From a virus: a stretch of 64,000 bases of DNA. Positions 1 to 64,000 of this stretch are shown one piece after another. The DNA lies in IMG/VR virus record IMGVR_UViG_3300009605_000020, positions 1 to 64,000 of that record. One strand, 5' to 3'. Within the stretch, counting starts at the first letter, position 1. Each line of letters begins with the position of its first letter. Below the pieces are notes generated by a model. The model saw only the letters and a program-made list of their open reading frames with translations, made no database searches and was not told where the DNA came from. The translations under genes were made by a program, and so were the position numbers.

Positions 1-550
1 GCACTGTAAAGTTAAAATTTATCTTTAGAAGTTGTGGAAATAACTTTTCTCCACGAACCATAAAAAACCCCGCATCTACATCCGGCGCGTAATTAACTCC
101 GCTAAGATATCCTACTAATTCTTCTTCTCGGCCGGAACTATAATTTGATATCAAATTAGCCCACTTGAGAGTTACCAGAGGAGAAGCCTTTAAGACATTC
201 CCGAACTTTCGTTCTCCGTTGGCGTATACAGGATATAAAAACTTGATTAAAAGATCAACATTTCCGGTATTATCGATTGCTTCCTGGCGGCTAGCCGAGG
301 GAACATCAAATGATAAAGTAATTTGGCGGCTCGTTCTTTGAAAAGTAGCCAAAGGATCCATGCGGCCATAAACTGGAGTAGGATTCCACTCAGATGTAAA
401 ATTATCTGAAAAGTCTGTTACCCAGCCCTCGAAGGCAACTTGTGCTCCCGTCGCCACGTGCCTAAAAAAGATTTTCCAATTAGGATTCTTTGGATTTGCA
501 GGAAGATTAGGATTGCCGTTGCCGGCAATATTACGAAACGGATTCATCAT
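1..550 (-). CDS. Baseplate hub or tail-tube adaptor protein, 3' end cut by window
   Basis: An open frame starts with two consecutive ATG codons (550-548 and 547-545) behind a GAGGG ribosome binding site and runs off the left edge, giving 183 visible residues. The product reads like the proteins found directly after the tape measure gene in marine T4-like phages: a section with WNPTPVYGRMDPLA followed by a beta-rich stretch containing ITLSFDVPSAS and LIKFLYPVYA. Position after the tape measure is where T4 has gp48 and gp54, which join the hub to the tube. I infer a tube-initiator or LysM-type adaptor role. The C-terminus, where a LysM domain would be, is not visible. The gene has its own ACTATATA element upstream. 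Confidence 0.6.
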   Translation of the reverse strand, partial: MMNPFRNIAGNGNPNLPANPKNPNWKIFFRHVATGAQVAFEGWVTDFSDNFTSEWNPTPVYGRMDPLATFQRTSRQITLSFDVPSASRQEAIDNTGNVDLLIKFLYPVYANGERKFGNVLKASPLVTLKWANLISNYSSGREEELVGYLSGVNYAPDVDAGFFMVRGEKLFPQLLKINFNFTV

Positions 551-567
551 ACAATAGCCCTCACAAG

Positions 568-575
568 TATATAGT
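568..575 (-). promoter_or_regulatory. ACTAWWTA intergenic element (ACTATATA)
   Basis: ACTATATA on the coding strand in the 42-nt gap after the tape measure gene, 17 nt before the ATG of the next gene. It is a member of the recurrent intergenic motif set and is read as a candidate late promoter element (inference). Confidence 0.5.
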
Positions 576-592
576 TAGCAACTAAGAACTTA

Positions 593-2725
593 TTAACCGC
601 CGCCGGTTAGATATGCAGGTCTGCCAAACTTGTTATTCAGGTCTACATTAGTTTTATAAAGATCGCGACCTTCTGCTTGCAAAACTACAGTGGTGGGGGC
701 TGACCTTTCCACTCCAACTTTCTTCATTTCCTGAGTTAACTCCCCAATTTTGTCAGCCAACAGTCTAGTGCTGCCTTCCTCAGTTCTTGTCGGGAGATTC
801 GCAACCGTCTGCAACATTCCTTCGGGACCTCTATTTAGAGCGGCCGTGGGCGCTACTGCGCGAGATGCTCCAGCACCAACCACATTCCGGCGAGAGGGAG
901 CAACAGCTCCACCACCGCCGCCGGCATGCGGGCTAATTATGCCCTCGGCAGCAAGAGTGGCGCGACCGACCTCTGTGCTGCCTCTCACCACCGAGCGCGC
1001 CCGGCCGGTGGCAGCTTGGGCAGCTCCGATGGTGAATGCGACCCCGGCCAATTTGGCGCCAGTTACAAGTAAGGGAATTGCAATTGGGACCAGTCCCGAA
1101 GCGAGCGCAGCGAGGCCGCCAACGATCATTAATCCTCCCACAACATACATAATAGTCTTAGCTTTGGTCACAAATTCTTCTATCGCGCGGCCGGCACCTC
1201 CGGCGCCGATTATCATATCCTGAAATCCTCTCACCATAGGCAGAATGGTCTCTTCTATAAGAGGACGCAAATCAATCAACAAGGCAGCAAATGTTGCGTT
1301 CACTTGTTCCATAATCGATTGCACCTTAGCGGCCTGAGATTCTAATTTTGCCTGAGCGAGCGCTTGTTTTTCCATTTCAACTGTGGCGGCTCCAAATATT
1401 CTTCCTGATTCTTCCACGCTCATACCCAAGGCATCAGCAATCGCCATCTTTTCATAGCGTCCAAGCTGATCAAACTGTACGCCGGCCATATCTATAGAAC
1501 GCTGCAAAATATCAATACGCTCTTCTTCGGTAGCATTCAACATATCAATTGAATTTAAATAAGGGCCGCCTAGGATAGCGTTTAAACGCCCCACTGCTTG
1601 GCCAGCTGAATCAAATTGATCGAATTGGGCGACTAGGCCTAATAATTTGTCTACTCCTAATCCCGTTTCCTTAGCATGTTTGGCGAGACCATCAAAGACC
1701 TTCATCATATCTTTGCCATGGCGCGCCAAGATGGGAGCAGCTGCAGCGAAGGCGGCCGCTATTTCGGAGGGCGGCATCTTCAAAGCATCTGCTGTTGATT
1801 TAAGATCTCGCAACAAAGTCTCGGCTTCACTTCCCGTCATGCCCATTGCGCGAGTTGCAAAATCTAAGTTCTGGGCTGATACCTGAGCAGAGATACCAAA
1901 TTCTGCCAGGAGTGAGGTGGTTTTGGCTATATTGGTTTGTGTATGACCCGACAGCTGTGTAAACGCGGACATGTCCGTATATAAGGTTGTCCACGCGTCG
2001 CCCGCTTCCTGTATTGTGACACCGGAAAAAGCAGTTGCGCGCTGCATTTGTGTCATCATGATGTTATATTCGTCACCAGCTCCAGTGGTACGCTTAAATT
2101 GGCTTATTACTTCGTCTTGCGCTTTAACTAAATCAATTGCTTTCCAGACATAAGCAGTAAGACCTTCAGATATCTTAGACAACCCGGCCGTTACAAGTGC
2201 GCCGGCGCTGAACATCTTCTTGAACCCGGCAACGACGCCGGCTATGCCTTCTTTACTATAGAGGCGTGTCCTCTGGTCCAGTTGTTTGGTGGCTGTCGAC
2301 AGCCCAAATAATACCTCGGCCCATTCTTTACCGACATCGATGCCCTGCTCCTCGAAAGTAAGACGATCGCGCATGCCGGAAAGGCGCTTGGCCTCCTCTT
2401 CGGTCAGTGTGTCGAGGAGAGCAAGTTCATCTTCCTTAATTTTAATACTCAGCCTCTTGATCTCAATTTCAAGCTTTAGCTGCTTATTTTTTTCTTTTGT
2501 CGCCTTCGCCAGCTCTTTTTGAAGTTCCAGGAAAGCCCTGTCTCTGATAAGATCTTCTTCCAGGTGCCGGGTGTCGCGAGCGCTGCGGCCGCCCGGGGCT
2601 GCAGCGCCACCGGCGCCTCCAGGGCCACCGCCGCCTCCAGCGCCACCGCCGCCTCCAGCGCCACCGCCGCCTCCAGCGCCGCCGCCTCCAGCGGCCGCAA
2701 AATATATTCTTTTATAAGTACTCAT
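593..2725 (-). CDS. Tail tape measure protein
   Basis: The 710-aa product has the layout of a phage tape measure protein, which sets tail length and is released at DNA ejection. Residues 13-46 are almost pure glycine and alanine. Residues 53-120 form a charged coiled coil. The middle is alpha-helical, with phage tape-measure features such as LLAEFGISAQ, LDFATRAMGMTG and LGMSVEESGRIFGAA. Around residues 525-570 there is a long hydrophobic stretch (MYVVGGLMIVGGLAALASG and following) that could insert in the host membrane. It lies after tube and chaperone-like genes and before the hub gene, as in other contractile-tail phages. The ATG at 2725 is preceded by TAGGG. It is short for a tape measure protein, so a second tail-length factor is possible. 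Confidence 0.8.
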   Translation of the reverse strand: MSTYKRIYFAAAGGGGAGGGGGAGGGGGAGGGGGPGGAGGAAAPGGRSARDTRHLEEDLIRDRAFLELQKELAKATKEKNKQLKLEIEIKRLSIKIKEDELALLDTLTEEEAKRLSGMRDRLTFEEQGIDVGKEWAEVLFGLSTATKQLDQRTRLYSKEGIAGVVAGFKKMFSAGALVTAGLSKISEGLTAYVWKAIDLVKAQDEVISQFKRTTGAGDEYNIMMTQMQRATAFSGVTIQEAGDAWTTLYTDMSAFTQLSGHTQTNIAKTTSLLAEFGISAQVSAQNLDFATRAMGMTGSEAETLLRDLKSTADALKMPPSEIAAAFAAAAPILARHGKDMMKVFDGLAKHAKETGLGVDKLLGLVAQFDQFDSAGQAVGRLNAILGGPYLNSIDMLNATEEERIDILQRSIDMAGVQFDQLGRYEKMAIADALGMSVEESGRIFGAATVEMEKQALAQAKLESQAAKVQSIMEQVNATFAALLIDLRPLIEETILPMVRGFQDMIIGAGGAGRAIEEFVTKAKTIMYVVGGLMIVGGLAALASGLVPIAIPLLVTGAKLAGVAFTIGAAQAATGRARSVVRGSTEVGRATLAAEGIISPHAGGGGGAVAPSRRNVVGAGASRAVAPTAALNRGPEGMLQTVANLPTRTEEGSTRLLADKIGELTQEMKKVGVERSAPTTVVLQAEGRDLYKTNVDLNNKFGRPAYLTGGG
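2588..2689 (-). repeat. Glycine-coding tandem repeat in tape measure N-terminus
   Basis: About 100 bp of GC-rich sequence built on an 18-bp unit (plus strand gccaccgccgcctccagc), three near-identical copies with shorter degenerate flanks. It encodes repeated GGGGGA. The repeat stays in frame, so copy-number change would alter only linker length. Confidence 0.85.
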
Positions 2726-2735
2726 CTATGCTGCC

Positions 2736-3116
2736 CTACTTGAAAGGCCACAATAGATCTGTTTCTTTTTCAAACCGCTCTACTGCTCGATTTAGAGTGT
2801 ACTTGGACTCTAGTGTTTTTTCGTCAGTGAGCCCGAGATCTATATAATTTTGCATGTAATCTTTTTCACTCTTCAACGCTGTTGTAAAAACTTCAACTTG
2901 CTGGGGAGTCCCAACGATTTTAACTCTCGGAGCGCTGAGATCTTGTGTCTCTTGTGCCTCTCGACGGAGATCGAGAAAAGGATCTGGAGGTTCTGGAGGG
3001 AACAAATGTCGTAGCAATAACTTTACGGCGCCGGCAAATTGTGCTATAAAAGACTCATTGAGAGTCTTTTCCTTAGCAGACAAATTGATAACATATGGAA
3101 TCATTTCTTCCGGCAT
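2736..3116 (-). CDS. Conserved hypothetical protein between chaperone-like genes and tape measure
   Basis: A 126-aa protein from an ATG at 3116 with an AGGGGTGA ribosome binding site. The N-terminal half has a short helix and a proline-rich segment (LFPPEPPDPF). The C-terminal half is charged and helical (residues 75-120). No signal peptide or membrane segment is visible. I do not recognise a family. It ends 10 nt before the tape measure ATG, so it probably belongs to the tail-assembly unit, perhaps as a chaperone or hub component. An ACTAATTA element sits 23 nt before the start. Confidence 0.7.
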   Translation of the reverse strand: MPEEMIPYVINLSAKEKTLNESFIAQFAGAVKLLLRHLFPPEPPDPFLDLRREAQETQDLSAPRVKIVGTPQQVEVFTTALKSEKDYMQNYIDLGLTDEKTLESKYTLNRAVERFEKETDLLWPFK

Positions 3117-3139
3117 ACTATATCACCCCTAGTGTATAT

Positions 3140-3147
3140 TAATTAGT
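3140..3147 (-). promoter_or_regulatory. ACTAWWTA intergenic element (ACTAATTA)
   Basis: ACTAATTA on the coding strand in the 51-nt gap upstream of the 126-aa gene, 23 nt before its ATG. Candidate late promoter element by recurrence (inference). Confidence 0.55.
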
Positions 3148-3167
3148 ATCCTAGCAGCAAAACCGTA

Positions 3168-3347
3168 CTATCGATCGAGTTTATGATGATGGGAGTCCCC
3201 TTCTTGGGCTTCTTTTTGTTTTTCGAATTCTTTAATTAATCTTTTAACAAACCAGTGTCTCAATTGTATAGGAAGACTATACGCCTCAAAAAAACTCCAG
3301 CCGCCATGGTGCTTAAGAACAAAAAGTTCTTCATAAACAGCTTCCAT
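3168..3347 (-). CDS. Small tail-assembly-chaperone-like protein, probable frameshift partner
   Basis: A 59-codon frame (ATG at 3347, TAG at 3168-3170) codes for a plausible small protein: MEAVYEELFVLKHHGGWSFF opens it, followed by EAYSLPIQLRHWFVKRLIK and a charged tail. The W-S-F-x-E-A-Y-x-L-P then R-x-W-F pattern is, from memory, the kind seen in small proteins beside tail chaperones of T4-like marine phages. Its ATG lies four nt past the stop of the upstream gene and has no Shine-Dalgarno sequence within 20 nt. Its frame is +1 to that gene and is open back through a seven-T run. Expression is therefore either by reinitiation or by ribosomal frameshifting. Position between tube and tape measure fits the T part of a G/GT chaperone pair. 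Confidence 0.7.
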   Translation of the reverse strand: MEAVYEELFVLKHHGGWSFFEAYSLPIQLRHWFVKRLIKEFEKQKEAQEGDSHHHKLDR

Positions 3348-3351
3348 GTAG

Positions 3352-3375
3352 CTATCGTTGAGGCCAAAAAAAGTC
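3352..3375 (-). other. Putative programmed +1 (or -2) frameshift site
   Basis: Coding-strand order is GAC, a run of seven T (3372-3366), then GGCCTCAACGATAG. In the upstream gene's frame this reads D-F-F-W-P-Q-R-stop. A one-base forward slip of the Phe tRNA on the T run moves to GGC-CTC-AAC-GAT-AGC-TAC-ATG and enters the small downstream gene, giving a fusion of about 344 aa. The codon following the slip would be the single-tRNA Trp codon TGG. A short stem (AAGAAC with GTTCTT) lies about 40 nt further on. This is inference from sequence only. Confidence 0.4.
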
Positions 3376-4203
3376 CGCGGTCAAAGGGACCGCTATCCTC
3401 CCATCATAGGCACAGCCATTGCAATTGAATTCATGAGTTAGGTCTATATCTGGGCAGACCTCTTCATATACTTTTTTAATATATCTCGCATCCTGAATGG
3501 GAAGAATATTTACAAGCTTATTAATATTTTGTGGTTCTGAATTATCCTCCACGGATCTTATAAGTAATTTTAATAAATCTGTGCTTGTCGTATTGGGAAG
3601 TTTTTGTTTCTTTTTACGCTCGCTCGTCATCAAAAAGTTTTTTTCTTCCTTGCCGGTTAACAAGCGTATCTCTACCTCAAGTCTTGCTTGAGGGAGCTGA
3701 AGGAAAAATGTATTATTAGACTCGCGCGTGACGCCTTCGGGAAGCGTAGAATCTTTTACTTCTAGCGTATGTAAATCAAACTCAACTTGCTGTGTCTCAG
3801 AACATGTTGGACAGGTTACGCGCGTTTCATATAGAGAACCATAGCCAGTTATTCTAGAACCTACCACTAAAGCATTCTTGTCACCCACAAGTAAATCATC
3901 TAACTTGATTTTTTTATTCACTACCAGCGCTTCTAAAAGTCTTTCTATCGCTATTCCTTTGCGTAATAAACTTTCAGAAGTTAGAATATCTTCTTCTTTG
4001 GCCGTCATGTGGCGAATTTCAATTGAAGTTTGCCCGTGAAGCGGATGCCCCTCGTTATAGAACTCACCTTTACTGGGAAGATCTATAAACTCTGTGGGAA
4101 CCACAAAAGAAAATATATCTTCTGAACTATTTTGGGGGCTGGGGGGTGTAGCGCTGTCCGGATGTGGAGCGCCAAGGCGCTCCTGATTATTTCGTCTACT
4201 CAC
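3352..4203 (-). CDS. T4 gp26-like baseplate/hub assembly protein (PF12322 type)
   Basis: A 283-aa protein starting at a GTG (4203) behind AGAGGTGA; the nearby ATG is in a different frame and hits a stop at once. Around residues 33-66 it reads FVVPTEFIDLPSKGEFY, then IEIRHMTAKEEDILTSESLL, the hallmark of the family PF12322 represented by T4 gp26. CPTC (near residue 133) and two cysteines near the C-terminus (CNGC) suggest a zinc site. In T4, gp26 acts in hub assembly. Here the gene sits between tube and tape measure, the usual site of tail assembly chaperones, and ends in a slippery T run overlapped by a small gene, so a chaperone role is likely. Confidence 0.75.
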   Translation of the reverse strand: MSRRNNQERLGAPHPDSATPPSPQNSSEDIFSFVVPTEFIDLPSKGEFYNEGHPLHGQTSIEIRHMTAKEEDILTSESLLRKGIAIERLLEALVVNKKIKLDDLLVGDKNALVVGSRITGYGSLYETRVTCPTCSETQQVEFDLHTLEVKDSTLPEGVTRESNNTFFLQLPQARLEVEIRLLTGKEEKNFLMTSERKKKQKLPNTTSTDLLKLLIRSVEDNSEPQNINKLVNILPIQDARYIKKVYEEVCPDIDLTHEFNCNGCAYDGRIAVPLTADFFWPQR

Positions 4204-4217
4204 TCATCACCTCTTTT

Positions 4218-4817
4218 CTAAATTACCGGGGACGGCAGCGTCGTAGTGCTAAATGCTGATGCCAAGCCGGCCGCGGCTCCTGTTTCGTAGGTGGCCCAAT
4301 CATACTTAAGAGACATAGTCACAGTGAGGATACCGTCTCCACTATAATCTAGATCGCCAAACTTAGTACTGTCGATCCAAGCATTGTTCAAAGTCCACAC
4401 ACCAACTACTCCGCCTTCTCCGTCTAATTCACGAATAATCACATCTCCCAAAGCCGCCAGAGCATCTGCTTTATTAATGGTTCCCACGGGGTCGCCGGTA
4501 TTGAAGGCGCCCGCTTGTTCATCGGGAGTAAGATAACCAGACTTCATCAGCGCGGCATAAAGAAGCGCGTTTCCGTCAGGATCTACAGAGTTAACAATCG
4601 TAACTGAAATTGCGTCCCAGGAAACCGTTCCAGGATAGTGATATTCATTTCCTAAAAACCTATGAGTAACTGGGCTAATAGTATATCCGGGAGTTCCAGC
4701 TGTCATAGCTAGATATTCTTGATAGGTAGAACCGTCCTCGGTTGTCAGATTAGTAAAATTAATTAAATATCTGTGTTGTCTCTTCGGTTCCGAAGCTGCT
4801 AAATTCCAAAATGCCAT
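4218..4817 (-). CDS. Tail tube protein, gp19-like
   Basis: A 199-aa protein of the T4 gp19 tail-tube type. The N-terminus MAFWNLAASEPKRQHRYLI resembles tube proteins that open with a short basic helix. The C-terminal half has WTLNNAWIDSTKFGDLDYSG and ILTVTMSLKYDWATY, the typical last strands of the tube barrel. Tube subunits stack as hexameric rings inside the sheath and form the DNA channel. The gene follows the sheath gene directly, as in T4 (18-19). It has an ACTATTTA element and a hairpin upstream, which would allow a separate, abundant transcript. The start ATG at 4817 has a weaker purine-rich leader. Confidence 0.88.
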   Translation of the reverse strand: MAFWNLAASEPKRQHRYLINFTNLTTEDGSTYQEYLAMTAGTPGYTISPVTHRFLGNEYHYPGTVSWDAISVTIVNSVDPDGNALLYAALMKSGYLTPDEQAGAFNTGDPVGTINKADALAALGDVIIRELDGEGGVVGVWTLNNAWIDSTKFGDLDYSGDGILTVTMSLKYDWATYETGAAAGLASAFSTTTLPSPVI

Positions 4818-4839
4818 TATCTCTTAGTCTCCCTAAAAT

Positions 4840-4847
4840 TAAATAGT
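4840..4847 (-). promoter_or_regulatory. ACTAWWTA intergenic element (ACTATTTA) before tail tube gene
   Basis: ACTATTTA on the coding strand, directly after a hairpin and 22 nt before the tube ATG. The hairpin-then-motif order suggests termination followed by a new start (inference). Confidence 0.55.
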
Positions 4848-4869
4848 GGGGGTATATAAAATACCCCCC
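4848..4869 (-). terminator. Hairpin between sheath and tube genes
   Basis: On the coding strand GGGGGTAT and ATACCCCC form an 8-bp stem with a five-base loop, located after the sheath stop codon. The following sequence is ACTATTTAATTTT, only moderately U-rich. It could be a terminator, an attenuator or a stabilising 3' hairpin. The plus-strand side has a better T run, but no plus-strand gene needs it. Confidence 0.55.
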
Positions 4870-4876
4870 TTTTTTA

Positions 4877-7800
4877 TTAATCTACGAATGAGGCTCCCGT
4901 TCTTGTAATATTAAAGTCAAGAGCAATATATTCTATAGCACGCGTCGGCTTCAAAAAGATCTTCGCGTAGAGTATATTGCGGTCGATCAAATCAGCAGTT
5001 GTCGTACTATCATCTAGCACTAACTTATAATCAGATAGGCCAAAATTGGTCTTAACTTCTTCAAGGAAGGGATTAACTTGCCCCGTGAAACGATCCCAGG
5101 TCTTACGTACGTTCGGCTCGAACAGAATCTGACTCGCAATCTGAGAAATTCGCTTCTTGAGGAAGATCAATAGCCGTCGAACATTAATTCGATCCAACGC
5201 CGAAGGTGTAACTTGTAGCGTCTTCTGACCGAAAATTACTAGACCTTCCGCAGGGAACTTAGCAATCGGATTAACATTAGCCTCGTATAAATCATCCCGC
5301 ATCTTCCGCGTCAGCCGTTCAACCACATTAATGATTGGTACGCCGGCAGCTCCTACAGTAAGACCGCCTCGGTTAAATCCGGCCGGTGCAAACCATACCT
5401 CTGTTTTGCGTTGAGAGCTAGAGAAAACTCCAAGTGCCGCTATGGATGGAGGCGCCCACAGAATTTGTCCTGTGATGCTATCTCGCATCTGTACCCAAGG
5501 ATAGTAAGCACAAGCATAGCTTGTATTTACGCCCCTGTCTCGCAAGTCACTGACTGTCCTGGTGACGCTGCCGCGACGATCCGCAAAGCTGTCAGTATTT
5601 TCAGTCGTTGGAATATAGCCACCCTCAAGGTCGACTACCGCTAACGAGTCGCCGCGATCCTCACATGTATTCATGAGGTGGGTGGTAAGCCCCGGCTGAG
5701 TAATGCCCGGTACGGTGGCCAGATTCATTTCTACGACCTCTGGATCTGCGATTGAATCAACGGCTCGCTTAACACTATAGAAAGCATAGTTCCCAAATTC
5801 ACTTGGATTGTTGTCCAAGTCTGTATTATTAAACGGTTCCGGCTCTAAAATATCCAAGCCATCGAACCCGCTGTGAATCGGTATTGTAAACCGATCAAAC
5901 CCATCATCGAGAACGCTCTGCCATGTGCCTTGAGCAGTCAAGGAGGCGCCCGCGACGCGGGAGCCACTTACCCATACAGCATTGTTAGTCCCGCTGCCGC
6001 TGATATCATCAAGAGTAAAGACCGTCGAGGCTTCACATCCATCTGCCCCGGTATTAAATTGGTTAGCAGCACCAATTCCGCCCAAGGCTCGTAATAAATC
6101 TATATTTGACCTCTCAAATCGTAAACTCGATGGAGAGCGTCCCACCGCAAAGCCAAAGTAGGCATCAGTAAAGTTACCTATACCGCCATCTGAAGCACTT
6201 ATGCGCATCGCTGGGGCTGGGAATCTTATCGAAGCTGATAAACTTCCCGTCTTGCCGTGCACCAAATAGGTGCCATCTGTGGCACCGCCTAGGTCGACAA
6301 CATCAAACGCCGATCCAGTTCGACCAATATACGTACTACGTGGCCCGGAATTATCCGAGAAGAACACGTCAGCATATTTAACTATGCCGCGGGATCCGAA
6401 GGGAAGCATCTGCGCGTCGGGTGGGCCGCCCAGATCGACAGTAGAATCCATCTCAATGCGAATGTATTTGGATTGATTAATATATTGTCCATCTTCTTGA
6501 TAGCGTCGTTCGTTATCATTCCAAGTGCTAACTCGGTCACCGATCTTTCGTCCTACATAATTTAAAGAATTCGGATTTAAGTTACAATCATTAAATTGTT
6601 CCACGACTCGAACCACATTATCTGAATCGTCTAGTTTACGAACTTTCACGGTGAAAGTGCCATAATCTGTAGAGTCGTTTGTTGAAGCCTTGATACTCTC
6701 TATCGAAATCTTAAGGTTTCGACTAGTCCAGGCACCCGGCTCATCCATGGCATGGAATCTAAATAAGTTAGGCATGTTGGCCGGATTATAGGTGCCGGCA
6801 TTTGTACTAATGTCCTGACTAAAGATCCACGGAGTTTGAGCAGAAATCAAGGGATATTCTAAATTGCCCGCATTGTTGCCGGTCGCGGCGCCGTTGCCTA
6901 CCATAGGTAGCAGAGCAGCATAGGTAGTATCTCCTGAAGAAGCGCCAACTACGGTCTTAAGGTGCCTTTCATAAGACTCTCCAAGCCAATAAAATAGCTC
7001 ATCTTGAGTAGTCTGGGCATTTGTTAATTGAGGATTTGTATTAAAGACTTTGCGAATATATTTTGAACTATTTTCGTTAAAATTAAAAGCAGTTACTAAA
7101 TTATTGGTACCATCATAATTCTTAACAATTAATTTATACTCGTAGTCTCCGATTGATTCAATAAGACCGCATGTACCGGTTACCGCATTTGAGGTTCCCG
7201 CAAGAGTTCCAGTGAGAGCCAAGTTGGGTCCATTTGAAGAGCTTACAACATAAAATGTTGCTGCCAGAGCGCCGAAGACTTGGGAGCTGTCGTCTCTTCC
7301 TCCCGTAAATCCGGATACCGAAGCACTTAGATGATTGGCGGTTTCAACCTTGATGAGGGCGTTGTTGCCGGCGGCGCTGCACTCGTGCATCCTAAGCATT
7401 ACCGTGTCTGCGGCGCCCGGTATGTCGGACGCGAAGCCTACTACCTCGACGCCGGGCTGGCCGACTGCATCGTGGAAGCCGGCAGCTGAGTCTGTATTAT
7501 TTGTTCCTGAAGCAAAAGTTATTAGTCCAGGGCCCGGGTGTGGAGGAAGGACCGCGCCGAAACCGGGGCCCGGGCTGAACTCCGACCGATATCCGGTAGA
7601 AGAAGTTATTGCGAAGAAATCAGTACCAATTGGTAATGAACTCGAAGCTGGGCCGGGACCGTCAAAGACGATGCTACCGGTGGCCTGGTTACAGCACGGA
7701 TTGCAGGAGCCCGTATTAAAAACGAACAGCCCGTAAACGCCCGCACCGTTGCTATTGTTAGCACTGTCTACTGTCCAGCCCGCGTCTCCGGTGATAGTTT

Positions 7801-8134
7801 TATCGGAACTCTCGGCTCCCAGTAGACGTACATAAGTTAAAGGAGAACTATTTCGAAGATAAGCTTGCGCTGCGTAAGGACCATAGGTGGGGCCCACTGT
7901 GTTGCCGTCGCGCCAAATATCACTGTTTTCGCCACCGCCACCAGGAACCGGGTTACCGAATACACTTATAAATTCCGAAAACGAATTTAGTGTAACGGGG
8001 CGTAGGCCGGGACCTGAACGGGCGCGCCCTATTACGACCGGCCCTATCCCCGCTGGGGATGCCGGAAGCTGCGAGTTATCAATTTCATTAATAAAAACGC
8101 CAGGTGAAACAAACCTATACTTCTTAACTGACAT
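4877..8134 (-). CDS. Contractile tail sheath protein, gp18-like, enlarged
   Basis: A 1085-aa sheath protein, much longer than T4 gp18 (659 aa). The N-terminus has KYRFVSPGVFINEIDNSQLP and VVIGRARSGP, typical sheath opening strands. The C-terminus has RINVRRLLIFLKKRISQIAS, then FEPNVRKTWDRFTGQVNPFL, the conserved core that forms the contracting mesh. The extra length lies between roughly residues 130 and 790, with beta-rich, Gly/Ser/Asp-rich sequence and a cysteine cluster (SCNPCCNQ), probably domains decorating the outside of the tail. It starts at ATG 8134 with AAAGGAGATC and has an 82-nt leader region with an ACTATTTA element. Confidence 0.93.
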   Translation of the reverse strand: MSVKKYRFVSPGVFINEIDNSQLPASPAGIGPVVIGRARSGPGLRPVTLNSFSEFISVFGNPVPGGGGENSDIWRDGNTVGPTYGPYAAQAYLRNSSPLTYVRLLGAESSDKTITGDAGWTVDSANNSNGAGVYGLFVFNTGSCNPCCNQATGSIVFDGPGPASSSLPIGTDFFAITSSTGYRSEFSPGPGFGAVLPPHPGPGLITFASGTNNTDSAAGFHDAVGQPGVEVVGFASDIPGAADTVMLRMHECSAAGNNALIKVETANHLSASVSGFTGGRDDSSQVFGALAATFYVVSSSNGPNLALTGTLAGTSNAVTGTCGLIESIGDYEYKLIVKNYDGTNNLVTAFNFNENSSKYIRKVFNTNPQLTNAQTTQDELFYWLGESYERHLKTVVGASSGDTTYAALLPMVGNGAATGNNAGNLEYPLISAQTPWIFSQDISTNAGTYNPANMPNLFRFHAMDEPGAWTSRNLKISIESIKASTNDSTDYGTFTVKVRKLDDSDNVVRVVEQFNDCNLNPNSLNYVGRKIGDRVSTWNDNERRYQEDGQYINQSKYIRIEMDSTVDLGGPPDAQMLPFGSRGIVKYADVFFSDNSGPRSTYIGRTGSAFDVVDLGGATDGTYLVHGKTGSLSASIRFPAPAMRISASDGGIGNFTDAYFGFAVGRSPSSLRFERSNIDLLRALGGIGAANQFNTGADGCEASTVFTLDDISGSGTNNAVWVSGSRVAGASLTAQGTWQSVLDDGFDRFTIPIHSGFDGLDILEPEPFNNTDLDNNPSEFGNYAFYSVKRAVDSIADPEVVEMNLATVPGITQPGLTTHLMNTCEDRGDSLAVVDLEGGYIPTTENTDSFADRRGSVTRTVSDLRDRGVNTSYACAYYPWVQMRDSITGQILWAPPSIAALGVFSSSQRKTEVWFAPAGFNRGGLTVGAAGVPIINVVERLTRKMRDDLYEANVNPIAKFPAEGLVIFGQKTLQVTPSALDRINVRRLLIFLKKRISQIASQILFEPNVRKTWDRFTGQVNPFLEEVKTNFGLSDYKLVLDDSTTTADLIDRNILYAKIFLKPTRAIEYIALDFNITRTGASFVD

Positions 8135-8188
8135 ACTGGGAGATCTCCTTTTTCAAATCTCTTTAAACAACTTAATGTTATTCTCTAT

Positions 8189-8196
8189 TAAATAGT
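8189..8196 (-). promoter_or_regulatory. ACTAWWTA intergenic element (ACTATTTA) before sheath gene
   Basis: ACTATTTA on the coding strand, 54 nt before the sheath ATG, in an 82-nt gap. The leader is longer than at most other sites. Candidate late promoter element (inference). Confidence 0.55.
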
Positions 8197-8216
8197 ACGA
8201 GCGGGACCGAACAGTC

Positions 8217-9158
8217 TTATTCTCTATAAAATCCTCTACTATCAATAGTATCTGGAATATCTCCAAAAATAGCTCGCTCTCGCTGGAATCTAAATTCCAC
8301 AGCGTTTTCTCTTTTAACTAAGCGAGGCCTCTCTTGGTTATCTCCCTCTCCAATCAAATAGCCGAGCACTGTCACGTTAATTGTGGTTTCATAATTACGT
8401 TGTGCCATCTCTAGATTGTTTGTATTACTGTTGTTCATATAATTTCCATCCAGAAAAACTTCAAATTTGTGGTTATCATATTCAATGCGAGGAGGCATAG
8501 TGCTGTTGCCAGCTATGGTAACCCACGGCTGGATAAGATCGTTCATTTGCTGTTGATATTCCGTTCGAAGACTAATTTCATAAGAAACATTAATCCACGT
8601 TGGTAGCGGAATAGTAATGGTTTCATACACTACCTTTTGAGTTGGCATGTTCCGACTGTTGGTACTTTCCATACCTGATCGGACGCCATCTGGGCCATAT
8701 CGACGGGCAGCCAAATTGTTTTGAAACTCAGCCGTTTTTTTCTGATTGATGCGGCGCGCTACAGTAATAACACCCCCTTTCTCATCGTCCACAGCATACA
8801 AATTAGCATAAGGAACTCCACGCTTGTTTGGATCTTTTACTGTCGCTTTTCTTTCAATCGTTATGAGCGGCAAAATCAAAGTTTCTTCGCGATCTCGGAG
8901 TTCTTTTCTATTTTTGATTTGGAAGGATCTTTCGGCGCTCGCCCATATAATATGCACTTTGTTAAACCCTTCATTCGTCGTAGTAAAAAGATTCATTTTG
9001 TCATTTACAAAATTATATAAAGCGTAGTCGATAGTTTCCATAGTCGAAGGCATAAAAATGACCTCTTGTAACTTATCTTGAACGTCTTTAGACCCAACAT
9101 AATCAAATCTATCTGCATATCTATTTTGTAATTGTCTTTGAGTTTCTCTAACTGGCAT
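8217..9158 (-). CDS. Tail completion or sheath stabiliser-like protein
   Basis: A 313-aa protein between the neck genes and the sheath. Visible features are MPVRETQRQLQNRYADRFDY at the start, a middle section VVYETITIPLPTWINVSYEI, and SLRTEYQQQMNDLIQPWVT. The last two resemble a family common next to the sheath in marine T4-like phages. Position matches T4 gp15/gp3, which cap the tail and stabilise the sheath at its head-proximal end. I infer that role from context; sequence identity to T4 is not obvious by eye. The C-terminal 30 residues are charged. No membrane segment or signal peptide. Confidence 0.6.
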   Translation of the reverse strand: MPVRETQRQLQNRYADRFDYVGSKDVQDKLQEVIFMPSTMETIDYALYNFVNDKMNLFTTTNEGFNKVHIIWASAERSFQIKNRKELRDREETLILPLITIERKATVKDPNKRGVPYANLYAVDDEKGGVITVARRINQKKTAEFQNNLAARRYGPDGVRSGMESTNSRNMPTQKVVYETITIPLPTWINVSYEISLRTEYQQQMNDLIQPWVTIAGNSTMPPRIEYDNHKFEVFLDGNYMNNSNTNNLEMAQRNYETTINVTVLGYLIGEGDNQERPRLVKRENAVEFRFQRERAIFGDIPDTIDSRGFYRE

Positions 9159-9171
9159 TTTCTACCATCCC

Positions 9172-9708
9172 CTATGATTGGCCCGAAGGCGAAGATTGTC
9201 CATTGGCTCCATCATTAATACCTCTAAATGTTCCTCGGCGGGCGCGTACACATTCGGCACTAACTTGGAACTTGTGGTCCACCTGGCCAAAATAATATCG
9301 CGTGTCATTAAACAATCGTACTATTTCGTAAAGTTCCTCGCCATACTGTACAAAATCGCCCGGGCGAACATATAAATTTTGGTCCGCAGTGAGTCGTTTG
9401 CGATGAAAATTAATTGTTAATTTAGTTTGATAATCATAGCTGTACTTATCATTTTTTTGCTCATTTTCTACGACCACGTAGGCATACACACGAACTGGAG
9501 GTAAAAAGGTCTTATTGACAGATTCTCCGTATAGCGGATGAAAATTAGTGGCCTCCAAATCTATAGGATAATATAATACCGTCTGACCGATAACTCTCTC
9601 GGCTAGTTCATCGTTGACTTGCTTAACAAGATCCCTTTCCTTTAGCCCAAAAAACATGGGAGGAGGAGGAGCATCAGGCTGTGTCCATTTATCGTTAGGG
9701 TTTCCCAT
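9172..9708 (-). CDS. Neck / head-completion protein
   Basis: A 178-aa protein, start ATG 9708. It is rich in beta strands: TVLYYPIDLEATNFHPLYGE, PPVRVYAYVVVENEQK, then RPGDFVQYGEELYEIVRLFN. The last phrase resembles stopper-type head-completion proteins, which have a barrel closing the portal channel. It lies between the MCP-side neck gene and the tail-completion gene, where T4 has gp14. The short proline-rich N-terminus (QPDAPPPPMFF) may be a flexible arm. Function is inferred from position plus this resemblance. Confidence 0.55.
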   Translation of the reverse strand: MGNPNDKWTQPDAPPPPMFFGLKERDLVKQVNDELAERVIGQTVLYYPIDLEATNFHPLYGESVNKTFLPPVRVYAYVVVENEQKNDKYSYDYQTKLTINFHRKRLTADQNLYVRPGDFVQYGEELYEIVRLFNDTRYYFGQVDHKFQVSAECVRARRGTFRGINDGANGQSSPSGQS

Positions 9709-9712
9709 CTAT

Positions 9713-10978
9713 CTACCCTACATATATGCCGGCCGGAATATCGCCCAACAATTTTTCAGCATTATCGCCCAAAGTGGCATCCAGTTCGGACAGCTTAACA
9801 TAAGTAAGCTCATCGAATGTTGTTTTAAGTTCCTCTCTTAGTGCATCTTGTTCTGCTTTAGCCTGAGATAAGAGTTCGCTGTGATTTAAAGTAACGTTAT
9901 CGCCCGGAATCGGAACAGTACTAAATTTACCCCTTACTTGACCCAGCATCTCTTTTGCAAGAGCTAAAGAAAATCGTCTAATCCACTGTTTTCCGATTGA
10001 ATTAATGCTGGTATAGGCAATATTTTGGAAAGGGAGGGTGTTCATATTATTAATACCTTGAACGCCCGTTTTGCTATTTGGTTCAGACTCTTCCCATGGA
10101 CTACTATCCACAGTAAAATTAAACCAAACACTTCCAGGGTATATATTGCTCGGTTGGGGGAATATTCTTATATTGTTATTTTTAATTTCATAGGACCAGT
10201 GAGAAACACGCGTATTAAGAGCATCTTCGTATGCCATGGCCTGCAGTTTATTTTGCCATACAGGAACAATATCGAAAGTTGAATCATCAGCGTACTGACC
10301 ATAGGTTCGCAGGTTGCCTACTACAGAAAATCCGCCATAATATCCATAAAAGCGCCACATCGCATTGGGAGTTTTATAATAAACCCTTCTAATAATAATT
10401 TTTTTATTTCCCACTCTTCCGAAATATGATGCAGACGTGTCAGTTGCGGCTGACGATGAAATAATGTTCTGGAGGTCATAATCTTGTGTCCCGGTCCTAG
10501 TATTAAACGAGGCCGAATATATATTGTCGGTGCCTCCGAGGCCTGTTTCTGTGATTGCTCTGTCGCTAAACCGCCTTATATAACCATAATCAAATTTAGG
10601 ATAACGAAGCTCGATTTGAGAACCAGATAGCGCATCTCCAGTCAGAATTTGACCATCCTGATCAAACGACGCTGTCGTGTGCCCTAAAAAGCTCGAAAGA
10701 GAGTTCTTAGATTGATGCACATTAACGATATACGAGTATTCTAAAACAGCTTCTTCGTAGGATGCATAAATATTTCCCTCTGTCAGTTCAATATCTAATA
10801 CATCTCCGCCCAGTTTTTTATAAGTGTAGGCAACTTGATCTGCTGCGCCGGATAAAAACTGTGTTACAGAGGCATATATCCCAAATGGCAGCGTTGTGGC
10901 TACATTAGCTTCGGAGCCAGTAGCAGGCAAAACATTTTTATTGGTTGTCGATGCGGGTCTTAGGACTGGAAGCGCCAT
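9713..10978 (-). CDS. Neck or head-tail joining protein
   Basis: A 421-aa protein immediately after the major capsid gene. It contains DVLDIELTEGNIYASYEEAV, then LEYSYIVNVHQSKNSLSSFL, a segment conserved, from memory, in marine T4-like phages as an adaptor-like protein. A C-terminal helical part (residues 345-400, ALAKEMLGQVRGKFSTVPIP and ELLSQAKAEQDALREELKT) is consistent with a portal-binding adaptor. T4 has gp13 in the equivalent place. The ATG at 10978 has a GAGGAT ribosome site and a private ACTAATTA element 15 nt upstream. I am confident it is structural and less so about the exact neck position. Confidence 0.6.
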   Translation of the reverse strand: MALPVLRPASTTNKNVLPATGSEANVATTLPFGIYASVTQFLSGAADQVAYTYKKLGGDVLDIELTEGNIYASYEEAVLEYSYIVNVHQSKNSLSSFLGHTTASFDQDGQILTGDALSGSQIELRYPKFDYGYIRRFSDRAITETGLGGTDNIYSASFNTRTGTQDYDLQNIISSSAATDTSASYFGRVGNKKIIIRRVYYKTPNAMWRFYGYYGGFSVVGNLRTYGQYADDSTFDIVPVWQNKLQAMAYEDALNTRVSHWSYEIKNNNIRIFPQPSNIYPGSVWFNFTVDSSPWEESEPNSKTGVQGINNMNTLPFQNIAYTSINSIGKQWIRRFSLALAKEMLGQVRGKFSTVPIPGDNVTLNHSELLSQAKAEQDALREELKTTFDELTYVKLSELDATLGDNAEKLLGDIPAGIYVG

Positions 10979-10993
10979 ATATAATCCTCAAGG

Positions 10994-11001
10994 TAATTAG
11001 T
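10994..11001 (-). promoter_or_regulatory. ACTAWWTA intergenic element (ACTAATTA) before neck genes
   Basis: ACTAATTA on the coding strand 15 nt before the neck gene ATG and 16 nt after a strong hairpin that follows the capsid gene. With such short spacing the transcript leader would barely keep the GAGG site, which constrains where transcription could start. Confidence 0.55.
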
Positions 11002-11017
11002 GACTCTATCATAAATA

Positions 11018-11048
11018 GAAAGCCCCAGCTCATAGAGCCGGGGCTTTC
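11018..11048 (-). terminator. Strong hairpin after major capsid gene
   Basis: On the coding strand GAAAGCCCCGGCTC, a three-base loop TAT and GAGCTGGGGCTTTC form a 14-bp stem with one G-U pair. It lies about 30 nt past the capsid stop codon and is followed by TATTTATGATAG. This is the best terminator-like structure in the window. Placement after the most abundantly needed protein suggests termination or 3' end protection of the capsid message. Confidence 0.75.
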
Positions 11049-11077
11049 GGTTATTTATCCAAATAATGGACTAGATA

Positions 11078-12895
11078 TTAGCCTTGCATATCGGCTATTA
11101 CAACTAGACCATACATGTCAGGACGCACCATCTGCTTGGCGTACCGAGTCATGACACCCTTACGGGGCACGAAATCTTCGACACCAAAGATGGTGGGGGT
11201 TGTCTGGAGCGGTACGTACGGAGCGTACACATATCCGGACTCTAGGAAACTGCCTCCCCGTCGTCCAACCAAAACAACGTTTCGGAGGAAGTACGGGTCA
11301 ACATAGATGTCCCACTTCTTGGAAAGATTACCAACCTTAACAGCACCAGCAGTACCACGATCACTATCCACCGCTACATTAGCGCGGAAACCAGCCGTGA
11401 ACTCTAGGATGTTAGCAACTTCAGGTCCGCAGACAATAAAGTTGGCACCACCCCGGAGAGTCTTCCGGTGAATCTGGGCCGACACATCATTAACAGTCTC
11501 AACAAGAGTTTCATACCACTCACTTACATTACCGGTGAAATCAGCGGCAATCTCTAGAGGGGTACCAAGCTCACGATTGAGGAACGTACCAGGAGCACGC
11601 GACCAATATCGCAAACCAGCCGTAGAACCCTTAACGAGATCGTTAAGAATTTCACGGTCAATCTCTAGAGCAATCTGTTCAGATAGAATCTGAGTAAGCT
11701 CGACCTCGGCATCCAAATTGTGATAGGCATTAAGATCCTGTCCCAATTCTGGAGTCCACTTGGCCTTGAGCTTCTTGGTAATCGCGGTGACAGCCACGGA
11801 ATCGATCTGAATATCGATCTCGGGGATGAACTCACTACCTTCCAAGCCCCACTGAGCGTGACCTTCGACTGAGCCGAGGGCACCTCCGTTAACGAAGTTA
11901 TCTACCATAGGATAGGTAAAGGTAACTTGTTCGGCCTGCACACTACTAGTAATATCAACCGCTGTGAAAGCTCCCGGATATGACGCCACTACCATAAGAA
12001 GGTTAGCAGAGCCACGATCATTAATGGGGCCTCCCGCAGACGCAGAACTGAATCGCCAAAGACGACGACACAGAGTACCAGAGTTCCAAACACCGAAGCC
12101 GTTTGCAGTATTAATCTGAATAGCCGTAAGGTCATCCATATTGATATCCTCATCGTTGTTTGCATCCTGAATACCATCCGCGTTACCATCAGCGCCAACG
12201 CTGACAATAGGAACTTCGAAGACTGCAACAGTCGTTGAGCCAGAAACTAGATCCGGATCGTACGCCGTCAAGGTACCCAGAGTCTGAACCCCATCGGCGG
12301 CCGGGAATTGGTCGTCGTCACCAGCCGTTCCTCCAACGAGAACCGTGAAGGTTCCAGCTGCAGGGGGGCCGGCCGTAGTGTTAGATCCGGTCGGAGATGC
12401 ATAACCGTTGTTAAGACCATATGGTCCCTGTTCCGAAAATACGCCCGCAAGATCAACACCTTGGGTAATCTGCGAACCAACCACGTCGCCTCCGAAGAGG
12501 GATGTGTTAGCCGGATAACCGAGACGATCTGTCATCGTGCCAGTGGCACCGATATCAGGCGAAACCGTGAAGTCCAGGAAGAAGATCAGACCAGAAGGCA
12601 AGCTCATGGGCTGAACGCTAACGAGATCGTTAGCAATTAAATTGCCGAATACACGGCGAACGAGGGGGAATGCGACAGCCGCAAAACCCTCCACGTCACC
12701 AACAGCCATGCTGCTGGATTCACGAAGTAGCTCTTTTGCCTGATTTTCAAGCAAAGATGCCATTCCGTTTCGAAGGTGATCACTTTCAAGACCCTCTAGG
12801 AGACCGGTCTTTTCCCACTTGGAGATAAGAGCCGCGCCCTCTTTTGAGAGGTCTCGATTAATGATACCTTCGGTTAACTTTTGAACAATAGACAT
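11078..12895 (-). CDS. Major capsid protein, gp23-like
   Basis: A 605-aa protein of the T4 gp23 type (T4: 521 aa). The N-terminal region has MASLLENQAKELLRESSSM, then FPLVRRVFGNLIANDLVSVQ and PMSLPSGLIFFLDF, the family's hallmark. An LLRE-S sequence near residues 56-60 is a plausible prohead-protease cut site (family rule: I/L-x-E). Residues about 233-257 carry DGNADGIQDANNDEDINMDD, a calcium-loop-like insertion in the surface domain. The C-terminal third has FIVCGPEVANILEF and GYVYAPYVPLQTTPT, typical of the HK97-like P domain. The Shine-Dalgarno AAAGGAGGT is one of the strongest in the window, fitting very high expression. The gene follows the scaffold by only 24 nt. Confidence 0.95.
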   Translation of the reverse strand: MSIVQKLTEGIINRDLSKEGAALISKWEKTGLLEGLESDHLRNGMASLLENQAKELLRESSSMAVGDVEGFAAVAFPLVRRVFGNLIANDLVSVQPMSLPSGLIFFLDFTVSPDIGATGTMTDRLGYPANTSLFGGDVVGSQITQGVDLAGVFSEQGPYGLNNGYASPTGSNTTAGPPAAGTFTVLVGGTAGDDDQFPAADGVQTLGTLTAYDPDLVSGSTTVAVFEVPIVSVGADGNADGIQDANNDEDINMDDLTAIQINTANGFGVWNSGTLCRRLWRFSSASAGGPINDRGSANLLMVVASYPGAFTAVDITSSVQAEQVTFTYPMVDNFVNGGALGSVEGHAQWGLEGSEFIPEIDIQIDSVAVTAITKKLKAKWTPELGQDLNAYHNLDAEVELTQILSEQIALEIDREILNDLVKGSTAGLRYWSRAPGTFLNRELGTPLEIAADFTGNVSEWYETLVETVNDVSAQIHRKTLRGGANFIVCGPEVANILEFTAGFRANVAVDSDRGTAGAVKVGNLSKKWDIYVDPYFLRNVVLVGRRGGSFLESGYVYAPYVPLQTTPTIFGVEDFVPRKGVMTRYAKQMVRPDMYGLVVIADMQG

Positions 12896-12919
12896 TTTTA
12901 TATTAACCTCCTTTAAAAA

Positions 12920-13945
12920 TTATTGTTGTTTCAAACCTGCCAAACGCAGCATTCGTTCCATATTGGGATCGACTGCTGTAGAAGAATCTCCTCTTGAGCG
13001 TCTATTAGAAGACAAGAGCATTGAAGTTGTCGGTTTGCTAACTGCTTCGCGTAGTGATTCTGAACGGCGAACCTTGCGGTCACCCACTGCGCTTTGAAGA
13101 GTATCAAATAACATCTTCGTTTCTTCTATTGATGTGGCATTTCGAACAGCTTCGACAATTCTCTCTTTTTGTCGCTCATTCAAGGAGGCACTATTCAAAG
13201 CCTTGTTCTGATAAAGGAGTTTGGCATTCTCCAAAATCAAAATATTTAGTTGGTTCTTCGCTTCTCCGAGCAAAGAACATAAATCTTTAATTTCATTCTT
13301 ATATTCTTTTTCTTGTGATTCGTAAAGTTCTGCGGTTCTGTATTTTTCTTGCTCGTCGGTTACTTCTTGCGATTGGACGGCAGCCGCTGCTATTTCTGCC
13401 TCCATTTCCGACACGTGTTCAGAGGTTTCACCGCTGGCGACAGGAGCCCAGCCGTGGAGGCGAGGAGCAATATCAACTGTCAACTCTTCTGCGAGGGCGT
13501 CCACCAGCTCATCAGAAATTTCCATTTCTTCTAGGGCGCCTACTTCGGGTGCAGCTCCCATTTCTTCGGGAGCACCAAGATCTGAGGTAGCTGCTTCTCC
13601 GCCGAAGATTTCCTCGGCAGTTTCTTCTGAACTCAATAGCTCGGAGGCCTCGACATCTTCACCGGCTTCCTCTTCCGCATGGAGGCGCGCTCTTAAATCA
13701 TCAAAATCGATTTCAATCATTTCGTCGTCTTCTAGACCTTCAATACTGGCGTCCTCATGAGCTAAAGGCACATCATCCAAAAAAGATGTATCCACAGCAG
13801 GAGCTTCGTCCTGCTCTAATAGAGTATCCAGGGCGCCCTTTACTTCTTGAGAATACTTCTCTAATACAGCATTCTCAGCATTTTTTAAAGCGGCCTCTTT
13901 TAGTGCGGTAGCATCTACAATGGCCTGTTCTAGCAATGAAGACAT
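12920..13945 (-). CDS. Prohead core scaffold protein, gp22-like
   Basis: A 341-aa acidic, helical protein directly before the capsid gene, as T4 gene 22 is before 23. The N-terminus MSSLLEQAIVDATALKEAAL matches the scaffold family. Residues 50-190 are very rich in Glu and Asp, 195-300 form coiled coil. The C-terminus RMLRLAGLKQQ resembles a short motif at the end of the 697-aa head protein (RWKTLAGIKGDC). Family knowledge: the core is degraded by the prohead protease, leaving room for DNA. Start ATG 13945 has GTAGGAG and an ACTAATTA element 32 nt upstream. Confidence 0.8.
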   Translation of the reverse strand: MSSLLEQAIVDATALKEAALKNAENAVLEKYSQEVKGALDTLLEQDEAPAVDTSFLDDVPLAHEDASIEGLEDDEMIEIDFDDLRARLHAEEEAGEDVEASELLSSEETAEEIFGGEAATSDLGAPEEMGAAPEVGALEEMEISDELVDALAEELTVDIAPRLHGWAPVASGETSEHVSEMEAEIAAAAVQSQEVTDEQEKYRTAELYESQEKEYKNEIKDLCSLLGEAKNQLNILILENAKLLYQNKALNSASLNERQKERIVEAVRNATSIEETKMLFDTLQSAVGDRKVRRSESLREAVSKPTTSMLLSSNRRSRGDSSTAVDPNMERMLRLAGLKQQ

Positions 13946-13977
13946 AAATTAACTCCTACAATACATCTTGTCAATTG

Positions 13978-13985
13978 TAATTAGT
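13978..13985 (-). promoter_or_regulatory. ACTAWWTA intergenic element (ACTAATTA) before scaffold-capsid unit
   Basis: ACTAATTA on the coding strand in the 88-nt gap, 32 nt before the scaffold ATG. It would drive scaffold and capsid genes up to the hairpin at 11018-11048 (inference). Confidence 0.55.
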
Positions 13986-14033
13986 TATTAAGACAAAGAA
14001 AAGACAATTTTGAATTCCTTTTTACTATTTGGG

Positions 14034-15239
14034 CTATTCATCTTCCAATTGTTGTATTCTCGCCTCTAATGATTCAATGATAAGCTGCTGTTCTTTGACC
14101 GCTTCAACAAGATGTGCCATAAAAGCATCCGGAAGTCCATATGTTAATGCGGTACCGTCTGGGATTAGGCTTTCCTCTTCACCGCAGGGCAACTTAGCCT
14201 CTCTTACAAACTCCGGAAATACCTCTTGCATCTCCTGGGCGATAAAGCCGGCCGTAGCAGCGACTCCATTATGACATTCTGGCTTTTTCCACTCGTATGC
14301 TCTACCTTGAAGTTGTTGTATTTTTGCTAGCGATCCCGTAAGGTTCACTATATTTTCCTTAAGGCGCCGATCAGATGTGGAGTTGTCCCAAGATCCTCCG
14401 CCGGGCTTTCCCGCGGTTCCAAAAATTTCAAGAGCGGTGCCATCCAGTTCAAATACCTGTTCGTGAACGCCGGCCAGGATGTCCCAAATTTGGAACGTTC
14501 CGTCGCCACCGACGGCCCCGTCTGCGTTGTAGATTAATCGTGTCATGTTGCCGGTGGTGCTACTGCCCGTCCCGAGTTCGATGCGCCCATACCCAGTATC
14601 TTGGGCGCCTATTTGAGCGACTCCAAAATCGAACCACGTCTGCTGATTTCCAAAGGTAATCCCAGAACCCGAAACCTTCATCATGATGCTGGTCATTTCA
14701 GCCGTAGTAAGCGGGTTGTCGAGGCGGCCGCCGGAGGGCGACGAATCAGTTATCCGGAAGATGTCTCCGTCCCAGAAGTCGGGGACGGATGAAGAAATGT
14801 GAAGCACGGCTTCTGGCAATGAAGTTCCGATGCCAACGAGACCAGAACCGGTAACAGACAAAATATTTCCCCCGTTGCCTTCCAGCAAGAACAAGTCCTC
14901 ATGAGTGCCCGAAACATGAAGTACGGCTTGTGGTGATTGTTCGCGGATTCCGACTGCATTATCAACGCCGCTTCCGTTAGTGCTTTTTACAATAAAATTA
15001 TTCCCATAACCATTTGTTGCAACTCTGAAGTTTGTATTTTCGGAAGCATTGCCAACAACCACTTCATCAGTGCTGTCTTCATCTAACGTTAATAATTTTT
15101 TATTCCCAACATAAAAAGTAATTTCATCTTCAACCGAAAGATCAATATAAGTGTCGGCGTCATTTAATCTTCCTATCCTATCTGATACATAGAGTTCCCC
15201 ACTAAGGTTCAGGGTTCCACTCATAAAATTATATGCCAT
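14034..15239 (-). CDS. Fibre protein with C-terminal peptidase S74 chaperone domain
   Basis: A 401-aa protein. I use ATG 15239 with AGGAG six nt upstream rather than the in-frame TTG one codon earlier. Residues 1-280 are beta-rich with fibre repeats such as AVGIREQSPQAVLHVSGT and VGIGTSLPEAVLHISSS. From about residue 284 comes an intramolecular chaperone domain: SDRRLKENI with the catalytic Ser-Lys pair, GFIAQEMQEVFPEFV, and a closing coiled coil (AVKEQQLIIESLEARIQQLE). Family knowledge: S74 domains trimerise the fibre and then cut themselves off before the conserved serine. It is the last gene of the fibre cluster placed between bS21 and the scaffold, so it could be a head or a tail fibre. 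Confidence 0.9.
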   Translation of the reverse strand: MAYNFMSGTLNLSGELYVSDRIGRLNDADTYIDLSVEDEITFYVGNKKLLTLDEDSTDEVVVGNASENTNFRVATNGYGNNFIVKSTNGSGVDNAVGIREQSPQAVLHVSGTHEDLFLLEGNGGNILSVTGSGLVGIGTSLPEAVLHISSSVPDFWDGDIFRITDSSPSGGRLDNPLTTAEMTSIMMKVSGSGITFGNQQTWFDFGVAQIGAQDTGYGRIELGTGSSTTGNMTRLIYNADGAVGGDGTFQIWDILAGVHEQVFELDGTALEIFGTAGKPGGGSWDNSTSDRRLKENIVNLTGSLAKIQQLQGRAYEWKKPECHNGVAATAGFIAQEMQEVFPEFVREAKLPCGEEESLIPDGTALTYGLPDAFMAHLVEAVKEQQLIIESLEARIQQLEDE

Positions 15240-15248
15240 CAATTTCTC

Positions 15249-17051
15249 CTAGAATATATGCCAATTGGAAGCTGGATTGCCAGCCGTCTCTTGAAGGTTC
15301 AATAAGGTAACTGCCTGGCTGGGGGCGCCCAGAACGATCTCGTTGGCACCGTCAAATTGATTAAGTCCCGAAGAGCTGATTAATATATCAAAAGCCATGT
15401 TGTGGTGGCGCTTAATGTTGATAAGTACGCCCGGGGCCCCAGGACCTATGGTGGCCGTCAAAGGAGTAGAACCGCTAAATACCGCGTAAGTCCGCGGTGG
15501 ATTTGACATGTTAATGCTGGCTGTAACTACGATATGAATAGGGGGAGAATCGTCGCTACCACTAAAGCGCTGCTGGGCGCCCACTACCAAATCACCAAAA
15601 ACCCCCGCATCATTCTCAAATTCAGTCCAGTTCGCAGCGAATATAGTAGGCAGGCTGGAGCTAAATATTAGGATACCGTTCTCATTTTCCATCTGGGTCA
15701 GGTCAAAGCCCGGAGAGCCGGGCCCAAATGTACCGGTAGGCAGCCCCACCGTCCTTATAAAGGAACTCGATCCCAGCTGTAGAACACCCTTCAATGAGCC
15801 GGTTATGAAGCCTCCGAACATTGGTATGTCTGTACCAGTGCCGGAAATCTGCATATATCCAGCGCTTCCAGTCCCCGTTGATATCCCGGCTACAACGCTA
15901 AGGGCTCCGGAAACATAAACATCCGAAGAAGCAGTCAGAGCACCGGCGGCGCCGTCGAGCACCATGATCTCTTTCTCGTTAGAATCCTTGAATATCCACG
16001 CATTAGAAGTAACGGTGTTCATGAATCCTGCGGTGTTGCCGACGGCGTCACTGAACCTAATACGATCACCGCCGCATTCGATATTTAAATCACCGTCAGA
16101 ATGCACCCAAAGACTGTTGCCGTCCCAGTCCGCGGTGATATATCGATTCCAGGGACCACTGGGGTTGACCCACTCTATCTGGGTTGAGCCCGACATACGA
16201 ATATTGCCGGTTACATCAACTTGGGAGGCGGAGATAGAGAGAGGAGAGCAAGCTACAATGTTGCTTACTCTAAGGGTGCCGCTAGGGCAAAGATCGAGAG
16301 TACCGGAGATGGATATACCACCGCTCACCTGTATTCCGCAGCTAGCGGTTAAACTGCCTGAGACATATATGACATCTGTACAAGCGGTACCAAGTGTAAC
16401 CTGTCGATAAGCTGGCGGCGGTGAGTTATCAACTAATACTCCCGGCCAAAGATTGCCGACGAGGGCAATTGAATTTGCACCGTCGGGGCCGAAGTGAAGC
16501 CGCGTATTTGTCGCGGCCCGATTCATTATATAACCGCCCCCGGTAGAGGTACCTACTATAGCATGGCCAGCGACCTCCAGCGTTGCCTGAGGGTCGTCGG
16601 TACCAATGCCGAGCCTTCCAGGGCCCATAAAGGACGGGGCCTCCGATGCCGATACATATAAAAGCGTACCGCCGGCGCCGCCGCCATCCTTCGCATCGAT
16701 GCGGAAAATTGCGCCGTCAAATAGAGTTCCGGTAAGAGCTATGGAGCCCGTAAATTGATGAGAATCGTCAGGCGAGTCCCCGAACTTCGAATCGCCGCTA
16801 GAAGACAGATGAGTAATCGAATGATTTATAACATCATAGTTAATAGCCGTAATGGTTCCGGAAACATCTAAGTTGCCACCCAGGAACAGACGAGTATGGG
16901 GCTCGCTAATGGTGCTGCCCGTGTGGAATACGAAATTGCAGCTGCCTGTCTGGCCGCCGTCTTCAATTTTAAATTGTACTGAACCCGTGCAGCCTCCTGC
17001 ACACTTCCAGAGACCACAGATATCACACCCTACAAACGCCCAACCACTCAT
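15249..17051 (-). CDS. Fibre/adhesin structural protein with cysteine-rich N-terminus
   Basis: A 600-aa beta-rich protein. The N-terminus carries C9, C12, C17 and C21 in CDICGLWKCAGGC, which could bind zinc or form disulfides. Residues about 85-180 carry SSGDSKFGDSPDDSHQFTGS and LGIGTDDPQATLEVAG, fibre motifs shared with the S74 fibre next door. The rest is a run of short beta repeats of the VSGTL / ASGT kind. There is no S74 domain at its own C-terminus, which ends in NWHIF after a beta stretch. The start ATG at 17051 has GGGAGTGA. It ends 9 nt before the next start, so the two fibres are co-translated. Confidence 0.75.
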   Translation of the reverse strand: MSGWAFVGCDICGLWKCAGGCTGSVQFKIEDGGQTGSCNFVFHTGSTISEPHTRLFLGGNLDVSGTITAINYDVINHSITHLSSSGDSKFGDSPDDSHQFTGSIALTGTLFDGAIFRIDAKDGGGAGGTLLYVSASEAPSFMGPGRLGIGTDDPQATLEVAGHAIVGTSTGGGYIMNRAATNTRLHFGPDGANSIALVGNLWPGVLVDNSPPPAYRQVTLGTACTDVIYVSGSLTASCGIQVSGGISISGTLDLCPSGTLRVSNIVACSPLSISASQVDVTGNIRMSGSTQIEWVNPSGPWNRYITADWDGNSLWVHSDGDLNIECGGDRIRFSDAVGNTAGFMNTVTSNAWIFKDSNEKEIMVLDGAAGALTASSDVYVSGALSVVAGISTGTGSAGYMQISGTGTDIPMFGGFITGSLKGVLQLGSSSFIRTVGLPTGTFGPGSPGFDLTQMENENGILIFSSSLPTIFAANWTEFENDAGVFGDLVVGAQQRFSGSDDSPPIHIVVTASINMSNPPRTYAVFSGSTPLTATIGPGAPGVLINIKRHHNMAFDILISSSGLNQFDGANEIVLGAPSQAVTLLNLQETAGNPASNWHIF

Positions 17052-17112
17052 AATTTAATATTTCACTCCCGTTGGTAACTTACTTCTCGCGACACAAAAC
17101 CACACTTTAAAT

Positions 17113-17120
17113 TAAATAGT
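17113..17120 (-). promoter_or_regulatory. ACTAWWTA intergenic element (ACTATTTA) before fibre genes
   Basis: ACTATTTA on the coding strand in a 120-nt gap, 61 nt before the 600-aa fibre gene. This is the longest motif-to-start distance seen. The rest of the gap shows no gene. Confidence 0.5.
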
Positions 17121-17171
17121 TGCGAACTATAGTATTGGTAGTGCTGATAGATTAAATCTTCGAATGGGTTC

Positions 17172-18080
17172 TTAATCGTGTCGTGGCCTTCTCAAAACAC
17201 GCAATTTACTAAAAATTGTAGTAAAATTCATTGTTGAGGGAGGGGCTCCAGTATAAACGCGACTACTCAACGCCACGCGTACATTGGCGGGACGTAGATC
17301 ATAAGAGGGCGCTGCTGTCGATGTTCCCCCTGGCATGTTAGATATTTGATAGCTGTAGGTCTCTTGCCGATGTGACGATACATGAAATTCCGTTGTGGTT
17401 AAGGGAGGCGGGAATGTCGTGATTTCTCCCGTGGCCGCAGAACAAATCGACGTGCATGCGGGAAAAAAAACTTGTTCGTAGAATGAAGGAAAACGCTTTC
17501 CGGATGTCTCAACACTAGTAATGGGACATCCGATGCCGCCCGGACATCCAGTCAAGCCACCGTTCCGACAGTATGCAACCGTATGGTCAGCATCCCCATT
17601 GGCATACATTCCCACCCCTATCCAGTTGCTCGTGGTGGTCGGACCGCCGAAGGTGCCGTATCCATCGTCCTTTAAAATTAGAAAGTTCCCCTGATATGCT
17701 CCATCCGCAGGTGTATAACTACCACCGGTGGACCCAGTTAATAATACTTGAAAGCAGAGGGTATCAGACGCATCATAGTCAGGGAGAATGTCGGTAACGG
17801 TGGTTTCTAAAAGCGGACAATTCATATACCCCACATACCAATTGGCGTAGGCGCCCGCATCTGCCCCATTAACAAGTATTTTTAGTCCCACACCGTTAAT
17901 AAATTCGATGCTTGTTCCGTGGGTTGCTAAATTTCGGCATAACCAATCAGTATCCTCCCACGAATAAGCAACCCCATCAGAGAAAGTGTGGGTACCGATA
18001 TGAGATGCGAAATCAAATTCTTTGACAACTTCCCAAGGTTGCGGAATTAAGGCGCCCGAAAGTCCTTTAACTGTAGCCAT
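17172..18080 (-). CDS. Putative adhesin, paralogue 2 of a tandem pair
   Basis: A 302-aa protein closely related to the upstream neighbour. Shared landmarks in order: WEVVKEFDF (residues ~17-25), HTFSDGVAYSWEDTDWLCRN, GVGLKILVNG, a DTLCFQVLL strand, and a C-terminal KLRVLRRPRHD. The pattern is all-beta, jelly-roll or lectin-like, but I do not recognise the family. The copy has extra cysteines (GGLTGCPGGIGCP and ACTSICSA) not matched in its partner. Its start overlaps the end of the partner gene by 14 nt. Context in a fibre cluster suggests receptor binding or capsid decoration. Confidence 0.65.
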   Translation of the reverse strand: MATVKGLSGALIPQPWEVVKEFDFASHIGTHTFSDGVAYSWEDTDWLCRNLATHGTSIEFINGVGLKILVNGADAGAYANWYVGYMNCPLLETTVTDILPDYDASDTLCFQVLLTGSTGGSYTPADGAYQGNFLILKDDGYGTFGGPTTTSNWIGVGMYANGDADHTVAYCRNGGLTGCPGGIGCPITSVETSGKRFPSFYEQVFFPACTSICSAATGEITTFPPPLTTTEFHVSSHRQETYSYQISNMPGGTSTAAPSYDLRPANVRVALSSRVYTGAPPSTMNFTTIFSKLRVLRRPRHD

Positions 18081-19113
18081 TCTGCGTTCTCCTAAGAATA
18101 CGTAGTTTAGTATAGGTGGTCGTAATACCTGCTGAAATATAGAAAGAAGTTCCGGGACCGACGGGGATTTCGGGGCCGGCCCACAATGTGATACCTGTGG
18201 TCATATTTATATATGAATTCGAAGGCTTAAGCGCCCACGCCGGCGTAGCTCCGGGGTTGTCCGTAATATCATTCTGTATTTGCCATGATATGGTCGCTGA
18301 GGAACGTAACGATTCCATACTAATGGGCCGTGGAAAATTTATAATGTTTTGGCCGGCCGAATTCGTATGGGCTACCGACGTCACAAACCCCGCACCAGGA
18401 ACAGCAACAATTTCCATACATCTGGGCCACTTTGTGTCTGACCCTCCTGCCCTAATACTGTCAGTCTCAAGGCCTGGTGTGGGAAACGGGACGGGAAGGC
18501 CGCCGCCCATACGCACGTGCCAACTGGCACTATGTGGGGTTATCGATGAACTCAAATACGCGCTTATTCCGCCCCAAATACCAGATTGGCCCGAACCATA
18601 GTCTCCATCAGATAATATAAATCGCGCAGATGGATTGTTGCCATCTTGAGTTGTTCCATTATATACATCCCCCGGTGATGGGGCTCCGGTCACGGTGCGG
18701 CCAATATTATTAAAAGAACTTGCGAGAAGTATTTGGTAACAAAGAGTATCCTCATCAGAGAACGAAACACCAGCTGCTGTGGCGATGTCGGACACACTGC
18801 CTTGCACAAGAGTGTCGGTCATGAGGCTAGAAATAAAGTTACTGTCGGCGCCGGTCGAGCCTGTAATAAAAATCTGGAGGCCGGTGCCCTCAATAAACTT
18901 CACATACGAATCGACGCCACCATAGGTGTTAAGATTTCTGCACGTCCAGTCAACCCCTTCAAAGGGTCGAGCAACTCCATCGACAAAAGTATGATCGGGC
19001 GCCTTTGTGAAATCAAACTCTTTAATAACTTCCCAATCGCTAGTAACTTCAACCCCGGAAAGAGTTTTTATGTCATAGATATCTACACCTGATATTTTAA
19101 ATCCCGTTGCCAT
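18067..19113 (-). CDS. Putative adhesin, paralogue 1 of a tandem pair
   Basis: A 348-aa protein, ATG 19113 with GTGAGGA and an ACTAAATA element 15 nt before the start. It aligns with the next gene through DWEVIKEFDF, DHTFVDGVARPFEGVDWTCR, GTGLQIFITGSTG, DTLCYQILLAS and C-terminal KLRILRRTQNG. Additional glycine- and serine-rich loops explain its greater length. No signal peptide or membrane segment. The pair arose by duplication and divergence, as is common for receptor-binding proteins. Function is not recognised. Confidence 0.65.
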   Translation of the reverse strand: MATGFKISGVDIYDIKTLSGVEVTSDWEVIKEFDFTKAPDHTFVDGVARPFEGVDWTCRNLNTYGGVDSYVKFIEGTGLQIFITGSTGADSNFISSLMTDTLVQGSVSDIATAAGVSFSDEDTLCYQILLASSFNNIGRTVTGAPSPGDVYNGTTQDGNNPSARFILSDGDYGSGQSGIWGGISAYLSSSITPHSASWHVRMGGGLPVPFPTPGLETDSIRAGGSDTKWPRCMEIVAVPGAGFVTSVAHTNSAGQNIINFPRPISMESLRSSATISWQIQNDITDNPGATPAWALKPSNSYINMTTGITLWAGPEIPVGPGTSFYISAGITTTYTKLRILRRTQNGYS

Positions 19114-19128
19114 TAAAGTTCCTCACTA

Positions 19129-19136
19129 TATTTAGT
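19129..19136 (-). promoter_or_regulatory. ACTAWWTA intergenic element (ACTAAATA) before adhesin pair
   Basis: ACTAAATA on the coding strand 15 nt before the adhesin ATG. The surrounding 134-nt gap is the longest in the window. It also holds a possible long-range stem (TCGCTGA with TCAGCGA) but no credible gene. Confidence 0.5.
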
Positions 19137-19247
19137 TCGCTGACTGGTCTCCGTCGTTATATATCTATTCCAACCTCAGCGACCGAAACTTGGTGAACAC
19201 GTAAGGCAACCCCTGGTACTACCCCCTGCACGCTGGATGCTGGCATA

Positions 19248-21020
19248 TCATGCTAGCTCGATATATGTGGCATCCGGGTTGAAGTATATAAGACTGCCTG
19301 ACGTGGCGCCATAGCCCACAACTCTCACATATTCGTTGGAAGTTGTAGGAGCTGCACCGCTAACGGTGCCCAATTCTGTTCCGACATACACAGGGCCCCC
19401 ATTTATATAGGCGCCCGAGTAAGCTGTGAGGGCATTGTAGAATCCTCGAATAAGCATCCCGTCTTGTTGAGCAGAACTTGAGCCCATGGCCATGGCCAAC
19501 AGTTGGTTGTGGCCGCTTCCGGTGACAGAAGCATCCGCTTGGGCCCAGCCTCCATCGCTCTTAAGATAATAAAGTTTCCCAATGTCTGTTGAGCCCGTTC
19601 CGAAGAATACCACCTCACCGCCACCATGGTTCATTCCCCCTAGCCGGAAGGTGGGGTCCAGTATGCCAGTCATATTAACGTTTAGGGCCGTATACATACC
19701 GTCTTCTGACTTCGGGGGGCCTATCATGACCCCAAAGTTGCTAGCGAAGAAGTGGTGCTCGGCTTCCTCATCGCCCGCCGGCATTATAAAAATACCTGAC
19801 GGAGTCTCGTTCTCTGGGTTGGCGCTAGCCTGGATCATGATGGTGCCAGTTGCGTGGCCTTCCCCGAATTCGCTGAAGTCTGGTGCTATCAGCACACCGC
19901 CGTTGTTGGTCATGAACGATCCGCTCGTCGCCAACCTAATGCCTGTAGAGGATATGATAGTCGAGGGTCCCATGTCTCCGTGCACAACGATGAAACTTCC
20001 AGAGTTGGCGTTAATGCCGGCGTTGGCCGAGAGGTCCAGGTTGCACCCTCCAGACAGCTGAATCCCAGTAGAATTTGCTAGGATGGAGGGGCCATTGCCG
20101 GGGCCCATCATCATAAATTTATTGTGGGATCCCGATTGTATAAGGAGAGTACCTGACTGATATATAGTTCCGGGAGGATTGCCCGGGCCGTTGGGATCTC
20201 CAATATGACCCATTTGAATTGCTCCGTTGACAGTTCCAAAAACGTGAGCAGCAATCTGCGGATGGACAATGCCAGATCCCGTGGGGGTAGTTGTGTTGGA
20301 GCCGCTATATGTGAGGGCGCCCGCAGTTATCATTAGATTGGGGCTGCCCCCGGGGCCACCCGGCATAATCAGGTAGCCATGGGGACCAGACGCGGACGCA
20401 ATGGTAATCATATGCGACGCATAAAATGGGACAGGAGCACCGAAGGCGCCTGCATCGAAGCTGGGAGCTATAGTAATCCCCGCACCGCCGCCGTCGTAGT
20501 GGGGGGTAGCTAACTGGGGACCAAATGTTCCTTGGGCCGGATCGTAATTAATGTCGGTGCTGTTGAATGTTAGGCCACCGGCAGCCATGTGAACCTTGGG
20601 TGGTCCGGGGGGACCATTAAAGTCCATGATCCACAGACCGTGCCCCTGCGAAGACGAGGCGATAGAGATGGCGCCCGACATATAGCCCGGGCCTCCGCCG
20701 CCGAAGGTAGGTGCCAATTGGATTGCATTGTTCGGTGTTGCGAATAGCTGCGCCGATGCGGTAACCATGCTCACCCTGGTACCGTTAAAAGTAAAATTCG
20801 AGCTGGCATCGAGTAGCATGCCCGTATTAAATTGAACCTCTGTCGGATTACCAGCAGCGCCTGTTCCGCCGCCGCCGGCACCAGTAATCTGTACGCCGTT
20901 AAGGAACAGACTTCCCGTAATAGAAAGAGTGCCGGTTACTTCATGAGTAGAGTCTAACGGGCCCGTGTTTTGGGTGTCGCCCGACGTAACATTTCTAGAG
21001 GGAGTAAATTTGGTGGCCAT
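19248..21020 (-). CDS. Glycine/proline-rich fibre protein
   Basis: A 590-aa beta-structured protein with long Gly/Pro/Ala/Ser stretches. Near the start it has TGTLSITGSLFLNGVQITGAG, a common fibre entry. Several internal near-repeats follow a pattern like APTF..GYMSGAISIASSSQ and APSF..FYASHMITIASASG, each followed by a Gly-Pro-rich loop. The C-terminal 130 residues (LYYLKSDGGWAQADAS, VRVVGYG, LIYFNPDATYIEL) resemble a C-terminal module found on many phage fibres. The DNA is visibly richer in GC than the replication genes. It starts 12 nt after the stop of the preceding gene, so it belongs to the same transcript as the 135-aa protein. Confidence 0.75.
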   Translation of the reverse strand: MATKFTPSRNVTSGDTQNTGPLDSTHEVTGTLSITGSLFLNGVQITGAGGGGTGAAGNPTEVQFNTGMLLDASSNFTFNGTRVSMVTASAQLFATPNNAIQLAPTFGGGGPGYMSGAISIASSSQGHGLWIMDFNGPPGPPKVHMAAGGLTFNSTDINYDPAQGTFGPQLATPHYDGGGAGITIAPSFDAGAFGAPVPFYASHMITIASASGPHGYLIMPGGPGGSPNLMITAGALTYSGSNTTTPTGSGIVHPQIAAHVFGTVNGAIQMGHIGDPNGPGNPPGTIYQSGTLLIQSGSHNKFMMMGPGNGPSILANSTGIQLSGGCNLDLSANAGINANSGSFIVVHGDMGPSTIISSTGIRLATSGSFMTNNGGVLIAPDFSEFGEGHATGTIMIQASANPENETPSGIFIMPAGDEEAEHHFFASNFGVMIGPPKSEDGMYTALNVNMTGILDPTFRLGGMNHGGGEVVFFGTGSTDIGKLYYLKSDGGWAQADASVTGSGHNQLLAMAMGSSSAQQDGMLIRGFYNALTAYSGAYINGGPVYVGTELGTVSGAAPTTSNEYVRVVGYGATSGSLIYFNPDATYIELA

Positions 21021-21032
21021 CTGGGCGTCTCC

Positions 21033-21440
21033 TTAGTCGGTTAAGCCCGAACCGGTTAAATGGAACATCTGGTCGGAGGGGATATTAGTTAGCTCTCCTA
21101 TAGCCGTATATGAAGTACTGCCGGAGTTAGTAAGTGGTGCAGAAATAAATATTTCTCGACACTTGACTCCAAATGATACACTATCATTGTTGCTGTTAAG
21201 CGCTACAAAATGTAACCCACCAATAACATTTCCGGAACCAGTAGCATTGAAGTGAACTAAAACATCATCGTTGCTGGCATCGGTATTAATAACTGTTACC
21301 GATCTGACTGTTCTAGGGAATACAATGCGATCTTCAGATCCTGGCGTTAGCGCGGTGGAGCCCGTTATCCATGGAATTCCTGATACCTGATATGAGCCTA
21401 CATTAAATAGTCCCGGCTTCATGTGGTTATACGTGGTCAT
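21033..21440 (-). CDS. Small beta-sandwich structural protein
   Basis: A 135-aa protein with HMKPGLFNVGSYQVSGIPWI at the start, strands SVTVINTDASNDDVLVHFNA and REIFISAPLTNSG. I recall similar short proteins as virion components in marine T4-like phages, often beside fibre genes. A decoration or fibre-anchoring role is likely but not shown. ATG 21440 has TTGGAGAAG, with an ACTAATTA element 27 nt upstream. It heads the fibre transcript. Confidence 0.65.
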   Translation of the reverse strand: MTTYNHMKPGLFNVGSYQVSGIPWITGSTALTPGSEDRIVFPRTVRSVTVINTDASNDDVLVHFNATGSGNVIGGLHFVALNSNNDSVSFGVKCREIFISAPLTNSGSTSYTAIGELTNIPSDQMFHLTGSGLTD

Positions 21441-21467
21441 TCTTTCTTCTCCAAATCCAAACTGTTG

Positions 21468-21475
21468 TAATTAGT
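21468..21475 (-). promoter_or_regulatory. ACTAWWTA intergenic element (ACTAATTA) before fibre cluster
   Basis: ACTAATTA on the coding strand between bS21 and the 135-aa gene, 27 nt before the latter's ATG. It separates the bS21/head transcript from the fibre cluster (inference). Confidence 0.55.
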
Positions 21476-21487
21476 CATCAATAATCA

Positions 21488-21703
21488 CTATTTCCTTTTA
21501 TTAAGCTTTCTTTCTAAGCGTTCTTTTTCACGGCGCGCTCTTTTTTGTTTTAACTTCTTCTTGGCTGATGGTTTTATGTGATAAGAGCAGCGTTGTCGAT
21601 AAGTTTCAAGCACTCTATCTTTTTTTACTTTCTTAATAAATCTTCTAATCAACCTCTCGGGACTCTCGCGAGGTCTTTGTATTACAGATACGTTTACAGC
21701 CAT
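21488..21703 (-). CDS. rpsU: Ribosomal protein bS21 homologue
   Basis: A 71-aa, highly basic protein, the same length as E. coli bS21. The order V-x-V-x-x-R-x-x-E-S-P-E-R-L-I-R-R-F, then VLETYRQRCSYHIKPSAKK, followed by a basic helical tail (KQKRARREKERLERKLNKR), matches bS21 along its length. bS21 sits on the 30S platform next to the anti-Shine-Dalgarno helix and helps initiation. Phage-encoded bS21 is known from metagenomic and pelagiphage genomes and is thought to replace the host copy in ribosomes. Here it is embedded among head genes, 10 nt after the preceding stop, so it is expected to be made with late proteins. Confidence 0.93.
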   Translation of the reverse strand: MAVNVSVIQRPRESPERLIRRFIKKVKKDRVLETYRQRCSYHIKPSAKKKLKQKRARREKERLERKLNKRK

Positions 21704-21713
21704 CGAGTTTTCC

Positions 21714-22175
21714 TTATTTTGTCGAACTCATATGAGCTTGCCAACTTCTTCCAACGCTCCCAAATAAATTAGAAATGTCTACTCCAGAATCCTCCGGATC
21801 TACATTCGCTAGAGGACCTTGTGGTGCCGGGGCTGCTCCTGGTGCTGGGCCAGCTGATTTTAGAGCAGTGGTACCTTCGAATAGATCTATACCATTATAG
21901 GCATCTTTGCCAATAGAATCTAAAAGCTTTTGTTTATGATCGTTTAGCTTTTGTTTTTGTTCTTGCAACGATTTTTGTCGTATCTCTGTAAACTTTTCTT
22001 CGTTTGGAGCTGCTGTTGGTTTTTCTCTATGTCGAGCTTCAACAAGCTGAAGGCCACCGATTCCGGTAGCCACCTCTGATACAATTCCTGAAAGAACACC
22101 ATCTTCAAACATCACCTCCTTTATGCATTCTTTTATTATCGGCTTTAGCAGCTTTTTTAGGTCTGATTTTTTCAT
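21714..22175 (-). CDS. Small head-associated protein with capsid-targeting-like leader
   Basis: A 153-aa protein with an N-terminal amphipathic leader MKKSDLKKLLKPIIKECIKE, similar to the leaders of the two genes before it. A central region is lysine- and glutamine-rich helix (EIRQKSLQEQKQKLNDHKQK), then an Ala/Pro-rich linker. No membrane segment. Position, two genes after the prohead protease neighbour, together with the leader, suggests an internal head or core protein. Function otherwise unrecognised. Confidence 0.6.
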   Translation of the reverse strand: MKKSDLKKLLKPIIKECIKEVMFEDGVLSGIVSEVATGIGGLQLVEARHREKPTAAPNEEKFTEIRQKSLQEQKQKLNDHKQKLLDSIGKDAYNGIDLFEGTTALKSAGPAPGAAPAPQGPLANVDPEDSGVDISNLFGSVGRSWQAHMSSTK

Positions 22176-22667
22176 TTATTCCTCAGCTGCTGCTGCGGTT
22201 ACTGCCTTGTCCAAAGCTATATTGAGATACCTCAATGCTCCCTTAATGTTTGGCTCAGCCGTTAAACCAAAGGCTCCCAAATCTTTCTCTAATTCTTTAA
22301 TATCGGCACCCAATATGGTTGCTATTTTTTGAGCTTTTTGTCTTGTAACGGTTCCCTTTTTCATAGTAGCCTGCTCGGCTTCTCCGGCCGTTTCGGTTTC
22401 ACCAGCGGCCGCTTGAAGTTCGCCGGCGGCTTGTGCAGCCGTAGCAGAACCCAGTTTGCCAGCCATGCCGGCAACTCCTCCTGCAGCGCGCTGGGCGCCG
22501 GCCTTCATTTTGGCGGCCAATGCTGCCTTTTTTCGCTGCAGCGAACCACCTAGACCCGTCTTCAGGCTTTTTAGTCCAGCTTTCGCCTGTGTAAAGAGCC
22601 CCTCTTCGACCGCAGCTTCGATTTCTTCGCTGATGATCTGGTGTAATTCTTCTTGAGTTATTTTCAT
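22176..22667 (-). CDS. Alanine-rich small head protein with capsid-targeting-like leader
   Basis: A 163-aa protein opening MKITQEELHQIISEEIEAAV, which has the form of short leaders seen on T4 internal proteins and contains possible protease cut sites (IISE, VEEGL). Residues 30-100 are Ala/Gly/Lys-rich (AAKMKAGAQRAAGGVAGMAG), a basic stretch that could bind DNA. The C-terminal 60 residues form a small helical domain (AQKIATILGADIKELEKDLG). It ends one base before the next start. Internal capsid protein is the most plausible reading. Confidence 0.6.
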   Translation of the reverse strand: MKITQEELHQIISEEIEAAVEEGLFTQAKAGLKSLKTGLGGSLQRKKAALAAKMKAGAQRAAGGVAGMAGKLGSATAAQAAGELQAAAGETETAGEAEQATMKKGTVTRQKAQKIATILGADIKELEKDLGAFGLTAEPNIKGALRYLNIALDKAVTAAAAEE

Positions 22668-22668
22668 T

Positions 22669-24762
22669 TTAGCAATCTCCTTTAATTCCGGCTAACGTCT
22701 TCCAACGATCGAGCTGGACTGATTCTTGCAGTGGGGCGCCCTTAACAACACTGAACTTGTTTAGTGCATCCACAACCTCTTGTTCTTTGCCCTTCAGCTT
22801 CGGAGCTGATTTTGCGGCGCGCGTAACCAAGCTTTTAATTGCAGAGCCGTCTAGAATCGCTTTTTTAGCTCGGCGCAACTTTTTGATGAGTAATTTGGCC
22901 AGCATTCTCGTTGTATTCCCGCCGACGCCGGCCCCTTCCAGGTTATTTACTAGACTCTTATCAAAAGTATAATAATATTTAGGTATAACTCGTTTTACTT
23001 TTACGACCTCACCTTCTTTATTCTTGTATTTCCTGGCGCGTTTGTATCTTCGGTTTAATTTACCTAGAGAGAGGGCGCCCCATTTATCTGGGTCCCACCG
23101 ATATCCGCGGGTTCCCAGGCCTAGTTCGGCTTTCTCGGTACCCAGCTCATCAGTAATTTCAGATAAAAGATGGTCAAGGACGCCGTCCAGCGCCTCTTCT
23201 AACTCAACGCGTCCCATTAGAGCATCCGACTGGGCCCTCTCCATAGTATTTATATACTTTTGTTGGGCTGCTTTGCTGGGAAGGCGCGGAGCGTATACCT
23301 TAACATGGTCATTATCGTAGCGAAGAAGAATTGGTTTCACCACCTCTATTGCTTCAACTTCTGTTTTTTTACCTTCAACACACTTATTTTGTTCTTCGTC
23401 AAATGTCTGACCTTCTGGGCAGTCGCATTTTCCTGTTTCTTCATTATAAACTTTACCCTGTGCCTCTTCCTCTTCGGAACACTTAGCGCCTGGCGGTGGT
23501 GGTTCCACCTCTTTGCATTCTAATGGATTCATTTCGTTCAGAAGGGCTTGTAAAAGCTGCGCGCGAGAAGATTTCTCACCCTTCTTGCGGAGCCACAGTA
23601 CGGCTCCCGCAGACAAAGCCAATCCAACGCCGAGCGGCGCTAGAAGAGACGTTGCAACAGCGCCCAATGTACCGGCGGTAGCGGCGGCGGCGGCGCCCCC
23701 AGCGGCGTGGCCGGCAACAACTTTAGATACTTTAATCGCCGCGCCAGGAAGAGTGGGGTGCCACAACAGGCCGCCCTGGGGTGCGGCTCCAAAAACCGAC
23801 GCCATGGTCTGACCCGAAGCGCCGGGGGCGCCCGTGAGGGAATTCCATGTGGACAACCACTTAGAGGGATTGGCGCCAAGCTTGGATAAATCTTGGGGCG
23901 TAATACCATTGGCGCTCATATCTCTCAACATGTCTCCCAAAGGCATATTAGGACTATAATGCCCCGAGGATCCGTGTAGAATTCTACCCAGCATTTGGGT
24001 GGGGCCTTCTCCGGCGTCGACCTGGAGAACCTTATTGAGGGTCGTCGGCGCGGTGCTTGCACCGGGGCCCGTAAGCAATTGAACAAACCATGGCTGCTGG
24101 AGAAGTACGCTACCAAGCGCAGCCGTTGCGCCACCGAGCGCCAACATTGCAGGAGCTAGGCGAGACTGAAGCCCTTTTATGGTAGACGACTTTCCGCGGG
24201 CGCCACCGAATGTTCCTTCTGTATCTTCGGCGCCCTTCTCTAATAAGACACCATCGTATTCTTGATTTTCTTTAAAGTGTTTGTACACATCCGCTAACTT
24301 ATAATCCAATATATGTCGAGCATAGTTGTTCAAATCATCGACAATAACATTGGCCTCGGGGCAACCCATGTCCCCCTTTTCAACTCCCATCTTAAGACCG
24401 GCGTAGACTGCATAAATTTCACTGAGTGCGTCGACAAATACACCGTTGTCTTTCATGTTTGGGAAGCCTTTAAAATTTTTCTTTAGGCCGCCGTCGAGCT
24501 TGCGAAGCAAGTCTTTCGTGCCCTTCTCAAGAAGGTCTTGAATCTTTTTCGCCGCCACTTTTTCGTCTTTGGTCATGCCCGGGCGCCATGCTAGCTTGCC
24601 ACCCTTTTCGAGAGAGCCGAGCTTACTCAAACCATATTTAATAGTATCCCAAATGCCCTCTTGTAAGTAACCCGCGTCATACATCTCTTCATGAATAATG
24701 ATTTCCCTTAAAAGAGCCTTGACTTCTAGTTCGGTCAGCAGAGTTTTCTTAACTTTGGTCAT
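22669..24762 (-). CDS. Large head-internal or ejected protein with Cys-rich segment
   Basis: A 697-aa protein directly after the prohead protease. The leader (residues 8-35, ELEVKALLREIIIHEEMYD) is helical with possible I/L-x-E cut sites. A hydrophobic Ala/Gly-rich segment near residues 350-390 (AVATSLLAPLGVGLALSAGA) looks membrane-capable. Residues about 415-465 hold six cysteines around GKCDCPEGQTFDEEQNKC, like a small disulfide or EGF-type module. The basic C-terminal part is rich in Lys/Arg, and the end VQLDRWKTLAGIKGDC echoes the scaffold's C-terminus. This mix suggests a packaged protein that leaves with DNA. The exact role is unknown. Confidence 0.6.
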   Translation of the reverse strand: MTKVKKTLLTELEVKALLREIIIHEEMYDAGYLQEGIWDTIKYGLSKLGSLEKGGKLAWRPGMTKDEKVAAKKIQDLLEKGTKDLLRKLDGGLKKNFKGFPNMKDNGVFVDALSEIYAVYAGLKMGVEKGDMGCPEANVIVDDLNNYARHILDYKLADVYKHFKENQEYDGVLLEKGAEDTEGTFGGARGKSSTIKGLQSRLAPAMLALGGATAALGSVLLQQPWFVQLLTGPGASTAPTTLNKVLQVDAGEGPTQMLGRILHGSSGHYSPNMPLGDMLRDMSANGITPQDLSKLGANPSKWLSTWNSLTGAPGASGQTMASVFGAAPQGGLLWHPTLPGAAIKVSKVVAGHAAGGAAAAATAGTLGAVATSLLAPLGVGLALSAGAVLWLRKKGEKSSRAQLLQALLNEMNPLECKEVEPPPPGAKCSEEEEAQGKVYNEETGKCDCPEGQTFDEEQNKCVEGKKTEVEAIEVVKPILLRYDNDHVKVYAPRLPSKAAQQKYINTMERAQSDALMGRVELEEALDGVLDHLLSEITDELGTEKAELGLGTRGYRWDPDKWGALSLGKLNRRYKRARKYKNKEGEVVKVKRVIPKYYYTFDKSLVNNLEGAGVGGNTTRMLAKLLIKKLRRAKKAILDGSAIKSLVTRAAKSAPKLKGKEQEVVDALNKFSVVKGAPLQESVQLDRWKTLAGIKGDC

Positions 24763-24766
24763 CCTT

Positions 24767-25369
24767 TTAATCCTCTAAAATTTTATTTAATGCTCGATTA
24801 ATGCGATCTGCTTTGGTAAACACTTCGTTTAATCTATTTTTGTTTTCTCGCATCATAAATGCGCCAGGGGTTGAGGGCTCCGAAACCATATCAAAACAAA
24901 TCAATTGAAAATCGTCTTCAACCATGGTCCTGCCAGAATTTTCAGTCACAGAGCCTAGGCCGCGAGAAGAAATACCAATAGAACATCCTGAATCTATCAG
25001 AGACCGAAGAATCCCACCGGATGGGGTGTCTAGAACCTTCATTTTTCCCATCACCTTATTGTCATCCATCCATATGTCGGTAACCTGATGAGAAACATTT
25101 CTAAGATTGATAACAGAATCCTCTGGATGGTCTAGTTCCCCTAGCGCTCGATTATCTTTTACTAACTTCTTGTAATTTTTAACTTCTCTCTCAAGAATAG
25201 TTAGTGGATAAACCCGTTTGTTGCCGTTCTCTACTTCGCCCATTTGCATCATGCCGGATAACATCATACCGCCCTCTTTGACATAGCGCTTTTCGTCTTC
25301 TGTTAACAGATCTTGGCATGAGCTGCCATCGCAAAGTTCGTAGTATTCTCGGAGAAGTTGTTTAGCCAT
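24767..25369 (-). CDS. Prohead core protease, gp21-like (peptidase S77 family)
   Basis: A 200-aa serine protease that matures the prohead. Visible motifs: RALGELDHPED with the catalytic His near residue 79, and IGISSRGLGSV with the catalytic Ser near residue 132, then VSEPSTPGAFM. These match T4 gp21. Family knowledge: it cuts scaffold, capsid and internal proteins after I/L-x-E. The C-terminal helix (RLNEVFTKADRINRALNKIL) is expected to be trimmed on activation. The order portal-protease-scaffold-capsid follows T4, but six extra head and bS21 or fibre genes are inserted between protease and scaffold. Confidence 0.9.
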   Translation of the reverse strand: MAKQLLREYYELCDGSSCQDLLTEDEKRYVKEGGMMLSGMMQMGEVENGNKRVYPLTILEREVKNYKKLVKDNRALGELDHPEDSVINLRNVSHQVTDIWMDDNKVMGKMKVLDTPSGGILRSLIDSGCSIGISSRGLGSVTENSGRTMVEDDFQLICFDMVSEPSTPGAFMMRENKNRLNEVFTKADRINRALNKILED

Positions 25370-25379
25370 AGTTTATTCC

Positions 25380-25754
25380 TTATTTCGAATATTTCCTGCC
25401 GAGGGGAATGTGTCCAAGACCCGGTACCGTGCGGGCCGCGCGGAGCTTATCGGCATCGATCTTCGCCATGCCCTCTGGGTCAGAGATTCTCTTCGCAATC
25501 TCAACCCACTTAGCAGGCTGATAACTCCCACTAAAGGAGCGGAGCCTTTTTTCGCTCCACTTCAAAACCTCAACAGCTTTTAGGATAAGCTCGTCTTGGG
25601 CGGCGGTGTCGCCTTCACCTGCGAGTTCCGCGACGGCCAGGAGGCTTTCGAGATCTTGTCCTTCTTCAAGCGCCGAACCATCATCATTACGATTCGCAGT
25701 CTCGTTCAAGAAGTATCTTGGGTCTATTCTTTTTACATTTTTTCTATATGCCAT
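25380..25754 (-). CDS. Hypothetical protein before prohead protease
   Basis: A 124-aa protein with a basic N-terminus MAYRKNVKRIDPRYFLNE, an acidic middle (residues 25-60) and a helical C-terminal half (ELILKAVEVLKWSEKRLRSF). No signal peptide or membrane segment. It is not a family I can name. It ends 10 nt before the protease ATG and starts behind AAAGGAAT, so it is a head-module gene by context. Confidence 0.6.
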   Translation of the reverse strand: MAYRKNVKRIDPRYFLNETANRNDDGSALEEGQDLESLLAVAELAGEGDTAAQDELILKAVEVLKWSEKRLRSFSGSYQPAKWVEIAKRISDPEGMAKIDADKLRAARTVPGLGHIPLGRKYSK

Positions 25755-25783
25755 AATTTATTCCTTTTAAAGCTTTAAAGTAG

Positions 25784-25834
25784 TCAACTGCCTTTGCAGC
25801 AGCGACGAACTGGTTGTAACATCCATTTAGTCAT
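25784..25834 (-). CDS. Possible 16-aa micro-ORF with good ribosome site
   Basis: ATG 25834 lies 7 nt after AAAAGGAG and opens MTKWMLQPVRRCCKGS before TGA at 25784-25786. It overlaps the last codons of the membrane protein gene upstream. A second frame across the same 72-nt gap is open longer but has no start codon. The gap may be a leader peptide, a remnant gene or chance. Low confidence. Confidence 0.2.
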   Translation of the reverse strand: MTKWMLQPVRRCCKGS

Positions 25835-26135
25835 GTCGGTCTCCTTTTCCTATCTGTATTCCATCGTCACAGATAATCATATTTAAGGCATATGATGTGC
25901 CCGAACTTAGGCAGCCCAATAAAAACGCAGTTACCGGACTACTACTAAACGTAATTAGTTCCGTCATAGGGTTAATTCCCCAAAGAAATACGCCCACCCA
26001 AAAACCTATACACATAGGGCAAGAAAAGAAATAATGAGAAGGGCGAATACGATCTAATACTTTTGAAAAACAAAGAAGTTGCGTGAGACCGTACGCAATT
26101 AAAACGAAATATAATAGCTGCATCAGAAAAAACAT
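25827..26135 (-). CDS. Small membrane protein with CPMC-IGFW motif (DUF1360-like)
   Basis: A 102-aa protein with three likely membrane segments: residues 4-22, 43-60 and 66-90. FFSCPMCIGFWVGVFLWG (C39, C42) between the first two matches the CxxCxGFW signature I associate with DUF1360 (PF07098) proteins of phages and bacteria. Function of that family is not established. The two cysteines may bind a metal or form a redox pair. It lies within the head module, two nt after the previous stop, so it is made late, perhaps with assembly at the membrane or superinfection exclusion. Confidence 0.65.
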   Translation of the reverse strand: MFFLMQLLYFVLIAYGLTQLLCFSKVLDRIRPSHYFFSCPMCIGFWVGVFLWGINPMTELITFSSSPVTAFLLGCLSSGTSYALNMIICDDGIQIGKGDRHD

Positions 26136-26137
26136 GA

Positions 26138-26644
26138 CTACATCTTGTAGCGAAGTGGAATATAATAATACCCCGGGACCATAGCGCCCTTCTCTGCCCC
26201 TTGCGGGACCTCCCCAAGCTCTGTAGTATCTCGATCGGCCGGGGTGATATAATATTTTTCCAGGTCTCTTTCGTAGTTCTGAGCGGTTAATCGGGCATCA
26301 GCCTCGTCAACAACAAACTCGGATATCACATACACCGCGGACTGCAGGGAATTGGCATTTTCACTAATCGGGATTTCCCCTTCTAATGAATTAAATATAT
26401 TCCCCCCCTGAATGCTATCTCTTATCAAAACTCCTTTATCGGCCATAAACTCAAAAAATCTTGTTTGAGTTCCGTAAGCATCTTCAATACCGTCGCTCTT
26501 CGGAAAAGTTATTACCTTATTGTCTTTAGGTAACAAAACTATATCGATAAGATCGTGGTCCATTATTAAAAGATTTCCTTCTAATGTTTTCCGGGCATTG
26601 AGTTCTACTGTAGCCTGCGGACCTCCCACGGTAATCTTAATCAT
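26138..26644 (-). CDS. Conserved hypothetical protein after portal-linked gene
   Basis: A 168-aa protein. The N-terminal part is beta-rich (MIKITVGGPQATVELNARKT), the middle has RDSIQGGNIFNSLEGEIPIS and SLQSAVYVISEFVVDEADAR, a pattern I recall from marine T4-like phages without a known role. No membrane segment. Its ATG overlaps the end of the upstream gene by 8 nt, so translation is coupled. A structural or head-assembly role is inferred from its position between portal and protease. Confidence 0.6.
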   Translation of the reverse strand: MIKITVGGPQATVELNARKTLEGNLLIMDHDLIDIVLLPKDNKVITFPKSDGIEDAYGTQTRFFEFMADKGVLIRDSIQGGNIFNSLEGEIPISENANSLQSAVYVISEFVVDEADARLTAQNYERDLEKYYITPADRDTTELGEVPQGAEKGAMVPGYYYIPLRYKM

Positions 26645-27461
26645 TTGATTGAATTTCCCGTGTCAACTCTTGTATTCGTAATACTTGAGATATTATATCT
26701 TCTGAAGGAACGGACTCTTTAAAGCCCTCTAAAATATTAAGCACTTCTTTTGTTTTTTCGACCATCGCCTCGTCTGTGAAAATTTCTTCAAGCTTGAGAG
26801 AATCGGTCACTATCTTTTTAAGGCGCCCGATTTCTTCGTTTAAATATAGTTTTAACTCAAGACCGTTGTCGGCAAAAGAGGCAATATATTTACTTAGTAA
26901 ATCCTTTTGCTCTTTTAGCAACGTGGTGTACTGTTCATTATATTTTTTAACAAAGGACCGATATACAATATTATCGATTGATTGCATGTGGGTTTCTTTT
27001 GTATCATCAACCGCGCGCATTGTGTTGATTACTGTATCTTCGTACAAAACGCGCTGTTTGACTGATACGGAATTATTAAAAATAGCCGATATCGTGGCCA
27101 ACGATTTAAAGTTGGGAACAAATGTATTCCACGATTCATTAGAAAGAGATTTATTGATCTTATTGATAACTTTAGTTTGGCTATCAAAAATATCCTTACT
27201 GTCTATTAGAGCCCGGGCCTTCTTGGTTTCATTTAAAAGCTTCTCAGCTAAATGAGGTTCCACATTGGTGGTTTCTGCTAGAGTCTTATAAAGTATTAAT
27301 TCTTGACCAAGCGGGGTTCCTTTTTTAAAGTGTTCTTTAATAATAGCAGAGACCACATTTTTTCGTTTGTAATCTTTATCTACTATCGTTTTAGTTAACT
27401 CTTTAATCAGCACTTCATACAAAAAGGCCGTATTTCTTTTTTTATTGTGCTTTGCTTTCAC
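26637..27461 (-). CDS. Helical head-module protein, function unknown
   Basis: A 274-aa, mostly alpha-helical, Lys/Glu-rich protein starting from a GTG (27461) inside the portal gene's last codons. The N-terminus KAKHNKKRNTAFLYEVLIKE and the heptad-rich C-terminal half (residues 180-270) suggest a rod or scaffold-like shape. I recall relatives in marine T4-like phages next to the portal, but none with a known function. It could assist portal or prohead initiation. No signal peptide or membrane segment. Confidence 0.6.
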   Translation of the reverse strand: MKAKHNKKRNTAFLYEVLIKELTKTIVDKDYKRKNVVSAIIKEHFKKGTPLGQELILYKTLAETTNVEPHLAEKLLNETKKARALIDSKDIFDSQTKVINKINKSLSNESWNTFVPNFKSLATISAIFNNSVSVKQRVLYEDTVINTMRAVDDTKETHMQSIDNIVYRSFVKKYNEQYTTLLKEQKDLLSKYIASFADNGLELKLYLNEEIGRLKKIVTDSLKLEEIFTDEAMVEKTKEVLNILEGFKESVPSEDIISQVLRIQELTREIQSND

Positions 27462-29445
27462 TTGTCTTGGTCTCCACTTCTTTAGTTTCCGCTTCTTTAG
27501 TCTCCAGCTCCGTAATTAGTTTTCTGATCGCTCTAGAGTTCTCAAATAAACTAGTTTCTTCACTATTATCATCATTATAATTAGGCTCTAGCTCCTCATA
27601 AAGTGCATTGACATTTAATAGTTGATGTCCGGGGAAAATATCTCGGCGTGAAGCTCCGTGACTTGGACGTAATTTTCTAGTAGTGGGGCCTCGTTTGTTG
27701 GTTTTTCGAGTATCATCTTTCTTTTTATAATACTTTTTTCCTTTTGCTTGTGGTTGTAAACTTATTCGAGTGGGCTTGTCTTCTCTGCGAGCCGGTGCAG
27801 CCAGAAGAGTGCTTTCTTCACCACCGGCAGCTTCACCACCTAGTTCACCACCCAGCTCGCCCCCGGCAGCTTCGCCACCTGGTACGTCTCCGAGTTCACC
27901 ACCTAGTTCACCACCCAGCTCGCCTCCAAGTTCGTCACCCATTGGAGGCGCTCCTCCGAGGCCTCCGCCGGCGACTTCTTGAGCGGCCAATTCCGTAACC
28001 GCATCGAGAGCTGCTTGATATTTTCTATCATAAAATGCCTCTCTTTGGTTACGCAAAAACTCTTCGTCAGTTAGATGTAAAATATTTTTCGCTATCCAAT
28101 GTTTACTAAACATACCTTCTACAACATTATTAGCAAGATCGAATTTTGTTCGAATATGCTCAATTTCTTGTAATTCTGCTAAACGAGATGGATTGTTCAA
28201 ACTCATTTTAAATGAAATTAAGTCTTGACCCCGGAAGCCGAGAGTAAATAGATGAACGACACCAATTTTTTCAAACTCTGATATGAGAGCGCGCTGCAGC
28301 CTTTGGATGGTTCGCGCAAAACGAATATCTTTTTGGGCCAAAGTAGTTTTATCTTCAGAGCCTCCTTCAGTCATCATCAAATAGGAGTGCGGGATCTTAA
28401 TGGCTGAAAATAGTTTGTCGCGAATATATTTAACATCATCAATATCATTTAATGAATCGGCGCCCTTAAGTGTAGTTATATCAGATCCAACACCTCCGCG
28501 AATAGGAATAAAATAATCTTCTTCAACCGAAAGAGGATTATATCTTAAATCAACGCGACCAGTAGTTGGATCAACTATAGAGTTTCTCTTTAAAGAAGTT
28601 TTAACTTTCTCCATATATTGCTCAACATCTTGAGGAGGTATATTGCCCACATCAATTTTAAACATACGCCGCTCGGGGGCCCGCACGACGCGATAAGCCA
28701 ACATAGCGTCTTCTATTAAAACGAGTTGACGCCAAATACGTCTCGCCGGGTCCAGAACAGAAGTTCCATAGGGGGCATGCTTGTCATTACCCAAAACTCT
28801 AAAGTGCGCAACTTGCCAATTTTCAAAAGTCATGTTGGCGGAATTCCACTGGAATTGCACATAATTAGGATTAGTCGGGTCCTGGCCCTCTAGCCTCTCC
28901 ACTTCGCCAGACGGAAGGCCGATAACACCCTTAACTCCCAGTACTTCATCAATATCTAGATACAGAAAAAAATCGCCAAACTTGCACATTGTTCTGGCCC
29001 AGCCAAAGGCGTTGAATTCAATATTAAGCATTTCATAGAACAAAGATTCAAGAATCTCTTTGATCTCTTCGTTGCGACAATCTATCTTGAGAAGTCTATT
29101 GTACTCATTAGAAGTCGTCATTTCATCAGCGTAAATATCCATAGCTGATGCAATCTCGGGCATATATTCCATTTGATCAAAATCAATATAACGTTCGTTA
29201 CGATTTTGATTCCGCATTGCAGCGGACGTCATCATATTATAATTGCGCGATAAATTATCCGAAGAACGCTTAAATTGATGACCACTTAAACTTTTAAAAC
29301 GAGTCTGGTATTTATCTAGCGCCGAACGACGTTCTTCTCTTGTAAACTGAGCCCGATAATTTATTAGCGGGCCAGAAAAAATTCTCGTCAGTCTTTTAAA
29401 AAGTGGAGATGAGGGGTTACGTGGATTGTTCTTGTTGTCTGCCAT
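27442..29445 (-). CDS. Portal vertex protein, gp20-like
   Basis: A 667-aa portal protein (T4 gp20: 524 aa). The N-terminal half has NERYIDFDQMEYMPEIASAM, DIYADEMTTS and FGWARTMCKFGDFFLYLDID, the typical portal crown and clip entry. MLAYRVVRAPERRMFKIDVG and FSAIKIPHSYLMMTEGGSED follow. Portals form the 12-subunit ring through which the terminase pumps DNA. Unusual is a low-complexity acidic insert near residues 500-545 built from GGEL units, followed by a basic segment (KGKKYYKKKDDTRKTNKRGP). The gene starts 4 nt after the terminase stop, with AAGGGATAA as ribosome site. Confidence 0.93.
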   Translation of the reverse strand: MADNKNNPRNPSSPLFKRLTRIFSGPLINYRAQFTREERRSALDKYQTRFKSLSGHQFKRSSDNLSRNYNMMTSAAMRNQNRNERYIDFDQMEYMPEIASAMDIYADEMTTSNEYNRLLKIDCRNEEIKEILESLFYEMLNIEFNAFGWARTMCKFGDFFLYLDIDEVLGVKGVIGLPSGEVERLEGQDPTNPNYVQFQWNSANMTFENWQVAHFRVLGNDKHAPYGTSVLDPARRIWRQLVLIEDAMLAYRVVRAPERRMFKIDVGNIPPQDVEQYMEKVKTSLKRNSIVDPTTGRVDLRYNPLSVEEDYFIPIRGGVGSDITTLKGADSLNDIDDVKYIRDKLFSAIKIPHSYLMMTEGGSEDKTTLAQKDIRFARTIQRLQRALISEFEKIGVVHLFTLGFRGQDLISFKMSLNNPSRLAELQEIEHIRTKFDLANNVVEGMFSKHWIAKNILHLTDEEFLRNQREAFYDRKYQAALDAVTELAAQEVAGGGLGGAPPMGDELGGELGGELGGELGDVPGGEAAGGELGGELGGEAAGGEESTLLAAPARREDKPTRISLQPQAKGKKYYKKKDDTRKTNKRGPTTRKLRPSHGASRRDIFPGHQLLNVNALYEELEPNYNDDNSEETSLFENSRAIRKLITELETKEAETKEVETKTSESKAQ
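27818..27940 (-). repeat. GGEL-coding repeat with exact 30-bp direct repeat
   Basis: Low-complexity sequence coding for repeated Gly-Gly-Glu-Leu. The segments 27832-27861 and 27895-27924 are identical over 30 bp and 63 bp (21 codons) apart, so they remain in frame. Recent slippage or recombination would explain identity at third codon positions. Confidence 0.8.
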
Positions 29446-29449
29446 TTAT

Positions 29450-31036
29450 TTATCCCTTAATAATTCCTAGGTATTGTTTATTAAATTCTTTGGCCGCCTG
29501 CATGCGATCGTCTTCTGTGTGCACTTTATGGCCGATCATTCCAGGGATGGTTGTGGAAAAAGATCTATTAGATGTGGAAATAGCCGACAACGCATGTTTA
29601 CTATATTCTACAGCGCGATCATTTTCTACCAGTACTGTATCTCTCACCCAGCATCCAATTGCAAAAGACATTACCAAATCATCATTGTATGATCTCATAG
29701 CTTGAGCTTTACCATTTTGCCAAATAAAAGTTTTCATTTCGCTCATCAAGCGATTGGAATTTATTTTAATAAGTTTGTTTCTCATGAACTCTTCCATCTT
29801 TGCTATTACTAAAGGTCTTGTCTTGGCTGACGTTGTAAAGCCCGGGACGACATTAGATTGCCACTGCGCTGTGACAGCATCAACATAGTTGTGAGAAGTC
29901 TTAGTAGAATAATATATATTATTATAACCCTTATCAATAAGTTTATTAAGTACTGTAAATCCTATATTATTGTTCTCCGCCACAATCATACAATTACCAT
30001 ATTCTCTTCCCGCATCAAACAACATATCGGCATAATCGTCTGGGTTTGGTTTTCCGATATATTCAGCAACAATTTCTAACGTATCAGACTTAAAAACATG
30101 AAAAGCTGAATTGTCTTTACCATCGCCGCGAGCAATATCTGCCGATATAAAATATGGACTTCCAGCCTCATACTCTTCCCAGATCCAATAGTTTCGATCA
30201 AAGCCGGTACGATACTTAGGCTCCGTAATTAATCCTATGTAGTGAAGTATATCATCGGGGTGTACTACAGTTTCACCAGACACATTAAAACTGCATTCGA
30301 GTTCTTGCGCAATTTGGCGCTTAGACATGTTTTTAGTCTCTTTTTCGAACCATATCTGATCACGCTCTGGGTGGACATCCCACAACAACTTTGTTAGATT
30401 AAAGTTATTTACGCCACTCTCGGCCTCAACACATGTCTTGTGAAACCAGTTTCCCACACCGTTTGGTGTAGAAAGAGCTATACATCGCCCACCGGTCGAT
30501 AGGGTAGGATAAAGAGCGGCCCACAAATCTCCCAGTTTTTCTACGTGGGCGGCTTCATCAACTATTAATAATGATAAAGCCTCAGAACGACCAACATCCG
30601 AAGAGGTGCTACTCGCTTTAATTTGGGAACCGTTGCTAAGCTCAAAAGATGTTCTGTTATCAATTGATATATTAGATATCCTCATCCACTCGGGAAGGGT
30701 TTTCATTATCTTCTTAACTTTGCGTACTAAATTGGTTGCGGTTTGTAATTTGGTTGCAACGACTAAAATATTCTTGTCACGGTGAAAGAGCATCAACCAT
30801 ACTGTATACGCCGCAGTAACAGTAGATATTCCAAGCTGCCTAGCTTTTAAAACAACGTTAAACCGATAGTCATTAAAATCTTTTAATAGGTCTTCTTGAA
30901 AATCATATGCTTTAAAGGGGATTATCCCTCTTTGAGGGTGAGATATCTTGCAATAATTTGTAATAAAATGAGTCGGATCTTTCCCTGATTTTACTACTTC
31001 TTTTATAATCTCTTGCTTAGTAAGCTTGTATCCCAT
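29450..31036 (-). CDS. Large terminase subunit, gp17-like
   Basis: A 528-aa DNA-packaging motor. ATPase part: Walker A-like ARQLGIST (residues ~64-71), Walker B and catalytic glutamate-like region SLLIVDEAAHVE (~154-165), and a coupling-like ALSTPNGVGNWF. Nuclease part: ISADIARGDGKDNS (~292-305) with the first acidic residue, VAENNNIG, and SYNDDLVMSFAIG (~446-458), an RNase H fold as in gp17. It docks on the portal and cuts concatemers. No separate small terminase is obvious nearby; the 180-aa or 128-aa upstream proteins are possible but unproven. It starts at ATG 31036. Confidence 0.95.
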   Translation of the reverse strand: MGYKLTKQEIIKEVVKSGKDPTHFITNYCKISHPQRGIIPFKAYDFQEDLLKDFNDYRFNVVLKARQLGISTVTAAYTVWLMLFHRDKNILVVATKLQTATNLVRKVKKIMKTLPEWMRISNISIDNRTSFELSNGSQIKASSTSSDVGRSEALSLLIVDEAAHVEKLGDLWAALYPTLSTGGRCIALSTPNGVGNWFHKTCVEAESGVNNFNLTKLLWDVHPERDQIWFEKETKNMSKRQIAQELECSFNVSGETVVHPDDILHYIGLITEPKYRTGFDRNYWIWEEYEAGSPYFISADIARGDGKDNSAFHVFKSDTLEIVAEYIGKPNPDDYADMLFDAGREYGNCMIVAENNNIGFTVLNKLIDKGYNNIYYSTKTSHNYVDAVTAQWQSNVVPGFTTSAKTRPLVIAKMEEFMRNKLIKINSNRLMSEMKTFIWQNGKAQAMRSYNDDLVMSFAIGCWVRDTVLVENDRAVEYSKHALSAISTSNRSFSTTIPGMIGHKVHTEDDRMQAAKEFNKQYLGIIKG

Positions 31037-31051
31037 AACACTTTATTATTT

Positions 31052-31594
31052 TTACCCTTTGCGCGTGTCATTGGAGGGACGTTTATTCTTAGGTCCAAGA
31101 GCAAGCCAATCTCGGACGGCTTTATCTAGCCCTTCTTTCTTGTCTGGGTTGACTTCCTTGACATCTCCTATGCCACCAATTTTATAGTCGCATGTGGCAT
31201 TTACATCGGTTCGATAGTTAGAAAGTTTTTGCACTAGAACGGAAGGTTCTCCGACTCTAGTCAAAGTAAGACCATCTCCGGTGACTTTTTTATATTCTTT
31301 TTTGAGGAACGATGCAACCTTATTTATCATTTGAGAAATTTCATTCTCAAATCCTTTTTGCGCAACGTCTTTTAATCTTATTTCTGATTGATATAAGATA
31401 GTTAAAAGCGGGCCGTTAAACTTTACTCTAAACCCATCATTAACGCGTTTATCTCTAATAAAGTCACCCTCTTCTCGTCGGAGTCCCACCTTGTGGGGTT
31501 TCTCATCAGCAATTAAGGTCTCATCGTGCGCGCCGTCATAAGCATTAGCAGCTGCCTGTGAAATACCTCGAATAATTTCTAGTGTTGTAGCCAT
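31052..31594 (-). CDS. Conserved hypothetical protein upstream of terminase
   Basis: A 180-aa protein opening MATTLEIIRGISQAAANAYD, then GLRREEGDFIRDKRVNDGFR and a helical segment EISQMINKVASFLKKEYKKV. I recall this family beside terminase and portal in marine T4-like phages, where it lacks a known function. It might be a small terminase-like or virion protein. Basic C-terminus (LGPKNKRPSNDTRKG) could contact DNA. It lies 15 nt before the terminase start. No membrane segment or signal peptide. Confidence 0.6.
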   Translation of the reverse strand: MATTLEIIRGISQAAANAYDGAHDETLIADEKPHKVGLRREEGDFIRDKRVNDGFRVKFNGPLLTILYQSEIRLKDVAQKGFENEISQMINKVASFLKKEYKKVTGDGLTLTRVGEPSVLVQKLSNYRTDVNATCDYKIGGIGDVKEVNPDKKEGLDKAVRDWLALGPKNKRPSNDTRKG

Positions 31595-31599
31595 TTATA

Positions 31600-31986
31600 T
31601 CATCCCTCTTTATATGGTCGCCATCCAGATAACCATCTTTCTTCTCTATCCTCTATCCACTGAATGTAACACATATAGCATGTTGAAAACTTATTCATGT
31701 ACATCCCATCGCGCCCATCAAACGAATATTTTTCGCAAATCGGACAAACCCTATTTGTATCTTTACTAAGTAGTTTTTGGTTGATTAAAAAACCATCTTG
31801 TTCCACTTTGACTTCCTTTTCAGATAGCTGCGCAAATTTTTGTCGTTCTTGAATAGATTGTTTAATATATTCTCGCTCTTTTTCATCATCCCAATTTTGC
31901 CGAGGATTATCTACTGTCTCACGGCCGTACTTTTGAGCAATTGCTTTTTCTAGTTTGGGAATATAGTTGGGGTCTTTGTCAGTCAT
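31600..31986 (-). CDS. Zinc-ribbon hypothetical protein
   Basis: A 128-aa protein with four cysteines at about 81, 84, 103 and 106 (RVCPICEKYSFDGRDG and FSTCYMCYIQWIED), a typical zinc ribbon. The N-terminal 70 residues are charged helix. I use ATG 31986, which overlaps the preceding stop as TGATG, rather than the in-frame GTG one codon before. A DNA-binding or protein-docking role near terminase is plausible, but no family is recognised. Confidence 0.6.
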   Translation of the reverse strand: MTDKDPNYIPKLEKAIAQKYGRETVDNPRQNWDDEKEREYIKQSIQERQKFAQLSEKEVKVEQDGFLINQKLLSKDTNRVCPICEKYSFDGRDGMYMNKFSTCYMCYIQWIEDREERWLSGWRPYKEG

Positions 31987-32678
31987 CACACAATATCAGC
32001 GTTAGATGCTACAGCAATTGCTTGCATTATAAAGGCCGGGTACGAGGCAGTGACGGTATCGGCAGGGCCTCCGCCAGATCCGCCCCACTTTAAATACACC
32101 GGGACAGAACTCGATCGGACTGCGGCACCCAAATAATAAGTGGTTGACGTTCCGGGAGTGAGACCATCAACAATCCACTCCACATGAGTAACTGAATCCG
32201 CCGCGCTGCTTGCGGCCGTTCCAGTGAGGAGTACTCTCTTTTGATATTGATTGTCTAAAAATGTCCCGTTCGAAGAAGTGCATAGCGCAAATAAAATTGT
32301 ATTTATGTTGGCAACGTCAATAGTAACTTGGACTCTAATGCGAACCTTCCCGCTTTGGGGCACCACGAAAGCCACCTTACACGACGCATAGCCATCGTTA
32401 TCGAGGACCGGGTGCCACGCGGATGCCGTCGCCGGAGCAATTGACAACGTCCACGAAGAAGCGGAGGCCGGATCAATATAAGTTTCACCTATTACCAAAC
32501 CGCCGACTTGCTCAAAATCTACCGGAGAGACAACTCCCACGGTTGTTGAACTCTCTGGAATAGTTAAATCCATAACAGTTAGTGTTTTGATAACAGCGAG
32601 CTTAAGAAATCTTAGATTTTGTTCAAGAAAATGAAGAAGTCGATTTTTAGATCCCACTTCTGGGATTGGGCTGCTCAT
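31986..32678 (-). CDS. Beta-sandwich structural protein, possible head fibre tip
   Basis: A 230-aa protein: helical N-terminus (RLLHFLEQNLRFLKLAVIKT) followed by an all-beta domain with many Ser/Thr/Val residues (VRIRVQVTIDVANINTILFA, STTYYLGAAVRSSS, YPAFIMQAIAVAS). The layout, helix then jelly-roll-like head, resembles trimeric fibre knobs, though I cannot name the family. It overlaps the upstream gene by four nt and lies between lysis-like genes and the zinc-ribbon gene. Could be a head fibre or other decoration. Confidence 0.5.
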   Translation of the reverse strand: MSSPIPEVGSKNRLLHFLEQNLRFLKLAVIKTLTVMDLTIPESSTTVGVVSPVDFEQVGGLVIGETYIDPASASSWTLSIAPATASAWHPVLDNDGYASCKVAFVVPQSGKVRIRVQVTIDVANINTILFALCTSSNGTFLDNQYQKRVLLTGTAASSAADSVTHVEWIVDGLTPGTSTTYYLGAAVRSSSVPVYLKWGGSGGGPADTVTASYPAFIMQAIAVASNADIV

Positions 32679-33124
32679 TTAATGATTTCCGTTGAGATGG
32701 CAAAAATGCCTAGCGACGTTAATGTTCCAATTCCAAACCCCAAAGCGACAAGAAGAGGGCCGTCGGCTGGTTTTTGTTTTAATACTAAATCTTGCAGTCT
32801 CTCATTCTCGGTAGTTTTAAGAATCATCATAGACTCATACCTGTCCTTCCATGAAAGAATTTCGACATCTTTATATGAAAGCTGTAACTCATAGTTCTGT
32901 TGTTGAATATGAAGTTCATAATCAACGCGCAGCTCACATTCCGTATCCTCAAACTTTTTATCAACCGCAATCTTTGCTGCGGCCTCTGGTGTTAGTAGCA
33001 CTCCATCAAACGGTGCTGGATCTCCAGTCTTAAGACTTGTAATCTCATAGGATTCATCAGCAATTGCGACCATTGGGCATGCTAAAAATGCAGCCAAATA
33101 TAAGATCAATAGCTTTTTAACCAT
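32675..33124 (-). CDS. Signal-peptide membrane protein, possible spanin-like lysis component
   Basis: A 149-aa protein. Residues 1-23 (MVKKLLILYLAAFLACPMVA) form a signal peptide, with AIA-D as a likely cleavage site. After it comes GDPAPFDGVLLTPEAAAKI, a motif I recall from lysis-region proteins of marine phages, then a coiled coil (residues 60-115), and a C-terminal hydrophobic segment (PLLVALGFGIGTLTSLGIFA). Such topology suits an envelope-spanning protein, e.g. a spanin variant. It overlaps the previous coiled-coil gene by 8 nt and the next gene by four, so all are translated together. Confidence 0.6.
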   Translation of the reverse strand: MVKKLLILYLAAFLACPMVAIADESYEITSLKTGDPAPFDGVLLTPEAAAKIAVDKKFEDTECELRVDYELHIQQQNYELQLSYKDVEILSWKDRYESMMILKTTENERLQDLVLKQKPADGPLLVALGFGIGTLTSLGIFAISTEIIK

Positions 33125-33533
33125 GTTCTAATCCAAACAATCTAGCCAACTCGCGCGCTAAAACATCTGGGTCATTATACCCCTCTTCGACTAATTTTTT
33201 AATTTCTTTCTTTTTGTCAGCCTCCAGCTCTTGATTTTTTTCAGCATATTCTTTCTCTAATATCTCAATATTTTTATTATATTCAGCCAAGACGCGCTTT
33301 TTTTCTTCAGCTTCGCGGTTATGAATTTCGTTTAATTTATCAATCTCTTTTTTATATGACTCGCGTGAGTTTTCCAAGAGGTCGATAAGAGTGGCCACAT
33401 ACGTGCCATTTTTTGTAAAAGCCCATACCAAGATAGCAAGCACTAGCGCAACTAACAGCAATGGTATATACCAGTAGTGCTTTAGCCATGACAATATTTT
33501 TTTAACTCTACTTTTTAACAGCAAAAGATTCAC
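33117..33533 (-). CDS. Inner-membrane coiled-coil protein, i-spanin-like
   Basis: A 138-aa protein with an N-terminal basic segment, one membrane helix at residues 21-40 (WYIPLLLVALVLAILVWAF) and a long charged coiled coil (residues 50-120). This is the topology of an inner-membrane spanin (Rz-like), which reaches across the periplasm to fuse membranes at lysis. It starts at a GTG (33533) that shares bases with the holin stop, with GGGAG seven nt upstream. It could instead be another membrane-anchored rod; placement after a holin-like gene favours lysis. Confidence 0.55.
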   Translation of the reverse strand: MNLLLLKSRVKKILSWLKHYWYIPLLLVALVLAILVWAFTKNGTYVATLIDLLENSRESYKKEIDKLNEIHNREAEEKKRVLAEYNKNIEILEKEYAEKNQELEADKKKEIKKLVEEGYNDPDVLARELARLFGLEHG

Positions 33534-33718
33534 TAATTAACTCCCTTGAGGCGCGCCACTGTATCAACTATAGTTTGGCCGCCGATATATACCGTGGTTA
33601 TAATAACCCAATCGCCAGAAGTTAAATCCGCAAACAATAATAATGCCGTGGCGGTTGCCCAGGCCAAAAGCTTACGAGAAACTAACTTGTTTAATCCTCT
33701 ATCTAAAAGATGTCTCAT
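33533..33718 (-). CDS. Holin-like small membrane protein
   Basis: A 61-aa protein with two hydrophobic segments: RKLLAWATATALLLFADL and WVIITTVYIGGQTIVDTVA. Size, spacing and short charged ends fit small phage holins, which open the inner membrane at a set time. I start at ATG 33718 with AAAGGAG seven nt upstream; the in-frame TTG at 33736 would put the ribosome site inside the coding region. An ACTAATTA element lies 20 nt before the start, giving the cassette its own candidate promoter. Confidence 0.65.
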   Translation of the reverse strand: MRHLLDRGLNKLVSRKLLAWATATALLLFADLTSGDWVIITTVYIGGQTIVDTVARLKGVN

Positions 33719-33738
33719 GATATCTCTCCTTTTCAATA

Positions 33739-33746
33739 TAATTAGT
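33739..33746 (-). promoter_or_regulatory. ACTAWWTA intergenic element (ACTAATTA) before lysis cassette
   Basis: ACTAATTA on the coding strand, 20 nt before the holin-like ATG, in the gap after the recombination nuclease gene. Late-type expression of the lysis and packaging genes would follow if the motif is a promoter (inference). Confidence 0.55.
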
Positions 33747-33773
33747 TCGGAGAGATGAACCAGGCGAGATTAT

Positions 33774-36700
33774 TTACTGTACGACCTTAGCATAGTTTCC
33801 TGGCTTCTCGATTATAATTTGAGTATCCACACAATCTTTCAGATTATCTAGATGTGAGATCAGAACCACAGTCTTGAAGTAAGACTTGATTAACTCAAGA
33901 ATCCGAACAAACCCCTCCATATTATCTGCGTCCAAAGCTGTGCCCGGCTCGTCAAGAATAAAAATATCTCCCTTGGGCAAATTAGAAACCGACAGGAGTG
34001 CCAAACGAATAGCCATAGCAGCAATTGTTTTCTCTGCGCCGGAGCCCATTTCAATCGGCCTTGGATCATGCTTGGGGTGCTTAATAAAAATATTAAGTCT
34101 GGCGCCGTCATCTTCAAAAAACGCTTCGAATGAAACTATATTAGCTAAAACCTTAGCAATTTCATTATTAATAGCGGGCAGCTGCTTTTTAATTATATCA
34201 TAAGCAATCCCATTTGAGTGCATGCAACGCAAGTAAAGATCATAGGCGGCATATTCTTGCCGGATATCCCTCATTTCTTTTTGTTGCTCTGTCAAATTTT
34301 TGAGTTTCTGGTCTAGTGACCCCTTCCTACTATAATAATTTAATGTTAGCTTCTTGTAAGCATCGCGATGATTTTTATGTGCAGCTAACTTATCAAGAAT
34401 TCTTTGACGCTTATCTGTGAGATGCTCAAAGTTTTCAATCGTTTCTCTGTTTTCCTCATATTCTTCAATTTTGTTTTGCAAGGAAAATAGTTCATTTTCA
34501 TATAAAAGAATCTCAGCATTAGATCTCTCATAAAGTACTTGTTCATCTTTGAGAGATAATTCCTCCGTGGTTCGAACAGCGACAACATCATTATACTTAC
34601 GTCGATTCTCTGAAACCATAAGAGGGTCTAGGACCTTTAGCCCCGACCTTAAGCTTTTGATTACATCAACCTGAGCAAGAGCATTTTCTTGAACTTTCTT
34701 GATTCCTTTTTTTGCCTGATGTGCGTCATGTATAAATTTGCACATCGGAAAGCTATCTCCGCAGGGCACCTCATCTAGTAATTTTAATTTGGTATTTTGA
34801 GAATTAAAATCCTTTTGAAGAAGCTTCGCCTTATTAACAGTAGCATCCAAAAGCTTTTGTTTGGCTTCTATTTGTTCTTGTCTATAGTCTAAATCGTCAA
34901 TATCAAACTCACCAAGAAACCGCTGCAGTCTTTTCAAATGCCTTTTTGTTTTCTGGATGCCGACCTTTCTTTCTAGGTTTGCTTTTTTAGTTTGCTCTAG
35001 TTTTTGTGTTAACGTAATTTTCTTTTGTTGTGCCTCAAGAATATCTATAATGCCTGTGGGAATCGATTCTATTACTTCATTGGCTTCTACAAGATCTTCT
35101 TCTAAAGTAGATATCTCTTCTAAAGCGGACTCACACTTCTTCTCATGTAAGCCGAGTTCAAGTTGAGTTTTTTCTATCTCTTCCTTTACGTTGGCGATAT
35201 TCTCATCAAAATTTTTATCACCAATGCGGCGTAGTACGCCCTTAAGATCCGCACTGTCTTCCTTAGAGAGTCTAAACTTTTTCTCAAAAACTTCTAAATC
35301 TAAAAACTTGGCAAGTATCTCTTTCCGGCGAGTGGAACCTTCCTTAATAAAAGAAAGAGAATCTAGCTGGGAAGCCATAGATGTTAAAAGAAAATCTTCT
35401 ATGGTTCCAAAATGCTTCCTAATGGCAGCGTCAGTCTTTATACGAGATGTGTCGTTAAGTCCTATGGTTTCATCCATGACGGGATCATAATAATCAAAAT
35501 CTAGATCTGTCTTTGCTTCCAGCGATTCTTCGCCCTTTAATTTCTTGGTATACTTTTCTGAGCGGCGAGAAATCGTATATACTTTGTTTCCTATTTGAAG
35601 CGTAAGTTTCCCGCTGCAGCTGTTCCTATTCTGGTTGATTACATTTAGATTCTTTCGTTCATTTTTTGAAGTGGTATTAAACAAGGTATATAATAGGCCA
35701 TCAATAATGCTAGATTTACCAGAATAGTTTTTACCGAATACGCCGACGATCCCACTTAGCTTTTCAAAATCTATTTTGTTGTTCTTGCCATAATTAAAAA
35801 GATTATCCCACTCAAAACTGTTAAGTTTCCAATTAACATTTCGTGCTACATCCTCTGAGGCCTCTGCCATAGAGTTATATTTTTGGTTCAGAGCAAACAC
35901 TCTTTCCATTAAATCATCAGAAACCTCATAGTCTTTTAGGTATTCTTTCATAAGTTTTTCTTGAACAGAAATGTCTCGTAGGTTCTCTCTAAAGAAGCCA
36001 TTGCCATTTATATCTATTGTGCCCCTTTGGCCGGCTGCTCTATTTAAAAAAGTAATGCTTTCGGGCGCAAATCGGTGTTTGGCAACTTCTACGGCGCGCT
36101 TCATAACGTTCAAAGGGAGGTTATTGTTGCTTACAAGCCTCAGGCGGGCTCCTGGTGCGATTTGGGTACCTTTGGGCATCCTACCCCTCGGAGTCAGCAC
36201 AATCGTCACAAATGGCCGCGGGTTAAGCAATTTTATATGTTTTACCTTAAAAATGTCCTTATTTTCGATTTCCCATATCAAAAACCCCTTATCGTTTGTC
36301 TCTCCGTGATTTTGCTGTACAATGGATCCGCAATAACGAACTCGGCCTTCGTGATCGAGAATTTGATTAGTTTTGTGAATGTCTCCGAGCATCGCATAGT
36401 CGTGACCTTCGAATATTGAAACGTCGTGATCGCCATGATCCATGACCCAGCCAATGTCAGTCTTCACCCCCATAATGGATCCGTGATAAACAGCAATATT
36501 AATTTTGCTAGGATCTGTGGGAGCTACCCAATTCTCTTCATCAAAGACAGACAACACATTCATAACGAGACCGGGCGCCATTTCCACCTCTCCGGAGTTT
36601 TTTAACAAATGAAGATTCGGATGTTGCAATGCATTTACTATTGGGGTAATAGCATCTTGTCGTGACGAATTACGAAGATTCCCATCGTGATTACCAAGAA

Positions 36701-36929
36701 TTACATATGTAGGTGCAATGCCCGCGAGAGTAGATAAAAACTCAGAACACAGCTCAACAAATTCTGGTGATATCTGCGTTTTGGTGTGAGCAATATCTCC
36801 GCCGATATATATAAAGTCAACTTTTTCTTCTCGAAGACTTTCATACATAGAGTCAAATATCTTTCGATATTCGTAGTGATATTTAAGATTCTTGATGTGA
36901 ACATCAGCACAGTGTGCAATTTTATACAT
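33774..36929 (-). CDS. Fused SbcD/Mre11 (gp47) nuclease and SbcC/Rad50 (gp46) ATPase
   Basis: A 1051-aa single chain that joins the two subunits of a recombination exonuclease. Residues 1-300 are the metallophosphoesterase: D9/H11 (CADVHIKN), GGDIAH at 43-48, GNHD at 79-82, H149 (YHGS) and GDIHK at 182-186. Residues about 390-1051 are the SMC-like ATPase: Walker A FGKNYSGKSS (~398-407), long antiparallel coiled coils, a hook CGDSFPMC near residue 725, signature SGAEKTIAAMA (~960) and Walker B IFILDEPGTALD (~988). T4 needs gp46 and gp47 for recombination-dependent replication and host DNA breakdown. The hook spacing C-x6-C differs from the usual CxxC. Confidence 0.93.
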   Translation of the reverse strand: MYKIAHCADVHIKNLKYHYEYRKIFDSMYESLREEKVDFIYIGGDIAHTKTQISPEFVELCSEFLSTLAGIAPTYVILGNHDGNLRNSSRQDAITPIVNALQHPNLHLLKNSGEVEMAPGLVMNVLSVFDEENWVAPTDPSKINIAVYHGSIMGVKTDIGWVMDHGDHDVSIFEGHDYAMLGDIHKTNQILDHEGRVRYCGSIVQQNHGETNDKGFLIWEIENKDIFKVKHIKLLNPRPFVTIVLTPRGRMPKGTQIAPGARLRLVSNNNLPLNVMKRAVEVAKHRFAPESITFLNRAAGQRGTIDINGNGFFRENLRDISVQEKLMKEYLKDYEVSDDLMERVFALNQKYNSMAEASEDVARNVNWKLNSFEWDNLFNYGKNNKIDFEKLSGIVGVFGKNYSGKSSIIDGLLYTLFNTTSKNERKNLNVINQNRNSCSGKLTLQIGNKVYTISRRSEKYTKKLKGEESLEAKTDLDFDYYDPVMDETIGLNDTSRIKTDAAIRKHFGTIEDFLLTSMASQLDSLSFIKEGSTRRKEILAKFLDLEVFEKKFRLSKEDSADLKGVLRRIGDKNFDENIANVKEEIEKTQLELGLHEKKCESALEEISTLEEDLVEANEVIESIPTGIIDILEAQQKKITLTQKLEQTKKANLERKVGIQKTKRHLKRLQRFLGEFDIDDLDYRQEQIEAKQKLLDATVNKAKLLQKDFNSQNTKLKLLDEVPCGDSFPMCKFIHDAHQAKKGIKKVQENALAQVDVIKSLRSGLKVLDPLMVSENRRKYNDVVAVRTTEELSLKDEQVLYERSNAEILLYENELFSLQNKIEEYEENRETIENFEHLTDKRQRILDKLAAHKNHRDAYKKLTLNYYSRKGSLDQKLKNLTEQQKEMRDIRQEYAAYDLYLRCMHSNGIAYDIIKKQLPAINNEIAKVLANIVSFEAFFEDDGARLNIFIKHPKHDPRPIEMGSGAEKTIAAMAIRLALLSVSNLPKGDIFILDEPGTALDADNMEGFVRILELIKSYFKTVVLISHLDNLKDCVDTQIIIEKPGNYAKVVQ

Positions 36930-36939
36930 AGAGTTTTCT

Positions 36940-37866
36940 TTAAGCTAAAATCGAATGTTGAAGCAAATTATCAAAATTCATTCGAACAGCTTTCTTTTTT
37001 CTTTCTTCGAATTCTGGGCGTGGCATTTCTCCAACATCTTTATAAGGATATATGTTCACCTTATACAATTCGATATCATATGTCAAGAGATTTTTAATAA
37101 TTTGTAATGACTTCTTTTCAGCATCCGGATCTAACGCTATATAAACAGAAGCATCGTTTTTTACTATTTTTTGGAAAAGACGAGAATCCATTCGCAGAGT
37201 AGAACCCAGCAAAGGAATAGAGTTGCTGCCTGCCACAATTGCATCGAATACTCCCTCCACTAAAGTTATATCTGACGTCCAATCAATAAAAAGATCATTA
37301 AACACCACATCTCTATCGACAGGTGGATTTTTATATTTTGGATAGCCTTCATTATATGTGCGCGATATAAAATAGTTAACATTTCCGTCTTCATTAAATG
37401 AGGGAACAATAATACGATTTTCATATTCTCCCGAAGAACAATATCCGATCTTCCACCAAATTATATCTTTCTTGGTTATGTCCCTCTCTTTTAAATACTT
37501 CCTCGCCATAAAACCCGTAGGCGGCAACTTCTTATTTGCTAAAGAAATATATTCTTCCGGCAACGAGGTGGTTTGTTCTTCCTCTACTTTTTCTCCGAAC
37601 AATTCTTCAAAGGCTGAGTAATCTATATCTTCTTCAAATTGTAGCCAAGCTTGGCGGTGTTTATAGCTACCAAACCTTCTTACAAGGTGATAGATATTTG
37701 GACCGCGCGAGTCGCAAACCCAACACTTAAAAACATTCTTTTTTATATTGATTGAGAGCTTAGGTTTATGATGATCGCAATACGGACAATGAAAAATTCT
37801 CTCCTCATTAGATCTACGACCTTGGCCGAGAATTTCGTTTAAGATTCTAAGTTTCTCTGCTTCCAT
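36940..37866 (-). CDS. DNA primase, CHC2 zinc finger plus TOPRIM (gp61/DnaG type)
   Basis: A 308-aa primase. Zinc finger: FHCPYCDHHKPK (~25-36) and FKCWVCDSRG (~44-53). TOPRIM core: TLVEGVFDAIVAG with the E-G-x-x-D pattern (~199-211) and YIALDPDAEKKS with D-x-D (~242-253). Primases make RNA primers for lagging strands; T4 gp61 pairs with helicase gp41, which is not in this window. I start at ATG 37866 rather than the in-frame TTG at 37875. The gene overlaps the resolvase end by 28 nt, without a clear Shine-Dalgarno site, so translational coupling is likely. Confidence 0.9.
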   Translation of the reverse strand: MEAEKLRILNEILGQGRRSNEERIFHCPYCDHHKPKLSINIKKNVFKCWVCDSRGPNIYHLVRRFGSYKHRQAWLQFEEDIDYSAFEELFGEKVEEEQTTSLPEEYISLANKKLPPTGFMARKYLKERDITKKDIIWWKIGYCSSGEYENRIIVPSFNEDGNVNYFISRTYNEGYPKYKNPPVDRDVVFNDLFIDWTSDITLVEGVFDAIVAGSNSIPLLGSTLRMDSRLFQKIVKNDASVYIALDPDAEKKSLQIIKNLLTYDIELYKVNIYPYKDVGEMPRPEFEERKKKAVRMNFDNLLQHSILA

Positions 37867-38372
37867 AAACCACAACCAGCCATGGCAACCACCAGGCTAT
37901 CGGCTCTATCGCTATAGCCCGCCTTTGGATTTCCATACTTAGTATATTCTACATCAAACTCGGGTACTTTGTCAAGCACAAACTTCAAAACTTCTTCTTT
38001 TGCTTTGGCGCCCCGGGGTATTCTTATCCCATTTAGTTTGCGAGCTTCGTTAGCGCCCACATATTCAGGCTCGATACCAAATATGTTATAAACAATCAAT
38101 GAAGCCATTCCATTAAAGCGTTGAAGTGTGGCCATTGTTTTTGCGCTTGAGCGGCCGCTTTTGAAAAATGTAAATGGTTGCTCAATCCAAATCTCTTGAA
38201 CCACTAGTGGCGGATGTTTTCTGGCAATAAGAAACTTCTTAAGAGTTTCTGCTTTTTCAAATAAACCTTTTTTCTTTCTTAAATCACAGTGATCACATAA
38301 AATAATATCACCATTTTTATTTATGCATGTGACGCCCACAATGCTGGTACTAATGTCAAGCCCCAAAAACAT
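37839..38372 (-). CDS. RuvC-like Holliday junction resolvase
   Basis: A 177-aa RNase H-fold nuclease. Acidic residues fit the RuvC set: D6 in FLGLDISTS, E64 in IWIEQP, and D155/D158 in YSDRADSLVVAMAG. Resolvases trim branched DNA before packaging. T4 uses endonuclease VII (gp49) for this job, so this phage has a different enzyme at that step. It overlaps the last base(s) of the preceding structural gene and the primase start. It heads the recombination-primase-resolvase group inside late genes. Confidence 0.88.
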   Translation of the reverse strand: MFLGLDISTSIVGVTCINKNGDIILCDHCDLRKKKGLFEKAETLKKFLIARKHPPLVVQEIWIEQPFTFFKSGRSSAKTMATLQRFNGMASLIVYNIFGIEPEYVGANEARKLNGIRIPRGAKAKEEVLKFVLDKVPEFDVEYTKYGNPKAGYSDRADSLVVAMAGCGLWKQRNLES

Positions 38373-39607
38373 TAAATATCCAATTTAAACTTAAAGGTAA
38401 ACTCTCGATTGGGGGTTTTTTTCACTGGGTTCGCCACTTTCGCTATAGCTATCAAATTTTTATTTTCGTCATATATGCCAACTTTCGATATATATGTCGT
38501 CTTTTCGAAACTTGCTGTAGGATCATTATACGATGAACTTACAATATTTTTAATGCTTCTGTCGGGATTTTCCAGAAAGATTTGGTTATCGCTAGGATTG
38601 CTACTGGATACCGGAAATGATAAAAATGTAGGATTGTTGGAGTGATTTAGTTCGCTCTTGGGCGCTGTGGCCAACATAGTGATTGTCTGTATTTTGGTGG
38701 TACCAGACATCTTCATGGTAAACATTGAATTGGGTGCTATAACCGAACCTGAAATAGACTGCGCGAAATAGACCCAACGAGGAAAATCCCCAAACCCTGT
38801 TACGTATTCATCCGTTACGGAGGATAAAGCCCAGCTCCCCGTTAAAACTAGAAATCCTTCATTGTATAAAACGACGCCGGCGACACCACCAACGTTGGGT
38901 CCATAAGTTTCTATCAACTCTCCATTTTTCTTGGTATCTTGCAGCCTTCCGGCAAGCGTCCCCGTAATATAAAATCCTAAATCCACTGTTCCTTTCTTTA
39001 TTTCTGAACCGTAAAAGATTGAAGGCACAGAAACAAGACCGGTCGCGACCGTATCTAAGTCGCGCGCTGAGTTTGAATAGGCATATTCTGAAGTAAGATA
39101 AGTATAATAGTTAAGGGTGTTCTTCAAAGTAAAGAGGTGGGTGGTGCTTCCCGCAACAAAAGGATTGGCCGCTGTAGCCATAGCCTGTGTGGAAGGAGTT
39201 TGACGGGGTGCTCCTGCGGCATAATATTCTTTCGAAACGGAGGCCGACATGGGATAATAGAATTCTATAATGGCGCCGTAAGCCATATCATCAAACGTTT
39301 TTGTTGATACCGATTTAAAAGCGGTCCTTGTACCATCTTTGACAACCCAGGGATAGATGAGCCCCGTATTTTCTACCAGCCCTATGCGAGGAGGAGAGCC
39401 CACCGGTGGACTAAGTCTGTCGATATTATATTCGTATAAGCTAATATTGCCGGGGGGAACGTCCCTAATTGGATTTGTGTTAGCGCCGGATATTACAGCT
39501 TCATTGTTGTAGTAAGCACTTCCACTAAATATTACAAATTCTACTTGAGGATAAGTTCTGATCGTATTGACGAAGATATCATTTTCTTCAAACTTATAAA
39601 ACGGCAT
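38372..39607 (-). CDS. Baseplate/tail structural protein, C-terminal domain shared with neighbour
   Basis: A 411-aa beta-rich protein. Its C-terminal 130 residues (ELNHSNNPTFLSFPVS, TTYISKVGIYDENKNLIAIA, KKTPNREFTFKFKLDI) align with the neighbour's C-terminus. The middle has SEIKKGTVDLGFYITG, also paralleled there. I recall this C-terminal pattern from a widespread family of marine phage virion proteins. Short N-terminus MPFYKFEENDIFVNTIRTYP differs between the two. Placement in the baseplate block suggests fibre or baseplate periphery. Confidence 0.7.
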   Translation of the reverse strand: MPFYKFEENDIFVNTIRTYPQVEFVIFSGSAYYNNEAVISGANTNPIRDVPPGNISLYEYNIDRLSPPVGSPPRIGLVENTGLIYPWVVKDGTRTAFKSVSTKTFDDMAYGAIIEFYYPMSASVSKEYYAAGAPRQTPSTQAMATAANPFVAGSTTHLFTLKNTLNYYTYLTSEYAYSNSARDLDTVATGLVSVPSIFYGSEIKKGTVDLGFYITGTLAGRLQDTKKNGELIETYGPNVGGVAGVVLYNEGFLVLTGSWALSSVTDEYVTGFGDFPRWVYFAQSISGSVIAPNSMFTMKMSGTTKIQTITMLATAPKSELNHSNNPTFLSFPVSSSNPSDNQIFLENPDRSIKNIVSSSYNDPTASFEKTTYISKVGIYDENKNLIAIAKVANPVKKTPNREFTFKFKLDI

Positions 39608-39615
39608 CGCATTCC

Positions 39616-40647
39616 TTAATAATCCAATCTCACCCTTAGCGTGAATTCATTACTAGAATCCTTTTTCAAAGGTTCGGAGAGCTTCGCCACAGCTAGTAGC
39701 TCATTAGAAGGAGAATACAGGCCGACCGTCGTTGCATATGCAACAGGGTCATTGTCTGCTATTTCTTTGACAACGATCTTACTGGCACTTATGTATGTGG
39801 GATTCGAACTATAATTAAACTCATTATGGTTCGCCCTACAGAAATAAATTGTTGAATTTAATTCGGTAGTGTTGTTAAATTGAATGTTATTCAGCCGATT
39901 TCGCATTCCATCGCATGCGCCAGAAATAGACCCCGAAACCAAATAATCATTGATAGTGCTTTGAGAATAAGCCGGTGTTCCAAAATAGCCGGCCGTGTTC
40001 CCACCAAAAACAGATGCCGTTATAACTGCAATACCGGCCTGGTAATATAACAAACCTACCGGGGTACCACTTCCATCGGAAGCCGTGTGTAGCAGTGTAT
40101 ATTCCCCAGCTGGAGAATTAACCAAATAAGCATTCTTGTTTGCATCGTAAATAGTTAAGGGATTCGCGGGCGCGCTAACCACGCCACCCGTCAATAACGT
40201 CATTCCAAAAGATCCCTTTTTGATTTCATCTTTCGTTAGAAGTCTAGCAAAACTAAAGAATAGAGCTTCGCTTATTTTAGCACCGCCGGTAAGATCTCCA
40301 TCTTGGTCGAACTCCCTAATCGATCCGGTTATATCGTAACCAACCAAAATTTGGGCTAGCTCATTATACATATTAATTTTTTTAGCTTCTTGTACGATTC
40401 CCGCAGATCCTGAAAGAGACGAGTTGGCACTAAAACCGGCCGTCAAATCAAAGATATGATTAGCCGAAGAGCTTAAATAGGGATAGTCATAAACTGACTG
40501 AAACATTCCATGAACATAATTTTTGATATTTAAATTGGGTTCGTAGGTGCCCGACACAATGGTGCCAGTAATTGGAATCGCCTCATGAAGCATCGAACGC
40601 GTTGAAGCGACATCGCTATTGGTTAATGTTTTAAATGTACTTGCCAT
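39616..40647 (-). CDS. Baseplate/tail structural protein, paralogue of downstream gene
   Basis: A 343-aa protein. The N-terminal half contains VHGMFQSVYDYPYLSSSANH and SEALFFSFARLLTKDEIKKG; the C-terminal domain has NEFNYSSNPTYISASKIVVK, YATTVGLYSPSNELLAVAKL and NEFTLRVRLDY, matching the next gene. The shared domain is all-beta. It lies 9 nt before the paralogue's start and 9 nt after the previous gene. I infer a virion role in the tail periphery; exact position unknown. Confidence 0.7.
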   Translation of the reverse strand: MASTFKTLTNSDVASTRSMLHEAIPITGTIVSGTYEPNLNIKNYVHGMFQSVYDYPYLSSSANHIFDLTAGFSANSSLSGSAGIVQEAKKINMYNELAQILVGYDITGSIREFDQDGDLTGGAKISEALFFSFARLLTKDEIKKGSFGMTLLTGGVVSAPANPLTIYDANKNAYLVNSPAGEYTLLHTASDGSGTPVGLLYYQAGIAVITASVFGGNTAGYFGTPAYSQSTINDYLVSGSISGACDGMRNRLNNIQFNNTTELNSTIYFCRANHNEFNYSSNPTYISASKIVVKEIADNDPVAYATTVGLYSPSNELLAVAKLSEPLKKDSSNEFTLRVRLDY

Positions 40648-40656
40648 TTTTATACC

Positions 40657-41631
40657 CTATCCTGTATACCTGACATACCGTATCGGTATATCTATTTTGT
40701 ATCCCGTTGACACCCCTGTGATGCGTACGGGAGAATCTATAAACTTATACTTACCCGCCGCGATGTCCGATCCATCAGAGTTAATAAGATCTGTGGTGCC
40801 TACATGACCCAGCTGATCAAACAAGAAATCACTGGATCTCAATTCTACACTAGATCCAACACGGAAGGCTAGTCGCGTTCCTCGCGGTCCTAAAATAGAT
40901 GAATCAGCTGTAGAGCCTCCGGTGATATATATTACAAAAGCGCCGGCGCCACTTGCTGTTGAGGTGGCTACGTAATAACTAGCTATTTGGTCATCATCTA
41001 TAAAAGAGTAGGCAGCGGGAGCAATTCCAGTTGTGCTGGGCGCTGGCGGCGTGCCTCCGGGGGGGGAATACAACGATCCAAGTCTATTATCCAATTCGAT
41101 AATATAAGCTGTTTCTACCAGATCTGCATTGAGAGCCACATTGGGGCTTATTTCGACGGTATCTAGACCTTGGTCAGCAGCTATATTATTGGGGGTACCT
41201 CCTACCGTTGAGGCATTTAAAATGCCGGGGGAAAGAAAGCCGGAACCCATGCTGGTTAATTGGTCAACTGTAGTCTGGTTAACTGCAGCATAGAAAACGC
41301 CGTCAGAGTGTATTTTTGTATTTCCCTGGTCCCATAATTTAATTACCGGTAAATATAATAGATCGTTTCTATTAATGGACATTAGCTTAGATTTTAAATT
41401 GGATGTATTATTTGTAAAGGCTTCTAGAATTGGGGTCTGCAATATCTGCAAATCGTAGTATGCCGAGCCGTTCGGATTATCGATATCGTATAATCCATAA
41501 TTAATTTCATCGTCTCCTAAAGCAAACTTTGCTATTCGGAAGCTTCCGTCGCCACGCGCGAGCCTCATCCTGCCGGTATCTGTGAGTACCGCATCTAATA
41601 TAATGTCACCTGAATTGTCTAAGAATGCCAT
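40657..41631 (-). CDS. Tail/baseplate structural protein
   Basis: A 324-aa protein opening MAFLDNSGDIILDAVLTDTG, then RMRLARGDGSFRIAKFALGD, DEINYGLYDIDNPNGSAYYD and LQILQTPILEAFTNN. I recall this N-terminus as strongly conserved in marine T4-like phages among virion proteins of unknown role. The C-terminal part is beta-rich with glycine loops. ATG 41631 has AGAGAGGT, and an ACTATTTA element 17 nt upstream starts this group of three structural genes plus the DNA-metabolism island. Confidence 0.75.
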   Translation of the reverse strand: MAFLDNSGDIILDAVLTDTGRMRLARGDGSFRIAKFALGDDEINYGLYDIDNPNGSAYYDLQILQTPILEAFTNNTSNLKSKLMSINRNDLLYLPVIKLWDQGNTKIHSDGVFYAAVNQTTVDQLTSMGSGFLSPGILNASTVGGTPNNIAADQGLDTVEISPNVALNADLVETAYIIELDNRLGSLYSPPGGTPPAPSTTGIAPAAYSFIDDDQIASYYVATSTASGAGAFVIYITGGSTADSSILGPRGTRLAFRVGSSVELRSSDFLFDQLGHVGTTDLINSDGSDIAAGKYKFIDSPVRITGVSTGYKIDIPIRYVRYTG

Positions 41632-41648
41632 AAAATAACCTCTCTCTA

Positions 41649-41656
41649 TAAATAGT
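41649..41656 (-). promoter_or_regulatory. ACTAWWTA intergenic element (ACTATTTA) within baseplate block
   Basis: ACTATTTA on the coding strand 17 nt before the 324-aa gene's ATG, in a 45-nt gap. It is the only such element seen between the window's right edge and 33746. Confidence 0.55.
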
Positions 41657-41676
41657 TAATAAATCAATAACTTGCC

Positions 41677-43131
41677 TTATGGATTGAATACTCCCGTATT
41701 TTTAAATACTAAATTAAGATCTAGCTTTTTACCCGTCTTTTTACTTGTAAGGCGAATCTTAAAGTTTTTATTCCATATGGAGTCTACCGCACTTCCTAAA
41801 ATATCCGAAGGAGGGGGAGAATTGGGATCATACTGAATCGCTGTTGAGTTTCGATCATAAGAAGTTTGAGCAAAAGACGGAGCGATATACAAATATTTTC
41901 GACCCTTTTTGGTAAAATGTTCTTTTTTGGGAGATGGAAAAACATAAGGCACTAATGTTAAATAGACCTGACCAGAATTATCTACCATCTCAACTTGAAA
42001 AACACTAGTGGGGTTTGAAACATGAAGATGATTATCTAACGACCGGAAACAATAATAATATTTTTTATTTGGTACGATGGTATCTAGGTAACTCGTACTA
42101 CTAGCAAATCTGTTACCGCTAATATGTTCCACAACATCGGCTATTTTTTTACCCGCAAAGTCGCCATATGAAGAGGGAGGAACTGTGGTCCTAAATATTT
42201 CGTATCTATAAGCCAAATCGTCGCTGCGGAATTCCAATTTCGTTTTTAGCGCTACCTTCGTTAACTCAGACTCAGACATATCCGATGACTTATTAGTTAA
42301 AATCTGTGCCAAATACTGTTTTTTAATGCCCTCTATATCTTGATCTTCAATTGGTTGTGGAAGCTGCTCTAATCTGCCCGAATTGGCATTTAATAAAATC
42401 AATATTTTATTATTGATATTTTTATAAGGAATTAGATTAACATCCGGAGGAAGAGGGGGCTTATCTAAAACGATAGTTTGAGTAGTAAAAAATGGCAATT
42501 CAACAACTTCTGGAAGCGCTCCAACTTCTATATCTAGTGAACCCTCCGCCTGAGTAAACTCTGACGGCTGGGCTCCATGTGGTCCGCTTTTAAACCTTAA
42601 GCTAAACTTGCCAGCGTCTGTCGTGTTCTCGATCGTATACTTAACAGTTATTTCTCTAGCTCTTCGTTCTACTGTGTTGCTGCGGTTCGAGTACACTGAG
42701 AATGCATCAACCATTGATTGCCGAAGTGACTCCGGGTGTGTTAGGAGAGCTGTAATTTCATATTGTCTATTGCCAATATGCCTCTCAGCGTGCCAGTCAA
42801 ATCTACATTGTATCCGATCAACAAAGTCCTGCACCGAAAGAACTTCATTCTCCACGAAATCAAGGGGGATACTGATTCGATTAACGGCCGCCGCGAGTGT
42901 TCCTTCGGCGGCCGTGCCAATCTGACCAATGTTTGTCGACAGGCCGACGGCGGTACCGTCGCTGGACGGATTCTCGGAAACGACCGCCTCAAGAGAACTA
43001 TATTCGTTTATATCAAGCCACCAATTAAGACTTACCCCGGATGGCGCCATATCGTGACACTCTCCTGTAGATGCGAGATGACGATCGATGGAGGCGGCCA
43101 GATCGATGTCCGAGATGACGTTGGCAGGCAT
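41677..43131 (-). CDS. Structural protein with FN3-like part
   Basis: A 484-aa protein. The middle (residues about 95-190) has beta strands around DWHAERHIGNRQYEITALLT and AREITVKYTIENTTDAGKF. Residues about 305-390 look like a fibronectin-III-type sandwich (LAYRYEIFRTTVPPSS, SYLDTIVPNKKYYYCFRSLD). The C-terminal end is basic. I do not know the family by name. It follows the 950-aa protein by 15 nt and belongs to the baseplate block. Confidence 0.6.
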   Translation of the reverse strand: MPANVISDIDLAASIDRHLASTGECHDMAPSGVSLNWWLDINEYSSLEAVVSENPSSDGTAVGLSTNIGQIGTAAEGTLAAAVNRISIPLDFVENEVLSVQDFVDRIQCRFDWHAERHIGNRQYEITALLTHPESLRQSMVDAFSVYSNRSNTVERRAREITVKYTIENTTDAGKFSLRFKSGPHGAQPSEFTQAEGSLDIEVGALPEVVELPFFTTQTIVLDKPPLPPDVNLIPYKNINNKILILLNANSGRLEQLPQPIEDQDIEGIKKQYLAQILTNKSSDMSESELTKVALKTKLEFRSDDLAYRYEIFRTTVPPSSYGDFAGKKIADVVEHISGNRFASSTSYLDTIVPNKKYYYCFRSLDNHLHVSNPTSVFQVEMVDNSGQVYLTLVPYVFPSPKKEHFTKKGRKYLYIAPSFAQTSYDRNSTAIQYDPNSPPPSDILGSAVDSIWNKNFKIRLTSKKTGKKLDLNLVFKNTGVFNP

Positions 43132-43146
43132 ATTACTTTTTCTCCA

Positions 43147-45999
43147 TTATAAGGGGCTGCGCCCTATGGTCAATGTCGTTACTAAACTATCTTCGCCCTC
43201 TTCTCCTGCCTCGTCTAATACCGTATGCATGATTGTCTCCGCGAGGCCGGGCGCGGGCGAGGCCGGGCGACCTGGGAGAACTTTCTCTCTAATTCTCCAC
43301 GTGGCAAGCGGGCCGGCGGGACAATCGTATATGGCTCTATAGTGCGCGAGGTCGAAGTCGGTATTTCCAGCGCCGGAGGCTTGCCACATCTCAAAATGCC
43401 TATCTGTGCAAGGAGAAATAGGAGCTGATGGAAGGCCCGGAGTGCCCCCCGGGATCCCGCCTACGAATGGTGATGGTTGAGTTACCGCTCCTCCCTCTGC
43501 ATTATTCATTATACCATGACCCGGAAGTAATTTAATTTTAACTACATCGGTTCTCTGATTATCGATAACATCTTCTACATCGTCAATTGTCATGGCACCA
43601 GCATTTGCAGACGCAAATCCAAGCAATGTAGAATTGTGCACAAAATAGCCACTAACCTTATTTTTGATCGCAGTATCATTTCGTTCCCAAGTATACGTAT
43701 CAAATGCTTTTTCGTCCCATTCATCTGGAGAGGTTAAACTCAAGGAAGTTTCTTTGTACATTCCTAATGCGTTTCCTACCGCTTTACCATTTCCAGTAAG
43801 AGCATTGCCTATATTGATATTATTATAGAAATACTGCGATCCTTGAACTAGTCTAATCTGTTTAACATCGTATTGATACAGAGTGTTATACTTTACCTGA
43901 GAATCTATGTATTTAAGTGTTCCAGCTGGAAACGGATTTTCTGAGCCGGGAACTGCAAGATAAAAAATCTGCACCGGATCTATATCATATCCGCCTGATT
44001 CATTTATCGGAATTGACGTGCCAGAAGGAACAACTCGTTTTTCTATTTTATACAGTAGCGTTTCTGAATACGCATCCCTAAGTTTAAGAAGCTCTTCAAA
44101 GTCTCTCATGAAACTTTGGATATTTTCATCATACGTGGCCTTCCAATTCTGCAGTCTTACCAACGCGAGGATTGGATAAAACGGAGAATCGCCTGAAGGC
44201 ATCGGAAGACCAGCAACAACTTGGGCAGGCTCGATAACTACACCATTCTGGATGCGAGCAGGGAATCGTTGTGTAAGGTTTTTAGGATCTATTAAATTTA
44301 GGCCTGCCGCGGTAGTCGGATTAGCAAGGAAACTAGTGGTGGTGGTACCCGGTACGGCGGCGCCCACAATAAAAGCATTGTCCGGATTTTGATAGTGATT
44401 TATCATTCCAATCTGTGAGTTTTGAAGTGCGGTGCGTAACTGGTCCAGAAGGCTTTCTAAATTCATAAACCATTTAATGGTGCCGTTTGGCAAAGTAAGA
44501 CGTTTCGTTTCCAAAGAATTGGTTAATGACTGGTCTATAATTTCGCCGGGAAGGGCCGAGGGAGATTGCGTAGCTACCTGTTGTCTTTCAAAAGTCTGGA
44601 TAGTATGCCGTTCGGAGGGAGCAAGACCGGTATCTCGACTAATAATAATATTCATCACTAAGTCATATAGACCAGAATCTTTTAACATTTTAACAAACGT
44701 TGTATTTTGATCAGTTCGCGGAAGGGCCGGCATCCACATGGCAGTTTGTCGACCCTCCTCATCTACCGGACCCATTGTAATCTGTCCCGGCTCGGAGGGT
44801 CCAGGCATTGTACGAGTTATATCGTTGTCAGAACGATGATCAATTCGAATTTCAACAAACATGGGGACATCACGAATTGTAGCATCATAGTCATCTAGTA
44901 TAGATAAATTACTAGAATTAACCTCTACATGGGAATATAATTGGATCGATTTATCCATCATGAAATCATAGCTGACGATGCCTTGAGGATTCTTAAGCCT
45001 TTGAGCCTCTTCGGTCCAAAGTTGATAATAAGATTTTTTGGTTGCTTGAGATACTATATTATCCCAAGGTATAAAATCATTTAAAGTAATCTGGCTTCGA
45101 TAAGCGCCTCGGGGAGCATCAAGGCCGCCGTTGACCAATAAATTATTAAAGGCGTTATGTACTAAATAAAAGTTGGGAAGGGCCGCCTCTGGCATGTCTT
45201 CTATAATACTTTCATATTTGGCATTGTTATTGAGATAAAAATTATACGCTGGAGTAAGAGAAATCAATTCTGAACTAATGTCAGAGGCGCTTTGAGATGG
45301 CAATTTTATTGTTGTGGATCTGTTGTAATACTTTGCTCCAGGGATGAAGGACCCACCCTCTAATAGCCCGGGCGGAGGCGATGCGGACGAGTACGTGACG
45401 CTGCTGGCACCCCGACCTGAGCGGGCCCTTGTTAGAAGAGCGGCAGCCTCCGGAGATCGAGAGTGGTGCTGTGCCTCCATTAGTCTGTCTCCTTTTTTAA
45501 ACCCAGTTACCATATATTTCTCAAAATAAGGTACGCCCGAAAGAGTTCTGTCCAAGAGAGAGCCGACGGCGAGCGGACCATTAAAACCAGCTAAATACTC
45601 ATTCCAGATTAATCGATTATAGCTGACAAGGTACTTGCTCGCTATTCCCTTGTTAAAATAAACCGCGTGGATAGCCCAGCGAGGAACAAGGTTAATAACA
45701 TTTCCTATATCGCCTCCGGATATATTAAAGGTCAGGCCGGCGGCTGCAGCACCGGCCGGCATTCTTAGAGTTCTACTACGAACTCCGCCCTGGACCACGG
45801 GAGATCTTTCTAAGTGCGCACCTAAAAGATAATAATTACCCATAGATCCTATTAATTTATCATCCGTTCCCCAGTCACTTTTTATGAAAGGGTGTTTAAA
45901 CCCTGTTGTTATAATATCGGACCAACTTAAGCCCACCAAGCCGGGCTCCGCTATCATCAAAGTATCGGGAAGAATAGATAAACTAAAGAACTGACTCAT
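43147..45999 (-). CDS. Large virion structural protein (950 aa)
   Basis: A 950-aa protein of mixed alpha/beta character. N-terminal region: MSQFFSLSILPDTLMIAEPG, then ISGGDIGNVINLVPRWAIHA. Middle: RDVPMFVEIRIDHRSDNDIT, later WKATYDENIQSFMRDFEELL. Pro/Gly-rich loops occur near residues 200-220 and 860-890. No signal peptide or membrane segment. No family recognised. It overlaps nothing and starts 3 nt after the preceding stop, so it is in one operon with the 967-aa protein; both probably form outer baseplate parts. Confidence 0.6.
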   Translation of the reverse strand: MSQFFSLSILPDTLMIAEPGLVGLSWSDIITTGFKHPFIKSDWGTDDKLIGSMGNYYLLGAHLERSPVVQGGVRSRTLRMPAGAAAAGLTFNISGGDIGNVINLVPRWAIHAVYFNKGIASKYLVSYNRLIWNEYLAGFNGPLAVGSLLDRTLSGVPYFEKYMVTGFKKGDRLMEAQHHSRSPEAAALLTRARSGRGASSVTYSSASPPPGLLEGGSFIPGAKYYNRSTTIKLPSQSASDISSELISLTPAYNFYLNNNAKYESIIEDMPEAALPNFYLVHNAFNNLLVNGGLDAPRGAYRSQITLNDFIPWDNIVSQATKKSYYQLWTEEAQRLKNPQGIVSYDFMMDKSIQLYSHVEVNSSNLSILDDYDATIRDVPMFVEIRIDHRSDNDITRTMPGPSEPGQITMGPVDEEGRQTAMWMPALPRTDQNTTFVKMLKDSGLYDLVMNIIISRDTGLAPSERHTIQTFERQQVATQSPSALPGEIIDQSLTNSLETKRLTLPNGTIKWFMNLESLLDQLRTALQNSQIGMINHYQNPDNAFIVGAAVPGTTTTSFLANPTTAAGLNLIDPKNLTQRFPARIQNGVVIEPAQVVAGLPMPSGDSPFYPILALVRLQNWKATYDENIQSFMRDFEELLKLRDAYSETLLYKIEKRVVPSGTSIPINESGGYDIDPVQIFYLAVPGSENPFPAGTLKYIDSQVKYNTLYQYDVKQIRLVQGSQYFYNNINIGNALTGNGKAVGNALGMYKETSLSLTSPDEWDEKAFDTYTWERNDTAIKNKVSGYFVHNSTLLGFASANAGAMTIDDVEDVIDNQRTDVVKIKLLPGHGIMNNAEGGAVTQPSPFVGGIPGGTPGLPSAPISPCTDRHFEMWQASGAGNTDFDLAHYRAIYDCPAGPLATWRIREKVLPGRPASPAPGLAETIMHTVLDEAGEEGEDSLVTTLTIGRSPL

Positions 46000-46001
46000 G
46001 T

Positions 46002-48905
46002 TTAATACCCACCTCCGTTACTGGTACCGCCGTTGCCCTTTTTTATCATTTCCTTTTTTATCATTCCCGTAGAATATAAATATCGACGCGGTAGCTTGCC
46101 GGCCGTCTTAGCAATCGTTGGCTGTGACATCTTATTTTCTAGACGCTTAGCGCGCGCTTCAATGTTAGATTTTTTCTTAGCATTCGATCTGGAAGTAACT
46201 GTGGTGGAAATAGTAGGAGTTCCTATCATAAAATATTTATTAATAATGGGCAAAGCCTCTTCGTAAACATTTTCTTGTTCTAAAATAGAGGGAGTACGGC
46301 TCATACGGCAGAACAAAAATTTACTTTTACTTGCTGACTTAAATGTTTTCTCGTTTAAGAGGGCCCATATGGGAGAACAAACATAAGTGGCACCGTCTAT
46401 CACCTTATATCCGGCCAGGTATTCACACGCTACAATCGAATTGTAATTAAGATTGATATCGAAAGAATTCTGAGTTTCTATTAGTGTGGGTTCGTTACGC
46501 AATTTCTGCATTGCATACGCAGATCGGCCGAGGCCTGGGCGCGTAAGGCTCGGCAGGGTGAATTTTTGGCTCACCTCATCTAACAACGATAATGCCAAAT
46601 TAGAATTCATAATATTTTCTTCTGGGTTCTTGGTGCCTTTAAAATTAATTTCGTTGCTGGGGTCACTCGGATTGGGGGGCTCTTCCTTGGCTCTAGGGAA
46701 TTTTGATCCGTCACCCAATACTTTCCCGGAATCGACTGTTAGTGTTTTAATAATTTTTTCATTACCAAACCCAGAAATTCCCCCCTTAAGAGGTGCTATG
46801 GTAATACCGTGAAACCCCAGTAGGCTTTGTTTTTGAGAGGCAATTGCTGAGGGGCTAACAGATCTCACACCCATTTCTTTTCTGCATGGATTTGCTTTAC
46901 CATTTAAAATGATTAATGAGTCGTCAAATTTCATCCCGGGATTTACCTTAATATTTTTATTAGGAGTTTTGATTGTAAGGGGTGATAAAAATGCCGTAGA
47001 TGTAACAGTAGAGGAGGGCGTATTGGTAACGGCGCCATATCGAGATGCCTCTGTCTTTATTCTACTATTCCAGTCCTTGAAACTTAAAGTATAGAAATCT
47101 GGTGAATTTTTTGAAGAGAATAAATAAGACAGCCCCTGATTCATTGTGTCGCGGGCATTATGTGTGTCAGAAAAATTATGTCTCATCTCTAACAATCCTT
47201 GATTTTCATCGGTACTGTCTATTGTAGATCTAAAACTCTGAGCCATTCCGGTATTTCCTACAGGAGTTTTGTTAATTATAAAAGAAACTTTACTAATGAG
47301 ATCTCGGGCCATTTTTCTGACTTGATACAAACTTTTAGTGGTCGCCGTTTCAGGGTCAGTCATATTAAGAAGATTTCTTTGCCATTCGGCACTTTTTTGG
47401 CTAATAAAAGGAGCAGAGCCAAATATTAGTCGCACAGCGACCATATATTTATTAACTAAATCGCTCCACGCGGTCGATTCTGCCTTAATTTGTTCTACGT
47501 GCTTTGGGTTAAATCTGTCTCTAACGTAGTCGTAAGCTTTTGGATTGTTAAGAAGATTCAGGAATATGTCATATTGGTGAGTCGCTTCATCCAAAAAAGA
47601 AATTACATTTTTTAATTTTATAGCCGTATTGTCGGCAAATCTTATGTGAACTCCGTACTGATAAAGGCCGTCCGTAATCGTTTTCATGCCCGGATCAGAG
47701 GTTACAAAATGAACTACATGTGAGTTAACTCCGTATTCTAAAATACTAACAGTGCCTTGAGTAAGGGATCCGATAATTACTTCTTCGGCATTTTGTTCTA
47801 TCGGCCTATTAAATATTTGTCCTCCGGTTAATCTATTTCCAAGAGGAGGCTGCAGCACGCGCTTGCGATAAATTACTATATCATTTAATGTAATCGCAGA
47901 TTTTAATTCCTCGGTAGAGTGATATAGCTGTGGAAACTTGGTTAGGTTTCGAACGGCCTCTATAATATTGAATCCTATCATCAAATTAATAGAGCTATCG
48001 CTTTGGCTAAGATAAAGAGGAGAAAAATAACTTAGATTGTGAATAGTTCTAGTAGCTTCTAAGAATTTTTCCGCTTGTATACTAATGGTCTCCGGAGAGA
48101 CACCCGAAAAGTTGGAAGGGTCTAAGGCAGCTAAACTTTTTAGGAATCTCATATCAACAATCTTTTTATTAGCTACCACTTCGGCCATAAGCTTGGGACT
48201 TAGCGCATCTGTTGAATTGGCAGACCCCACAAATCCTTCCTCCGGATGATAAGAAACTGGACCGATCCAGGCTTCACCAACGCTCCCCACAACACTATCT
48301 TCAGCTAATTTAAAAGCAAAGCTGCTTGCTGGAGTTTTTCCATTCGAAATTATATTTTCTATACAAATTTCCCCACAAACCGGTATTGTTTCGGGCGACA
48401 TTCCACTTTTAGAACTGTCGTTAATATCTGCTAGATAGGGCACTGCCAAACAACAAAGATAGCTGGGCGTTTCTTTCAAAAAGGCTGTCACTTTATAAGA
48501 TAATCCTTCTGAGGAAAATCCCGTTTCCGTGTTTAAGACCTCTATGCTGCCCTCGCTCAATGAATCGAGGGGGGATATCGCTGAGTTTTCTAGACCAAAA
48601 AACAACTTAGTAAGCCCTTTTTTATTTTTTTCATTAACGATTTCTCGGACCAGTCTTTTCTTTGAGGATGAGAGGGCAGATACTATCATTTTATTTCTAA
48701 CAAGGCATAACAATATTCTAAGACGTCCTTTAATACCATCATCCAAATACCATGGTGTTTCGACTTGCTCTTTCTCCAACGAGAGATCGATACTAAGCTT
48801 CATCTGGGGATTTTCAAGCGCCTCTGTAGTAGGTTCAAGCAACACCTTGTCTACAAAAATCCGAGGGAGGGGTTGATTTAATGATTTATTATTTATTTTT
48901 AGCAT
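46002..48905 (-). CDS. Large virion structural protein (967 aa)
   Basis: A 967-aa protein. I use ATG 48905, which shares bases with the upstream stop (TGATG) and has GAGGAG eight nt before it, not the GTG three codons earlier. The N-terminus is MLKINNKSLNQPLPRIFVDK, followed by a beta-rich domain (residues 20-150), a long helical middle (near residues 320-480, e.g. EEVIIGSLTQGTVSILEYGV) and a basic C-terminal tail (RSNAKKKSNIEARAKRLENK, GMIKKEMIKKG). No family is recognised. Place in the baseplate block and size suggest a wedge or fibre-anchoring component. Confidence 0.6.
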   Translation of the reverse strand: MLKINNKSLNQPLPRIFVDKVLLEPTTEALENPQMKLSIDLSLEKEQVETPWYLDDGIKGRLRILLCLVRNKMIVSALSSSKKRLVREIVNEKNKKGLTKLFFGLENSAISPLDSLSEGSIEVLNTETGFSSEGLSYKVTAFLKETPSYLCCLAVPYLADINDSSKSGMSPETIPVCGEICIENIISNGKTPASSFAFKLAEDSVVGSVGEAWIGPVSYHPEEGFVGSANSTDALSPKLMAEVVANKKIVDMRFLKSLAALDPSNFSGVSPETISIQAEKFLEATRTIHNLSYFSPLYLSQSDSSINLMIGFNIIEAVRNLTKFPQLYHSTEELKSAITLNDIVIYRKRVLQPPLGNRLTGGQIFNRPIEQNAEEVIIGSLTQGTVSILEYGVNSHVVHFVTSDPGMKTITDGLYQYGVHIRFADNTAIKLKNVISFLDEATHQYDIFLNLLNNPKAYDYVRDRFNPKHVEQIKAESTAWSDLVNKYMVAVRLIFGSAPFISQKSAEWQRNLLNMTDPETATTKSLYQVRKMARDLISKVSFIINKTPVGNTGMAQSFRSTIDSTDENQGLLEMRHNFSDTHNARDTMNQGLSYLFSSKNSPDFYTLSFKDWNSRIKTEASRYGAVTNTPSSTVTSTAFLSPLTIKTPNKNIKVNPGMKFDDSLIILNGKANPCRKEMGVRSVSPSAIASQKQSLLGFHGITIAPLKGGISGFGNEKIIKTLTVDSGKVLGDGSKFPRAKEEPPNPSDPSNEINFKGTKNPEENIMNSNLALSLLDEVSQKFTLPSLTRPGLGRSAYAMQKLRNEPTLIETQNSFDINLNYNSIVACEYLAGYKVIDGATYVCSPIWALLNEKTFKSASKSKFLFCRMSRTPSILEQENVYEEALPIINKYFMIGTPTISTTVTSRSNAKKKSNIEARAKRLENKMSQPTIAKTAGKLPRRYLYSTGMIKKEMIKKGNGGTSNGGGY

Positions 48906-49882
48906 CAACAACACTCCTCATCGTCGGTAGTATACAGATCCTTGTTTAGCCGAAGGCGACCGGCGCCTGGACGAACCGCATCTTTAATATTTAGTTCATT
49001 GATTGCATTTGATGGCAATTCGTCGTCAACTAATATATCCATGTAATATTCCACATTCGGTGTGGTAGTGGCCTGTATTACGGATCGAGGAAGCATATCC
49101 GAACTTGGATCTATAAAAGACATTTGAATATTTTCTGGGACGATGGAACCGGAGGAAGCGGGACCGGTCGAAGCAGAAACAAAAAACACCTCTATATCAA
49201 AATTTTCTTTAAGAAATTCACTATTTTCCTCCAACACGTCCAAAACTAAATATTTCCTATCTACAGCCAAATAGGTAGAGTCTGTTATATAGTTCGTTAT
49301 GGAGTTGGCGCCAATTGGGCCTTTCTGGAAAAAAGATTTATAATCTACTTCAATGTTGAGTTGCGGTATTCTTTGTACCACGCGGCTATTGTCTGTTGGA
49401 ATCGTCCCAGCGAAAGGATCCATAGAAATTCTAGAGCCACTAATTATAGTATTTTCATTAAGGGGAATGATTGTCCAGCTAGGAGCTTTAGAAGAGTCCA
49501 AACTACTATTGCCGAGAGGAGTACTCAGAAGATCCATTTTATCTTTAAATGGTTGTTGATTCTGGAAGGCGAATGCAACCTCTGGATTTTCTCCGGAGAG
49601 CTGTCCTATTTCGTTCGTAACATTACTTATAAAAGTATTTACTCGCGATTCGACGCTGCTTAATGTTGAAATTGTGTGTAACGAAGGAGTCTCATTTTGA
49701 ATCCTTCCCTCGGCTTTATTTTGATACTCCGTAAAGCCTCCATACTCTGAATCATATAGAATATCATCATCATAAAAAGCATAGAACGAGGGCTTAAATA
49801 GCCCCAGAGATAAAAGATATTTACCGTATTGAGTTAATTGAATCTCAATAACGTCTTCTTTTTTATTAAAAAATGCTACCAT
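48905..49882 (-). CDS. Conserved tail/baseplate protein (325 aa)
   Basis: A 325-aa protein opening MVAFFNKKEDVIEIQLTQYG, then KYLLSLGLFKPSFYAFYDDD and ILYDSEYGGFTEYQNKAEGR. I recall this start from virion proteins in many marine T4-like phages, usually directly beside the giant LamG-type protein as here. The rest is beta-rich and acidic. It ends DDEECC with two cysteines. It starts 6 nt after the stop of the giant gene. Function beyond virion membership is unknown. Confidence 0.7.
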   Translation of the reverse strand: MVAFFNKKEDVIEIQLTQYGKYLLSLGLFKPSFYAFYDDDILYDSEYGGFTEYQNKAEGRIQNETPSLHTISTLSSVESRVNTFISNVTNEIGQLSGENPEVAFAFQNQQPFKDKMDLLSTPLGNSSLDSSKAPSWTIIPLNENTIISGSRISMDPFAGTIPTDNSRVVQRIPQLNIEVDYKSFFQKGPIGANSITNYITDSTYLAVDRKYLVLDVLEENSEFLKENFDIEVFFVSASTGPASSGSIVPENIQMSFIDPSSDMLPRSVIQATTTPNVEYYMDILVDDELPSNAINELNIKDAVRPGAGRLRLNKDLYTTDDEECC

Positions 49883-49888
49883 GGTCTG

Positions 49889-52800
49889 TTAAATTTTCCT
49901 CTTTTTAGTCATCATTTGTAATATCCTTTGTACACTTCTCAAAGCTCCGGACGACGACATCGAGCGAGACGGAGACATCCACAGTGGCAAGGAAGGTGCG
50001 CGCATAGATGGCGGCTCCTTCGAAGGGAGAGACCCGTACGGTTGGCCGAGAATATTCAGCGGAGGAGTTCCTGAGCCCAGAGATGGTGGGAAGAGGAGAT
50101 CCTGGCCTAGGTTTGGATCGAGCATCATTTGAGCAGCTGTTTCAGGACTATATTGGACCGTCGTATCTATCTTAACCAACTCAACTAATGAGAAATAATC
50201 ATAAGGCCAGTTATAAGAATATTTAGACTCAATGTTGGGCGGTATAGTCGCTAAATCCGTAGTTAAGTTCTTCTTGACAAACACGTTATAATCTTTCTCA
50301 GCCCTCTTCTTAACCTTAAATACCAACCACCGAAGAGTTGTTTCTGGATTATACATCTCGTCTATTAAGTTTTTTTCTCTAATAAATAGGGGGTCTGGCT
50401 TTTGGAACTGAGTTCCTATGTTCGGAGGCAGGTTTTGCCAAATATCTGCGAGATCTTGTCGACTTATTGAAACACTGAACTCGAAAGCGTAGAATAGTAT
50501 TTTTTCAGGAGAAATAGTAGTTGGCGAACCTCCAGCACCAATGCTTAATGGGTCAAGCTGGGCAGTCATAGTCGGGCCTCCAGTGGAGTTAACGGGACTT
50601 AGCGGATTAAGACGGGTAGTCATAGTCGGGCCTCCAGTGGAGTTAACGGGACTTAGCGGATTAAGCTCGGTAGTCATAGTCGGACCGGTGGACGCCGGGT
50701 TCGTTACAAAATCAAATTTTGGAGGCAATATATATCGTCTTAGTATGTCCACACAACGAAGATAGGAGGCCTGCCCTGGGCCGTGCATGTCTTCCGTTAA
50801 TTTAAAGAAACTGCGGCGTGTGCCAAATTGGTTAACCGTAAACGGGACTACTATTATTGCTTCTGCAAGAGTTTGTTGTCTCCTTAGATTTCCTACGGGT
50901 TTGGGAGAGCCGGTGTTAAACTTAACAACGCTAGCCAAGGAGTTAATGTTGTCTTCTTCTAAAACCCCATGTGTTGGAGAATTAATGTACGACGGAGTAT
51001 CAACTGAAAGTTCTATTGTTTCTCCGCCCGCGGGAATATCACCATATTGGTGCCACATTCCTTTAGAAATAATCTTCTTAGATAAAGTGTCAGTGGTGGG
51101 GGCCAACGGATGAGGGTAGCCCGGAACAAGACTATTCGGAGGGAGAGTAATCGATGCCGAAGCGGCCGAACCGCTAACCGTATACTTAGAAAAATTCAAA
51201 ACCGGTGTTTCAAATTTACTTTGAATTAACCAACGATCCTGATTAGAGTCTGTATCCGGCGGAACAGATATGAGAGTTTCTGCCAGATTTACATTTTGAT
51301 CAATGTGTTGCTGCCAAACTGAGCCGGCCGAGGGGCCGTGAACTCCCCATGCCTCGATGGAGAGGGGGTCAGCCGTGTTATTAGAGCGCGCATACATAAA
51401 CTCTGATGTTGCTAAAATATCAGAAAGAGCTGGCTTGCCGCTATATTGAGCTTTAAATAGTATTGTAGCTCGACCATGGCCATCATAGTAACTGGGAGTA
51501 AGAGGATCAAAATTGGCCTCCCAGGCACACGCCGAGCCGGGCGAGATGCAATTGAAGGCGCCGGCGTACGCATTTCCTGCAAAAGGTGGCCCAAAAGCAG
51601 ATGCTCTCTCATACATCTCAAATTTAGATCTATCCGGAATTGTAACTAATTGACCCGAGCCTGTGGTATCTCCCCCCGGATTAATAATGGGCCGACGCAA
51701 GTCAACCGTCATAGCATAATAAGAACCCGATGTAACAGAAGCAAATTCATCTTCGCGCGCCGACACAAAATTAGCCATATGACCGAAGGTGTCATCTTGA
51801 AAGAAATTAAGAGTCTCGCATAAGAAATTGTCAATTGCTAATTCATAAAGTGAGGATCCCATTCCATTCCAGCCGACCCGGTATTTGTACTTCGTTGGGT
51901 CCTGATCCTGGCGGAAACTAGCAGAGGGTGGTAAACCATTATCATAGATATAAGCCCCCGAAATTGAATTTACTCCAAAATAGGCTGATGGTTTAATCAT
52001 AGCTTCGAATGGAATACGCTGGAACCCATAGCCTCCTTGAGCATCTAAATAATTAACATACCATCCCCCGGGGGTTGCGGGTGGCCACCAGGAAGCCGGA
52101 GGGGTGAAGTTATTCTGATTCAGTTGAGGATTAAGGCTGCTGCTGTAGCGAACACCAAAATTAATTGTTCCCTCGGGTAAAGTTGTCCATACCGTCGAAG
52201 TTGCAATTTTAGTGCCTGCCAAATCGGAGGGGCCGCCGGAGCCGGCGTTGATGTCCAGAATCGATTCTCCTTTAGGCACGAGCCCAATATCCCATTTTGG
52301 AGTTGATGAGGTATTAAATATAACAAAACTACTAACTGCAATGCCCGACTTAATGGTGTTAAATAATATTCCCGGAGCAAATAATGGTTCTAACAAGGGA
52401 CGCATGGCACCCCTTGTCTCCGGACCCGCGGTAGTGTGCTGCCAGCCGGTGACGGAAGAGGAAAACGATGATTCCACATGTGGAAAATAAGAAGAAGAAA
52501 ATAGCCCCGTCAAAGCCGCGGCTCGTTCTGCAGGATAAAATCCTTTGTATGGTAGAAATTTAATATAAGCAGAACATCCTAGTTGTATTTCCTTCCTCTT
52601 GAGTCTCATTCCTTCATTAATGTTTTTATTGTTTAGGTCGTCATCGATAACTTTAAAATATTTCAAGAAGTCTGTGTGACCATAGACACTATAAAAATTA
52701 TTTTGAGAGCTGTTGGCTATGATATCGGTCTGCGTACCGGGGACCACGCCTCCCTCGCCTTCGGGCACCTCTCCACCAGTTAAATCGAACAACCCGGTTG

Positions 52801-55800
52801 TTTCATCAAGATCTGTCAACCAATCAGAATTGTGATTTATAACTAAGTTTTCAATATGTTCGCTTATCCTGAATTCTGGTACAATCGTGTGATCTTTGCC
52901 CTTTAATCGTATAAATTCAGCATATTCTTCATATGGTTGATAAGGATCTTTTCCGGCCTGGACTGGAGCATCCCAATATGTGTCGCCTCCCCATACCGGA
53001 TCGCAGATCCCCATCCCAGAGCCGGGAGAAGAGCCCGAGCCTACGAAAACCCTCATATTGTAAAGAGGCCCGGGCGCGATGTTGGCGCGCTGCCACAGGC
53101 AGCCTTGGTATGTGCCAAACCTGGTATATCTATTTTGAAGTTCTCCAGCAGAGAAGCCCGTGCCGCCCCAACCTAGTATTGGTAAAGTAGATTGAGATAT
53201 ATCAGCCAGCATACTGCTAAAGGGATAGTGTGCATCTAGTGGCCACATGCTAGCATTGGGAACATTAGTCCCAACCGCATTTAACCGGAAGTCCGCGAAG
53301 AAGCCCGGGTTCTGACTTCTGCGACCTCGCGGGGTTAACCAAATTTGATCAGTACTATACTCTTCTCTTGTTCTAGTTCTCGTACGATATGCATTGACTT
53401 CCCGAGGATAGATTCTCTCGGTATATTCTATTAACGAATCTGCACTATTATTTAATGAAGCATCTAAAGCAAAATTAACAAGTGTTTCGTATGGCTGCCC
53501 GAAGGTAACATTGGGAACAAGGTCTAGCCTGTTGTCTAATCGCTGATGTGAGAAATAGTCTATATTGTTGCCCCACGAAACCTTAGCTACCACACTATTA
53601 TCCGGAGGGATTGGAGTACCCGGAGCAGAGGCCCACATTTGATTATAAGCATCAGGAACGCCGGGAATATTATTCCATTGACCGCCCTCGAATGCAAATT
53701 CTAGAGCATGGTGGCGACTACTGATTGGCTGTTCAATATACTGCTTAAAAGTATTCCCCTTTAGGCCCTTCATCTGCTGAGCTGTTGCGTAATCGCCCAC
53801 ATAAATAGGCAAAGGCTCGTCCCTTTGAGATAGTATATTATGCTCTCGCTGATATCTTACAACAGGGTGTTGTCGTGTTCGGATTTGCTTCCATGTCGGC
53901 CAGCCGTAAGGGCCACCGCGATTAAGGAGGATTGAGTTTAGTATGCCTCCGGGTCCGGTGGTTTCGTCCGGGGAAAGGTAGGATACGCCAAAGCCGTTGC
54001 CAGGAGCAATGCCATAATTGATTGTGGAATTTATATAGTTCGACTTATAGACCAGTCCACTCCGTTCCAGTGACATACTAGGATATCCCAAGGTCTGAGC
54101 AGAAGAGTCAAGGGGATCCGCCACAATTGTATTCAGTCCTACAAAGTCTGTGGGAATTCCGGTCGTCGGTCCGAGCATAGATATCCAGGTAGCACTATCA
54201 ATTCTTTGACCCCAAAAGCGCCACCCGGGGTTATTGGTTTCGACAGAATAAACTTCACTTTCTGGAATTGTCGGCCAACTCTGCGGGAGTCCTCCGCTAA
54301 GCCCCATGTATCCCAACATCATGGTGCCTGTAGTCAAACTAGCTGTAATCCAAGCATACTGACGATCTGACTGAGGAATTGGATGTGTTACCCAGCCATT
54401 GTCGTAAACCGAAGCCGTGAAATAAGAACCAGTTTCCATTCTATATTTGGTGTTTCTGTTAACTTTGTGGTACGAGGGAACCGTAACATATGTATCTGTA
54501 GGAATTGTGCCATAGGCTGCATCATGGCCGAACTGCCCGCAATGTAGAGTTAGCCTCTGATTTCTGCCTCTGTTCTTTCCTATCTGATCAACAACTGTGA
54601 TTGTCTGCGCAGCTAAAGGATCTACCGAAGCTGAACCCGAGAGGCCATAATCTATAACTGATCGATTGCGGAAGGGCAAAGCATTGTAGGGAGAAACCTC
54701 TTCGTGAGCCGGCTCTAAATAACCCCGGGATTGAACTTCATATCCTCCGGGAGCAGAAAACTTGTTAACAAAAATGGTCTGATTTGAGTTGCGTCCATCG
54801 CGATTTGGAAGGGCAAACTTATCTCCAAAGCGCGTGCAGGCCTGGGGATTAATATCCACAATAATTCCTGGTGGTGTACCGACGTGTACGAGGTCCGCGC
54901 TGGCGCCACCCACGATGTTTGCTATACCTGCTATCGAATCCCCGGGGCCGTCTCCCATCCGGAACCAGAATATTAGATTGCTCCTGACTGCTATTAGCTC
55001 TCCTCCTAGCAAATTTAAGGTAGCCTGAGAATATAATTTATTGGCCTGATCGCTGGTTAAGGTGGTATTCCAAAAGGATGCATCAGAAACATATCCGGCC
55101 CAGTTCTCACCAGTATGCCAGCCGATATATATATAGGCCGAGGACATAACATAAGGATCTATGGTTCCGACAGGAGTCACCACTTCTGTAACCGGCACCG
55201 GAGCGCCATCTATATACATTGTGGGGCTATTGCTCGTTGATGACCCGTTATAGGTTATCGCCAGATGTGTCCATTTATTTAGTGGGATTGCGCTTGCAGG
55301 ACTTTCCCACTCTGCGGTAGTTCCTCCGCCATCCCATTTCGCTAAGAAAATAACTTTATTATTTGGGTCAGTCTTAATTCTCCTAGTATCGAAGTTGTCA
55401 CCAGCGTGCACTCCATCGCTATCCTGGAAGAGTATATTAGTTTGCCCTGAAGCTGTTAAGTTTATCCAAGCTTGCCACGTCTCGGCTGTGTTGGCGTTCA
55501 TATAGGCTATTTCGGGCGCACTTCCGGACCAGGACCAATATTTACGGAGGCCGGGGGGCTGATCATCAAGTTCGATAGCTTTAGTATTCACGACCCTATC
55601 GCCAGATAATGCAAGCGGTGGCCGACTATTATCAAGTTTGTGGTGAACAGTTAATGGATACAGCGAAAAATCAAATGATTGTTCTCGGAAAAACAAATCA
55701 TTTATAGATCGAGCGTTGCTTTGAACAACATCGTAGTTCATGCGGTAATTGCCGAGTATTGTAGACCCAGTTGTCATCTGTATATTTTGAACATTGACTG

Positions 55801-58800
55801 GTCGCTTGGTTCCTACGTTTCGTAATAGATTTCCTTTTGGTCGATCGAATAAGTAGGGAGGCGAAACAGCTGGAGCATTCGGGGATGGATACTGGGGATC
55901 AACTATTCCTAGAGCACCAGACGTTTCATTTGTATATGTGGAAGACGTAATTTGACAAGTTAAATCCGTGCCTCCGCCGGCGACTGCAACGTCAGCAGGA
56001 GTAAGATCGAGCATATACTCTGGACAGGATACGGGGATAGTGGCAGGTATACCATCGCATTGGAACGATAGTGAAGTGAGCGGCGGTTCTGACGCGGCAT
56101 CATCAACATTCAAAAGCGTATCTCCCGGACTATCACCAAATCTGTACCACGACATTAAGCCGACACTTAACCCGGCTGAAGCCGTTAAATTAATGGGCCC
56201 TGAAGATGTTACAGCAATTTCTTTCTTTTCAACGGTCAGGAGAGGCGATATCGTGGTACAGGTAGTCGTGGTTTCTCCGCCGACTCCATAAAGCTCAAGG
56301 CATTCTGCGTCCGAAAGCTGTCTGTCCCATATTGCCTGATCGGCAAAAGCACCACTATGAAAAGTCGACTTTACAGACCAGCCGCTGTAGGCGGCAATAT
56401 ACCAGGCTCCAACACTACCGGCGCCGGTGGTGCCCACCAGATTACCAGCTGGAGTTTGCCAAGTAGAAAAGCTTGCGCTCACTCCGTTAATAAAAACATT
56501 AGGAGGTTGCGATCCCGAATTATAAGCAGTAACAATATGATACCAGCCCGGGCCTTCTGTCAAATATTTACTAGAGGTGAGCGGTACATCCAATACCCAC
56601 TCGGCGTCAGTCGGGCCTCCGGCGCTATATTCTGCACCAAAAAATAATCTCATACCGGCCGGCGAGGAGGCGGTACCTATCGTACGTAGACGTTTGAAAC
56701 CGGTACCCGCGCCCTCGTTTCCGAAGCTCCATATGCCGCTGGCGAGGCCCTTATCAAGCAGCTCTGAAGAGGCCGAGACCCACGTCGATACGGTGAACTC
56801 ATCGGATGAGCCATCAAATGCACCCGCAGACATATACCATCCGGTATTAAAAATATGATTTGTGCAAGGCCATTTGCATGCGGTCAATATTTTTTTACTA
56901 TTAGCACCAATATTACTAGAAGTTACCAAGTTATAGGTAGTATTTACCAACTTTCGGTCTGTACACATTCCCAGAAGCAGTTTAAACCCTTCCGGTCGAT
57001 CTTCAACATAATCTAGATTATTCGGGCCCTTCTTAAGTGCATCGAATTTGTTTAACGCGACGTGACGATATTCTCGTCCCCCAACATATTGTTCGGTAAA
57101 CGGGCCCTGGAGAGGACTGCCATTCAGTTCGCCATAAATATCATTATGAAGATCGGTTATCATAACCCCTTTCATAAATCTTTCTCTTACAGTCTGATTA
57201 TATCCTGTCGCGACTGAACTGCTATATAAATTAAATGGCGCCAACAAATGCCCCTTGGCCTCTTGATAATCAAAACTTCCTGACTGATGTTTATTAATTC
57301 TAGCATTTATACCCCAGGCCAAGCGCTTCTTTTGATTTGGAGTGATGATATCGGTGATATCTTTAAGAGTTTCCACATCTTTTTCAAAAGTCAGCATAAC
57401 ATTGGCAGGAATGTTCATGCCTTTTATAAGTGGGCCGGCAGGATAAGTGGCGGGGAATACGAAATCCCATATTTTATTTGGATATTGGCCGCGAGGATTC
57501 CCCCCAGGCAATTGTAACGGTCGAGAAACAGAAAGTTTATATGGCCTAGAATCGGCACAGTTGTCATCCCAAAACTGGGATCGGTCGTCGGCGTACCCTG
57601 GTCGCTGGGGGCCGGCGCTCTCGAAGATCTTCTCCCGGGAAAAATCAACCGCAGCATCGCCCGAAGCAAGAGGGGGCTTCAGCCGGGTAGCGCGGTCCTT
57701 CCACCAATACGCATTGGTACTTTGGAGGTTGTTGAGTGGGTGATGATTAAATTTCCACCCTCCCAGGGGATCTAAAATATTACAAATTCTACCTTCAATA
57801 ATAGGATCTTTGGTATTTAATGTTGGGAATTTACTATGATATTTGTTTCTCTCTAAAATATGACTCTCAATCATGGTGCGTATATTCTGAGCTACATCCG
57901 CTGATGCTGGAACAAGTTGTTGCAACATTGTTGAGAGAGAAGAATCAAACCACTTATAAAATTCATAGAATTTATCAAAGTCTATAGTACTATTTTGGAC
58001 ATTTAAGAAAAAGGCCTGTCGGACCTTTGAAAGATCTTTGTAGTCCATTCGATAGCGATTCACTGGTGCACCTATCAAGGTGTGCATATCGCGTATAGTG
58101 GCAAAATAATTTATCATCTCTTCGGAAATAACTTGATAAAGGCTCTTTTCGAAAGAGAAGTAGAACGTTACAGGGCGTGTTGCGGGAGTAAATTCTTCTT
58201 GTTCCTCGGAAGTTAAAACAGAAATCATATCCACAGACCGTAGATTCTCGGGTAGATTTTGTCTAATATTTACAATATAATCTTTATCGATCGCTGTCGT
58301 AGAATTTGCCCCGAAGAAGTCGCCGCGGCCCGTATGTTGATTATTTAATATGGGGCCTAGCCAGTCATATCGAGAGGCGGCTAATTGAGTTGAACCGGAT
58401 GAAAGATCGGCTACAGAGAATTGACCACTAGAGTTAGAGCCGGTATTCTGGTTAAAATCCCAATTCAGAGCCAAAGTGTCTAATTCAGGTATTTCTCCGA
58501 AAGAAGCTTCCGGTTGGAACGGAAAAGCGTACCAATGAGGATTGGATGTGCCACAATTAAAAGCATCGTTCGCGTGCTCGGTAAGAGTCGTATCATCTAA
58601 ATATGTTAACCAGTGGCGAGCCGCGGCCACCTTAACATCGGAGAACTCAAGCACAGACCCTGTAAAATTCTGTCGGTGCGATCCAGCAAATAATCTTTTT
58701 CGATCCGAAATAAAGCCGGCTGGCGGAGAATTGATAGTACCGCTTAAAGTAAAGGTATCCAATACAACGCCATCTTGAACGTGAGTACCCCGCAATTCAA

Positions 58801-61192
58801 CTATATAATCGCCAGCAACAGAACTGGTTACAAAATTTTCATATGGATATTTTTCCGGTCGTACGCGAACTGCCAAGTTCCATCTAGTATTATTATAAAC
58901 ATCCTCGTAAAGATCGCTTTTTAGAAGCGGCATACTGCCGCCAGCTGTGCTCGTTAGTACAAAACGAACATTCGGAGACCTAAGCTCATCACGAACAGCA
59001 AATACTTGGAAATTACTTTCATCGAGTGCAGTCCAAGTAGTGTCGGCGCCGTTGGGAAGCGCGCTATGCATTCCGAATATTGATGCTGAAATAAAATTCC
59101 TACTTATATAATAGGGATGACTCTCGGGCGCCTTAATGGGCATCACCAAATCTACTTCGGTAGTAAAAGCAAATCCGCCAGTTAAATTAGTTGATCCGGT
59201 TATAAAAGATACCGAATTGGCGTTGCTAGAGTCAAGGAATTGATAGACCGATCCCTGAATGTTTTCTATCGTGTTGAAATCAACAAACTTTTTGGGTTCG
59301 ACAACTGCGCGCGCATTGTTTCGATACTCGTACTCAATATTGTTAGCATATAAATTAAATTTAATCAGCTCGTCATCAATTCCAAAACAACGAATTAAAT
59401 TGCGAAATGCTTTTTCAGTACCTTTAGACTTATAAATATAATTGAGATTATTATAGATATTTTGATATATCGTATTCTTAATATCACTCAACGACTTATC
59501 ATAGATAAGATCTTCACTTCGATCCGCTAATTTTTCTAAAACATCAGCATCTATAAAAAGCTCTGGCGACACAAGGCCGGCTGATTCTAAAAGCCTATTG
59601 GCAAAGGGGAGTGGTTTTTGGCTCCCATGGGGATAAGTGATATCTTTTAACGTATTTAAAGATTGAATTTGTAATTGTAGCGTATCAAAATAACTTCCCA
59701 TTATTTGGGCTAGACTCTTTAGTTCTCCAGAAGCCTCCTCGTCCTCTTCTAAAATCCATCCCGGAATTGAGTTATATATGGAAGCGTTATTTTGAATATC
59801 GTGCCGAGAGCCGCTACCTTCTAATTTTGCCTCCAGAGCTACTACCGCCGGATGGAAAGAATATATTATAGGATCTTTAAACTCTTTTATGGCCGCTCTA
59901 GAAATAACTATCGCAGATCCAGTATTTCTTGAGTTGGAAGTGTAACCAGTCCAGGTACCGTTTGAAATGCGCCCAGAGTAATCAAGCACCATTCTATCTG
60001 TAGAATCAATGCCCGTAATTCCTTCATTAAACTTATAATAAACGCCCAAATCTGTATTTACCAAATTAGTAGTATCTACACCGGGAGCTGGGTCCGAATT
60101 GGTTCCTCCACCTACTTGCGATATCCAGTATCGACCTATATCTTTAGAGCTTCTTTGCTTTTTCCAATATCGGAATTCATCCAATGAGGCGGATAACTTA
60201 CCTGCTCCCATCATTGCCGCCGAGCCAGATGGGCTTGTAATTAGCGCGCCAATATGTGCTTTAAGAGTCCCGGTGATCTGGTTAATACCCACTGATCCGA
60301 GCGTTTGTTCGTTGTTTAAGTCACCATTAACATAAAATTTAGTATTAACGCCGACAGAAGTGGATACACAAGTAATTGCATAATGATGCCAATTGTTATC
60401 AGCTACCGAAGCGGTTGTTAGAGTTGCACTCCCGATGGATACATCTTGAAATCCCGTTGTTCCTGAAAGTATCGTGAGCCTAAAAGGATTTAATCCATCG
60501 GTGGCGCCAGTTAGTTCTATGCTTAGGCGCCCGTAATCAACACTGGAAGATAACTTGTTGTTCCAGAGATCAAAAATAACTTCTTTTTCGGTAGATCCGG
60601 TTATAAATTGATCTTTCTTGAGCCAGAATTCAACTGAAACACCTTTGTCACGGAGATTAAACTCCAAATTGGAAGCTCTATTCTTTGCGGGATCCCAATA
60701 GTTTGACCCAGTAAACTGAACCATAGGATCCGACATACCATGCGGATTTTGATTGGGGCCTCCTATAAAAGAAATATACTCCCGAGTAGACGGAGTTCCA
60801 TAGCCATCAGCAGTTATAGGACCACTAGAAGCACCCCATCCATCAGCAGATAAAATAATAAATCCGTTAGTGCGAGGATATTGATTATCTAATAAATATA
60901 GATCTATATAGGTGGAATTATTTTCCCATTCCAATTTTTCTTTAAGAGAGCCGTCGTAGGGATAGGTGCCATAGACCCTTCCAATAGAGGCTTTGTAATA
61001 CTCTGCGGCCGACCCATAATAAGCAAAATTTTCTGGTCGTGAAAAATCTATTCTCGGAATAAATCTGTCTTCGTGTATTACATCTTGTTCGTGATACCCA
61101 ACAGACTCAACCTCAGAGGCAAGCTGCTCCTCGCTCATGTCAGAAATATTTTTTACACTGCTAGCAAGTTTATAGGTATCCTTCAAGCTCAT
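49889..61192 (-). CDS. Giant LamG-domain baseplate/tail protein (3767 aa)
   Basis: The largest gene, 11.3 kb without interruption. N-terminus: RFIPRIDFSRPENFAYYGSA, RVYGTYPYDGSLKEKLEW, conserved in marine T4-like phages. Three LamG/concanavalin-like sandwiches are seen: residues ~155-370 (NNWHHYAITCVS), ~1445-1610 (GWYHIVTAYNSGSQPP) and ~1885-2050 (NKWTHLAITYNGSS). LamG folds bind glycans or proteins. Between them are long beta-rich segments and helical parts (residues 440-620, SEDLIYDKSLSDIKNTIYQN). Near the C-terminus an 18-residue repeat occurs, then a basic end (MMTKKRKI). Placement after the 490-aa protein and gp6/J-like wedge suggests a baseplate-attached host-contact protein. Confidence 0.85.
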   Translation of the reverse strand: MSLKDTYKLASSVKNISDMSEEQLASEVESVGYHEQDVIHEDRFIPRIDFSRPENFAYYGSAAEYYKASIGRVYGTYPYDGSLKEKLEWENNSTYIDLYLLDNQYPRTNGFIILSADGWGASSGPITADGYGTPSTREYISFIGGPNQNPHGMSDPMVQFTGSNYWDPAKNRASNLEFNLRDKGVSVEFWLKKDQFITGSTEKEVIFDLWNNKLSSSVDYGRLSIELTGATDGLNPFRLTILSGTTGFQDVSIGSATLTTASVADNNWHHYAITCVSTSVGVNTKFYVNGDLNNEQTLGSVGINQITGTLKAHIGALITSPSGSAAMMGAGKLSASLDEFRYWKKQRSSKDIGRYWISQVGGGTNSDPAPGVDTTNLVNTDLGVYYKFNEGITGIDSTDRMVLDYSGRISNGTWTGYTSNSRNTGSAIVISRAAIKEFKDPIIYSFHPAVVALEAKLEGSGSRHDIQNNASIYNSIPGWILEEDEEASGELKSLAQIMGSYFDTLQLQIQSLNTLKDITYPHGSQKPLPFANRLLESAGLVSPELFIDADVLEKLADRSEDLIYDKSLSDIKNTIYQNIYNNLNYIYKSKGTEKAFRNLIRCFGIDDELIKFNLYANNIEYEYRNNARAVVEPKKFVDFNTIENIQGSVYQFLDSSNANSVSFITGSTNLTGGFAFTTEVDLVMPIKAPESHPYYISRNFISASIFGMHSALPNGADTTWTALDESNFQVFAVRDELRSPNVRFVLTSTAGGSMPLLKSDLYEDVYNNTRWNLAVRVRPEKYPYENFVTSSVAGDYIVELRGTHVQDGVVLDTFTLSGTINSPPAGFISDRKRLFAGSHRQNFTGSVLEFSDVKVAAARHWLTYLDDTTLTEHANDAFNCGTSNPHWYAFPFQPEASFGEIPELDTLALNWDFNQNTGSNSSGQFSVADLSSGSTQLAASRYDWLGPILNNQHTGRGDFFGANSTTAIDKDYIVNIRQNLPENLRSVDMISVLTSEEQEEFTPATRPVTFYFSFEKSLYQVISEEMINYFATIRDMHTLIGAPVNRYRMDYKDLSKVRQAFFLNVQNSTIDFDKFYEFYKWFDSSLSTMLQQLVPASADVAQNIRTMIESHILERNKYHSKFPTLNTKDPIIEGRICNILDPLGGWKFNHHPLNNLQSTNAYWWKDRATRLKPPLASGDAAVDFSREKIFESAGPQRPGYADDRSQFWDDNCADSRPYKLSVSRPLQLPGGNPRGQYPNKIWDFVFPATYPAGPLIKGMNIPANVMLTFEKDVETLKDITDIITPNQKKRLAWGINARINKHQSGSFDYQEAKGHLLAPFNLYSSSVATGYNQTVRERFMKGVMITDLHNDIYGELNGSPLQGPFTEQYVGGREYRHVALNKFDALKKGPNNLDYVEDRPEGFKLLLGMCTDRKLVNTTYNLVTSSNIGANSKKILTACKWPCTNHIFNTGWYMSAGAFDGSSDEFTVSTWVSASSELLDKGLASGIWSFGNEGAGTGFKRLRTIGTASSPAGMRLFFGAEYSAGGPTDAEWVLDVPLTSSKYLTEGPGWYHIVTAYNSGSQPPNVFINGVSASFSTWQTPAGNLVGTTGAGSVGAWYIAAYSGWSVKSTFHSGAFADQAIWDRQLSDAECLELYGVGGETTTTCTTISPLLTVEKKEIAVTSSGPINLTASAGLSVGLMSWYRFGDSPGDTLLNVDDAASEPPLTSLSFQCDGIPATIPVSCPEYMLDLTPADVAVAGGGTDLTCQITSSTYTNETSGALGIVDPQYPSPNAPAVSPPYLFDRPKGNLLRNVGTKRPVNVQNIQMTTGSTILGNYRMNYDVVQSNARSINDLFFREQSFDFSLYPLTVHHKLDNSRPPLALSGDRVVNTKAIELDDQPPGLRKYWSWSGSAPEIAYMNANTAETWQAWINLTASGQTNILFQDSDGVHAGDNFDTRRIKTDPNNKVIFLAKWDGGGTTAEWESPASAIPLNKWTHLAITYNGSSTSNSPTMYIDGAPVPVTEVVTPVGTIDPYVMSSAYIYIGWHTGENWAGYVSDASFWNTTLTSDQANKLYSQATLNLLGGELIAVRSNLIFWFRMGDGPGDSIAGIANIVGGASADLVHVGTPPGIIVDINPQACTRFGDKFALPNRDGRNSNQTIFVNKFSAPGGYEVQSRGYLEPAHEEVSPYNALPFRNRSVIDYGLSGSASVDPLAAQTITVVDQIGKNRGRNQRLTLHCGQFGHDAAYGTIPTDTYVTVPSYHKVNRNTKYRMETGSYFTASVYDNGWVTHPIPQSDRQYAWITASLTTGTMMLGYMGLSGGLPQSWPTIPESEVYSVETNNPGWRFWGQRIDSATWISMLGPTTGIPTDFVGLNTIVADPLDSSAQTLGYPSMSLERSGLVYKSNYINSTINYGIAPGNGFGVSYLSPDETTGPGGILNSILLNRGGPYGWPTWKQIRTRQHPVVRYQREHNILSQRDEPLPIYVGDYATAQQMKGLKGNTFKQYIEQPISSRHHALEFAFEGGQWNNIPGVPDAYNQMWASAPGTPIPPDNSVVAKVSWGNNIDYFSHQRLDNRLDLVPNVTFGQPYETLVNFALDASLNNSADSLIEYTERIYPREVNAYRTRTRTREEYSTDQIWLTPRGRRSQNPGFFADFRLNAVGTNVPNASMWPLDAHYPFSSMLADISQSTLPILGWGGTGFSAGELQNRYTRFGTYQGCLWQRANIAPGPLYNMRVFVGSGSSPGSGMGICDPVWGGDTYWDAPVQAGKDPYQPYEEYAEFIRLKGKDHTIVPEFRISEHIENLVINHNSDWLTDLDETTGLFDLTGGEVPEGEGGVVPGTQTDIIANSSQNNFYSVYGHTDFLKYFKVIDDDLNNKNINEGMRLKRKEIQLGCSAYIKFLPYKGFYPAERAAALTGLFSSSYFPHVESSFSSSVTGWQHTTAGPETRGAMRPLLEPLFAPGILFNTIKSGIAVSSFVIFNTSSTPKWDIGLVPKGESILDINAGSGGPSDLAGTKIATSTVWTTLPEGTINFGVRYSSSLNPQLNQNNFTPPASWWPPATPGGWYVNYLDAQGGYGFQRIPFEAMIKPSAYFGVNSISGAYIYDNGLPPSASFRQDQDPTKYKYRVGWNGMGSSLYELAIDNFLCETLNFFQDDTFGHMANFVSAREDEFASVTSGSYYAMTVDLRRPIINPGGDTTGSGQLVTIPDRSKFEMYERASAFGPPFAGNAYAGAFNCISPGSACAWEANFDPLTPSYYDGHGRATILFKAQYSGKPALSDILATSEFMYARSNNTADPLSIEAWGVHGPSAGSVWQQHIDQNVNLAETLISVPPDTDSNQDRWLIQSKFETPVLNFSKYTVSGSAASASITLPPNSLVPGYPHPLAPTTDTLSKKIISKGMWHQYGDIPAGGETIELSVDTPSYINSPTHGVLEEDNINSLASVVKFNTGSPKPVGNLRRQQTLAEAIIVVPFTVNQFGTRRSFFKLTEDMHGPGQASYLRCVDILRRYILPPKFDFVTNPASTGPTMTTELNPLSPVNSTGGPTMTTRLNPLSPVNSTGGPTMTAQLDPLSIGAGGSPTTISPEKILFYAFEFSVSISRQDLADIWQNLPPNIGTQFQKPDPLFIREKNLIDEMYNPETTLRWLVFKVKKRAEKDYNVFVKKNLTTDLATIPPNIESKYSYNWPYDYFSLVELVKIDTTVQYSPETAAQMMLDPNLGQDLLFPPSLGSGTPPLNILGQPYGSLPSKEPPSMRAPSLPLWMSPSRSMSSSGALRSVQRILQMMTKKRKI
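50564..50690 (-). repeat. 54-bp tandem repeat near 3' end of giant gene
   Basis: Units begin at 50564, 50618 and 50672 (plus strand agtcatagtcg...), each 54 bp, two nearly identical plus a partial third. They encode GPTMTTELNPLSPVNSTG-like 18-residue units. A related, diverged copy may precede the first. The repeat is in frame and would serve as a flexible linker. Confidence 0.85.
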
Positions 61193-61195
61193 TTT

Positions 61196-62668
61196 TTATT
61201 CTTCTACTCTAAATTTAAATATCTCTGGTTGTTCCACCCATGCTCCGATGCTGTCATTGTAATAGGATGCCTTGATACCGTACATGTATTGAGCTTCCAA
61301 CAATGATATGTCTAAATCAAAATAATTTCCGTCTACATCATAGGACATATAAGTGCTCAAATCGCTTCCTGTTCCGTACGGTATTACATTTAGCTCGTCT
61401 GTTAACCTCACCACCTTATAAGACGCGCTAGCTATGCACTCGTTTGGAATTGTGTTCGTCGCCACGACATACATGTTAGGATCCCAATTCCTTTGTCGTA
61501 TAAAGAATCTGAAGCGTGCTGTCTCTTCTCTAGAATAGTTTGCCCTTAAGTTGGTTAGCGCTGTTATATAATTAAAGGTCGGGGCACTATCATAGGTCGG
61601 CACTAATTCGGGATAAACGGAGCCTGTTAAAACTTCTCCAATACCACTGCCAACTTCCCAAACATCATGAAGTGCTGTTAATGGGGTGGCCGCCGCAGTC
61701 ATAGCTAACGAAGCAGAATATATTCCCGTACTTACCCGTCCAGCTGTGGTTATGTAGCCTATGCCATCGATCGGTGAATACAGACGCAACATAGGTCCCG
61801 TCGGGAGGCCGGCCGAACTAGAGTACATTCGAACAATGAGGCCGGCGCCGGCGTTGGGAATATCTACAAGTCTACCTCGAATATAATTGTAATAATACAA
61901 AGTGTTTAAGTTATCGGCTGCTGGCGCCAGAGAGCTACTATAGTAAAAGTCGCATCGATTATCCTGGATACGTGAATCCCAGCGAGCTTCCACTACTGGC
62001 CGTTTAAAGAAAAATTCCGAGGATCTGGCAAAAAACTTCTTTGTATAGTATGACCTTGGGGCGGCCTCCTCTCCGGGAATCAGCCGAATCCCCACACCAT
62101 TATTGCCGCTAGTATATGTTCCAGCTACCCAGTCTTCTACAACGGTTGATATATCAACCGTCAGATCTTCCCAGCCCTCCCGAAAATGAGAGGTATATGA
62201 AGGATTAACTAAATAGTTTCCTCCGGTATTAGCCCATGGCCCTGTAGATCCGCGACGCATCCAATTAGATCCGGTCCCCCCATATGTGAGATCTTTATAT
62301 TCTTCCATATCAAGACCTGATCCCTCTTGCCATGATTGAGAAATGGGAGATATGGCTAATGTAAAATCGCGAGCTAGTGTAAATGGATGTTCTGCATTAT
62401 ACATTTTAAGATAAAAACTAACATTACCAACGCCTGGTATGTTTCCTGCCGCGCGATCTGCCACAATGTCCTGTACTGGGAAATTTATTAAAATTCTGGA
62501 CAGCTCTGAGCTTTGTCCACTGCTAGATGAAACTTGTCCATAAATTGAAAATACTTCTAAGCTGTCGGCGGCCCCCATATTGGATCCTGTGCCGCGCATC
62601 GTTAAATTTGCTTCAAAAGCATTCGTTATTGTATTGTCAGCATTAGCTACATATCTTTTAATTGCCAT
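61196..62668 (-). CDS. Baseplate-associated structural protein (490 aa)
   Basis: A 490-aa beta-rich protein. It opens MAIKRYVANADNTITNAFEA, then NLTMRGTGSNMGAADSLEVF and SSELSRILINFPVQDI. ISQSWQEGSGLDMEEYKDLT resembles DNRLRE-type carbohydrate-associated or disaggregatase-like domains, with WEDLTVDISTVVEDWVAG further on. Its ATG overlaps the wedge gene's stop (TAATG) and it ends 3 nt before the giant gene's start. I infer a baseplate wedge-side protein, perhaps linking the wedge to the giant LamG protein. Confidence 0.7.
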   Translation of the reverse strand: MAIKRYVANADNTITNAFEANLTMRGTGSNMGAADSLEVFSIYGQVSSSSGQSSELSRILINFPVQDIVADRAAGNIPGVGNVSFYLKMYNAEHPFTLARDFTLAISPISQSWQEGSGLDMEEYKDLTYGGTGSNWMRRGSTGPWANTGGNYLVNPSYTSHFREGWEDLTVDISTVVEDWVAGTYTSGNNGVGIRLIPGEEAAPRSYYTKKFFARSSEFFFKRPVVEARWDSRIQDNRCDFYYSSSLAPAADNLNTLYYYNYIRGRLVDIPNAGAGLIVRMYSSSAGLPTGPMLRLYSPIDGIGYITTAGRVSTGIYSASLAMTAAATPLTALHDVWEVGSGIGEVLTGSVYPELVPTYDSAPTFNYITALTNLRANYSREETARFRFFIRQRNWDPNMYVVATNTIPNECIASASYKVVRLTDELNVIPYGTGSDLSTYMSYDVDGNYFDLDISLLEAQYMYGIKASYYNDSIGAWVEQPEIFKFRVEE

Positions 62669-64000
62669 TACTTAATTGACCCCTTAATGTCGACATTTGG
62701 ATATTTAAGTTCAAAAATGATCGTAGGAGACGCGTGTATCATACGCCCATCGGCAGCTAGCGCGTCTTTAAAGCTATAGCTCGTTTCAGAATATAGGCCC
62801 CCGGATTTATTAACCAATTCTACATCCGTAACATCGATAATGCCTGGCACGTCATTTAATACTTTATAAATATCCGAAATGTATATTGGCTCTCCAATAT
62901 CTTTTACTCTCGCAAAATGTGCCGTAAGTGCACTATTGGCATTCTTTAATAACGTGAAGCGGTTTGATTCATAATCAGCCAAAGCCACATAATTTACCCC
63001 AAAATTAACAATGAAAGCATCCAAAAGATCAATTGTATCATTAATCATTTTATACTGAGATAGCCAAGTTTTTAAGTTTGTTTTTATAAGTGAATTTGTT
63101 GTCACCAATTTGCCGGTAGCCGTGTCTTCTGATATGACATATAGATTTAAGTTTCTCTTGAATTCTGTGAAGTCTCTGATAACTGTACATCGTTTAACGG
63201 CGCCATATTGAGCGGGCATGCCATATGTCACAGCTTGATAATCTTGAGCCGTGACAGCTCTATTTTGGGCTGCATAATGCGACATCACACGTTGTTTGAT
63301 TTCTTCTGACGATGGGAGAGAAATATCTCCCAGAATCGGGCTTTCATTGGTGACCTCTAAGCTGTTTATAACTTCTACTCTTGTGGCGCTATTCAGAGCT
63401 GCCTGGTTGACAAACTTAATTCTAGGTGATAGAACTTGGCCAACAGTATTTGTCGCCGCATTAACATCCCGAGTTGTGTTTACTCGATATGATATAGTTA
63501 ATAAGGTGCTAGAGGGTCCTATACCAAACTTGTCAGTATCGATTAATCTAGTTGGGTCGAAGTCAACATCTGTTATGTAGTTGCGACCATGTAAGTCTAA
63601 TATCACCTGGGATGGATCAGCTACCGACTCAGCAAGCTTTTCAGAGTCTGACCCATATCCGAACTGCAAAAATGTTTGATTTCCTTCCCGCTCTAGTGTA
63701 AATCTACGAGCCACCGGGACCGCTTTTAAAATAGATGGGACCGACCCTCGTGAAGCATTAGTGTTTCTAATAGCCTTATAGATAATGTTTTGAGATAAAT
63801 TATCTACTTCTACATATTCATGACCTTCAGAGTCCATAACAGAAAGAATCTCAGCTACATTGTTTGTCGAAAGAGGAACCCGACGGAATCTTTCGAATCC
63901 GCCAATTTTTTTTGTTTCTCTCGCCACTCTGCCAGAGACAGCTCGGCCCTGAGCACGAATGACATAAGAAGTTGGCGTATCATTAACAACTGTTCCCACC
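62668..64000 (-). CDS. Baseplate wedge protein, gp6/J-like, 5' end outside window
   Basis: 443 residues visible of a gene that continues past the right edge; the codon at 63999 need not be the true start. It has features of T4 gp6 / baseplate J proteins: EEIKQRVMSHYAAQNRAVTA, QDYQAVTYGMPAQYGAVKRC, and FKRNLNLYVISEDTATGKLV, then ISDIYKVLNDVPGIIDVTDV. In T4, gp6 forms the iris-like ring that triggers sheath contraction. The upstream half, where the wedge arms are, is partly missing. It is translationally coupled to the 490-aa gene. Confidence 0.85.
   Translation of the reverse strand, partial: VGTVVNDTPTSYVIRAQGRAVSGRVARETKKIGGFERFRRVPLSTNNVAEILSVMDSEGHEYVEVDNLSQNIIYKAIRNTNASRGSVPSILKAVPVARRFTLEREGNQTFLQFGYGSDSEKLAESVADPSQVILDLHGRNYITDVDFDPTRLIDTDKFGIGPSSTLLTISYRVNTTRDVNAATNTVGQVLSPRIKFVNQAALNSATRVEVINSLEVTNESPILGDISLPSSEEIKQRVMSHYAAQNRAVTAQDYQAVTYGMPAQYGAVKRCTVIRDFTEFKRNLNLYVISEDTATGKLVTTNSLIKTNLKTWLSQYKMINDTIDLLDAFIVNFGVNYVALADYESNRFTLLKNANSALTAHFARVKDIGEPIYISDIYKVLNDVPGIIDVTDVELVNKSGGLYSETSYSFKDALAADGRMIHASPTIIFELKYPNVDIKGSIK

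Follow-up and report, generated by a model that had tools for sequence, protein, structure and literature searches.

A conserved ACTAWWTA box as the probable late-promoter element of a gp55-type sigma factor in an uncultured phage lineage

The window, by which we mean the whole stretch of 64,000 nucleotides analysed here, carries on its minus strand genes for a gp23-type major capsid protein (MCP), a tail tube and a tail sheath, and the octamer ACTAWWTA recurs in the gaps ahead of its genes. The features that bear on the role of this octamer are as follows.

568-575, minus strand: putative late-promoter box ACTATATA, 17 nt ahead of the ATG at 550
3140-3147, minus strand: putative late-promoter box ACTAATTA, 23 nt ahead of the ATG at 3116
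4840-4847, minus strand: putative late-promoter box ACTATTTA, adjoining a terminator-like hairpin and preceding the tail tube gene (4218-4817)
4848-4869, minus strand: terminator-like hairpin GGGGGGTATTTTATATACCCCC, immediately upstream of the box at 4840-4847
8189-8196, minus strand: putative late-promoter box ACTATTTA, preceding the tail sheath gene (4877-8134)
10994-11001, minus strand: box ACTAATTA, 15 nt ahead of the ATG at 10978
11012-11019, minus strand: box TCTATTTA in the gap downstream of the MCP gene, the box conserved in relatives (66 of 75)
11018-11048, minus strand: intrinsic terminator hairpin of the MCP operon, immediately upstream of the two boxes in this gap
11078-12895, minus strand: major capsid protein, gp23 type, phrog_138
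13978-13985, minus strand: putative late-promoter box ACTAATTA, preceding the gene at 12920-13945
17113-17120, minus strand: putative late-promoter box ACTATTTA, preceding the gene at 15249-17051
19129-19136, minus strand: putative late-promoter box ACTAAATA, 15 nt ahead of the ATG at 19113
21468-21475, minus strand: putative late-promoter box ACTAATTA, preceding the gene at 21033-21440
33533-33718, minus strand: 61-aa ORF, holin-like only in appearance (two hydrophobic stretches)
33722-33756, minus strand: inverted repeat ATCTCTCC...GGAGAGAT, enclosing the box at 33739-33746
33739-33746, minus strand: putative late-promoter box ACTAATTA, in the loop of a predicted hairpin that would sequester a Shine-Dalgarno sequence
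41649-41656, minus strand: putative late-promoter box ACTATTTA, preceding the gene at 40657-41631

A sequence-only reading of this DNA had listed eleven exact boxes, and we find all of them in place on the minus (coding) strand, with the spellings it gave (five ACTAATTA, four ACTATTTA, one ACTAAATA and one ACTATATA) and the same spacing of 15-61 nt to the next ATG. Gap calls were based on mechanical ORFs with rule-chosen start codons; provided that the 61-aa ORF at 33533-33718 is a gene, the window has 12 gaps of at least 40 nt and a box stands in 11 of them, as had been claimed. The near-match ACTAAATG put forward for the twelfth gap is unconvincing, since it overlaps the stop codon of the upstream gene at the far end of the gap. 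A count in both orientations gave 30 copies of ACTAWWTA in the window against 12.4 expected, a figure reached in none of 100 shuffles; 23 copies are on the coding strand and 7, roughly the chance number, on the opposite strand. Within the gaps, 2000 dinucleotide shuffles gave 0.41 boxes on average and never more than 3, against the 11 observed. About 12 more coding-strand copies lie within genes of the window, and ACTAWWTA is therefore not purely intergenic.

Conservation of the box extends to 80 related viral contigs, where coding-strand copies number 202 in intergenic DNA as against 23 in genes, and unsupervised counts of words in the gaps recover CTATTTA/ACTATTTA. The gap downstream of the MCP gene carries a box in 66 of 75 relatives, compared with only 1 of 78 for the 60 nt preceding this gene; in the window, the copy conserved in relatives is TCTATTTA (11019-11012), whereas the sequence-only reading had listed the ACTAATTA lying 18 nt downstream of it. 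A 9-kb stretch of the window showed no DNA similarity to known phages. The closest named relatives by MCP are Flavobacterium phage immuto, Microcystis phage Mel-JY01 and megaphage LR756508, and Flavobacterium phages are among the nearest cultured relatives.

The late box of T4 occupies positions -13 to -6 (PMC1524935), and +1 would therefore be the 6th nucleotide downstream of the box. With duplicates removed, 44 of 52 sites have a purine exactly 6 nt past the box (p=7e-6). None of the other offsets among the 14 tested gave so strong a signal, and the purine preference is restricted to the 6th and 7th nucleotides. There is a weak A/T preference just downstream of the box, as has also been described for T4 (PMC2988020). 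No -35 element is conserved upstream of the boxes, and a T-rich upstream element at -28 to -25, which we considered and rejected, is weak, strongest at post-terminator sites and mostly made up of terminator tails. Many boxes come right after intrinsic terminator hairpins, and at most sites no hairpin surrounds the box. The consensus is ACTAWWTA, not the T4 word TATAAATA, with AC at -13/-12 and W at -9/-8, where relatives prefer T. The suggestion that the T4 box seems replaced here thus holds for four of the eight positions, which differ or are relaxed, but TATAAATA keeps its frame T(-11)A(-10)..T(-7)A(-6) in the box described here. As at T4-type late promoters, an 8-bp box stands in one orientation, at what would be -13 to -6, ahead of presumed late genes. 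Late-region gaps of immuto, a cultured relative, contain ACTATTTAT, those of Mel-JY01 contain ATATTTAT, with A at -12, and in the fetched stretch of LR756508 no word stood out clearly in the gaps.

The sequence-only reading had supposed that a gp55-type sigma factor is encoded elsewhere, and a gp55 homologue does lie in the same record, at 77425-78126 on the minus strand, 13.4 kb past the window. Its own match to phrog_234 is weak (E=1.3e-5 in one search, 1.9e-4 in another), and phrog_234 also matches two bacterial control genomes at E<=0.1. Immuto has a homologue, and so does every long relative tested from the window clade but one, the 76-kb fragment G003; the profile of this gp55-like family matches that of canonical gp55 at 95.4% (E=2e-8, 110 columns). 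Three lines of evidence make the sigma-2 domain of this family a homologue of gp55: the comparison of profiles, the occurrence in almost all of the long relatives tested, and the sequence within the sigma-2 half. Immuto, Mel-JY01 and LR756508 all carry the same two-domain protein (28-41% identity), in each case annotated as hypothetical or not at all. Members of the family are 233-245 aa long and have a conserved C-terminal helix-turn-helix (HTH). The C-terminal domain is confidently predicted as an all-helical HTH (pLDDT 90); a fold search with it returned generic HTH folds and sigma factors, the latter among the hits of closest TMq (0.50-0.51), at non-significant E of 1-3, a search with the full-length model placed several sigma factors near the top at E>0.01, and profile comparison gave no link between this domain and either the sigma of Rhodothermus phage RM378 or canonical gp55. 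Among the residues of the T4 promoter pocket (N13 L54 R57 F86 H95 Y97 T99), Y97 is kept throughout and F86 is F or Y, while T mostly replaces both N13 and R57, and H95 is F or Y. Co-variation of the -12 base with residue 57 looked good on five lineages (T4 and Mel-JY01 combine R57 with A at -12, whereas Aeromonas phage Aeh1, the window clade and immuto combine H or T with C at -12) and failed a wider test, several Mel-like contigs having T57 together with A at -12.

We consider it very probable that the boxes are -10-type elements of late promoters read by a phage gp55-type sigma on host RNA polymerase (RNAP), much as the sequence-only reading had proposed. A phage sigma of this type would displace the host sigma, recognise the consensus ACTAWWTA at -13 to -6 and start transcription at the purine 6 nt downstream; transcription of a late operon, for capsid, tail or baseplate, would thus begin anew at every box, often shortly past an intrinsic terminator. 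At 33722-33756, the inverted repeat would hide the Shine-Dalgarno sequence in read-through RNA, and RNA started at the box would lack the 5' arm, for which the SD-sequestering hairpins of T4 genes e, soc, 49 and I-TevI provide precedent (PMC3014915). The enrichment, orientation and conservation of the box, the place of the purine, the gp55 homologue, the lack of a multisubunit RNAP beta match and the two promoter classes of a long relative described below were computed directly; that this sigma reads ACTAWWTA, that the genes served are late and that +1 is the 6th nucleotide are points we infer. The position of boxes after terminators likewise fits a late promoter.

The two boxes 15 nt from an ATG would leave very short leaders of about 10 nt, one box lies in the loop of a predicted RNA hairpin, and mRNA processing occurs in T4-family phages, all of which would fit an RNA-level signal (a processing or stability site, or part of a leader) instead of a promoter. 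We regard this as very unlikely, however, given that boxes stand immediately past intrinsic terminators, at points where transcription has to start afresh, that the confinement of the purine to two positions resembles a start site, that the T4 frame is kept in a record encoding a gp55 homologue, and that most sites have no hairpin. The Flavobacterium relatives raise the further alternative that a host sigma reads the box, either as an extended or variant -10 or as the Bacteroidota sigma-A promoter, whose consensus is TAnnTTTG at -7 with TTG at -33. TTG does not, however, accumulate at any single position upstream of the box, and the T run is not followed by a G. Furthermore, in the 120-194 kb part of the 194-kb relative G005, sigma-70-like promoters (TTGACA/TATAAT) occur in 12 gaps against 1.3 expected and only one gap holds both such a site and a box, while the gaps of the window have no sigma-70-like sites, and reading by a host sigma therefore seems to us slightly less likely again. 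If a gp55-type sigma reads the boxes, many of the remaining genes of G005 would be served by ordinary sigma-70 promoters. That a phage-encoded RNA polymerase reads the box, as in large phages of the phiKZ and AR9 types, whose own polymerase reads their promoters, is scarcely credible, since the multisubunit beta-subunit (PF00562) has no match in the record, six long relatives or immuto and is present in 14 of 14 control genomes; a single-subunit search also gave no match and, as no positive control matched, proves nothing alone.

The gp45-type clamp profile phrog_223 matched four T4-like control genomes at E<1e-63 and is absent from the relatives G005, G013, G014, immuto and Mel-JY01; the record of the window, a 78-kb fragment, also had no match. 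A search for the gp33 co-activator gave no match, with a query that recovered just two of three controls, weakly. The gp55-like family ends in the HTH and has no clamp-binding tail (SLDFLYE-like); in aligned cyanophage gp55s such a tail is likewise not evident. A gp55-like family with an HTH and without a clamp tail, in phages without detectable gp45, is less ordinary than the box itself. A review of T4 late transcription stated that no fused late sigma had been found (PMC2988020), and this family may supply one. Our fuller proposal, which we find plausible while leaning slightly against it, is that in a large, mostly marine and freshwater T4-like lineage a gp55 sigma-2 domain shares one chain with a C-terminal HTH of sigma-4/gp33 type, which binds the flap of RNAP. 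With neither clamp-binding tail nor gp45 clamp, late transcription would then not be clamp-coupled to replication in the manner of T4.

A probable late-promoter word and a named sigma can now be given for an abundant uncultured phage lineage whose regulation is undescribed in the literature we found. For pelagimyophages, another uncultured group, searches for late promoters in the style of T4 and cyanophages failed (PMC7029224). The homologues in immuto and Mel-JY01 offer cultured phages in which to test why gp55 and gp33 of T4 are always separate and always clamp-coupled.

Several known systems can be compared with the one described here. The RM378 sigma (phrog_1740) shares a recognisable sigma-2 and a sub-threshold sigma-4 match, and in the alignment containing the gp55-like family 6 of its 50 members match phrog_1740 weakly; however, its profile comparison with the family is not significant and its gap word is TTATTTAA. 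T4 gp33, a co-activator that binds the β-flap, would be similar in placing an HTH-type domain where sigma-4 lies, if the C-terminal domain binds the flap, but it is a separate protein of 112 aa, whereas here the HTH domain is fused to gp55, and no sequence link between the two emerged. T4 (Straboviridae) shares the short -10-type box with no conserved -35, the T-11 A-10..T-7 A-6 frame, a start 6 nt downstream (putative here), weak A/T before +1, the placement ahead of capsid and tail genes and a gp55 sigma-2 homologue. It differs in having T-13 A-12 and A at -9/-8 (here A-13 C-12 and W), in its gp55 of 185 aa ending in the clamp-binding SLDFLYE (here 233-245 aa with a C-terminal HTH) and in the gp45 clamp, which was found in T4-like controls and in none of the relatives examined here. 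The late box of Aeh1 is CTAAATA (PMC1524935), with C at -12 as its hallmark, as here, and a/g at -13 (PMC1524935, PMC2988020), although Aeh1 keeps AA at -9/-8, has a gp55 of 173 aa without the C-terminal HTH and has a gp45 clamp. C at -12 is thus tolerated within the family, and the putative promoter described here, a variant of a known promoter type, has a published precedent in Aeh1.

The window, 64 kb of a 78,404-bp record, carries the structural module of a T4-like myophage, and every gene in it is on the minus strand; no tRNA was found within it. Besides the capsid gene it encodes tail tube, sheath, portal, terminase, prohead protease and baseplate proteins, a primase and an SbcC/SbcD-type protein. 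Three features are needed below:

11078-12895, minus strand: gp23-type major capsid protein
33533-33718: 61-aa ORF with two hydrophobic stretches, a putative small membrane protein
77425-78126 of the same record, minus strand: homologue of gp55, the T4 late sigma, matching the gp55 profile phrog_234

The SbcC/SbcD-type protein is a single 1051-aa ORF (33774-36929) with an SbcD-like match at residues 1-272 and an SbcC-like match at 329-1050, resembling a fusion of T4 gp47 and gp46. The structural region also holds very large ORFs of 3767 aa (49889-61192) and 2375 aa (record 64923-72050, past the window), and the close relative G001 has a phage-encoded tmRNA with the tag ANNADYDLALAA, as predicted by ARAGORN (L100:6301-6614).

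The boxes are real. All eleven intergenic copies of ACTAWWTA reported by the sequence-only reading were found in place, and their concentration in gaps was confirmed: 2000 dinucleotide shuffles put 0.41 copies there on average and never more than 3, compared with the 11 observed. Both strands together hold 30 copies, with 12.4 expected, and the 7 on the opposite strand are at about chance level. The near match proposed for a twelfth gap falls where the upstream gene has its stop codon and does not count as a box; 25755-25826 is the sole gap over 40 nt in the window that lacks one. A further box, ACTAATTA at 27513-27520, lies within the portal gene, 51 nt upstream of the GTG start of the gene at 26637-27461, and may be an intragenic late promoter.

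The proposal that the octamer is a promoter element is supported. Numbered as in T4, the consensus of 52 de-duplicated sites is A-13 C-12 T-11 A-10 (T/A)-9 (T/A)-8 T-7 A-6. The search pattern itself fixed C-12, T-11, A-10, T-7, A-6 and W at -9/-8, which leaves A-13 and the preference for T at -9/-8 as the free results. A purine stands 6 nt downstream of the box at 44 of 52 sites (p=7e-6; adjacent offsets are weaker), and since the T4 late box spans -13 to -6 (PMC1524935), this is the offset of the T4 late transcript start. Intrinsic terminators directly precede several boxes. The box differs from that of T4 at -13 and at -12, -9 and -8, the bases that in T4 flip into gp55 pockets (PMC7892883), and it has a close precedent as a promoter in Aeromonas phage Aeh1.

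The capsid protein has at least 590 relatives among viral contigs, its nearest named ones being in a 484-kb phage, Flavobacterium phage immuto, Microcystis phage Mel-JY01 and Rhodothermus phage RM378. Across 80 loci around capsid-gene relatives the word occurs on the coding strand 202 times in gaps versus 23 times inside genes, and unsupervised word counting in gaps yields CTATTTA and ACTATTTA. Of 75 relatives in which the gap behind the capsid gene is readable, 66 have a box there, TCTATTTA in every case; the 60 nt preceding the gene have one in 1 of 78. The window's own TCTATTTA (11019-11012) is flanked by the operon terminator (11048-11018) and an already reported ACTAATTA. Cultured immuto has ACTATTTAT in the gaps of its late region; the gap words of Mel-JY01 and RM378 are ATATTTAT and TTATTTAA. 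Outside the late region of immuto (L092 and L091, before 80 kb of the record) a different word family, TTTAGGTATCAATAATT, is over-represented in gaps and is possibly an early signal; one example, GGTATCAA, occurs in 8 gaps versus about 0.1.

In G005, a 194-kb relative, TTGACA and TTATAAT are prominent in the gaps between 120 and 194 kb, where a scan placed sigma-70-like promoters in 12 gaps versus 1.3 expected; the 0-80 kb part has them in 5 versus 0.8, and only one gap holds both promoter classes. The same scan found none in the window record, versus 11 boxes. This suggests that late genes use the box and that many other genes use ordinary host promoters.

In read-through RNA, an inverted repeat (33722-33756) whose loop contains the box at 33746 would sequester the Shine-Dalgarno sequence of the 61-aa ORF; RNA starting 6 nt past the box would lack the hairpin's 5' arm. 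Folding z-scores are -2.4 in the window and -3.2, -2.0, -2.8 and +0.7 in four relatives, three of which have a like fold at this ORF. The hairpin and ORF resemble the control of T4 genes e and soc; in these, 49 and I-TevI the same arrangement prevents early production of late products (PMC3014915).

The gp55 homologue is the candidate reader of the box. Its single-protein match is modest (E 1.3e-5 in one search, 1.9e-4 in another), and phrog_234 also matches two bacterial control genomes; in a profile-profile comparison the family aligns with nine canonical gp55 proteins across the sigma-2 half, at 95.4% (E=2e-8). Homologues are encoded by 6 of the 7 records of the window's clade that reach 76 kb (the exception is a 76-kb fragment), by 10 of 20 wider contigs, including all six of at least 160 kb, and by immuto, Mel-JY01 and the megaphage LR756508. 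A search for a multisubunit RNAP found none.

Canonical gp55 proteins have 155-186 aa and none of nine examined has a second domain, whereas the present family has 233-245 aa in the window's clade. The additional C-terminal domain is kept across lineages less than 35% identical to this clade and is predicted with high confidence (pLDDT 90) to be a helix-turn-helix bundle; a structure search returned helix-turn-helix proteins and sigma factors, the latter with TMq of at most 0.51 among the matches listed and E-values that are not significant. The clamp-binding tail of T4 gp55 is missing from the family. A search for a gp45-type sliding clamp, which recovered four positive controls at E<1e-63, gave no match in immuto (160 kb), Mel-JY01 (190 kb) or three long relatives. 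A gp33 query gave no match either, and recovered just 2 of its 3 controls, weakly. A review of T4 raises the question of why a fused late sigma does not exist (PMC2988020), and we infer that the family is a candidate for one; it is this attached sigma that could surprise specialists.
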